This document shows, in pieces, positions 1-24,893 of a stretch of 24,893 bases of DNA. A model generated the notes under the pieces. It did no database searches and was not told the DNA's origin. It saw nothing but the letters and a program-made list of their open reading frames with translations. The number at the start of each line of letters is the position of its first letter. Within the stretch, counting starts at the first letter, position 1. The DNA is taken from positions 1 through 24,893 of IMG/VR virus record IMGVR_UViG_3300025108_000361. The stretch is one strand, 5' to 3'. A program made the translations under genes and the position numbers. This DNA comes from a virus.

Positions 1-600
1 GTATCTAGTCTTTTTATCTCCTGGATGACCTCTAACAATTATTGGTCTATCCGTAATCTCTCTTAGTGTTGCAATAGTATCGTTTGCCCATTGTACGCTG
101 TTATACCCACGCATACTCCAACCACCGTTACGTTGCAAACAAACTAGAATATGATTACCACTTGTTCTCCATGGCTTCATTTGTATACCTAGTTTGCTAC
201 TAATTTTTGTCCATCTGTTAGGATCAACATCTGTATCAAAGTAAAATCCTGTTGTAGGAAACACACCATTGAAACTATATCTTAAATAACGATTTACATT
301 TCCGCTATCATATGCTAAGAATAAGTTACTGTCTACAATTAATGCTTTTTTACCGTTATTAATTTGTTGTTCAACTGCATTTCTTCTTAAAACTAAATGA
401 GGTGCAGTTTTTCCATGCTCGTGTACAAAGCCTTGTATAAGTGCAACATCAGCATTTGGTACAACTTGCATTGCTGTTTGTGCAATAGCAGTATCGCCAG
501 AATTTCGTACTCCAGTTAAAAAATTATCTAGGATCATAGGTTTCTCTAGATTATTATTATGCGGTGGAATACCTCCGTAATATGCTACTGCTACTGTCAT
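1..600 (-). CDS. GT-B-like glycan-cassette protein, partial (C-terminus beyond window)
   Basis: The reading frame is open from the ATG at 600 to the window edge (200 codons), so the C-terminal part is missing. The start overlaps the stop of the upstream gene in an ATGA arrangement, which indicates translational coupling. The visible part shares landmarks with the three downstream-named paralogues in this cluster: a segment VDSNLFLAYDSG that corresponds to the YIDTGYFGN block, a K-P-W block (MKPWRTSGNHILV) and a TDRPIIVRGHP block. The last resembles the inter-domain segment of GT-B glycosyltransferases. The N-terminus differs (MTVAVAYYGG, followed by ILDNFLTGVRNSGD), so this is the most divergent member. 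The C-terminal N-S-x-A-A-x-E motif seen in the relatives would lie outside the window. A glycosyltransferase role is inferred from the paralogy. The acceptor and donor are unknown. Confidence 0.6.
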   Translation of the reverse strand, partial: MTVAVAYYGGIPPHNNNLEKPMILDNFLTGVRNSGDTAIAQTAMQVVPNADVALIQGFVHEHGKTAPHLVLRRNAVEQQINNGKKALIVDSNLFLAYDSGNVNRYLRYSFNGVFPTTGFYFDTDVDPNRWTKISSKLGIQMKPWRTSGNHILVCLQRNGGWSMRGYNSVQWANDTIATLREITDRPIIVRGHPGDKKTRY

Positions 601-1703
601 GGTAATCTCTTTACATTCTTAATTGCTACACCATTCATAAGCTCTTCTTTTGTGTATTGAGAGTATGAAAGCATACATAACCAAGAACCTAAGTTACCTC
701 GATATAAATCATTAATATCTGAAAGTTTGTTTCTTGTAACTGGATTAGTAATGTGTCTATCTAGTGTAATTGCAGGTACGCCAGCCCATATTGCTTCAGT
801 TGCTGCGTTACTATTGATGTTCACTACACAGTAATAATCGTCATTTAAGAGCTCTTTATGTAAATTACTTCTCTTCTTTTTAGGTGCTTTCTTTCTAAAT
901 CTAATACGTTTGTCTGTATACTTGCGTAACTCTTTTGCTACATCATACTTCCATGTCTTTAGATCTACGTGCATAATACTTGCTGCAAAAGGACCAGGTT
1001 CGATTACGTAAATAATTTCTCCGTCCTTTCTCCAAGGATTAGGAAACGTCTTAAAATTACCTAATCTATCTGCTGGCGCATCAAATGACTTACCGTAGTG
1101 CAAATGACTACGTACAACTCTATGCCATACTTTGCTTGTTTCTAAAAAGTTAGTGTACCCACTATCAATAAACCAAAAAGGATAATTGTTATCAATTTTT
1201 CCAACAAGTAAATCTTCGTTACCTACAGTGTTTCTAATTAAACAATCTTCTTCTAAACTGTTAAAATCTCTTCTACGAACGTAAGTATTATCTTTACCAT
1301 CGCCTACCCATTGCCCTGTACCTTTTACAAAGTTTTTATAACGAGCCTTTTTATACGATTCAAATATATTTTCAATACCAAACGCATCAATAAAATATTC
1401 TATGTTATTATGAATAGCATCAAAGTAAGCATTACGTATGTGACCTTTGTTGGTATTAACTACGTCTACCCACTCATCTAAATCTCTACGCACAGCCTTA
1501 AACAATTTATCTTTGAACTTTTTCTTTTCTTCTTTATCAAGTTCACGTCTAGGATCTTTCCATTTAGCTCTTTTACTAATATGGTCTTGAATGTATGTTG
1601 CTGTATACCTGTCTTGAATATTAAACTTGTAAAGTTCTTGTGGAACAGGCACTAGCGATAACAAATAGTTTGCAATCTCTTTGTCATTCATTAATAGTTT
1701 CAT
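597..1703 (-). CDS. GT-B-like putative glycosyltransferase (paralogue B, long form)
   Basis: This 368-residue protein is the longest of four related proteins in the cluster. The C-terminal half carries the family blocks: FWFIDSGYTNF (about residue 175), VWHRVVRSHLHYG, NPWRKDGEIIYV, a TDKRIRFRKK segment, and NSNAATEAIWAGVPAITLD. The last block resembles the nucleotide-sugar-side motif of GT-B enzymes and capsule-synthesis proteins (small/Ser-rich loop, then E, then G-x-P). About 150 N-terminal residues, rich in Lys, Arg and aromatics, have no counterpart in the shorter paralogues. The start overlaps the stop of the upstream gene (TAATG). The reaction and substrate cannot be read from the sequence. 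Membership of a glycan-modifying cassette is inferred from the motif and the neighbours, which are a GT-A enzyme and a sugar nucleotidyltransferase. Confidence 0.65.
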   Translation of the reverse strand: MKLLMNDKEIANYLLSLVPVPQELYKFNIQDRYTATYIQDHISKRAKWKDPRRELDKEEKKKFKDKLFKAVRRDLDEWVDVVNTNKGHIRNAYFDAIHNNIEYFIDAFGIENIFESYKKARYKNFVKGTGQWVGDGKDNTYVRRRDFNSLEEDCLIRNTVGNEDLLVGKIDNNYPFWFIDSGYTNFLETSKVWHRVVRSHLHYGKSFDAPADRLGNFKTFPNPWRKDGEIIYVIEPGPFAASIMHVDLKTWKYDVAKELRKYTDKRIRFRKKAPKKKRSNLHKELLNDDYYCVVNINSNAATEAIWAGVPAITLDRHITNPVTRNKLSDINDLYRGNLGSWLCMLSYSQYTKEELMNGVAIKNVKRLP

Positions 1704-2482
1704 TAAGAGTATTTCTCCACTAGTTTATATGCACGGCCCTGTTCTACTTCATCAAATGTAAATTGTCCATAGGCTAAACTATGACAGTGCTGTAATATTT
1801 TATCTGCTTCAGGTTTGTAAGGATTACTAAGCTGACTCAGATCGGTTGAGGCTAACGGTGATGCTGCACAAGGAACACTTACAAATGCTGGTACACCGTA
1901 TAGTACTGATTCTAGTGCTGCCATGCTATTCATTGCGACAGTAGCATACACACCAGTTTCAAATGCGTCATATATTGAATATTCAAAGTTACGTTCTGTA
2001 CGTGAACCTTTTACTCTTACTTCAATAGGTAAGTCGCAGTATTTTTTAATAGTCTTTGTAGTTTGTTTGACCCATTTATCGTAATCAATGTCATACCAAA
2101 CACATGCTTTAGGATTAGGCATTACTAAAAGAATTTTCTTATCGTAATTTTTCCATCCTTTCCACACTAGTCTTGGATCATCTTCAACTAACATGTTCCA
2201 TCTATCGTTTGGTATGTTGGGTCTAAAAGTAGAAAGTTGGTTTTCGTTTTTAACAATACGATGCCATTTCTTTCCACCTTTTTTATTACCTGGACTAGGA
2301 AAGTTTCCAAAGTATCCAGTATCAATATACCAATAATCTCTGTTCTCTTTTACACAGTTATCAGCATGTTGTTTTTTGATTACCCCTCTGATGACCATTG
2401 GCTTTTCAGTTTCAGACGATTCAACAGTTAGTTTGTTGCCTGATCCTTCTACCAATATTTCTTCAGGAGATATTTTGTCCAT
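1703..2482 (-). CDS. GT-B-like putative glycosyltransferase (paralogue C)
   Basis: This 259-residue paralogue has the ordered blocks PMVIRGVIKK, YWYIDTGYFGN, KKWHRIVKN, KKILLVMPNP, LPIEVRVKGSR and NSMAALESVLYGVPAFVSV. The conserved order, and the N-S-x-A-A-x-E-S-V-x-x-G-x-P element near residue 185, support a shared GT-B-like fold with the genes at 597-1703 and 3171-4004. No signal peptide or membrane segment is apparent, so it is probably cytoplasmic. Its start overlaps the preceding stop (TAATG), so expression is coupled to the GT-A gene upstream. Against 3171-4004 it looks like a relatively recent duplication: the YFGN and WHRIVKN blocks are nearly identical while the tails differ. The acceptor and sugar are unknown. 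Confidence 0.65.
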   Translation of the reverse strand: MDKISPEEILVEGSGNKLTVESSETEKPMVIRGVIKKQHADNCVKENRDYWYIDTGYFGNFPSPGNKKGGKKWHRIVKNENQLSTFRPNIPNDRWNMLVEDDPRLVWKGWKNYDKKILLVMPNPKACVWYDIDYDKWVKQTTKTIKKYCDLPIEVRVKGSRTERNFEYSIYDAFETGVYATVAMNSMAALESVLYGVPAFVSVPCAASPLASTDLSQLSNPYKPEADKILQHCHSLAYGQFTFDEVEQGRAYKLVEKYS

Positions 2483-3180
2483 TAAAGATTAACCTTAAAT
2501 TTCATCATCTCAAATAATTCTCTTTTCCATTGTTTATGGTAAGTGCATCTACGATAATTGTCAAACCAAGGTCCGCCTTCTGTATAATGAATTGCTTTTG
2601 GTTTACTATCTTCTGTTTCTTCATACCAGTCAACTAACCAATTCCATTCTTTACCTAGCTCACCAATTTCACTGTCATCTAACCAACTAAATCTATGTAA
2701 GTATGCACCTGTAATAGCAGGGTCATTTACAAGATCCATAGTAATCTTTTTGTTACTAGGATGTCCACAGTTGTATAAAATTACACTTGACCAATTTTTA
2801 CGTGGGTATATAGTTTGTTTTTGTCCGTCCATTTTTACACCTTCCTTAGGTGTATAATCATGTTGCACACACATAACTGCATACTTGTCATCTGCTTGAT
2901 CAAATAGTTCTTTTATGTCTGTTAAAAAGATAATGTCGCTATCACAAAACAATGCCCAGCCATCAAAGTTTGTAAGCTCTGGTACTAAAAAGCGTGTAAA
3001 TGTAAATTCTGTTGACGCTAATTTATCTACAGGTCGATGATACCAACCTTGTTCTCTTAATTCATTTTGTTTTAACGGTGTTACTGATACGTTTTCATTT
3101 CTTGTTAAGATACTGTGTCTGCAAACTTGATATGCAATATCTTCTCTAGTATCGTATCCTACGAATACTTTTAAGTCCAT
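2482..3180 (-). CDS. GT-A-fold glycosyltransferase (GT8-like)
   Basis: The protein (232 aa) opens with a beta strand followed by GYDTRED, as in GT8-type nucleotide-sugar transferases. It has an aspartate motif FCDSDIIF at residues 78-85 (DSD at 80-82, equivalent to the metal- and UDP-sugar-binding DxD). The C-terminal HYTEGGPWFDNYRRC segment resembles the second metal-site histidine and acceptor region of that superfamily. A retaining transfer from a nucleotide sugar is the family's usual reaction; the substrate here is unknown. The start has a clear Shine-Dalgarno (GGAGG, 5 bp upstream of the ATG) and lies 10 bp inside the end of the upstream gene. It sits inside the block of GT-B-like paralogues, which argues for joint work on one glycan. 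Confidence 0.75.
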   Translation of the reverse strand: MDLKVFVGYDTREDIAYQVCRHSILTRNENVSVTPLKQNELREQGWYHRPVDKLASTEFTFTRFLVPELTNFDGWALFCDSDIIFLTDIKELFDQADDKYAVMCVQHDYTPKEGVKMDGQKQTIYPRKNWSSVILYNCGHPSNKKITMDLVNDPAITGAYLHRFSWLDDSEIGELGKEWNWLVDWYEETEDSKPKAIHYTEGGPWFDNYRRCTYHKQWKRELFEMMKFKVNL

Positions 3181-4004
3181 TGTTCCTCCAAATACGCTCT
3201 TGCTTTTCCTGTGCGTAGTTCACTGTCGTGAAATTGACCTGCTGCTAAATGACAGCCCCAAGCAAATAATTTATCACTGCTTGGATAATACGGTTTTTCT
3301 ATTAATGATAAGTCTTGTAGTCCGACTGGGTTTGCTGCACTAACAGGCGCTAACGTAAATACCGGAATACCCTGAAATACACTCTCAACTGCTGCATTAC
3401 TATTAAATGTAACAAGAGCGTACACATCGTCGTCTAAGGCTTCTTCTAGCGTGTTGTGTAGCATTCTATCTACTCTTTGTTTATTACGTTGTCTAATTTC
3501 GATAGGTCTGTCAGTGTGTTGTTTTAGTGTATTAACAGTTTCTGCTAACCACTCTTCTAAATCAAGATCATAAAACTTCATAGGCTTTTCGTCTGGTGCT
3601 GCAATAAGAATCTTTCTACCTTTCTTATTCCATGGCCTAAACTTTTTGCCGAAGCCTTCAAATCTCTGAGATGGTCTGTCAATTAGTTTATTATGTTGTA
3701 GATTGTTCTTTACAATACGATGCCAAAATTTCCAACCATTAGGATTACTAGGACTTACTTCATTACCAAAGTATCCTGTATCCATATAATAAAAATCTCT
3801 GCCATCTTCCCAACATCTATGCATCCACTTCTTTTTTAGAATACCTCGTAATACAATTGGATCTTCAGAAGCATCATAATCAAACGTGTTTGAATCTTGA
3901 ACAGGTTGATTACATCCTCTAGCAAAGCGATTTATATAAGGGTCTTTTTTACCCTTGCTTACAAAAATCCAATTAGTCACGTCTTTCAATATCCTCTTCA
4001 ACAC
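3171..4004 (-). CDS. GT-B-like putative glycosyltransferase (paralogue D)
   Basis: This 277-residue paralogue has PIVLRGILKKK, FYYMDTGYFGN, FWHRIVKNN, RPWNKKGRKILI, DRPIEIRQRN and NSNAAVESVFQGIPVFTLA in the same order as the neighbouring paralogues. GTG at 4004 is the start given here. It overlaps the end of the nucleotidyltransferase gene by 32 bp, with a weak GGGGAAG upstream, so an internal start a few codons later is possible. The C-terminal block WGCHLAAGQF matches CHSLAYGQF in 1703-2482 and SYSQYT in 597-1703, and is therefore part of the family core. The role is inferred as a glycosyltransferase or glycan-binding protein of the cassette. No catalytic residue can be assigned with certainty. 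Confidence 0.65.
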   Translation of the reverse strand: MLKRILKDVTNWIFVSKGKKDPYINRFARGCNQPVQDSNTFDYDASEDPIVLRGILKKKWMHRCWEDGRDFYYMDTGYFGNEVSPSNPNGWKFWHRIVKNNLQHNKLIDRPSQRFEGFGKKFRPWNKKGRKILIAAPDEKPMKFYDLDLEEWLAETVNTLKQHTDRPIEIRQRNKQRVDRMLHNTLEEALDDDVYALVTFNSNAAVESVFQGIPVFTLAPVSAANPVGLQDLSLIEKPYYPSSDKLFAWGCHLAAGQFHDSELRTGKARAYLEEQWT

Positions 4005-4755
4005 AGGCTTCCCCGTATTGAACTTCTAGTATGTGTGTTAAATCATCTGTGGGGTTACTTGCTTTATGCCAAGTACCTACTGAAATATCATATCCTTTTG
4101 TTAAGGGTAAAAGCTCTACAGTATCACTAATGTTGTTCCACTCTGTTTGCATTTTAACTTTGCCTTTTAGTACATACCAATGTTCTGATCTTTGAAAGTG
4201 TCTTTGATCAGAAAGACATGCACCTGGCTCAATTACTAATTCTTTAATTTTAAAATTGTTTTCAGGTTGATGATCTAATACTCTATACCAACCCCATTTG
4301 CGTTTTGTTTTAGGTGTTTTCCATTCTCCTAAAATCCAACTTGAACTGTTCTTTTTGTCTGTTCCGCCAACACCAAATTTAAATTCTACTCTTTTGTTGT
4401 CAGCAAATTTTGTTACTTCTGGTGAATTGCCTTCACCTCTATCACCGCCATTAGCAAACACTATCATGTCATGCATTGTTTCAGATGTTTTAAGTGCTAC
4501 TTCTATTGCACCACATGCAGATCCTTCCTTATCATCATCAAATGTAATAACATTGTCTACTACAGCAAGTTCTTTAATAATAGCAATTCTTTCTTGTACA
4601 GGCATAAACGGCATGCCTTTTTTGTTTGTTAACCATTCGTCACTGTTAACACCAACCCATAACTCGTTACCAAGTTCTTTGGCTGCTTTGAAATAGGCTA
4701 TATGCCCACTGTGTAAGGGATCAAACCCGCCTGTTACTAGTACGATTCTTTTCAT
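3973..4755 (-). CDS. Sugar nucleotidyltransferase (HldE-C/TagD-like) fused to a type II mannose-6-phosphate isomerase-like cupin
   Basis: Residues 1-140 form a cytidylyltransferase-like domain: VTGGFDPLHSGH carries the HxGH nucleotide-binding signature at 15-18, and VGVNSDEWL and QERIAII match the ADP-heptose synthase C-domain / glycerol-3-phosphate cytidylyltransferase pattern. Residues 152-260 form a cupin of the ManC/AlgA C-terminal type: WGWYRVLD, a basic and acidic metal-site stretch QRHFQRSEHWYVLKG at 184-198, GTWHKASNP and EVQYGEACVEEDIERRD. The expected role is activation of a sugar or alditol phosphate, with the cupin acting as isomerase or epimerase on a related sugar. This is the first gene of the glycan operon. 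The ATG at 4755 follows a perfect TATAAATA box by 5 bp and has no Shine-Dalgarno. I see no linker frameshift, so the fusion looks genuine. Confidence 0.8.
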   Translation of the reverse strand: MKRIVLVTGGFDPLHSGHIAYFKAAKELGNELWVGVNSDEWLTNKKGMPFMPVQERIAIIKELAVVDNVITFDDDKEGSACGAIEVALKTSETMHDMIVFANGGDRGEGNSPEVTKFADNKRVEFKFGVGGTDKKNSSSWILGEWKTPKTKRKWGWYRVLDHQPENNFKIKELVIEPGACLSDQRHFQRSEHWYVLKGKVKMQTEWNNISDTVELLPLTKGYDISVGTWHKASNPTDDLTHILEVQYGEACVEEDIERRD

Positions 4756-4760
4756 ACTAG

Positions 4761-4768
4761 TATTTATA
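4761..4768 (-). promoter_or_regulatory. T4-type late promoter, leaderless arrangement (glycan operon)
   Basis: On the minus strand the box is TATAAATA, a perfect match to the T4 late consensus. It is followed by CTAGT and then the ATG at 4755. The 5-bp spacing puts the expected transcription start at or next to the A of the start codon. No Shine-Dalgarno is visible upstream. Confidence 0.75.
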
Positions 4769-4790
4769 TGCGCAGTTTATGTAAAGAAAA

Positions 4791-5246
4791 TTAAATGGTT
4801 GCGTCGTCCAAACCAGCTGTTCTTAGTTTGACGATATTAGATACTTGCCATTGTTTAATGTCTAGTCCTTTGATAATGCCTAGCCATTTATTACGTAATA
4901 ATGCAAACTCGTTAATAATTTTTTCAAAGTCTACAACATCAGCTTCGCCATCTACAAATTTTTCAGCATCTCTAGAACTTAATTGACGTTGATAATTTTC
5001 AACATATTTTCTAAAGTGTGTGCTACGTAAACGGCGAAGCTCAATGTTTAAATATTCGAGTATTGCTTCGATCTCTTGTAACTGACCAAATCTAGTTTCT
5101 ACAATTGCAGGCATTTGTGCTGATGCTTTTTCAAGACGTCCAACAACATTTGTTTCTTTTTTAGCCTGTAATAATTCTGCTTCGTAGTACTGCACAGCGG
5201 CAGGTATCTTCGAAATATCTTTAGAAACTTGATCGTACCAGTTCAT
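4791..5246 (-). CDS. uvsY: UvsY-like recombination mediator
   Basis: The protein has 151 residues (T4 UvsY has 137) and is predicted to be largely helical. The C-terminal block LRNKWLGIIKGLDIKQWQV followed by LRTAGLDDATI matches the conserved end of UvsY homologues in marine T4-like phages as I recall them. UvsY loads UvsX onto gp32-coated single-stranded DNA. It is last in the order gp32 - uvsX - small protein - uvsY on one strand, so the three interacting proteins share a transcription unit. The start at 5246 has a GAGG Shine-Dalgarno and touches the stop of the upstream gene. No terminator is seen between this stop and the late promoter of the glycan operon, so read-through into that operon is possible. 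Confidence 0.8.
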   Translation of the reverse strand: MNWYDQVSKDISKIPAAVQYYEAELLQAKKETNVVGRLEKASAQMPAIVETRFGQLQEIEAILEYLNIELRRLRSTHFRKYVENYQRQLSSRDAEKFVDGEADVVDFEKIINEFALLRNKWLGIIKGLDIKQWQVSNIVKLRTAGLDDATI

Positions 5247-5501
5247 TTAATCCTCATCGTCCCAAATTGCATCTTCGACGTCTTCATCGTAATTAGTGTC
5301 GCCGTCATCTTCGTCTTCAGTTACATACTCAATTGCAGTATCCAAGTATGTGTCAATACCAAAGAGTTCGTTGATTGCAATTTCAGATACTCCGTGGTCC
5401 ACTAAAGCAGTAACAAAGTTTTTTGCTACTTCTTGTTTTTCCTTCTCAGGAACATGTTCTGACACTACGTTCCAAATGTCAGCAATAAGATCAGATTGCA
5501 T
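5247..5501 (-). CDS. Conserved-type small acidic protein of the recombination module
   Basis: This protein has 84 residues. Residues 1-60 look helical (NVVSEHVPEKEKQEVAKNFV). The tail from about residue 61 is almost entirely Asp and Glu (EDEDDGDTNYDEDVEDAIWDDED), giving a strongly acidic C-terminus. I do not recognise a named family, although small proteins of this general kind sit next to uvsX/uvsY in related phages as far as I recall. It lies 14 bp after the uvsX stop and abuts uvsY. A GGAG Shine-Dalgarno sits about 10 bp before the ATG. An acidic tail in this module might mimic DNA or contact gp32 or UvsX, as the acidic gp32 tail does in T4; this is speculation. Confidence 0.7.
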   Translation of the reverse strand: MQSDLIADIWNVVSEHVPEKEKQEVAKNFVTALVDHGVSEIAINELFGIDTYLDTAIEYVTEDEDDGDTNYDEDVEDAIWDDED

Positions 5502-5515
5502 AGATTTCTACTCCA

Positions 5516-6589
5516 TTATTCAGTTGGTTGTTCTTCGAAGACTTCCTCGTCGACCTCGACAGGTGTCTCTGTTACAGGTGTATTTATGATATCGTCCATA
5601 ATTATCTGTAATTTATCTCCAGTCCATGCTTTTCGATATTCTAGCATAACTTCGCCAGTTGCTGGACTTGTATACTCAAGTCTATTACCTGACTTTTTAA
5701 GATATCCTTTTGCTTCGAACAATTCAATCAACCCACTGTGTGGATCCATGCCTGTTTCGTATGGTATTTCAACTTGTACACTTTCAAATGGTTTGTTGTA
5801 ACGTGTTTTCATTACCTTACACGCTGCTCTAATACCATGTACTTGTGAAGTTTTGTTACCGTCTGCGTCTACTTTAAGTTTAAGTTTCTTAATAGCTACA
5901 ACAATACTAGAAGCATATACAAACCCTTGTCCACCGCTAATCTTATCATCTGGATCAAACATATCCTGTGATGCATACGTGTGGTTAGTACATACCATAC
6001 CTACATTGTAACTACCAATCATGTTAACTGTGTTACGAACAAGTGCAGTCAATGCCTTAGGCTTACGACCCATGTCACCTTTCATATCACCTTTTTGGAA
6101 TTGGTCAACGTCAGTAGGTGTTAATAACATACCTAACGAATCAATTACAAATAATACTTTAGGACGTTCTTCTTCAGTCATATCACGATATTCTTTCATG
6201 AACTCTGATACTGTTTTAGCAACGTCATCAATCATTGACATGTTAAGTTTAAGTAGTTTATCTTCTGAAGTATCTACGTCAAGTGCTTGTAGCCACGCTT
6301 CGTCAAGTGCGTTCTCTGAGTCAATAAGAACTACAAAGATGCCTTGTTCTTGTGCAGCCTTTACAATGTTTGCTGAACAGAAGTAACTCTTACCACTACC
6401 TGATTCACCTGCAAACACTGTTACCTTACCAAGTGGAACACCTTTATTAAAGTCACCACTTACAAGATAGTTTAGTGCATAGTTTCCTGTGCTGACCCAA
6501 TCAGTTGGATCATTAAAGCCAATACCAAGTCCGTCAATGCTCTTAGTGATTGTCTTTCTGAATTTACTTATATCAAATGCTTTCGCCAT
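5516..6589 (-). CDS. uvsX: UvsX RecA-like recombinase
   Basis: This 357-residue RecA-family ATPase (T4 UvsX has 391) polymerises on single-stranded DNA and drives strand exchange in recombination-dependent replication. The Walker A motif is GESGSGKS at residues 61-68. The Walker B strand is VLFVIDSLG near residue 150. The FNDPTDWVSTGNYALNYLVSG stretch (split here as FNDPTDWVST and GNYALNYLVSG) is typical of UvsX rather than bacterial RecA. The ISGGQG segment (around residue 220) lies where DNA-binding loop 2 is expected. The C-terminus is acidic (VDEEVFEEQPTE). The start has AGGAAAGG upstream. It follows gp32 and a structured intercistronic segment. Confidence 0.93.
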   Translation of the reverse strand: MAKAFDISKFRKTITKSIDGLGIGFNDPTDWVSTGNYALNYLVSGDFNKGVPLGKVTVFAGESGSGKSYFCSANIVKAAQEQGIFVVLIDSENALDEAWLQALDVDTSEDKLLKLNMSMIDDVAKTVSEFMKEYRDMTEEERPKVLFVIDSLGMLLTPTDVDQFQKGDMKGDMGRKPKALTALVRNTVNMIGSYNVGMVCTNHTYASQDMFDPDDKISGGQGFVYASSIVVAIKKLKLKVDADGNKTSQVHGIRAACKVMKTRYNKPFESVQVEIPYETGMDPHSGLIELFEAKGYLKKSGNRLEYTSPATGEVMLEYRKAWTGDKLQIIMDDIINTPVTETPVEVDEEVFEEQPTE

Positions 6590-6618
6590 AATTACCTTTC
6601 CTATGTGTTAAAGTGTGG

Positions 6619-6670
6619 TGTGGAAGATCTCGCTGGTTACCGAACGGAGATTTTAGCCGGAACTTCCACA
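6619..6670 (-). promoter_or_regulatory. Structured intercistronic element between gp32 and uvsX
   Basis: Between the gp32 stop and the uvsX start, TGTGGAAG (6619-6626) pairs perfectly with CTTCCACA (6663-6670). Inside this, ATCTC (6627-6631) pairs with GAGAT (6647-6651), and a GTT/AAC mini-stem (6636-6638 with 6643-6645) closes a four-base loop. On the minus strand no T-run follows the outer stem, so it is not a standard terminator. It may be an RNase-processing, stability or translational-control element of the gp32 transcript; its function is unknown. Confidence 0.5.
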
Positions 6671-6677
6671 TACACAA

Positions 6678-7685
6678 TTAGTTACTAGCGTTTCTACTTC
6701 TAATCATTGCAAGAATGTCTTGCGCTCTGTTAGAACCATCGCCTTCACCTGCTGGTGCCGCTTCTGCTACTGGCTCAGCCGCTGGTGCTGCCGGAGCCGC
6801 TTCAGGTGCTGGAGTTGCAGGAGTTGCTGCCGGTGTTGCCGGAGCCGCTGGTGTTGTTGGAGTATATGCCTTGTTAGGATCTCCAGTACGTGACGCCATA
6901 CCTGCTGGCTTAAAGTACTGACCCCAACGGTCCATATCATATGCCTCACCGTCTACTGACGCTTCGAACATCTCTTTCATAACCTTTAACTCAACCTCAC
7001 CAGGTTTCTTTGGAAGGAAATCTGACATGTTGTAAAGACCATGCGTTTCGATTGCTGCCTTTTCAGCGTCATCTAATGCACGTTCTTTACGTGACCAAGA
7101 TGATGTAGAATAGTCTGCATAGCCACCTTTAGAAGTTTTCTTAACTCTAAAGTCAACGCCACGCATATAATCTGTTGGCAGTTCTTCTAGTTCAGGATCC
7201 ATTAATGCACCTTTAATGATCTGGAAGATCTGTGGTCCAATAATAAATCTACGGATTGGGTTTTCCGGAGAACTTTCTTCGTTTAGCGGGTCTTCAGTAA
7301 CAAACCCTTGGAATACATACGAACGTTTTTTCCAATACTTACGTCCCATATCTTCTAAAGATTTATCTTTAAACCATGGTCGAACTTCTGATAAGATCGG
7401 ACATGGTGTTCCATCATTATACATTTCCATACATGGAACTTGTACAATAACCTGACGTGAGTCAGTGTCGCCTTTTACTCCAGCAAACGGAAGTTTAATC
7501 ATTGCACGTTCTGCCCAAAAGAACGTATTAGATTGATCTGCGTCAGGTAAGAAACGAATTACTGCTTCTTTGCCTTCTTGCATATTCCAATGTGGGTAAA
7601 TTGCGTTGTCTCCACCGGAAGAATTTCCAGTGTTACGATTGTTGGACTCTTGTAGTTTAGCCCTTATTTCTGCGAGTGATGCCAT
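6678..7685 (-). CDS. 32: gp32-like single-stranded DNA-binding protein
   Basis: This 335-residue protein (T4 gp32 has 301) coats single-stranded DNA at the replication fork. It has a basic N-terminus (MASLAEIRAKLQESNNR), an OB-fold core with YPHWNMQEGKEAVIRFLPDAD, and a C-terminal helix of the NRAQDILAMIRSR type. Residues about 265-320 are an Ala/Pro/Thr low-complexity linker that shows as a GC-rich patch in the DNA (about 6730-6860). Of the T4 zinc ligands (H, C-x9-C-x2-C) only C-x9-C remains (PC...TPCPIL): the third cysteine position is leucine and no matching histidine is visible, so the zinc site looks lost. It is first in the uvsX-uvsY unit and has its own sigma70-type promoter. The start is preceded by GGAGG. 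Confidence 0.9.
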   Translation of the reverse strand: MASLAEIRAKLQESNNRNTGNSSGGDNAIYPHWNMQEGKEAVIRFLPDADQSNTFFWAERAMIKLPFAGVKGDTDSRQVIVQVPCMEMYNDGTPCPILSEVRPWFKDKSLEDMGRKYWKKRSYVFQGFVTEDPLNEESSPENPIRRFIIGPQIFQIIKGALMDPELEELPTDYMRGVDFRVKKTSKGGYADYSTSSWSRKERALDDAEKAAIETHGLYNMSDFLPKKPGEVELKVMKEMFEASVDGEAYDMDRWGQYFKPAGMASRTGDPNKAYTPTTPAAPATPAATPATPAPEAAPAAPAAEPVAEAAPAGEGDGSNRAQDILAMIRSRNASN

Positions 7686-7742
7686 TTGTGCCTCCTATAG
7701 CCTTGTTATATGTTTTCACTTTCATGCCTAAGCATATGTTAT

Positions 7743-7771
7743 ATTATATGCAACTTTATTTATCTTGTCAA
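7743..7771 (-). promoter_or_regulatory. Consensus sigma70-type promoter for gp32-uvsX-uvsY
   Basis: On the minus strand TTGACA (7771-7766) and TATAAT (7748-7743) are both exact consensus hexamers with a 17-bp spacer. Transcription would start near 7736, giving a leader of about 50 nt that ends in a GGAGG Shine-Dalgarno before the gp32 ATG. It lies just downstream of the terminator at 7806-7832. This fits host-polymerase (early or middle) expression of the recombination module. Confidence 0.85.
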
Positions 7772-7805
7772 CTGTTATTTTAACTAAATGTGGTTTTATT
7801 CAGCC

Positions 7806-7832
7806 AAAAAGAAAGGAGACCGTAGCCTCCTT
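7806..7832 (-). terminator. Rho-independent terminator after the SAP/HeH-like gene
   Basis: Read on the minus strand, AAGGAG (7832-7827), an 8-nt loop, CTCCTT (7818-7813), then TCTTTTT. It lies 24 bp downstream of the 78-residue gene's stop and upstream of the gp32 promoter, so it separates the two transcription units. The T-run is interrupted by one C. Confidence 0.75.
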
Positions 7833-7855
7833 ACTTAGATTATAACTTTTTGTTG

Positions 7856-8092
7856 TTATAGTGCCTTGTGCAATTGAGCAACTAGCTTTGCTTTAGTCAG
7901 CCTTCTATCTAATTCAATGCCGTTGTCTCTACCTATTTCTTCTAACTTAGCTTTTGTCATTTTTGATAACTCAGCTTTAGTTAGTTTCTTAGCTTTCGCT
8001 GGGGCCTTTTCTTTCACTTCGTTCTTTAGTACCAAAGGTTCTGCTTTGGGAGCTTCTGATGAAGTGAATAGCTTTTTAATCCAGTTAAACAT
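7856..8092 (-). CDS. Small lysine-rich SAP/HeH-like protein
   Basis: This protein has 78 residues. The N-terminus is an amphipathic aromatic/basic helix (MFNWIKKLF). A Lys/Ala/Glu-rich spacer follows, then about 38 residues with the helix-extension-helix pattern of SAP / Rho-N-terminal-like domains (LSKMTKAKLEEIGRDNG...LTKAKLVAQLHKAL). That fold commonly binds nucleic acid, so a DNA- or RNA-binding role is inferred. The start has a GGAG Shine-Dalgarno. A CTTAAATA late-like box lies upstream at 8122-8115, leaving a short ordinary leader of about 17 nt. The gene is followed by its own terminator, so it may be made from a short transcript at late times. No closer identity is recognised. Confidence 0.7.
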   Translation of the reverse strand: MFNWIKKLFTSSEAPKAEPLVLKNEVKEKAPAKAKKLTKAELSKMTKAKLEEIGRDNGIELDRRLTKAKLVAQLHKAL

Positions 8093-8114
8093 ATTAGTCT
8101 CCGTTAATGAGTAT

Positions 8115-8122
8115 TATTTAAG
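8115..8122 (-). promoter_or_regulatory. Possible late promoter for the SAP/HeH-like gene
   Basis: The minus-strand box CTTAAATA ends about 22 bp before the ATG at 8092, leaving room for a short leader with GGAG. The first two box positions deviate from TATAAATA. This is a weaker match than the leaderless-type boxes elsewhere. Confidence 0.4.
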
Positions 8123-8126
8123 TCTT

Positions 8127-10508
8127 TTAGTAAGCACCAGCTAAGGTTTTGATTCTTTCGAGTTCTTCGATTTCTTCTGCGCCTTGCTCTTGTGCCGGTG
8201 CCATACGCTCTACCATTTTACGAGCAACTTGTCCTGCATGTTCGCCGAACTTCTTGTCTACCATAGTAGCAACACCTTCTGGACCTTTTGGAAAAGTACC
8301 ACTTTGTCTATCGTACATGCTTACAATAAATTGTGCTACTTCGTTAATATCATATGACTTGCCATCAACTTCGAAAGACTTTTTACCAGCTTTTTTGGCT
8401 TTATCCATTGCGCCTGAAAACTTGTTGCCTTCGCCAAAATCTGGCTCATCTTGTTTTTCAATATGATTGCCTTCGTCATCAAAGTCTGTGTCAACCATAT
8501 CAATTGCAAACATAGCATCAGCTGCGTCATACTTGCCATTTCTAATTGCATCTTTAACTTTGTCTTTTGGCATTTTTAATTTGTGATCTTCGTCTGTAAA
8601 GTCACCTAAAATTTCTTCAGCACCAATTAACGCATCACTTACTCTACCTTCTTTTTGTGTTCCTTCGTGTTGTTTATGATCTGCGTTATCGTATGTTTCT
8701 TGTGCGTCCTCTTGACATGCTGCCATTAACTCGTCCATGTCTTGCATTTCAAGATCCATGTCAGCATCAAAACCTAATTTACTGTTACCGTCCATTTGGC
8801 AATCAAGTGATATTGATTTAGGATCAACTACAATTCTTACTGGTCCGTCATCGCCTTCAATACTTGCTTTATACGATACAGTGCAAGGTGTCATTTCGCC
8901 GTCATCGCCTGTTCCTTCCCATTCAAACTCGCCTTCGAACTCGTCTGGCATAAAACCTTCTTGTTGTGGCTCTGCTTGATCAGCACTTACTGCTGGCTCA
9001 TCAACCATATCACCAAAGTCTAATGCTTCTAGTTGCTCAGGTGCATGTTCTTCTACCCATGCTTTAACAAGTGGACGAGCATCGCCGTTTGGATCTTCCT
9101 TTGCCTTCATTTTAATATCGTTAAACAGTCTGTTGTCTTCGATAATACCTTTTAAACTTTGAATAGCATTTGTGCCATCTACGCCTACTGGAAAGTCTTG
9201 GCTTACTAATTCATTTAGACTTGCAACTGCCTCTTTAATTTCTTCGTCGCTGCCTGCTGTAAGTGGTGAATCTTCACCTAATGCCATTGCCCAATTTTCA
9301 AATGCTGCAAACGGATCACTAGATTCATCCATGTCATGTATGCCGTTACCATTATCATCAACCCAATGTCCTCCATTCTCATCGTGTGAGTCATGATCAC
9401 AATCGGTTGTAGGTTTGTGCATTACATCTCCACAATCCTTACAATGATACTTGTCTGATTCAGTTTTTGTCATTTCGACTATGTCGTCATAGCCTACAAT
9501 TTCATCTTCTTTCATTAGTCTGTATAGTACAGGAAATACTGATGTTAAATCTTCTTTAAAATTTCTTACTGTAAATTGATCTTTAAATTGCTCCATTACA
9601 TCATCTGGAACTTCCATTGCCTCTGGTGCCTGGAAACTTTCTACATATGATTCGTAGTGAGCCTGTTTAGACATTTTTGCAATTCTTTCTCTAAGGGAAT
9701 CAAGTTGGCCTTTGCTACGTTCAACAACTGAATTTGTGTCGGAGTTCATTAAGTCGTTACGTACAACATAGCCTGTGAAACTTTTTAATTGTGCAATCTC
9801 TTCACTCATTTTAATAATGCTTTCACCAATTGCATCATATGGAGCACCACCATTTGCAACGTGTCTTTGCATAGCTCTTGCGCCTGCTAAGTGAATGAAA
9901 GGATATTTAAATCTTTCACCTTCTTGGTTTTCAACAAACAAAGCAGCAATATTTCTTGATCTATCACCTGGCTTCATTTCTGTATCATCAGCAAGTTTTT
10001 TACTGTGCTTAATAATTAATCTTGTATCTTCCAATTTTTGGAAGCTCTGTTTCTTAGTCCCGTATAAGGTGCTCTCGTTCATTTTATTCTCTCCGACTGG
10101 TTTTACTATAGTGTCATTATCTGCTTGAGGATTTGAATATTGACTTAGGAATGCATAATCCCTTTGGTCTAGATTGTCTTTAGCAATGTCTCTAGTATCA
10201 AATGCTAGTAGTCGACGCTTACTAAACTTTCTTAATTCTTTTAAAAATCCGTACCAATTGTCTTTTTGTGAATCATCCATGCCTTCAGTAATACCATTTG
10301 AAAAGTATACTTTCATTGAATTTGCTTCAGCAAGACTAATACTCACGTGTCCAATGTTCTTATCTCCTTCATTATAATCGAAGTCAAAGAATCTGGCTTC
10401 CTCTGGGTTTATAGTAATTGACCCAGCGGCATCTCCTAATTTTAAACCTTTGAATCTGCTTCTAATTTTATAGAACAGATCGGTTGCTATGTTGTTAGTT
10501 GCGTCCAT
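8127..10508 (-). CDS. Large acidic virion-module protein (793 aa), function unknown
   Basis: A TTG-initiated frame begins further upstream, but the ATG at 10508 is chosen because it sits 5 bp after a GATAAATA late box, as at other genes here. Residues about 1-300 form a conserved-looking block (for example LLAFDTRDIAKDNLD, FIHLAGARAMQRHVANGG, KMSKQ). At about 356-381 there is a Cys/His cluster (CKDCGDVMH...DCDHDSHDENGGH), followed by DDNGNGIHDMDE, which resembles a Ca-binding D-x-N-x-N-G loop. A long Asp/Glu-rich region follows. The last 90 residues (FIVSMYDRQSGTFPKGPEG, KKFGEHAGQVARKMVERM) again look conserved. I recall similar large unnamed proteins in marine T4-like phages. A structural or decoration role is possible but unproven. 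Confidence 0.75.
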   Translation of the reverse strand: MDATNNIATDLFYKIRSRFKGLKLGDAAGSITINPEEARFFDFDYNEGDKNIGHVSISLAEANSMKVYFSNGITEGMDDSQKDNWYGFLKELRKFSKRRLLAFDTRDIAKDNLDQRDYAFLSQYSNPQADNDTIVKPVGENKMNESTLYGTKKQSFQKLEDTRLIIKHSKKLADDTEMKPGDRSRNIAALFVENQEGERFKYPFIHLAGARAMQRHVANGGAPYDAIGESIIKMSEEIAQLKSFTGYVVRNDLMNSDTNSVVERSKGQLDSLRERIAKMSKQAHYESYVESFQAPEAMEVPDDVMEQFKDQFTVRNFKEDLTSVFPVLYRLMKEDEIVGYDDIVEMTKTESDKYHCKDCGDVMHKPTTDCDHDSHDENGGHWVDDNGNGIHDMDESSDPFAAFENWAMALGEDSPLTAGSDEEIKEAVASLNELVSQDFPVGVDGTNAIQSLKGIIEDNRLFNDIKMKAKEDPNGDARPLVKAWVEEHAPEQLEALDFGDMVDEPAVSADQAEPQQEGFMPDEFEGEFEWEGTGDDGEMTPCTVSYKASIEGDDGPVRIVVDPKSISLDCQMDGNSKLGFDADMDLEMQDMDELMAACQEDAQETYDNADHKQHEGTQKEGRVSDALIGAEEILGDFTDEDHKLKMPKDKVKDAIRNGKYDAADAMFAIDMVDTDFDDEGNHIEKQDEPDFGEGNKFSGAMDKAKKAGKKSFEVDGKSYDINEVAQFIVSMYDRQSGTFPKGPEGVATMVDKKFGEHAGQVARKMVERMAPAQEQGAEEIEELERIKTLAGAY

Positions 10509-10513
10509 ATAAC

Positions 10514-10521
10514 TATTTATC
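10514..10521 (-). promoter_or_regulatory. T4-type late promoter, leaderless arrangement (793-aa gene)
   Basis: The minus-strand box GATAAATA overlaps the gp17 stop codon (TGA at 10522-10520). GTTAT and then the ATG at 10508 follow. The box-to-ATG spacing is 5 bp, and there is no Shine-Dalgarno at a usable distance. Confidence 0.65.
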
Positions 10522-12109
10522 AAAATCCTGTACTTACGAAGATCGGCATTGGGAACTGATCTTCCGTCATTCTTTCTGTCATTTTATCGTAAATCTTAGG
10601 ATCCCAATCAGATAATACGTTAGCCATACGTACAATTAATAACGTTGCGGCCACTAAATCGTCATGTTCACCTGTTTTTGCACCGTACCCAACACCGTGT
10701 GCTACGAATGTTTTTAGCTCTGATATAAGCGGTTTACTGTGTATTTTCATCTTATTCTTTTCTAATAAGTTCTTTAATCCGCTACATGCAGTAATCTTTG
10801 TTTTGTGTGTAGTGTTAAATCCTTTCCTATAGCGTCTAACATGTCCTTTTCTAATAGGTTCACTTAAGAACAAGCCGTTAAAGTTTTCTTCGCCTATATC
10901 TGCAATAACAACAAGTGCTGCTTCGCCAATGGTATTGTTTTCTACACTATAATATATAGTAGGATTTGGATTACCGCCATTTGCACATTCGCTTTGAATG
11001 TACTGTAATATTTCTCTTAATGTTCTTACTTGCTGTTGTATTGGTGTTAAATTATGTCGCCATTCTCCTACCTGTTCCATACTAGGCATTTCAAATATTT
11101 GAATAGCACCATAGTCACCACCTGTACCTAAACTTGGATCCATACTTACTAAGTATGTTGCTTTAGGATTAATTTTCTTATACCAGCGTGTTTGACCTGT
11201 ATTCATAACAGGTTCTGATCCTTCTAGTTCAGCCAACTTAACACTATTAATAAGTGTTTCATCAAAGATTAAGAATTCACAATCAAATTCACGTCTAAAA
11301 CGTTCGTCACCAATCTTTGCTTTTTCTTGTGCTGCCCAGTCGTCATCTCTATCTGGATGTTCTGTCCAAGGAGCAAAGTAAGGAAAAAATCCGTTAGTAC
11401 CTACTCCCATATCATTACCATGATCGTCAAACTTTTTATTTGCTTCTGTCCAAATCATAGCAAACTGATCTTCGTCTGAGTTTGGTGTACTTGTAACAAT
11501 CGCTTTACCACCTGTTGACAGTGTAGGAGAAAGTGCAGTCCAAAACTCTTTGGCTTTCTCTGGGGGTTGCACAAATGCAAACTCATCACAGTATATTAAT
11601 GAAAGTGATTTACCACGTCCAGTATCTTCTGTTGTGGTAGTTGCTTGTATTCTACTACCGTTATCAAATTCAATTGTGTTTCTGTTGTATGTGTAGATAC
11701 CTGCACGAATAAAATCTGGCAAAGTTTCATAACCGTATCTATATCTATTCATAATATCCTGCGCACCTGTATATTTGTGTGCAGCAATTAGTACTTGTGC
11801 TTCAGGTGTAAACATAGTATACCATAATAAGTATCCAGCAGCACATGTTGTTTTACCCATCTGTCTTGGTAACATAGCAACACAGTATCTATTTTCTGCG
11901 TATGCTTGTATTAGCTCTCGTTGAAATCCGTAAGGAACAAACTTCATCGAGCCTTTTGTTGGGTGTTGAATAGATAAAAAGTTTTCGCAGAAATACAAAG
12001 GTCCTGTAATAGGATCCATACAAGCCTCTAAGTGCTTGACTTCTTCTAACGTATATTTTTGTTTGCTGTGGGCCTTCTTAATCTGAACGCCATCTAAACT
12101 CTTTGCCAT
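10520..12109 (-). CDS. 17: Terminase large subunit gp17 (packaging ATPase/nuclease)
   Basis: This 529-residue protein (T4 gp17 has 610) powers DNA packaging and makes headful cuts. The ATPase domain has an atypical Walker A, LPRQMGKTT, at 80-88, a Walker B, LIYCDEF, at 171-177, and a coupling motif, VTSTPN, at 205-210. The RNase H-like nuclease domain shows MDPSLGTGGDYG from residue 323 and a late GEHDDLVAATLL acidic pair near 488. The N-terminal region is shorter than in T4. The gene is separated from gp16 by three other genes. Its start lies 5 bp after an AGTAAATA box with no Shine-Dalgarno, directly after a terminator, so it begins its own transcript. Confidence 0.95.
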   Translation of the reverse strand: MAKSLDGVQIKKAHSKQKYTLEEVKHLEACMDPITGPLYFCENFLSIQHPTKGSMKFVPYGFQRELIQAYAENRYCVAMLPRQMGKTTCAAGYLLWYTMFTPEAQVLIAAHKYTGAQDIMNRYRYGYETLPDFIRAGIYTYNRNTIEFDNGSRIQATTTTEDTGRGKSLSLIYCDEFAFVQPPEKAKEFWTALSPTLSTGGKAIVTSTPNSDEDQFAMIWTEANKKFDDHGNDMGVGTNGFFPYFAPWTEHPDRDDDWAAQEKAKIGDERFRREFDCEFLIFDETLINSVKLAELEGSEPVMNTGQTRWYKKINPKATYLVSMDPSLGTGGDYGAIQIFEMPSMEQVGEWRHNLTPIQQQVRTLREILQYIQSECANGGNPNPTIYYSVENNTIGEAALVVIADIGEENFNGLFLSEPIRKGHVRRYRKGFNTTHKTKITACSGLKNLLEKNKMKIHSKPLISELKTFVAHGVGYGAKTGEHDDLVAATLLIVRMANVLSDWDPKIYDKMTERMTEDQFPMPIFVSTGF

Positions 12110-12114
12110 ACTAG

Positions 12115-12122
12115 TATTTACT
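12115..12122 (-). promoter_or_regulatory. Late promoter, leaderless arrangement (gp17)
   Basis: The minus-strand order is AGTAAATA, CTAGT, then ATG at 12109. The five bases CTAGT are the same as at 4755 and 13847. The box begins 1 bp after the T-run of the preceding terminator. Confidence 0.65.
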
Positions 12123-12123
12123 C

Positions 12124-12148
12124 AAAAAAATAGCACCCGAAGGTGCTA
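12124..12148 (-). terminator. Rho-independent terminator upstream of gp17
   Basis: On the minus strand TAGCACC, a TTCG tetraloop and GGTGCTA form a perfect 7-bp stem that is followed by seven T (12130-12124). It ends the unit of the 193-, 220- and 144-residue genes, 21 bp after the 144-residue gene's stop. Confidence 0.9.
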
Positions 12149-12169
12149 TTGAATCTTATAATAGCAGTA

Positions 12170-12604
12170 TTATGCTAATTCTAGTGTAGTTTTTACTGTA
12201 CAAGTAACACCAGTAAAGTCAATTTGTGCTGGTGTAGCACCTGATAAATCAGTTAGTGCAATAATCTCATCTTCGATTTGCTCAACAAGTGTTTCAGCAC
12301 CTGCACCATCATAGTCTAATGAATCATTTGGTTGCTCAACTACAAGTGCAAACTTTTGGTTTGTACCATATAGTGCGCCACGAATAACAACAGTACAATA
12401 TTTTTCGACAATACGCATAATGCTTTCAATTGCTAAACCGCTTCCTGTTTGAGCATTTACTGCTGCGCCACATGCAACTTCAAAAACTGTTAAAGTTTTG
12501 TTACCGTTGTAATGTATTGCTGTCATGTCAGCGTATGGTTTTCTGTTTTCAGCAACTTTTACTGAGCTACCGCCACCGATTGTTGATTGTGTTAAATCTG
12601 CCAT
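12170..12604 (-). CDS. Unrecognised 144-aa protein of the packaging/virion module
   Basis: The protein begins MADLTQSTIGGGSSVKVAENRKPYAD and has mixed strands and helices, with a Gly/Ser-rich N-terminus, VFEVACGAAVNAQTGSG in the middle and an acidic helix EQIEDEIIALTDL. I recognise no catalytic motif, signal peptide or membrane segment. The start overlaps the stop of the upstream Asp/Met-rich gene (TAATG) and has GGGAGAG upstream. It is last in its unit, before a strong terminator. Its position between gp16 and gp17, and the uninterrupted frame, suggest a structural or head-assembly role. That is inference from position only. Confidence 0.6.
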   Translation of the reverse strand: MADLTQSTIGGGSSVKVAENRKPYADMTAIHYNGNKTLTVFEVACGAAVNAQTGSGLAIESIMRIVEKYCTVVIRGALYGTNQKFALVVEQPNDSLDYDGAGAETLVEQIEDEIIALTDLSGATPAQIDFTGVTCTVKTTLELA

Positions 12605-13266
12605 TACTTCTCTCCCTTAGCTTCTGCTAAACGTTGTGCAAGTTCAGCTTTAATTTGAGCTCTTAGGTCATCACCTTCTTTTACTTTTTTCATAGGATTG
12701 TCACCGTCAGCTACTTTAGGATGTGTACCTTTAGGACGGTTCATTCCACCTGCTAATTTGTTTTGCATATAGTCAATGTCTCTGTGGTCTTCATCAGGCT
12801 CATTAGCATATGCTTCTTCTTTATCTTTTTTCTCTGCGTCGTGGTCGTCCATGTCGTGGTCGCCATCGTCGTCTTTGTCTAAACCTTTGATCATATCGTG
12901 ATCTGCATCATGGTCATCTTTGTCCATGTCCATATCCATATCACCGCCTGGCTTGTCATCATTATCGCCATCAAAGTCTGGAATCAATTTGTTGATTGGC
13001 TTTGGCATAGCAATAGTCATGTCTGGCATATCAGGCATTTCTGGTTTTTCAGGTTGGTTAATCATATCTGGATTAACCTTTGTCATTAATTTTAATACGT
13101 CTTCGATAGCATCACCTTCAGCACTGATGTTAACATTCATTCTTGCTTTGTCTTTACCTTCTGGTGCTGTCATTGGAGCCTGTGGCATTGGAACTGGCAT
13201 CTCTGTAACAGGTGCATCAGTTGTATCAAGCTCACGCATTCTTTGCATAAGTTCATTAAAGTTCAT
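12604..13266 (-). CDS. Asp/Met/His-rich protein of the packaging module (220 aa)
   Basis: Residues about 95-155 are an extreme low-complexity region of Asp, Met, His and Lys, with short repeats such as DMDMDMDKDD, DHDADHD and DKDDDGDHDMDDHD. The C-terminus is regular and conserved-looking: EEAYANEPDED, DYMQNKLAGGMNRPKG, GDNPMKKVKE and a final helix AQIKAELAQRLAEAKGEK. I recall this C-terminal pattern from unnamed genes of marine T4-like phages. The acidic stretch could bind divalent metal ions or act as a scaffold or DNA mimic; none of these is shown. It is translationally coupled on both sides (TAATG starts), with a GGGAG Shine-Dalgarno. Confidence 0.65.
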   Translation of the reverse strand: MNFNELMQRMRELDTTDAPVTEMPVPMPQAPMTAPEGKDKARMNVNISAEGDAIEDVLKLMTKVNPDMINQPEKPEMPDMPDMTIAMPKPINKLIPDFDGDNDDKPGGDMDMDMDKDDHDADHDMIKGLDKDDDGDHDMDDHDAEKKDKEEAYANEPDEDHRDIDYMQNKLAGGMNRPKGTHPKVADGDNPMKKVKEGDDLRAQIKAELAQRLAEAKGEK

Positions 13267-13847
13267 TATTTACTCCCTACAGGGCTCTTAGCACCCGCTT
13301 TGTCAGTTTTAATCTTAGGAACATCTGCAAAAACGTCTGCTTTTAGTTTGTCGTGTCCTAATTCCTTTTTACGTTCTTTAGCAGTTTTAGATAAGTCTTT
13401 CAAAAATGATTTGTTAAACTCATCACCAAAGTAGTCTTTGTATTTGACTTTGCCTGCTTCTTTATATTCGTTGTCGTGTAATAGTGCGCCTTCTCTTTTG
13501 TCATCATTAACTTGATACTCTTCAGTTGGGTTGGCACTGTTTCTTACTTTACAATGTTCTGCTGCGCAACCACAATCTTCACAACATGCCTTATGTACTT
13601 CTAATGGAGTAATAGGATAGTTTGTAACAAGATTAAATGTAGTTACTTCCATATTAGACAACTCTGGAAAATCCAAAGGAACTTCCGTAACTGGTGTCTT
13701 ATTCATTTCCTCGCAAGTTACTACTTCTCTAGAAGCCATGCAGGCCTTTAGTCTATCGCAAAAGCCTTCAGGAACTTCGCCTGCTACTTTTACGTTGAAG
13801 CTGTATACTTTCTTGCTTTCTGTCAAATATTCATTGAACGTTTTCAT
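13266..13847 (-). CDS. Unrecognised 193-aa protein with MKTFNEYL N-terminus and Cys cluster
   Basis: The N-terminus MKTFNEYLTES is of the kind found on several virion and scaffold proteins of T4-like phages (MKTF-E-[FY]-L). A cysteine cluster, KACCEDCGCAAEHC, spans residues 87-99 (Cys at 88, 89, 92, 94, 99), with further Cys at 30, 36 and 45. This is unusual for a cytoplasmic phage protein and might bind zinc. The tail is Lys-rich (KTAKERKKELGHDKLK). Its start lies 5 bp after an AATAAATA box that overlaps the gp16 stop codon. It heads the unit with the 220- and 144-residue genes and ends at the terminator 12124-12148. No enzymatic function is recognised; a head or scaffold role is possible from position. 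Confidence 0.6.
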   Translation of the reverse strand: MKTFNEYLTESKKVYSFNVKVAGEVPEGFCDRLKACMASREVVTCEEMNKTPVTEVPLDFPELSNMEVTTFNLVTNYPITPLEVHKACCEDCGCAAEHCKVRNSANPTEEYQVNDDKREGALLHDNEYKEAGKVKYKDYFGDEFNKSFLKDLSKTAKERKKELGHDKLKADVFADVPKIKTDKAGAKSPVGSK

Positions 13848-13852
13848 ACTAG

Positions 13853-13860
13853 TATTTATT
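13853..13860 (-). promoter_or_regulatory. Late promoter, leaderless arrangement (193-aa gene)
   Basis: The minus-strand order is AATAAATA, CTAGT, then ATG at 13847. Spacing is 5 bp. The box overlaps the TAA stop of gp16. A possible GGAAAGGA lies too far (about 13 nt) from the ATG to act as a normal Shine-Dalgarno. Confidence 0.7.
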
Positions 13861-14362
13861 CCTTTCCGCCTAATTTCTTCATAAGTTCGTTACGATCTAG
13901 CATAACATACCCAGATCCATTAACAATTTCATTGGGATCTTCGGGTGAATCTTGGTCAAGTTTAAGTTTTCTCATCTGCAAATCAACTGCTTTTAACTTT
14001 TTGTCAATTTTAGCAGATTTAGCATCTACTGCATTCTTAAGCATACTTCCAGCAACTTCAAAAATACGTCCACTGTAGCGTACCTCTACATTCATACCCA
14101 AATCCATAAGATCATCATATGCTTTCTCAGCTTTATCAGCTAAGTGATCTAGGTCTGATTCACCTAGAGTATCCAATTCTTTTACTGCGGGTAAATCCTT
14201 AGTAATGTTTTGGATTGCTTGATAACTTTGATCTACACTTTTTATTTCGGCTTCCATTTCTTCAGCCTTAACTACCGAAGTTTCAACCTCTGTTGGCTCT
14301 TCGATTTTAGGCTCTTTGTCCTGTTCTTCCAAATTAAAAAGTTCCTCTAATTTCTTTGTCAT
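13856..14362 (-). CDS. 16: Terminase small subunit gp16
   Basis: The protein has 168 residues (T4 gp16 has 164). After an acidic N-terminus come two long helices typical of the central oligomerisation domain: AEKAYDDLMDLGMNVEVRYSG (about 99-119, quoted here as YDDLMDLGMNVEVRYSG), then RIFEVAGSMLKNAVDAKSAK and LKAVDLQMRKLKL. The pattern R-x-x-E-V-x-x-x-M-L-K, with downstream GSGYVMLDRNELMKKLGG, fits small terminases of marine T4-like phages, where R-x-x-E-V-x-G-x-x-x-x and a final F/M-x-G/D-S/R-x-x-E-L are recurring. It recognises the genome for packaging with gp17. It follows gp4 by 8 bp. The start may use a degenerate GATAAGTA box at 14375-14368, also 5 bp from the ATG. Confidence 0.75.
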   Translation of the reverse strand: MTKKLEELFNLEEQDKEPKIEEPTEVETSVVKAEEMEAEIKSVDQSYQAIQNITKDLPAVKELDTLGESDLDHLADKAEKAYDDLMDLGMNVEVRYSGRIFEVAGSMLKNAVDAKSAKIDKKLKAVDLQMRKLKLDQDSPEDPNEIVNGSGYVMLDRNELMKKLGGKE

Positions 14363-14367
14363 ATTAT

Positions 14368-14375
14368 TACTTATC
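14368..14375 (-). promoter_or_regulatory. Degenerate late-box candidate at gp16 start
   Basis: The minus-strand order is GATAAGTA, ATAAT, then ATG at 14362. The geometry matches the other leaderless-type starts, but the box has a G in the AAATA core. No Shine-Dalgarno is visible. Confidence 0.25.
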
Positions 14376-14811
14376 TTCGTTTCGGTCCGGTGTGAAAAAT
14401 ATCTTCTTCAGTTACAACTCTAAAACGTACTCCTTTTTGCTTACACCATGCTGTAGCTGCTTCCCATTTTGCCATATTAAGCACATACTGTTCTTGATTG
14501 TATCTACTTTTGCCAACATTTTCTCTCATGGTTTGATTTTTAGGTTTAACTTCTATTACTTCTGCATGTTGCTTACCTTTTTTATCTGCGTAAACAATAA
14601 AGAAGTCAGGTACGTAAATTGTATGTTTGCCTGTTAATGGACTTCTATAAGGTATTTGAATACTTTCACTTGCCCACTTTGCAACACCTTGGTGCTCATC
14701 TAACATTCTCATAAAAACAGTTTCCCAACTTGAACGAGCCATTGGTGTTTTATTACCAATATACTTACTGGGGTTTTTCATTTCAAACTTGCCTTGAGCA
14801 AACTTGGGCAT
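14371..14811 (-). CDS. 4: gp4-like head-completion nuclease
   Basis: The ATG at 14811 (one base after the upstream stop) is preferred over a GTG three codons earlier, giving 146 residues, close to T4 gp4 (150). The fold reads as a PD-(D/E)xK nuclease: SSWETVFMRMLDE supplies the first acidic residue, YVPDFFIVY the PD, and HAEVIEVKPKNQ the ExK, followed by KWEAATAWCKQKG and a final FRVVTEEDI. The pattern R-S-x-W-E and PDF-x-V is also seen in TnsA-type nucleases. In T4, gp4 acts at head completion, after packaging and before tail joining. It lies between the tube gene cluster and gp16, which suits that role. Confidence 0.8.
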   Translation of the reverse strand: MPKFAQGKFEMKNPSKYIGNKTPMARSSWETVFMRMLDEHQGVAKWASESIQIPYRSPLTGKHTIYVPDFFIVYADKKGKQHAEVIEVKPKNQTMRENVGKSRYNQEQYVLNMAKWEAATAWCKQKGVRFRVVTEEDIFHTGPKRR

Positions 14812-14812
14812 G

Positions 14813-15178
14813 TTAAGCACTCACATTACGTTGTTTTGAGACATCTTCTACCGGTGTACGATAGCCTAGTGTTGAAGTTGATGGTCTATTATTATTTAGA
14901 ATTTCAGCAACCAAAGCACTGATTTGTAATTGTTCTAAACCTGTAATATCATCTAACACTTTTGTTATAGGCATGTTTTCTAACTTTGCCTGTTTTAATA
15001 ATGCTGATGCAACAACTGATGCTGCACTATCGTCGAAACCTTTTAATTTAAAAAATCCAATTGCTGCATCATAGTCAACAGCATTATATTCTAAAGGTTC
15101 TTTACCGTATTGGTCAAAGTAAAGTCTAGTACGTGCTGCACTATCTTGTATTTCCTTTGCTGGTAAATTAGTAGGCAT
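14813..15178 (-). CDS. Conserved-type 121-aa virion-module protein
   Basis: This protein is mostly helical, with the notable block DYDAAIGFFKLKGFDDSAA (about 39-57), SALLKQAKLENMPITKVLDDI and LVAEILNNNRPSTSTLGYRT. I recall very similar unnamed proteins in cyanophage genomes next to tail and head-completion genes, but cannot name a T4 counterpart (a baseplate-wedge role such as gp53 was considered and cannot be supported). It begins directly after the stop of the tube-like gene and ends one base before gp4's ATG, so it is co-transcribed with both. No catalytic motif is evident. Confidence 0.7.
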   Translation of the reverse strand: MPTNLPAKEIQDSAARTRLYFDQYGKEPLEYNAVDYDAAIGFFKLKGFDDSAASVVASALLKQAKLENMPITKVLDDITGLEQLQISALVAEILNNNRPSTSTLGYRTPVEDVSKQRNVSA

Positions 15179-15179
15179 G

Positions 15180-16283
15180 TTATGTTCCTATATCCTGTCT
15201 TCCTACGCCGGTGCCGCCACGTGTTACTTTTTTCTTTGCAGTAGTAGTTCCGTTGGCTGCATCATTCTTCGGAAAGAATATTCCTGCTGCACCTGATATT
15301 GTATTTGAAATTTGTTGTATGCCACCTGGGCTTGTTAAAATATTAACACCTTCATTAATAATAGATTCTTTACTTAATCCTCTAATATTTTTATATGTGT
15401 TAACTGCGGCAATTGCTGTACCTAAAAATGACTTAGGACTATCAAATGCACTACCGTTACCAACAGCACCAAACACTGCTTCGAGTCCGTCAAGTACGCC
15501 GCCTTCTCCTAGTAGTAATCCTGTTCCTCCTCCTGCTATACCTAGTGGAGATGAAACTGTATCGTAGTGTAAGTTTGCAAAGCCTTTGGGCGAACCTTGA
15601 CTGACTGTTCCTGCTGTGTATTGCACTGCTTCGTATTGTAATGACATTGTGCTTTCAGCAGTTTCAGAACCTGCTGCCATTTCCATACCACCTGCTGTCC
15701 ACTGTTGTATTTTTGGATTAACTAGTGTGTAGCCAACAAAGCGTCTACGTCCCATTGTAAAGATAGTAACAGATTTAAAGAAGTCCGCAGTAGATCCGTT
15801 ATCAAAACCAAATGCATAATTGCCTGTTTCTTTATTTCTATATTGATCTCTATCAAACGCTGCTGTAGGATTAGATCTATCTGCAATGTAGTATCCATAG
15901 TATAAAGCCCACATAGCACTTATAACACCTTGGTTATCATCGTGCATAGTAAACTGCACAGGATCATATTGAATTCGTTTATATACGTTATGCTTTTTAT
16001 TATACTGGTTTAGTGTATCCATTTGGAAAGTAAACTTAGGTAAGTCTACTCCTTTAACTAACAGTCCTGTTTCTTCAGCATGTTTGCTTTTGAAGTGAGC
16101 AGCCTTAACTGCTATAGGATCCATTTCAAATCTAACGTAATAATTAAATTTAGTCTTAGGTGCAAGACGCATTGTGTTATCAATGAACAGTCTTGTGGCA
16201 TGAGTATAGTTACCCATAATACCTTTAGGTTGGGTAAGTCCTGTTGCGAAATCGCCTAAGAATCTTGTGAATTTATTTGCCAT
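15180..16283 (-). CDS. Tail-tube-fold baseplate protein, gp54-like tube initiator
   Basis: The protein has 367 residues. Residues 1-215 have tube-protein features: an N-terminus with FLGDFATGLTQPKG, then KFNYYVRFEMDPI, GLLVKGVDLPKF, NQYNKKHNVYKRIQYDPVQF and a final VNPKIQQWTAGGM, AESTMSLQYEAVQY. These are the strand-rich elements shared by gp19, gp54 and gp48. The Gly/Ala-rich C-terminal 150 residues (ending TTTAKKKVTRGGTG) lack a counterpart in gp19. The likely role is nucleating the tail tube on the baseplate; gp48 is the alternative. The start is 5 bp after a GCTAAATA box, with no Shine-Dalgarno, just downstream of the gp18-gp19 terminator. Confidence 0.65.
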   Translation of the reverse strand: MANKFTRFLGDFATGLTQPKGIMGNYTHATRLFIDNTMRLAPKTKFNYYVRFEMDPIAVKAAHFKSKHAEETGLLVKGVDLPKFTFQMDTLNQYNKKHNVYKRIQYDPVQFTMHDDNQGVISAMWALYYGYYIADRSNPTAAFDRDQYRNKETGNYAFGFDNGSTADFFKSVTIFTMGRRRFVGYTLVNPKIQQWTAGGMEMAAGSETAESTMSLQYEAVQYTAGTVSQGSPKGFANLHYDTVSSPLGIAGGGTGLLLGEGGVLDGLEAVFGAVGNGSAFDSPKSFLGTAIAAVNTYKNIRGLSKESIINEGVNILTSPGGIQQISNTISGAAGIFFPKNDAANGTTTAKKKVTRGGTGVGRQDIGT

Positions 16284-16288
16284 ACTAT

Positions 16289-16296
16289 TATTTAGC
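16289..16296 (-). promoter_or_regulatory. Late promoter, leaderless arrangement (gp54-like gene)
   Basis: The minus-strand order is GCTAAATA, ATAGT, then ATG at 16283, with the same 5-bp spacing. The box follows the terminator T-run by about 3 bp. CTAAATA variants are, as I recall, common in cyanophage late promoters. Confidence 0.7.
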
Positions 16297-16299
16297 CAT

Positions 16300-16328
16300 A
16301 AAAAAAGCCCGGAAAATAAACCGGGCTT
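16300..16328 (-). terminator. Rho-independent terminator after gp18-gp19
   Basis: On the minus strand AAGCCCGG (16328-16321), an 8-nt A/T loop and CCGGGCTT (16312-16305) form a perfect 8-bp stem. T residues continue to 16300. It lies 23 bp after the gp19 stop. Confidence 0.92.
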
Positions 16329-16351
16329 CTTCTACTTGATTGTAAAATCTC

Positions 16352-16993
16352 TTAGCCTTGAGCGCCTGAAGAACCTGTAGTAGATTCACCAATTGTTCTG
16401 CCAACGTTTGCGCCAATACCAACGCCAACGCCTTGCTCGCCTGCGCCCCACTGTACCATGTTATCAAAACGTATAGTAAGTGCAACTTGCATAGCTTCGT
16501 TAGTAGCGTAGTTAGCGTCACCGTAGTCTACGTTAGTTAGGAAACAACCATACATGTTTGCTGTTTCTAATACGCTTACTCCGTTTTCACTAGCACCGTT
16601 ACCACCGTCTAGTACTTCAATTTTAGTTGAGAATTTGTAGTCAATACCTGATCTAGCAGATGCTTGTTCAACAAAGTCGAACTGCTTCTGGACCTGTTGG
16701 CCGACTAGTTTCTGTACAAAGCCACTAGCATCGTCACGTAAGTTTAATGTTAGTGTTTCAAAAGTATACTTACCTGCTAAGAATACCTTTGAGTTGTACA
16801 CGTCTAACTGCATTTCTTCAAAACCTACTTTTGGTCTTGAAACATCTACAACCTGTTTAGTAAGTTCTGTTGCAGCACTAACTCCAAATCCTAAAAGTGT
16901 CACCCTAAAGCGATATTTTAGTTTAGGCATCAAGAGCACTTGGTTGCCTGCGTCTGTTGGTACTCCAAAGTTGTTAAGTGATGTAATAGGCAT
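16352..16993 (-). CDS. 19: Tail tube protein gp19
   Basis: The protein has 213 residues (T4 gp19 has 163) and is the building block of the inner tail tube. It has the sequence order of the family: MPITSLNNFG at the N-terminus, KYRFRVTLLGFG, a VSRPKVGFEE segment (strand pair), FLAGKYTFETLTLNLRDD, and the late strands FLTNVDYGDANYATNEAMQVALTIRFDN. A Gly/Ser/Gln-rich tail of about 40 residues extends past the T4 length. The start has AGGAG and overlaps the gp18 stop (TAATG), so sheath and tube are translated from one mRNA. The unit ends at the terminator 16300-16328. Confidence 0.9.
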   Translation of the reverse strand: MPITSLNNFGVPTDAGNQVLLMPKLKYRFRVTLLGFGVSAATELTKQVVDVSRPKVGFEEMQLDVYNSKVFLAGKYTFETLTLNLRDDASGFVQKLVGQQVQKQFDFVEQASARSGIDYKFSTKIEVLDGGNGASENGVSVLETANMYGCFLTNVDYGDANYATNEAMQVALTIRFDNMVQWGAGEQGVGVGIGANVGRTIGESTTGSSGAQG

Positions 16994-19900
16994 TATATTT
17001 CTCCTGTGTTCTTGACACGCAATGGAATGTAAATAAACTCAATCGCCTTAATCGGTTCGATAGCAATGTCAACATAAAGTTCATTTCTGTCAACTCTTGC
17101 TGGCGTGTTGTTAGTTTCATCACACACAACTGCAAAGTCGTATAAAGCTCTTAAGCCTACAAGCTCGAGTAATAATGACTCAACTGCTTGTTTAACTTCG
17201 TCCCTCGTGATCTTATCATTTGGTTCAAAGATATATGGTCTTGCAAGTTTATTAAGTTGTGATCTTAAGTACACAACTAAACGTGCTACGTTAATTCTAT
17301 CTAAAGCACTTGCATTTCTTGCTCTAGTTTTTTGACCGTAGTTTACAAGTCCTACACCGTTAAAGAATGTAATTGGATTAATTTTTAATCCGTACAGTGT
17401 ATCTCTTTGACCTTCATTAAGTGCAACTGTTTGGAATTCGCCTGTTGCTGAATCAATATATCCTACTGATGTAGCGTTGCTAATTCCACCACGTCTTGTT
17501 CCTGCTGGAGCAAACCATGGAAACGATACTTGGTCACTTAGTGCAATAGTTCTCATCATCATGTGTGATGCTGGAACAACTGCGTTTGCGCCACCTAAGT
17601 CAGTTGTAAATCCATTTGGATAAAACGCACCTAAGTATTCATCGTATGTTACAAGTCCGTTGTCGTTATTGTCAACAACTAATGCACTGTTTGATCCGTA
17701 TGCTAACAATGAAGTTGCATCTGCTGCTAATCTTAATGGTGTGTCACCAATAACAAATGCTGTTAAGCCTCTGTCAATGTTTAAGTTAACAAGATTGCTC
17801 ATTGTTTCTGTGTATCCAGGACATGAAATTAAGTTAAAGTTTCTTGTTTCTTCATCTCTAATTTCTGAGCTTGTATCAATTGCTGATTTAAGTGCTTGTA
17901 CAACTACCATACGCTGTGCATGTCTACCAAATGATCCGCTACCATCTTCTTGGTTGCCTGATTGTGTTGACCATCTGTCTGTAGCATAACTTGTCATTGC
18001 TTCGTCGCCAAAGCGTGTGTTATCAGCTGTTAAGTCAATATAGTTGTTGTTGTACTTCTTAACGTTACCGCCACTTCTACGTAAGTTCCATAGCAACATT
18101 CCTTTTGGATATAGTGCTGGATCTGGAGCATCTGGATCTAAGTAGTTGTTAGTTAGTAAGTCTTTAATAGTTGCTGCTGTGTTACCAGTAGAACCTGCTA
18201 GACCGTAACGTGCATCTGCAAACAATACGCCGTCTTCTGTTGTTTGATCTGTTTTATCAACAAGTACCCATGCTAGGTTATTACCGTCCCATCTGTAAAT
18301 TGTTGGGAAGTCTTCTAAACTTGCAGTTGAAATCCAAAGGTCTCCATCTACTAGTGCAGTACCATCGCTTTGACCTGATGATGCTTTTGGCTCAGTTGCT
18401 GAAACAATTGGTCCATCTGGTGAACAGTTAGCGTATCCTGAACTAAAGTTATGGTAACCTACCCAAGTAGTACCATTGTGGATCATCATGTCAACATCAC
18501 TAAACTCTGGATTGTACCAAAGTTGTCCATCTGCTGGTTCAGCTAATGGAGCGTTACTTGATGCTGCAAAATCATCTGCTGCTAAAGGCTTCCAGTTAGA
18601 AGCAACATAGTTTTCACTTGCGCCTGCTGGTGCAGTGTAAAAGTTTGCTGTTCCTAAACCTGTGTTAATATTGAATACAGTAAATGCAGCACCTACTGGA
18701 GTATTAGTTCCGTCAGTAATTCTAAAATCACCGCCTAATTTGTGCATAATTTCTACTGTGTTTGAACTTGTTACTGCTGCTTCAATGTTAGTAAAGCCTG
18801 CGCTGTTAATAGCACCTGCCATTAATTCTGCATCTGCTGCATTACCTGCTGCTGTAAAGTTCACTGCTATACCAGCTGCTAATGCTCCAGAAGTTTTAAC
18901 ACTTTCTGCAATTGTAAATGTGTTTCCACCTACAGTAAATGTACTTGCGTCTACTACTGCTGAAGTAATTTTTGTTACTCCAGTTGCAGCTCTTCTAAAC
19001 ACTCTGAAAGAAGCAGTCATTGGACTTTCGTCATATCCGCTATTTTCTTCTGCGTTAGTTTGTACATATAAACTATCTGTTGGAATGTTAACACCACCGC
19101 CTGCTCTATCTAATGTATAAAGTGCAGATGAGTTGTTAGCATATAATGGTGCAGTATATGATACCCATGAAAGAGTAGCTGCTGACCACTTACTTGCTCT
19201 CCAACGTGCGCCGTTGTTTGGCTCAGTTGTTTTAACCCATACACTTCCTGTTGGACGTGGTGTTGAGTCACCAGTTTTAAATTCTGGAACACTTGTATGT
19301 GGTGCAATGTGTAGTTCTGGTCCGTAGTATGTTCCTTTTGCAACACCTAAGTCTGCAAAAGTAACTTGTGGGCTACTTAAACCGTCATCAATAATAATAG
19401 CATTTGACTTGGATGAATCACCTACACCGTCATCTAAACTACCATCTGAATAAAGATAAAGTCTACCGCTTACATTTCTTGCAACAATTCCTTGTGTTTC
19501 TGTAATAGCACCGTTAATAGCTGTTACCAAGTCATCTAATGTGCCAGTTATTTGGAAATTTGTTCCGTTAATAGTAAAGTTTCCTGAACTTGCTGTCATT
19601 GCAGTACCAATAATTGTTGGATGGCTAGCTGTCCAATCATTGCTACCTACTTTAACCCAAGAACCTTGTGTTACAGTTGAACCGTTACCTGCGGATTTAT
19701 ACCACATAGTTGCATTTTCTTTACTTGCACTAAATGAACCGCTTCCGTCAACTGTTTCAAATACTACTGCGTAGTCGCCAATAGCACCAACGGATGTTTT
19801 AGGTGCACCATTATCAATTTTTGATGCATCATCGTCTGTTAAAACGATAGGTGTTTTAGAAGCAAACTTCTGACCACCTGTTGTGGTAACTGCTGCTCCG

Positions 19901-20349
19901 TTCCACTCTTGAATTCCAAAAGCACTTGAACCGCTGTTGATCCACCACTTTCCGTCTGCTGGATTCGCTCCCGGAGCAGTTGTAGAACCTTCTAATTCGT
20001 CTAAGTCAACATCTGCACGTACAACAAAAGCTGAATTTGAAACGCCTAATAATGAATATGCTGAAAGCAATCCATATTCGTTTAATTCGCTTCCGTGTAT
20101 CGGAGTGTTGCTCGCTGTCTTTTTGAATGTTGGTACACCAAAAAGATCTACTAATTCTTTCTGTGAGGTAACTTTGTACGCTTTACCTGCGTTAGCTTTT
20201 AGCGTTCCAGCTGCTGTAGCCGTTCCCGCTGCGTTTAATTTATCTTGCGATGAAGCAATAACAATTAGAGGAGTTGTACCAGGCTCTGCTGGGGTATAAA
20301 ACGACTCGTCTATTACTGTTACTTCTACGCCTGGTGATGTTAATGCCAT
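16993..20349 (-). CDS. 18: Tail sheath protein gp18, with very large insertion
   Basis: The protein has 1118 residues (T4 gp18 has 659) and contracts during injection. Residues 1-115 (SPGVEVTVIDESF, GLLSAYSLLGVSNSAFVVRAD) and about 700-1118 (MTSYATDRWSTQ, LISCPGYTETMSNLVNLN, FFNGVGLVNYGQKTRARNAS, INVARLVVYLRSQLNKL) are sheath core. Roughly 120-700 is an insertion. It holds four copies of a DG-x-LW...W-x-G-x-x-W-type module at about 131-150, 365-396, 604-629 and 667-695, as found in phage fibre and adhesin proteins. It also holds two FTINGTxF-like modules (251-325 and 461-553) that resemble flagellin-IN repeats. The start has AGGAG with a conventional leader from a late box at 20415-20408. Confidence 0.92.
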   Translation of the reverse strand: MALTSPGVEVTVIDESFYTPAEPGTTPLIVIASSQDKLNAAGTATAAGTLKANAGKAYKVTSQKELVDLFGVPTFKKTASNTPIHGSELNEYGLLSAYSLLGVSNSAFVVRADVDLDELEGSTTAPGANPADGKWWINSGSSAFGIQEWNGAAVTTTGGQKFASKTPIVLTDDDASKIDNGAPKTSVGAIGDYAVVFETVDGSGSFSASKENATMWYKSAGNGSTVTQGSWVKVGSNDWTASHPTIIGTAMTASSGNFTINGTNFQITGTLDDLVTAINGAITETQGIVARNVSGRLYLYSDGSLDDGVGDSSKSNAIIIDDGLSSPQVTFADLGVAKGTYYGPELHIAPHTSVPEFKTGDSTPRPTGSVWVKTTEPNNGARWRASKWSAATLSWVSYTAPLYANNSSALYTLDRAGGGVNIPTDSLYVQTNAEENSGYDESPMTASFRVFRRAATGVTKITSAVVDASTFTVGGNTFTIAESVKTSGALAAGIAVNFTAAGNAADAELMAGAINSAGFTNIEAAVTSSNTVEIMHKLGGDFRITDGTNTPVGAAFTVFNINTGLGTANFYTAPAGASENYVASNWKPLAADDFAASSNAPLAEPADGQLWYNPEFSDVDMMIHNGTTWVGYHNFSSGYANCSPDGPIVSATEPKASSGQSDGTALVDGDLWISTASLEDFPTIYRWDGNNLAWVLVDKTDQTTEDGVLFADARYGLAGSTGNTAATIKDLLTNNYLDPDAPDPALYPKGMLLWNLRRSGGNVKKYNNNYIDLTADNTRFGDEAMTSYATDRWSTQSGNQEDGSGSFGRHAQRMVVVQALKSAIDTSSEIRDEETRNFNLISCPGYTETMSNLVNLNIDRGLTAFVIGDTPLRLAADATSLLAYGSNSALVVDNNDNGLVTYDEYLGAFYPNGFTTDLGGANAVVPASHMMMRTIALSDQVSFPWFAPAGTRRGGISNATSVGYIDSATGEFQTVALNEGQRDTLYGLKINPITFFNGVGLVNYGQKTRARNASALDRINVARLVVYLRSQLNKLARPYIFEPNDKITRDEVKQAVESLLLELVGLRALYDFAVVCDETNNTPARVDRNELYVDIAIEPIKAIEFIYIPLRVKNTGEI

Positions 20350-20407
20350 CTTTTTATCTCCTGGTAATATTTTCGTATCAGTCTATTACGTAAACTTGTT
20401 GCAATTG

Positions 20408-20415
20408 TATTTAGC
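20408..20415 (-). promoter_or_regulatory. Late promoter of gp18-gp19, with ordinary leader
   Basis: The minus-strand box GCTAAATA sits 58 bp before the gp18 ATG. Transcription would start near 20402, giving a leader of about 53 nt that ends in AGGAG. It contrasts with the leaderless-type boxes elsewhere, so both modes occur in one genome. Confidence 0.6.
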
Positions 20416-20467
20416 ACATCTTATAAAATTTACCCGGTTTAACCATTAGAAAAAGGGGTTGAAAAGG

Positions 20468-20475
20468 TGTAAATA
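20468..20475 (+). promoter_or_regulatory. Late promoter, leaderless arrangement (HNH gene)
   Basis: The plus-strand order is TGTAAATA, CTAGC, then ATG at 20481. The spacing is again 5 bp, although the gene lies on the opposite strand from its neighbours. Confidence 0.6.
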
Positions 20476-20480
20476 CTAGC

Positions 20481-20816
20481 ATGAGACCTCTTTGTAAGTG
20501 CGGATTACGGCCACGTGCTGTTAACTATAAGAAAGGTAAGCGTACCTACTATAGGAGTCTGTGTGAAGTTTGTAATAATCACGGACAATACACAGGTGTA
20601 CCTAGATGGGCTCGTGCTGGATATAAACAAAAGTCAGCATGTGATAAATGTGGATTTAAGTCACCACATCCTGAAGTATTTAGAGTACTTCATTTAGATG
20701 GAAACTTAGATAACTGTAGGCACAGCAATCTAAAGACAGTGTGTGCTAACTGTATTTCTGTGCTTTCTAAAGAAGGTATTAAATGGAAACAGGGCGACTT
20801 AACTGCTGACTACTAG
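20481..20816 (+). CDS. HNH-type zinc-binding putative endonuclease
   Basis: The protein has 111 residues. It contains two zinc-ligand groups: C5-x-C7 with C28-x2-C31, and C54-x2-C57 with C88-x2-C91. Between the last two lies VLHLDGNLDNCRHSNLKTVC, whose L-H-L-D-G-N...N-x-x-x-N-L pattern is the HNH catalytic core (His71 as the general-base position, Asn75/Asn83 as structural or metal residues). Homing-type or packaging-associated nicking are both known for HNH proteins; neither is shown here. It stands alone on the plus strand, convergent with the dNMP kinase gene (3'-ends overlap by 18 bp) and divergent from gp18. No Shine-Dalgarno is seen at the start. Confidence 0.75.
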   Translation: MRPLCKCGLRPRAVNYKKGKRTYYRSLCEVCNNHGQYTGVPRWARAGYKQKSACDKCGFKSPHPEVFRVLHLDGNLDNCRHSNLKTVCANCISVLSKEGIKWKQGDLTADY

Positions 20817-21419
20817 AGCTTTTACTTCGTTATATAAGTCGTCAATTTTCATATCATTGTGAATAGTATGGTCAAATTTAGTACCTACCCAAGCCCATTC
20901 TGAAGCATGTACTTTCTGTACTTTTAGATCATTAATTGCTATATTACTACCTGCATTTGCTTCAAGTGCTGTGTCATACCATTTAGGCAAACGTCCACGT
21001 TGTACCCATATCATCTTACCATTTTGATTCTTAATTGCTTTTACTTCATTAGGAAAACGTACATCACTTACAATAATATCATCTTTAGAATTACGTATTT
21101 TGTTCTCTAAACTAGCAATCCAAATATCATCATGAAAGCTCTTACGGCACACTTCAGTACCCCAATATTGCAATACCCACCTTGGTGTTAATGTTGGCAT
21201 TCCAAGTCTTTCTGCCCACCAAGGATCTACTTCTTCACGCCATTCACGTGCTTCTTTTGTTCTTCCTTCAAGTAAAGTTCGGTCCCATCCAAACACTGCT
21301 GCAACTGCATCTTTTAATGTATCAGCAAAACTTTCTCTTCTAAATTCGTGAAAGTTTACTAGATAATCAGCGACAGTGTCTTTGCCGCTACCGATAAAAC
21401 CACATACACCAATAATCAC
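20799..21419 (-). CDS. 1: Deoxynucleoside monophosphate kinase gp1
   Basis: The protein has 206 residues (T4 gp1 has 241). It opens with a beta strand and P-loop IIGVCGFIGSGKDTVADYL (Walker A G-F-I-G-S-G-K-D at about 7-14). The lid-side segment is RWVLQYWGTEVCR. A second-strand motif, DIIVSDVRFPNEV, around residues 115-127, is typical of phage dNMP kinases. It converts dNMPs to dNDPs for genome synthesis. The start is a GTG with AGGAG 9 bp upstream. A near-consensus sigma70 promoter lies upstream, so it is probably early or middle, unlike the structural genes on both sides. The 3'-end overlaps the HNH gene on the other strand. Confidence 0.9.
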   Translation of the reverse strand: MIIGVCGFIGSGKDTVADYLVNFHEFRRESFADTLKDAVAAVFGWDRTLLEGRTKEAREWREEVDPWWAERLGMPTLTPRWVLQYWGTEVCRKSFHDDIWIASLENKIRNSKDDIIVSDVRFPNEVKAIKNQNGKMIWVQRGRLPKWYDTALEANAGSNIAINDLKVQKVHASEWAWVGTKFDHTIHNDMKIDDLYNEVKALVVSS

Positions 21420-21449
21420 AAATATACTCTCCTAGTTAATATACTTTAC

Positions 21450-21478
21450 AGTATACTAGGATAGACAGTGAATGTCAA
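21450..21478 (-). promoter_or_regulatory. Sigma70-type promoter of gp1
   Basis: On the minus strand TTGACA (21478-21473), a 17-bp spacer and TATACT (21455-21450; one mismatch to TATAAT). An inverted repeat ATACT-GTAA-AGTAT (from 21453 down to 21440) overlaps the -10 and start region. It could form a small operator or hairpin. Confidence 0.8.
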
Positions 21479-21483
21479 GTATT

Positions 21484-21786
21484 TTATTTGAATTTATTAA
21501 GTCTTCTTACCAAACGAGTTGCTGTATTGATATTTTTGGTACGTGACTGACGTCTAGCCTGTTGAGGGCCAGTTCTAGCACGAGTAGTTTTCATACGTTG
21601 TGCTTGTGCAATGTTAGGATGATCCCAACATTTGGACGGGTGTGATACCTGTCTGCTTTTGCGTGGGCCTGATGGACAACGGAACTTCATTTTAACTGTT
21701 CCGCCTCTTGCAGTAGACTTACCTCTGCCCCAAACCATACCGTCGTATAGTTCTTCGCCTTCCCACATAAATTCTTCTGCTTTCAT
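21484..21786 (-). CDS. Small basic protein next to gp13 (100 aa)
   Basis: A longer TTG-initiated frame exists, but the ATG at 21786 overlaps the gp13 stop (TAATG), which matches the coupling used throughout, so 100 residues is preferred. The N-terminus is acidic (MKAEEFMWEGEELYDG). The rest is very basic and repetitive in Arg/Lys: VKMKFRCPSGPRKSR, MKTTRARTGPQQARRQSRTK and RLVRRLNKFK. The C-P-S-G-P-R and H-P-S-K-C-W-D blocks with two cysteines resemble a conserved unnamed protein of cyanophages as I recall it. The composition suggests nucleic-acid contact, perhaps during head filling or neck closure. That is inference. Confidence 0.65.
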   Translation of the reverse strand: MKAEEFMWEGEELYDGMVWGRGKSTARGGTVKMKFRCPSGPRKSRQVSHPSKCWDHPNIAQAQRMKTTRARTGPQQARRQSRTKNINTATRLVRRLNKFK

Positions 21787-22544
21787 TATCCTATAACCCA
21801 ACTATAACCGTGACCACCCGGAACTTGAGTTGTAAGTTCCATTGTTAGTCTTTCTAAATCTGCTGTACCTTCTGCTTTTAACGATGGTCCGTTTAGAGCT
21901 GTACCGCCCTGTGGACCTGCAATACTTGCAAATTTCTCTCTTGCTTGTCCTAACATTACTTTACAGTTTGCTAGTGTATAATCTTTAATCCATTGCCCTG
22001 CATATACATCTTGTAAAATTGTATAGTCAGGCTTTTCATTATATGCCCAAAGAAGTACTTGTTCTTCTCCTCTTGGACGCTGCATAATAATTAACTTTTT
22101 ACTTTGAGGATTCCAAGTAAAATTGATAAACGATCCAAACATCTTTCCAACAAGTTCTTGATACTGTGCAAATAATTCATAAGTTGCAAGTCCGCCCATG
22201 TTAGTTGAGCTTAACAAATATGTATTAGTGTATGCTAAGTTGAAAGGTTCAAACACTGTACCGCCTGTACCGTTACCTGTTCTACTACCAACACTTCTTC
22301 TATATATCTGCCTTACTTGCTGTATTTCATGTGGCAAAATATATTCGTTTTTATCTTTTTCTAGCGTAAGTGTTATGTAACTTTCTTCAACGGCATTGTC
22401 GCTTCGCTGTCGAAAAACACCTAAAGCACGTTTTAGTCCTGTATCATAGTGAATAGGATCTAGCTCGACATCGATCATTCCATCGCCTAGCATTGCTTTA
22501 CAATAGTCGAATACTTCTTGTTTTGCTGTTTCTATTTGGCTCAT
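21786..22544 (-). CDS. 13: Neck protein gp13 (head completion)
   Basis: The ATG at 22544 is selected because it follows a CATAAATA box by 5 bp; an upstream TTG would add 17 residues but would overlap the start of the divergent gp14 gene. The protein is 252 residues, somewhat shorter than T4 gp13 (309). Blocks that match marine T4-like gp13 as I recall them: IDVELDPIHYDTGLKRAL, FRQRSDNAVEESY, GGLATYELFAQYQELV, FINFTWNPQSKKL and REKFASIAGPQGGTALNG. gp13 and gp14 together close the filled head and form the tail-joining neck. Its partner gp14 is divergently oriented and starts 44 bp away. Confidence 0.85.
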   Translation of the reverse strand: MSQIETAKQEVFDYCKAMLGDGMIDVELDPIHYDTGLKRALGVFRQRSDNAVEESYITLTLEKDKNEYILPHEIQQVRQIYRRSVGSRTGNGTGGTVFEPFNLAYTNTYLLSSTNMGGLATYELFAQYQELVGKMFGSFINFTWNPQSKKLIIMQRPRGEEQVLLWAYNEKPDYTILQDVYAGQWIKDYTLANCKVMLGQAREKFASIAGPQGGTALNGPSLKAEGTADLERLTMELTTQVPGGHGYSWVIG

Positions 22545-22549
22545 ATAAG

Positions 22550-22557
22550 TATTTATG
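22550..22557 (-). promoter_or_regulatory. Late promoter, leaderless arrangement (gp13)
   Basis: The minus-strand order is CATAAATA, CTTAT, then ATG at 22544, spacing 5 bp. It is back-to-back with the gp14 box 15 bp away. Confidence 0.65.
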
Positions 22558-22572
22558 CCTTTCGCAACTTTA

Positions 22573-22580
22573 GGTAAATA
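22573..22580 (+). promoter_or_regulatory. Late promoter, near-leaderless (gp14)
   Basis: The plus-strand order is GGTAAATA, GTTAT, ACG, then ATG at 22589. GTTAT is the same spacer as at 10508. The predicted start would lie at the ACG, leaving a leader of about 3 nt. Confidence 0.55.
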
Positions 22581-22588
22581 GTTATACG

Positions 22589-23968
22589 ATGCCAAGACTC
22601 AGTTTATATAGACCCGAAAAAGGGAACGATTACAAATTTCAAGATAAAACCGTTTGGGAAATGTTCCAAGTGGGCGGTACCGATGTATTAGTACACAAGT
22701 ACATAGGCCCAGGAAATTCACAGGAAAACACACCATCAACACCAACATATAGTACAGATGATCCTACAAATATTCAGGATATGCTGTTCTTAGAAAATAG
22801 AGATCGCAAGTATGATCCAGATGTTTACAGATTACGTGGTGTATATAATGTACAAGACATTGATTTTAATCTAAGTCAGTTTGGCTTATTTCTACAAAAT
22901 GATACAGTGTTTATTACATTTCATATTAATGATACTGTCGAAAAACTAGGTAGAAAAATTATGTCAGGCGATGTTATTGAATTGCCTCACTTAGATGACG
23001 AACATGCTCTTAATGATTTAAATTATGCACTAAAACGTTTTTATGTAATTGAAGATGTTAATCGTGCAGCAGAAGGATTTTCAAATACATGGTATCCACA
23101 CTTGTACAGAGCAAAGTGTAAACCATTAGTAGATTCACAAGAATTCAAACAAATTTTAGATGGTATAGCAGACCAAGAAGCACTAAAAGGTACTTGGAAT
23201 GCTGAGTCAACTTACTTCCCAGGAGATATAGTTATTGCTCCTAATGGTGAAAAGTATCAAGTTATATCAGAAGTTACAGGTGTTGAACCACCTAACTCAA
23301 CTTATTACAAACTTGCAGATACACTCAAAGATATTATGAGTACGTATGAAAAAGAAATGCAAGTTACACAAGCGGTACTTGATCAAGCTGAAGCAGATTC
23401 ACCAGAGTCAGGTTATGACACTAGTAGATTTTATACTATGCAAACTGACAATCAAGGTAACACAGAACTTGTTACAGCTGACAGTGATGACTTACTAATT
23501 CCTAGTACAGACAAAGATGGTAATACATTACTTGATGACAAAGGTAACGAAGTTTATATGTCTGTTACTGCTGACACTGCATACCAAACACCAGAAGGTA
23601 ATGCATATAAAGGTTATCTAATTGGTGACGGGTTACCAGAAAATGGTGCACCGTTTACACAAGGTATAGCATTTCCTCTCAATCCTATTGAAGGACAATT
23701 TCACTTACGTACTGATTACAAACCTACACGCTTGTTTAGATTTGACGGAATACGTTGGAGAAAAACTGAAGATGATGTAAGAATGACAAGAAGTAACTTA
23801 GGTCCAAGTCAAGTAGGTGCAGGTAAAGATTTTGCTGGACACGATCCTGCAATAAGTAAAGGTAAGGATTCATTTATTAACAACACAACAGTTAATAATA
23901 TAGGTGGTAAACAAATTGAAGAGAAACAGAGTTTGAGTAAAGCTCTTAGACCCAAGGCAGACGATTAA
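22589..23968 (+). CDS. 14: Neck protein gp14
   Basis: The protein has 459 residues (T4 gp14 has 256). The core, residues 1-195, has blocks characteristic of marine T4-like gp14 as I recall them: LSLYRPEKGNDYKF, MFQVGGTDVLVHKYIGP, FLENRDRKYDPDVYRLRG, DFNLSQFGLFLQNDTVF and NTWYPHLYRAKCKPLVDSQE. The end LRPKADD also fits. Residues 201-242 resemble a CBM5/12-type sugar-binding module (GTWNAESTYFPGDIV with GEKYQV and YYKL). At 366-391 there is a fibre-type module (IEGQFHLRTD...LFRFDGIRW) like those inserted in gp18. gp14 joins head and tail with gp13. The divergent promoter is next to gp13's. Confidence 0.8.
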   Translation: MPRLSLYRPEKGNDYKFQDKTVWEMFQVGGTDVLVHKYIGPGNSQENTPSTPTYSTDDPTNIQDMLFLENRDRKYDPDVYRLRGVYNVQDIDFNLSQFGLFLQNDTVFITFHINDTVEKLGRKIMSGDVIELPHLDDEHALNDLNYALKRFYVIEDVNRAAEGFSNTWYPHLYRAKCKPLVDSQEFKQILDGIADQEALKGTWNAESTYFPGDIVIAPNGEKYQVISEVTGVEPPNSTYYKLADTLKDIMSTYEKEMQVTQAVLDQAEADSPESGYDTSRFYTMQTDNQGNTELVTADSDDLLIPSTDKDGNTLLDDKGNEVYMSVTADTAYQTPEGNAYKGYLIGDGLPENGAPFTQGIAFPLNPIEGQFHLRTDYKPTRLFRFDGIRWRKTEDDVRMTRSNLGPSQVGAGKDFAGHDPAISKGKDSFINNTTVNNIGGKQIEEKQSLSKALRPKADD

Positions 23969-24893
23969 TGGATTTCTTTTACGACGGACAAATAAGAAGA
24001 TACGTAACTCAGTTTATGAGAGCTTTCATAGGCTTTAAATATGAAGCAGGTGATAAAACTCAGCAAACAATTCCTGTTATGTATGGTGATCTTACAAGAC
24101 AGGTTGCTTCAATTATCAGAGAAAATTCTGAGAACAAGTTACCTACTGTTCCTCGTATGTCTTGTTACATTTCAGGATTGCAAATTGATAGAGATCGTTT
24201 AACTGATCCTTCATTTGTTAGTAAAATGAGTGTAAGAGAAAGAGACTTTACATTTGACGAAAGCACAGGTGAGCCTAACTACACAGGCGCACAAGGTAAC
24301 GCATACACTGTTGAAAGACTTATGCCTACTCCTTTTATCTTAACAATGAAAGCAGATATTTGGACTTCTAATACAGATCAAAAATTACAAATACTAGAAC
24401 AAATATTAGTGTTGTTTAATCCATCTATGGCTATTCAAACAACAGACAACTATATTGACTGGACCAGTTTAAGTGTAATTAATTTAGAATCAACTAACTT
24501 TACATCACGTAACGTGCCTACAGGAGTTGACGACGACATTGATGTATGCACACTAGAATTTACAATGCCAATATACATTTCTCCGCCAACTAAAGTTAAA
24601 AAACTTGGAGTTGTTAGAAGTGTTATTGCAAACATATTTACAGAGACTGGTGATGTAGCAAATTTAAATGACTTAGTTTATGATGCTACAACAGCACAAT
24701 CTACTCAATACATGAATGCACGTTACGGTGTGTTATTGTTTAAATCAAACAACAATCAACCATTCGTTTATGACTTAACTATTGTAGACGATGATGAAGC
24801 AGTAAATGCTTTAGGAATTGATGTTAAAGAACAAAAAAGTAAAACTACAGAAATTGATTGGAATGCTGTGTTAGATAGATTAGGCGGATTTAA
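23968..24893 (+). CDS. 15: Tail completion / sheath terminator protein gp15, partial
   Basis: The frame runs from an ATG at 23968, overlapping the gp14 stop (TAATG), to the window edge (308 codons plus two bases), so the C-terminus may be cut or nearly complete (T4 gp15 has 272 residues). The N-terminus DFFYDGQIRRYVTQFMRAF matches gp15 homologues. Further blocks are QTIPVMYGDLTRQ, RMSCYISGLQIDRDRL, RLMPTPFILTMKADIWTSN and EFTMPIYISPPTKVKKLG. gp15 caps the tail tube and sheath and binds the gp13/gp14 neck. It is transcribed with gp14. Confidence 0.85.
   Translation, partial: MDFFYDGQIRRYVTQFMRAFIGFKYEAGDKTQQTIPVMYGDLTRQVASIIRENSENKLPTVPRMSCYISGLQIDRDRLTDPSFVSKMSVRERDFTFDESTGEPNYTGAQGNAYTVERLMPTPFILTMKADIWTSNTDQKLQILEQILVLFNPSMAIQTTDNYIDWTSLSVINLESTNFTSRNVPTGVDDDIDVCTLEFTMPIYISPPTKVKKLGVVRSVIANIFTETGDVANLNDLVYDATTAQSTQYMNARYGVLLFKSNNNQPFVYDLTIVDDDEAVNALGIDVKEQKSKTTEIDWNAVLDRLGGF

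Follow-up and report, generated by a model that had tools for sequence, protein, structure and literature searches.

Does a late promoter that stands directly in front of a start codon place the 5' end of the mRNA on that codon? In T4, where late transcription is a textbook case, the late genes have ordinary leaders. The window analysed here, that is, the whole stretch of 24,893 nt of IMG/VR record IMGVR_UViG_3300025108_000361, raises the question since late boxes of the T4 type recur in it at one short distance from ATG. The account favored here, to which we assign a probability of roughly 0.88, is that late promoters in this lineage are fused to ATG and yield leaderless mRNAs, that this is one of two modes of late gene expression, and that sigma70-type promoters share the placement.

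Late boxes and start codons in the window

Seven starts had been proposed in the first-pass annotation to share a late box, exactly 5 bp and then ATG, and all seven TAAATA-N5-ATG sites are indeed present with position and strand as proposed. The eighth, 22589+, reads TAAATA-GTTATACG-ATG, with 8 bases between box and ATG, and the ninth, 14362-, described as degenerate, reads TAAGTA-ATAAT-ATG. The features are as follows:

4753-4766, minus strand: late box TATAAATA (TAAATA at 4761-4766), CTAGT, ATG at 4755; gene for a 260-aa heptose-type nucleotidyltransferase-like protein (PHROGs)
10506-10519, minus strand: late box, GTTAT, ATG at 10508; gene for a 793-aa virion structural protein (PHROG)
12107-12120, minus strand: late box, CTAGT, ATG at 12109; terminase large subunit gene (PHROG)
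12124-12150, minus strand: intrinsic-terminator-like hairpin with its T tract; 3 bases separate its end from the terminase late box
13845-13858, minus strand: late box, CTAGT, ATG at 13847; 193-aa gene, product with a weak virion structural protein match (PHROGs, E 0.00076)
14360-14373, minus strand: variant late box TAAGTA, ATAAT, ATG at 14362; 168-aa gene, product with a weak terminase small subunit match (PHROG)
16281-16294, minus strand: late box, ATAGT, ATG at 16283; 367-aa tail tube-like gene (PHROG)
16300-16328, minus strand: intrinsic-terminator-like hairpin (AAGCCCGG...CCGGGCTTTTTTT), ending 5 bases before the 16283 box
20347-20413, minus strand, for contrast: gp18 late box TAAATA at 20408-20413, long leader, AGGAG, ATG at 20349
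20470-20483, plus strand: late box, CTAGC, ATG at 20481; 111-aa gene
22542-22555, minus strand: late box, CTTAT, ATG at 22544; head-tail adaptor Ad2 gene (PHROG)
22575-22591, plus strand: late box, GTTAT, ACG, ATG at 22589; gene for a 459-aa virion structural protein

The geometry and its enrichment are observed directly: TAAATA-N5-ATG occurs 7 times in the window against 0.64 expected (100 shuffles; mean 0.64, largest 3). The bare TAAATA is not enriched (23 versus 35 expected), thus the excess resides in its spacing to ATG. PHROGs searches recovered the functions claimed for these genes (terminase large subunit, head-tail adaptor, tail tube, virion structural and nucleotidyltransferase), except at 20481+, whose product has no PHROG match and which, judged by eye, we take to be HNH-nuclease-like.

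The further claim that no usable Shine-Dalgarno (SD) sequence precedes these starts stands, with a caveat for two purine-rich stretches: AAAAGGTG at 20481+ and AAAGGA at 13847-, both immediately 5' of the box and 11-12 bases from the ATG. The latter forms the final part of the preceding gene's coding sequence, and because it adjoins the box, a search for SD words flags 25 of the 31 distinct orthologs of 13847. The normal leader attributed to gp18 (20349-) is there, with AGGAG in it, and SD words precede gp18 in 60/60 loci where it was found.

Spacing is largely kept among orthologs, counted as distinct upstream sequences. The box lies at 5 bp in 31/31 for 13847, in 6/6 for 22544, in 26/27 for 16283 (4 bp in the other) and in 22/23 for 4755, the remaining one having it at 25 bp with an SD. 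For 20481, 25 of 27 have it at 5 bp, one lacks TAAATA and one has it at 27 bp with an SD; for 10508, it is found at 5 bp in 26/36 and at 7 bp in 10/36. Among the 33 terminase upstreams (12109), the distance is 5 bp in 25, 4 bp in 4 and 6 bp in 1, while 3 lack TAAATA, one of these having TAAGTA at 5 bp. TAAGTA precedes the ATG by 4 or 5 bases in 31/36 orthologs of 14362, and the other five have TAAATA at 18-27. The 22589+ start belongs to a short-leader class, with the box at 7 bp, as ...ACT-ATG, in 6/6 orthologs, and at 5 bp in G003.

Spacing and leaders across related phages

As a test of the layout, it had been proposed to look in relatives for a 5-bp peak exceeding that of shuffled sequence; such a peak is present. 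In six large relative contigs, with genes called by a simple purpose-made caller, 58 of 2,015 candidate ATGs have a box at 5 bp, versus a mean of 2.38 and a maximum of 7 in 200 shuffles; ten relative contigs hold 126 matches to the pattern versus 21 for a reversed control. Chance or AT-richness as the cause is ruled out by the shuffles in the window and in the six contigs. Box-to-ATG distances in these six are bimodal, with 15 sites at 4 bp, 58 at 5, 8 at 9-15 and 128 at 16-35.

The peak is also nearly restricted to ATG, as seen in two sets of related loci, A and B (the best 80 of 558 in one, the best 80 of at least 600 in another), where ATG, GTG and TTG starts at 5 bp number 158, 1 and 3 in set A and 73, 5 and 3 in set B. 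GTG and TTG thus show almost no peak, apart from a small GTG bump in set B (5, with at most 2 at any other distance from 0 to 15). The base at -1 of the 5-bp sites is observed to be a pyrimidine, T in 118 and C in 33 of 151 distinct sites (set A, ORFs of at least 100 codons), whereas the 421 SD starts have A in 207, T in 130, C in 54 and G in 30; a looser count gives A at about 1% of the 158 sites of set A and 4% of the 73 of set B. The short-leader class often has the three bases ACT before ATG. Counts of distinct sites still contain related sequences.

The lack of SD words at fused starts is equally a direct observation. On the relative contigs, they precede 5/83 genes with a box at 3-7 bp, 80/135 with a box at 16-44 bp and 395/831 of the remaining genes. 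A generally SD-poor genome is ruled out, as other genes of the same contigs carry SD. Orthologs are seen to switch: nine families are mixed, with both box-5-ATG and box-leader-SD-ATG members, and within mixed families an SD word is found in 50/94 leadered and 34/295 leaderless members. On the terL tree, 18 mode changes are placed across eight families, pooling TAAATA and TAAGTA boxes at 4-8 bp as one mode and omitting 68 loci with neither a box at 4-8 nor an SD word; this tree was built with FastTree only, has 31/125 inner branches under 80 and leaves out PC14. terL itself has neither box nor SD word in 2/78 set-A loci and 15/81 set-B loci (L227 counted) and has an SD in 4/81 set-B loci, and gp18 and gp19 always have one. 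The leaderless placement first proposed is supported, yet only as one of two modes: numerous genes with a late box in these phages retain a leader, in many cases an SD-bearing one. As a separate observation, the mean folding energy of the first 36 nt is -1.44 for leaderless genes, -2.21 for leadered genes with SD and -2.43 for other SD genes; this weak difference is confounded by base composition and is not used as evidence.

The same contigs also carry sigma70-like promoters, at which, of 150 sites, 16 ATGs lie 6 bp after the -10 element and 22 lie at 5-7 bp. This support amounts to 22 distinct sites in six contigs; in the terminase-region loci, set A has one site at 5-7 bp and set B has four, and the five cultured genomes have 3/166. 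As the spacing of sigma70-type promoters also puts the inferred +1 on the ATG, fused placement is apparently not confined to late genes. Hence, of the “distinct late-gene strategy” claimed at first, the distinctness of the fused layout from T4 survives, and its restriction to late genes does not.

Proposed mechanism and alternative readings

The T4-type late promoters would most likely be read by a gp55-like sigma factor, recognition being inferred from the presence of the gp55 family (phrog_234) in 6/10 relative contigs (E 2e-23 to 5e-26; the window record was outside this search). The gp45 clamp (phrog_223) was matched in T4 only, 1/14 records, and a diverged clamp could escape the profile; clamp coupling, as in the T4 mechanism, is thus unproven here. 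In T4, the late box TATAAATA covers -13 to -6, according to the portion of the source available (PMC1524935), so that a spacing of 5 bp sets the A of ATG as +1. Transcription would then start on, or about 1 base from, the A of the start codon, an inference from the T4 numbering and from the T/C-then-A found at this position, made without mapped 5' ends or any other RNA data. The resulting mRNAs would be leaderless, with ribosomes presumed to start at the 5'-terminal AUG without SD; this too is inferred, and whether the host tolerates leaderless mRNA is unknown. Late genes would have two main solutions, a box 4-5 bp from ATG without SD or a box at least 16 bp away plus a leader, often SD-bearing, and a smaller class may start at an A that often opens a three-nucleotide ACU leader before AUG. 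Some early-type genes of these phages would have their sigma70-type promoters placed likewise.

One may argue that the late promoter is real but that the protein comes mainly from read-through transcripts, by coupling or non-SD initiation, with the short transcript a minor product. At 13847-, the TAA of the box doubles as the stop codon of the preceding gene, the gene upstream of 10508- ends directly before the box, and the purine-rich stretches before two boxes could act as weak SD sequences on a read-through transcript, all of which fits. Against it, only 3-5 bases separate the ends of the terminator-like hairpins from the late boxes of the terminase gene and of 16283. The stretch upstream of the terminase box, which includes a second hairpin, folds at -16.0 kcal/mol, and a CTATTT T-rich tract occupies the terminator position in 31/33 ortholog upstreams (the 5' arm lies outside the displayed stretch); the hairpin upstream of 16283 folds at -22.6 kcal/mol, and a GGG(C)TTTTTT tract lies at its position in 27/27. 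Moreover, 22544- and 22589+ form a back-to-back divergent pair with no upstream gene to couple to. With the hairpins and this pair, an upstream leader would have little space, and coupling leaves unexplained the constancy of the 5-bp spacing, the pyrimidine at -1 and the orthologs that have a leader with SD. This reading is therefore considered improbable, if the most durable of the alternatives.

Phage start codons are often misassigned, and the true starts could lie downstream with SD sequences of their own, the box-proximal ATG being inside a leader. Across six box-fused families, however, third codon positions vary in 10/10 of codons 2-11 and positions 1 and 2 in fewer, no codon-type variation is seen 5' of the ATG, and the normally leadered gp18 behaves in the same way. 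Together with the near absence of a GTG/TTG peak, this rules out mis-called starts, and we give the idea almost no weight. Scarcely any credence remains, either, for TAAATA as an RNA-level signal (an AU-rich initiation enhancer) rather than a promoter: AU-rich sequence 5' of start codons does generally favor initiation, but the same box stands 16-35 bp before other genes, a TAAATA-type box is the described late promoter of T4, S-PM2 and KVP40, and a different promoter type has its own offset that likewise ends on ATG.

Comparison with known systems and implications

The contrast drawn with T4 was confirmed, as five cultured genomes lack a 5-bp peak (0-2 sites each) and show a broad hump from about 16 bp outwards. 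Gene starts of T4, S-PM2, KVP40, GAP32 and PA5oct include 2 sites at 5 bp versus a shuffled mean of 3.98. Negative in all five, this gene-start test rules out a property of all T4-like phages. The raw pattern gives 85 matches versus 77 for the reversed control in 14 cultured records; individual records point in either direction (T4 10 vs 5, Atu_ph07 15 vs 9, 121Q 6 vs 11, Munch 8 vs 11). Like the gp55/gp33/gp45 system of T4, the present one combines a TATAAATA-like box, a gp55 homolog in 6/10 relative contigs, and structural and packaging genes; T4 differs in having no 5-bp peak and in being the only match to the gp45 profile.

Leaderless phage mRNAs and ORF-adjacent -10 boxes are already known, and kasugamycin, according to the abstract of PMC5230787, leaves leaderless transcripts uninhibited. 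In Thermus phage phiYS40, most middle and late mRNAs are made without a leader, and IF2 rises and IF3 falls during infection, as reported in the accessible part of the article (PMC3594737). The present phages differ in host, and their ten relative contigs have no match to IF3 (IF3_C profile) and an IF1 match in 2/10; S21 is found in one relative. In Deinococcus-Thermus, a -10 element directly before ATG yields leaderless mRNA, in the sections available (PMC12340547), but that case concerns cellular genes and a TANNNT motif, whereas the phage case concerns a late-sigma box that also serves a leadered, SD-bearing class. The cultured T4-like jumbo phages CBB and GAP32 have an ATAAATA motif before structural genes; the passages on the late motif in PMC5259590 mention no ATG-fused motif in CBB, and no box was found at 4-8 bp of gene starts in GAP32. 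AR9 transcripts are “often leaderless” in the available text of the AR9 paper, which lowers the novelty. No report of ATG-fused late boxes in T4-like phages was found among titles and abstract openings, with subscription papers and preprints outside the scope.

As far as sequence can tell, the fused layout, at many late promoters and apparently at some early ones, would characterize a set of giant T4-like phages known only from uncultured sequence; T4 and the cultured relatives examined do not show it. Among 50,697 cultured-phage records, none matches the window terminase at more than 53% identity. A scan of genome contigs gave a single 65% terminase relative; its contig, 7.6 kb long, belongs to a MAG that bears the name Betaproteobacteria bacterium TMED41. 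As a host clue this is possibly a binning error, and the host remains unassigned.

A wider proposal, which we hold to be possible but doubtful, is that an entire lineage of uncultured jumbo phages related to T4 has a dual programme of translation, in which early sigma70-type and late gp55-type promoters are each either fused to AUG (leaderless or with an ACU leader) or placed farther upstream, with an SD in between. Phage IF1 and S21 might tune ribosomes between the modes, sustaining virion protein synthesis when SD-dependent initiation is limited, and PA5oct, the nearest cultured relative, would have lost the programme. At a practical level, gene callers that rely on SD may, by inference, misplace starts in these phages, and the agreement of two promoter types provides sequence-only evidence for start sites in phages far from cultured records. 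Finally, orthologs present in both modes, with repeated switches between them, form a natural series in which the costs and gains of leaderless translation are directly testable.

Late boxes in the window and its relatives

The window, a virus record of 24,893 bases, encodes structural and replication functions of a phage related to T4. The first-pass annotation had proposed that seven of its genes have a TAAATA late box exactly five bases before ATG, a layout read as probably producing leaderless mRNAs; all seven TAAATA-N5-ATG sites were found (7/7), against 0.64 expected from shuffles, and the hexamer on its own is under-represented in the window. Two further starts named there vary on this layout: the box of 22589+ (a virion structural gene) lies 8 bases from ATG, and the "degenerate" box of 14362- (a 168-aa gene) reads TAAGTA, 5 bases from ATG, and is retained 4 or 5 bases before ATG in 31/36 distinct orthologs. 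A purine element, AAAGGGG...AAAAGGTG (20450-20469), lies immediately 5' of the 20481+ box and recurs in many of the orthologs displayed. Elsewhere, several adjacent minus-strand genes at 1-4004 share similar motifs (ALVTFNSNAA, VVNINSNAATEA and AMNSMAALES) and resemble a repeated family, perhaps a glycan-related one, an impression from translations only.

Relatives were collected by searching viral contigs with the window's terminase (set A: the best 80 of 558 loci, 78-100% identity, contigs up to 363,943 bases); the closest cultured-phage terminases, of Pseudomonas PA5oct and its kin, have 53% identity and others lower. A second set came from the PA5oct terminase (set B: the best 80 of at least 600 loci, 53-59% identity to PA5oct). 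With d the number of bases between TAAATA and ATG, distinct set A sites with an ORF of at least 60 codons number 182 at d=5, with d=31 as runner-up (30); set B shares the peak, with 82 sites at d=5 and 42 at d=7. Gene calls on six whole relative contigs give a sharp d=5 peak with a shoulder at d=4, sparse sites at d=6-15 and a broad hump from 16; T4, S-PM2, KVP40, GAP32 and PA5oct have the hump without a d=5 peak (0-2 sites each). The proposed enrichment above a shuffled background was borne out: 2,015 candidate upstream stretches from the six contigs hold 58 sites at d=5 versus 2.38 after dinucleotide shuffling (maximum 7 in 200 shuffles), and there is no d=5 excess in the five cultured genomes (2 versus 3.98). 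When every hexamer was scanned without preselection at 40 distances, TAAATA at d=5 came out first (57 versus 6.05).

Transcription start inferred from spacing

Since the T4 late box occupies -13 to -6 (PMC1524935) and an 8-bp TATA box lies about one helical turn 5' of the start (PMC2988020), five-base spacing would make the A of ATG the +1 position. The nucleotide preceding ATG is T or C in all 151 distinct d=5 sites of set A (151/151; ORF of at least 100 codons), compared with 184/421 Shine-Dalgarno (SD) starts; in a looser count, A precedes ATG in about 1% of set A and 4% of set B. The usual initiator has a pyrimidine at -1 and a purine at +1. At d=7, position 5 is A in 80% of 15 sites (set A) and 90% of 39 (set B), and at d=8 position 6 is A in 5/5 and 10/10; ACT-ATG accounts for 11/15 and 3/5 of these sites in set A and 17/39 and 8/10 in set B. 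To judge from sequence, the d=7 and d=8 class reads as the same start plus a 3-nt leader, with a putative 5' ACU-AUG transcript. The class includes a site in the window:

22575-22591, plus strand: short-leader site; ACG stands before ATG, where relatives of this class often have ACT

A hairpin with a T tract terminates 3 bases 5' of the terminase box and another 5 bases 5' of the 16283- box, and the divergent genes 22544- and 22589+ are separated by a 44-base gap holding two back-to-back boxes, so that a leader from upstream is difficult to provide.

The proposal of a late-gene strategy is supported for the T4-type boxes, but not as a property exclusive to late genes, since sigma70-like promoters would also place +1 on ATG:

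Contigs G001, G002, G006, G008 and G009 (relatives), for example L175:2945-3195 and L121:10516-11567: TTGACA-17-TATAAT promoter of early-type genes, inferred +1 on ATG

TTGACA peaks 29 bases 5' of ATG in the six contigs (24 sites; next highest 13); the five cultured genomes have no peak there (5 sites; maximum 11 at another distance). The six contigs hold 150 complete sigma70-like sites, whose -10 elements are followed by 22 distinct ATGs at 5-7 bases, of which 16 stand at 6; a further 15 lie at 8-24 bases and 50 at 25-35; sites with ATG at 5-7 number 1 in set A, 4 in set B and 3/166 in the five cultured genomes. Annotated genes behind such sites include DNA primase (G001), exonuclease, IF1, DnaJ, MazG, a cytidylyltransferase-like protein and dNMP kinase; G002, G006, G008 and G009 have genes there whose first residues resemble the G001 primase, and some further genes have no annotation match. 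To us, the strongest argument that the placed element would be the transcript start is the agreement of the two promoter types: their offsets differ, yet each leads to the A of ATG.

Leaders and changes of mode

SD words precede 5/83 genes with a box at 3-7 bases in the six contigs, 80/135 with a box at 16-44 and 395/831 others. GTG and TTG starts have hardly any d=5 peak, although GTG reaches 5 sites there in set B. The coding pattern of box-fused genes sets in at ATG. The 13847 family uses both modes (TAAATA-CTACT-ATG at locus L066, TAAATA-ATGTATAAGGAATTACA-ATG at L300), and some members of the 20481 and 4755 families are leadered, with SD. Across nine mixed families, SD words occur in 50/94 leadered, 0/70 short-leader and 34/295 leaderless items; none of the leadered terminase items displayed in this comparison has one. 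gp18 and gp19 have them in 60/60 and 92/92 loci. Excluding 68 loci in neither mode, 18 mode changes in eight families map onto the terminase tree.

Distribution, machinery and known systems

On this tree the trait is scattered across set B loci and the window's clade, and some loci are without it. L228, which with L229 is sister to PA5oct, has it; it is absent from L301 and from the PA5oct region. The simple reading is that PA5oct lost it, with deep forks unresolved and the tree made by FastTree only. The gp55 family occurs in 6/10 relative contigs and in PA5oct, Phosso, GAP32 and T4. A gp45 profile matched T4 alone (1/14 records), and a diverged clamp could escape it; the CBB paper likewise reports gp45 as not found in CBB (PMC5259590). 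IF1 was found in 2/10 contigs (G001:C1:264590-264775, G002:C1:2998-3192), S21 in 1/10 (G001) and in PA5oct, and IF3 in 0/10, contigs that may be fragments; GAP32 has an IF3 homolog. G001 also carries a 28-gene tRNA cluster, three separate tRNA calls and a tmRNA-like call (L113:12111-17855, L116:18488-18862).

The leaderless late-promoter reading is supported and extended, with start sites and leaderless translation inferred in the absence of RNA data. It would be alike in working to leaderless expression in Deinococcus-Thermus (PMC12340547) and phiYS40 (PMC3594737), from which this phage lineage differs by its T4-type late promoters.
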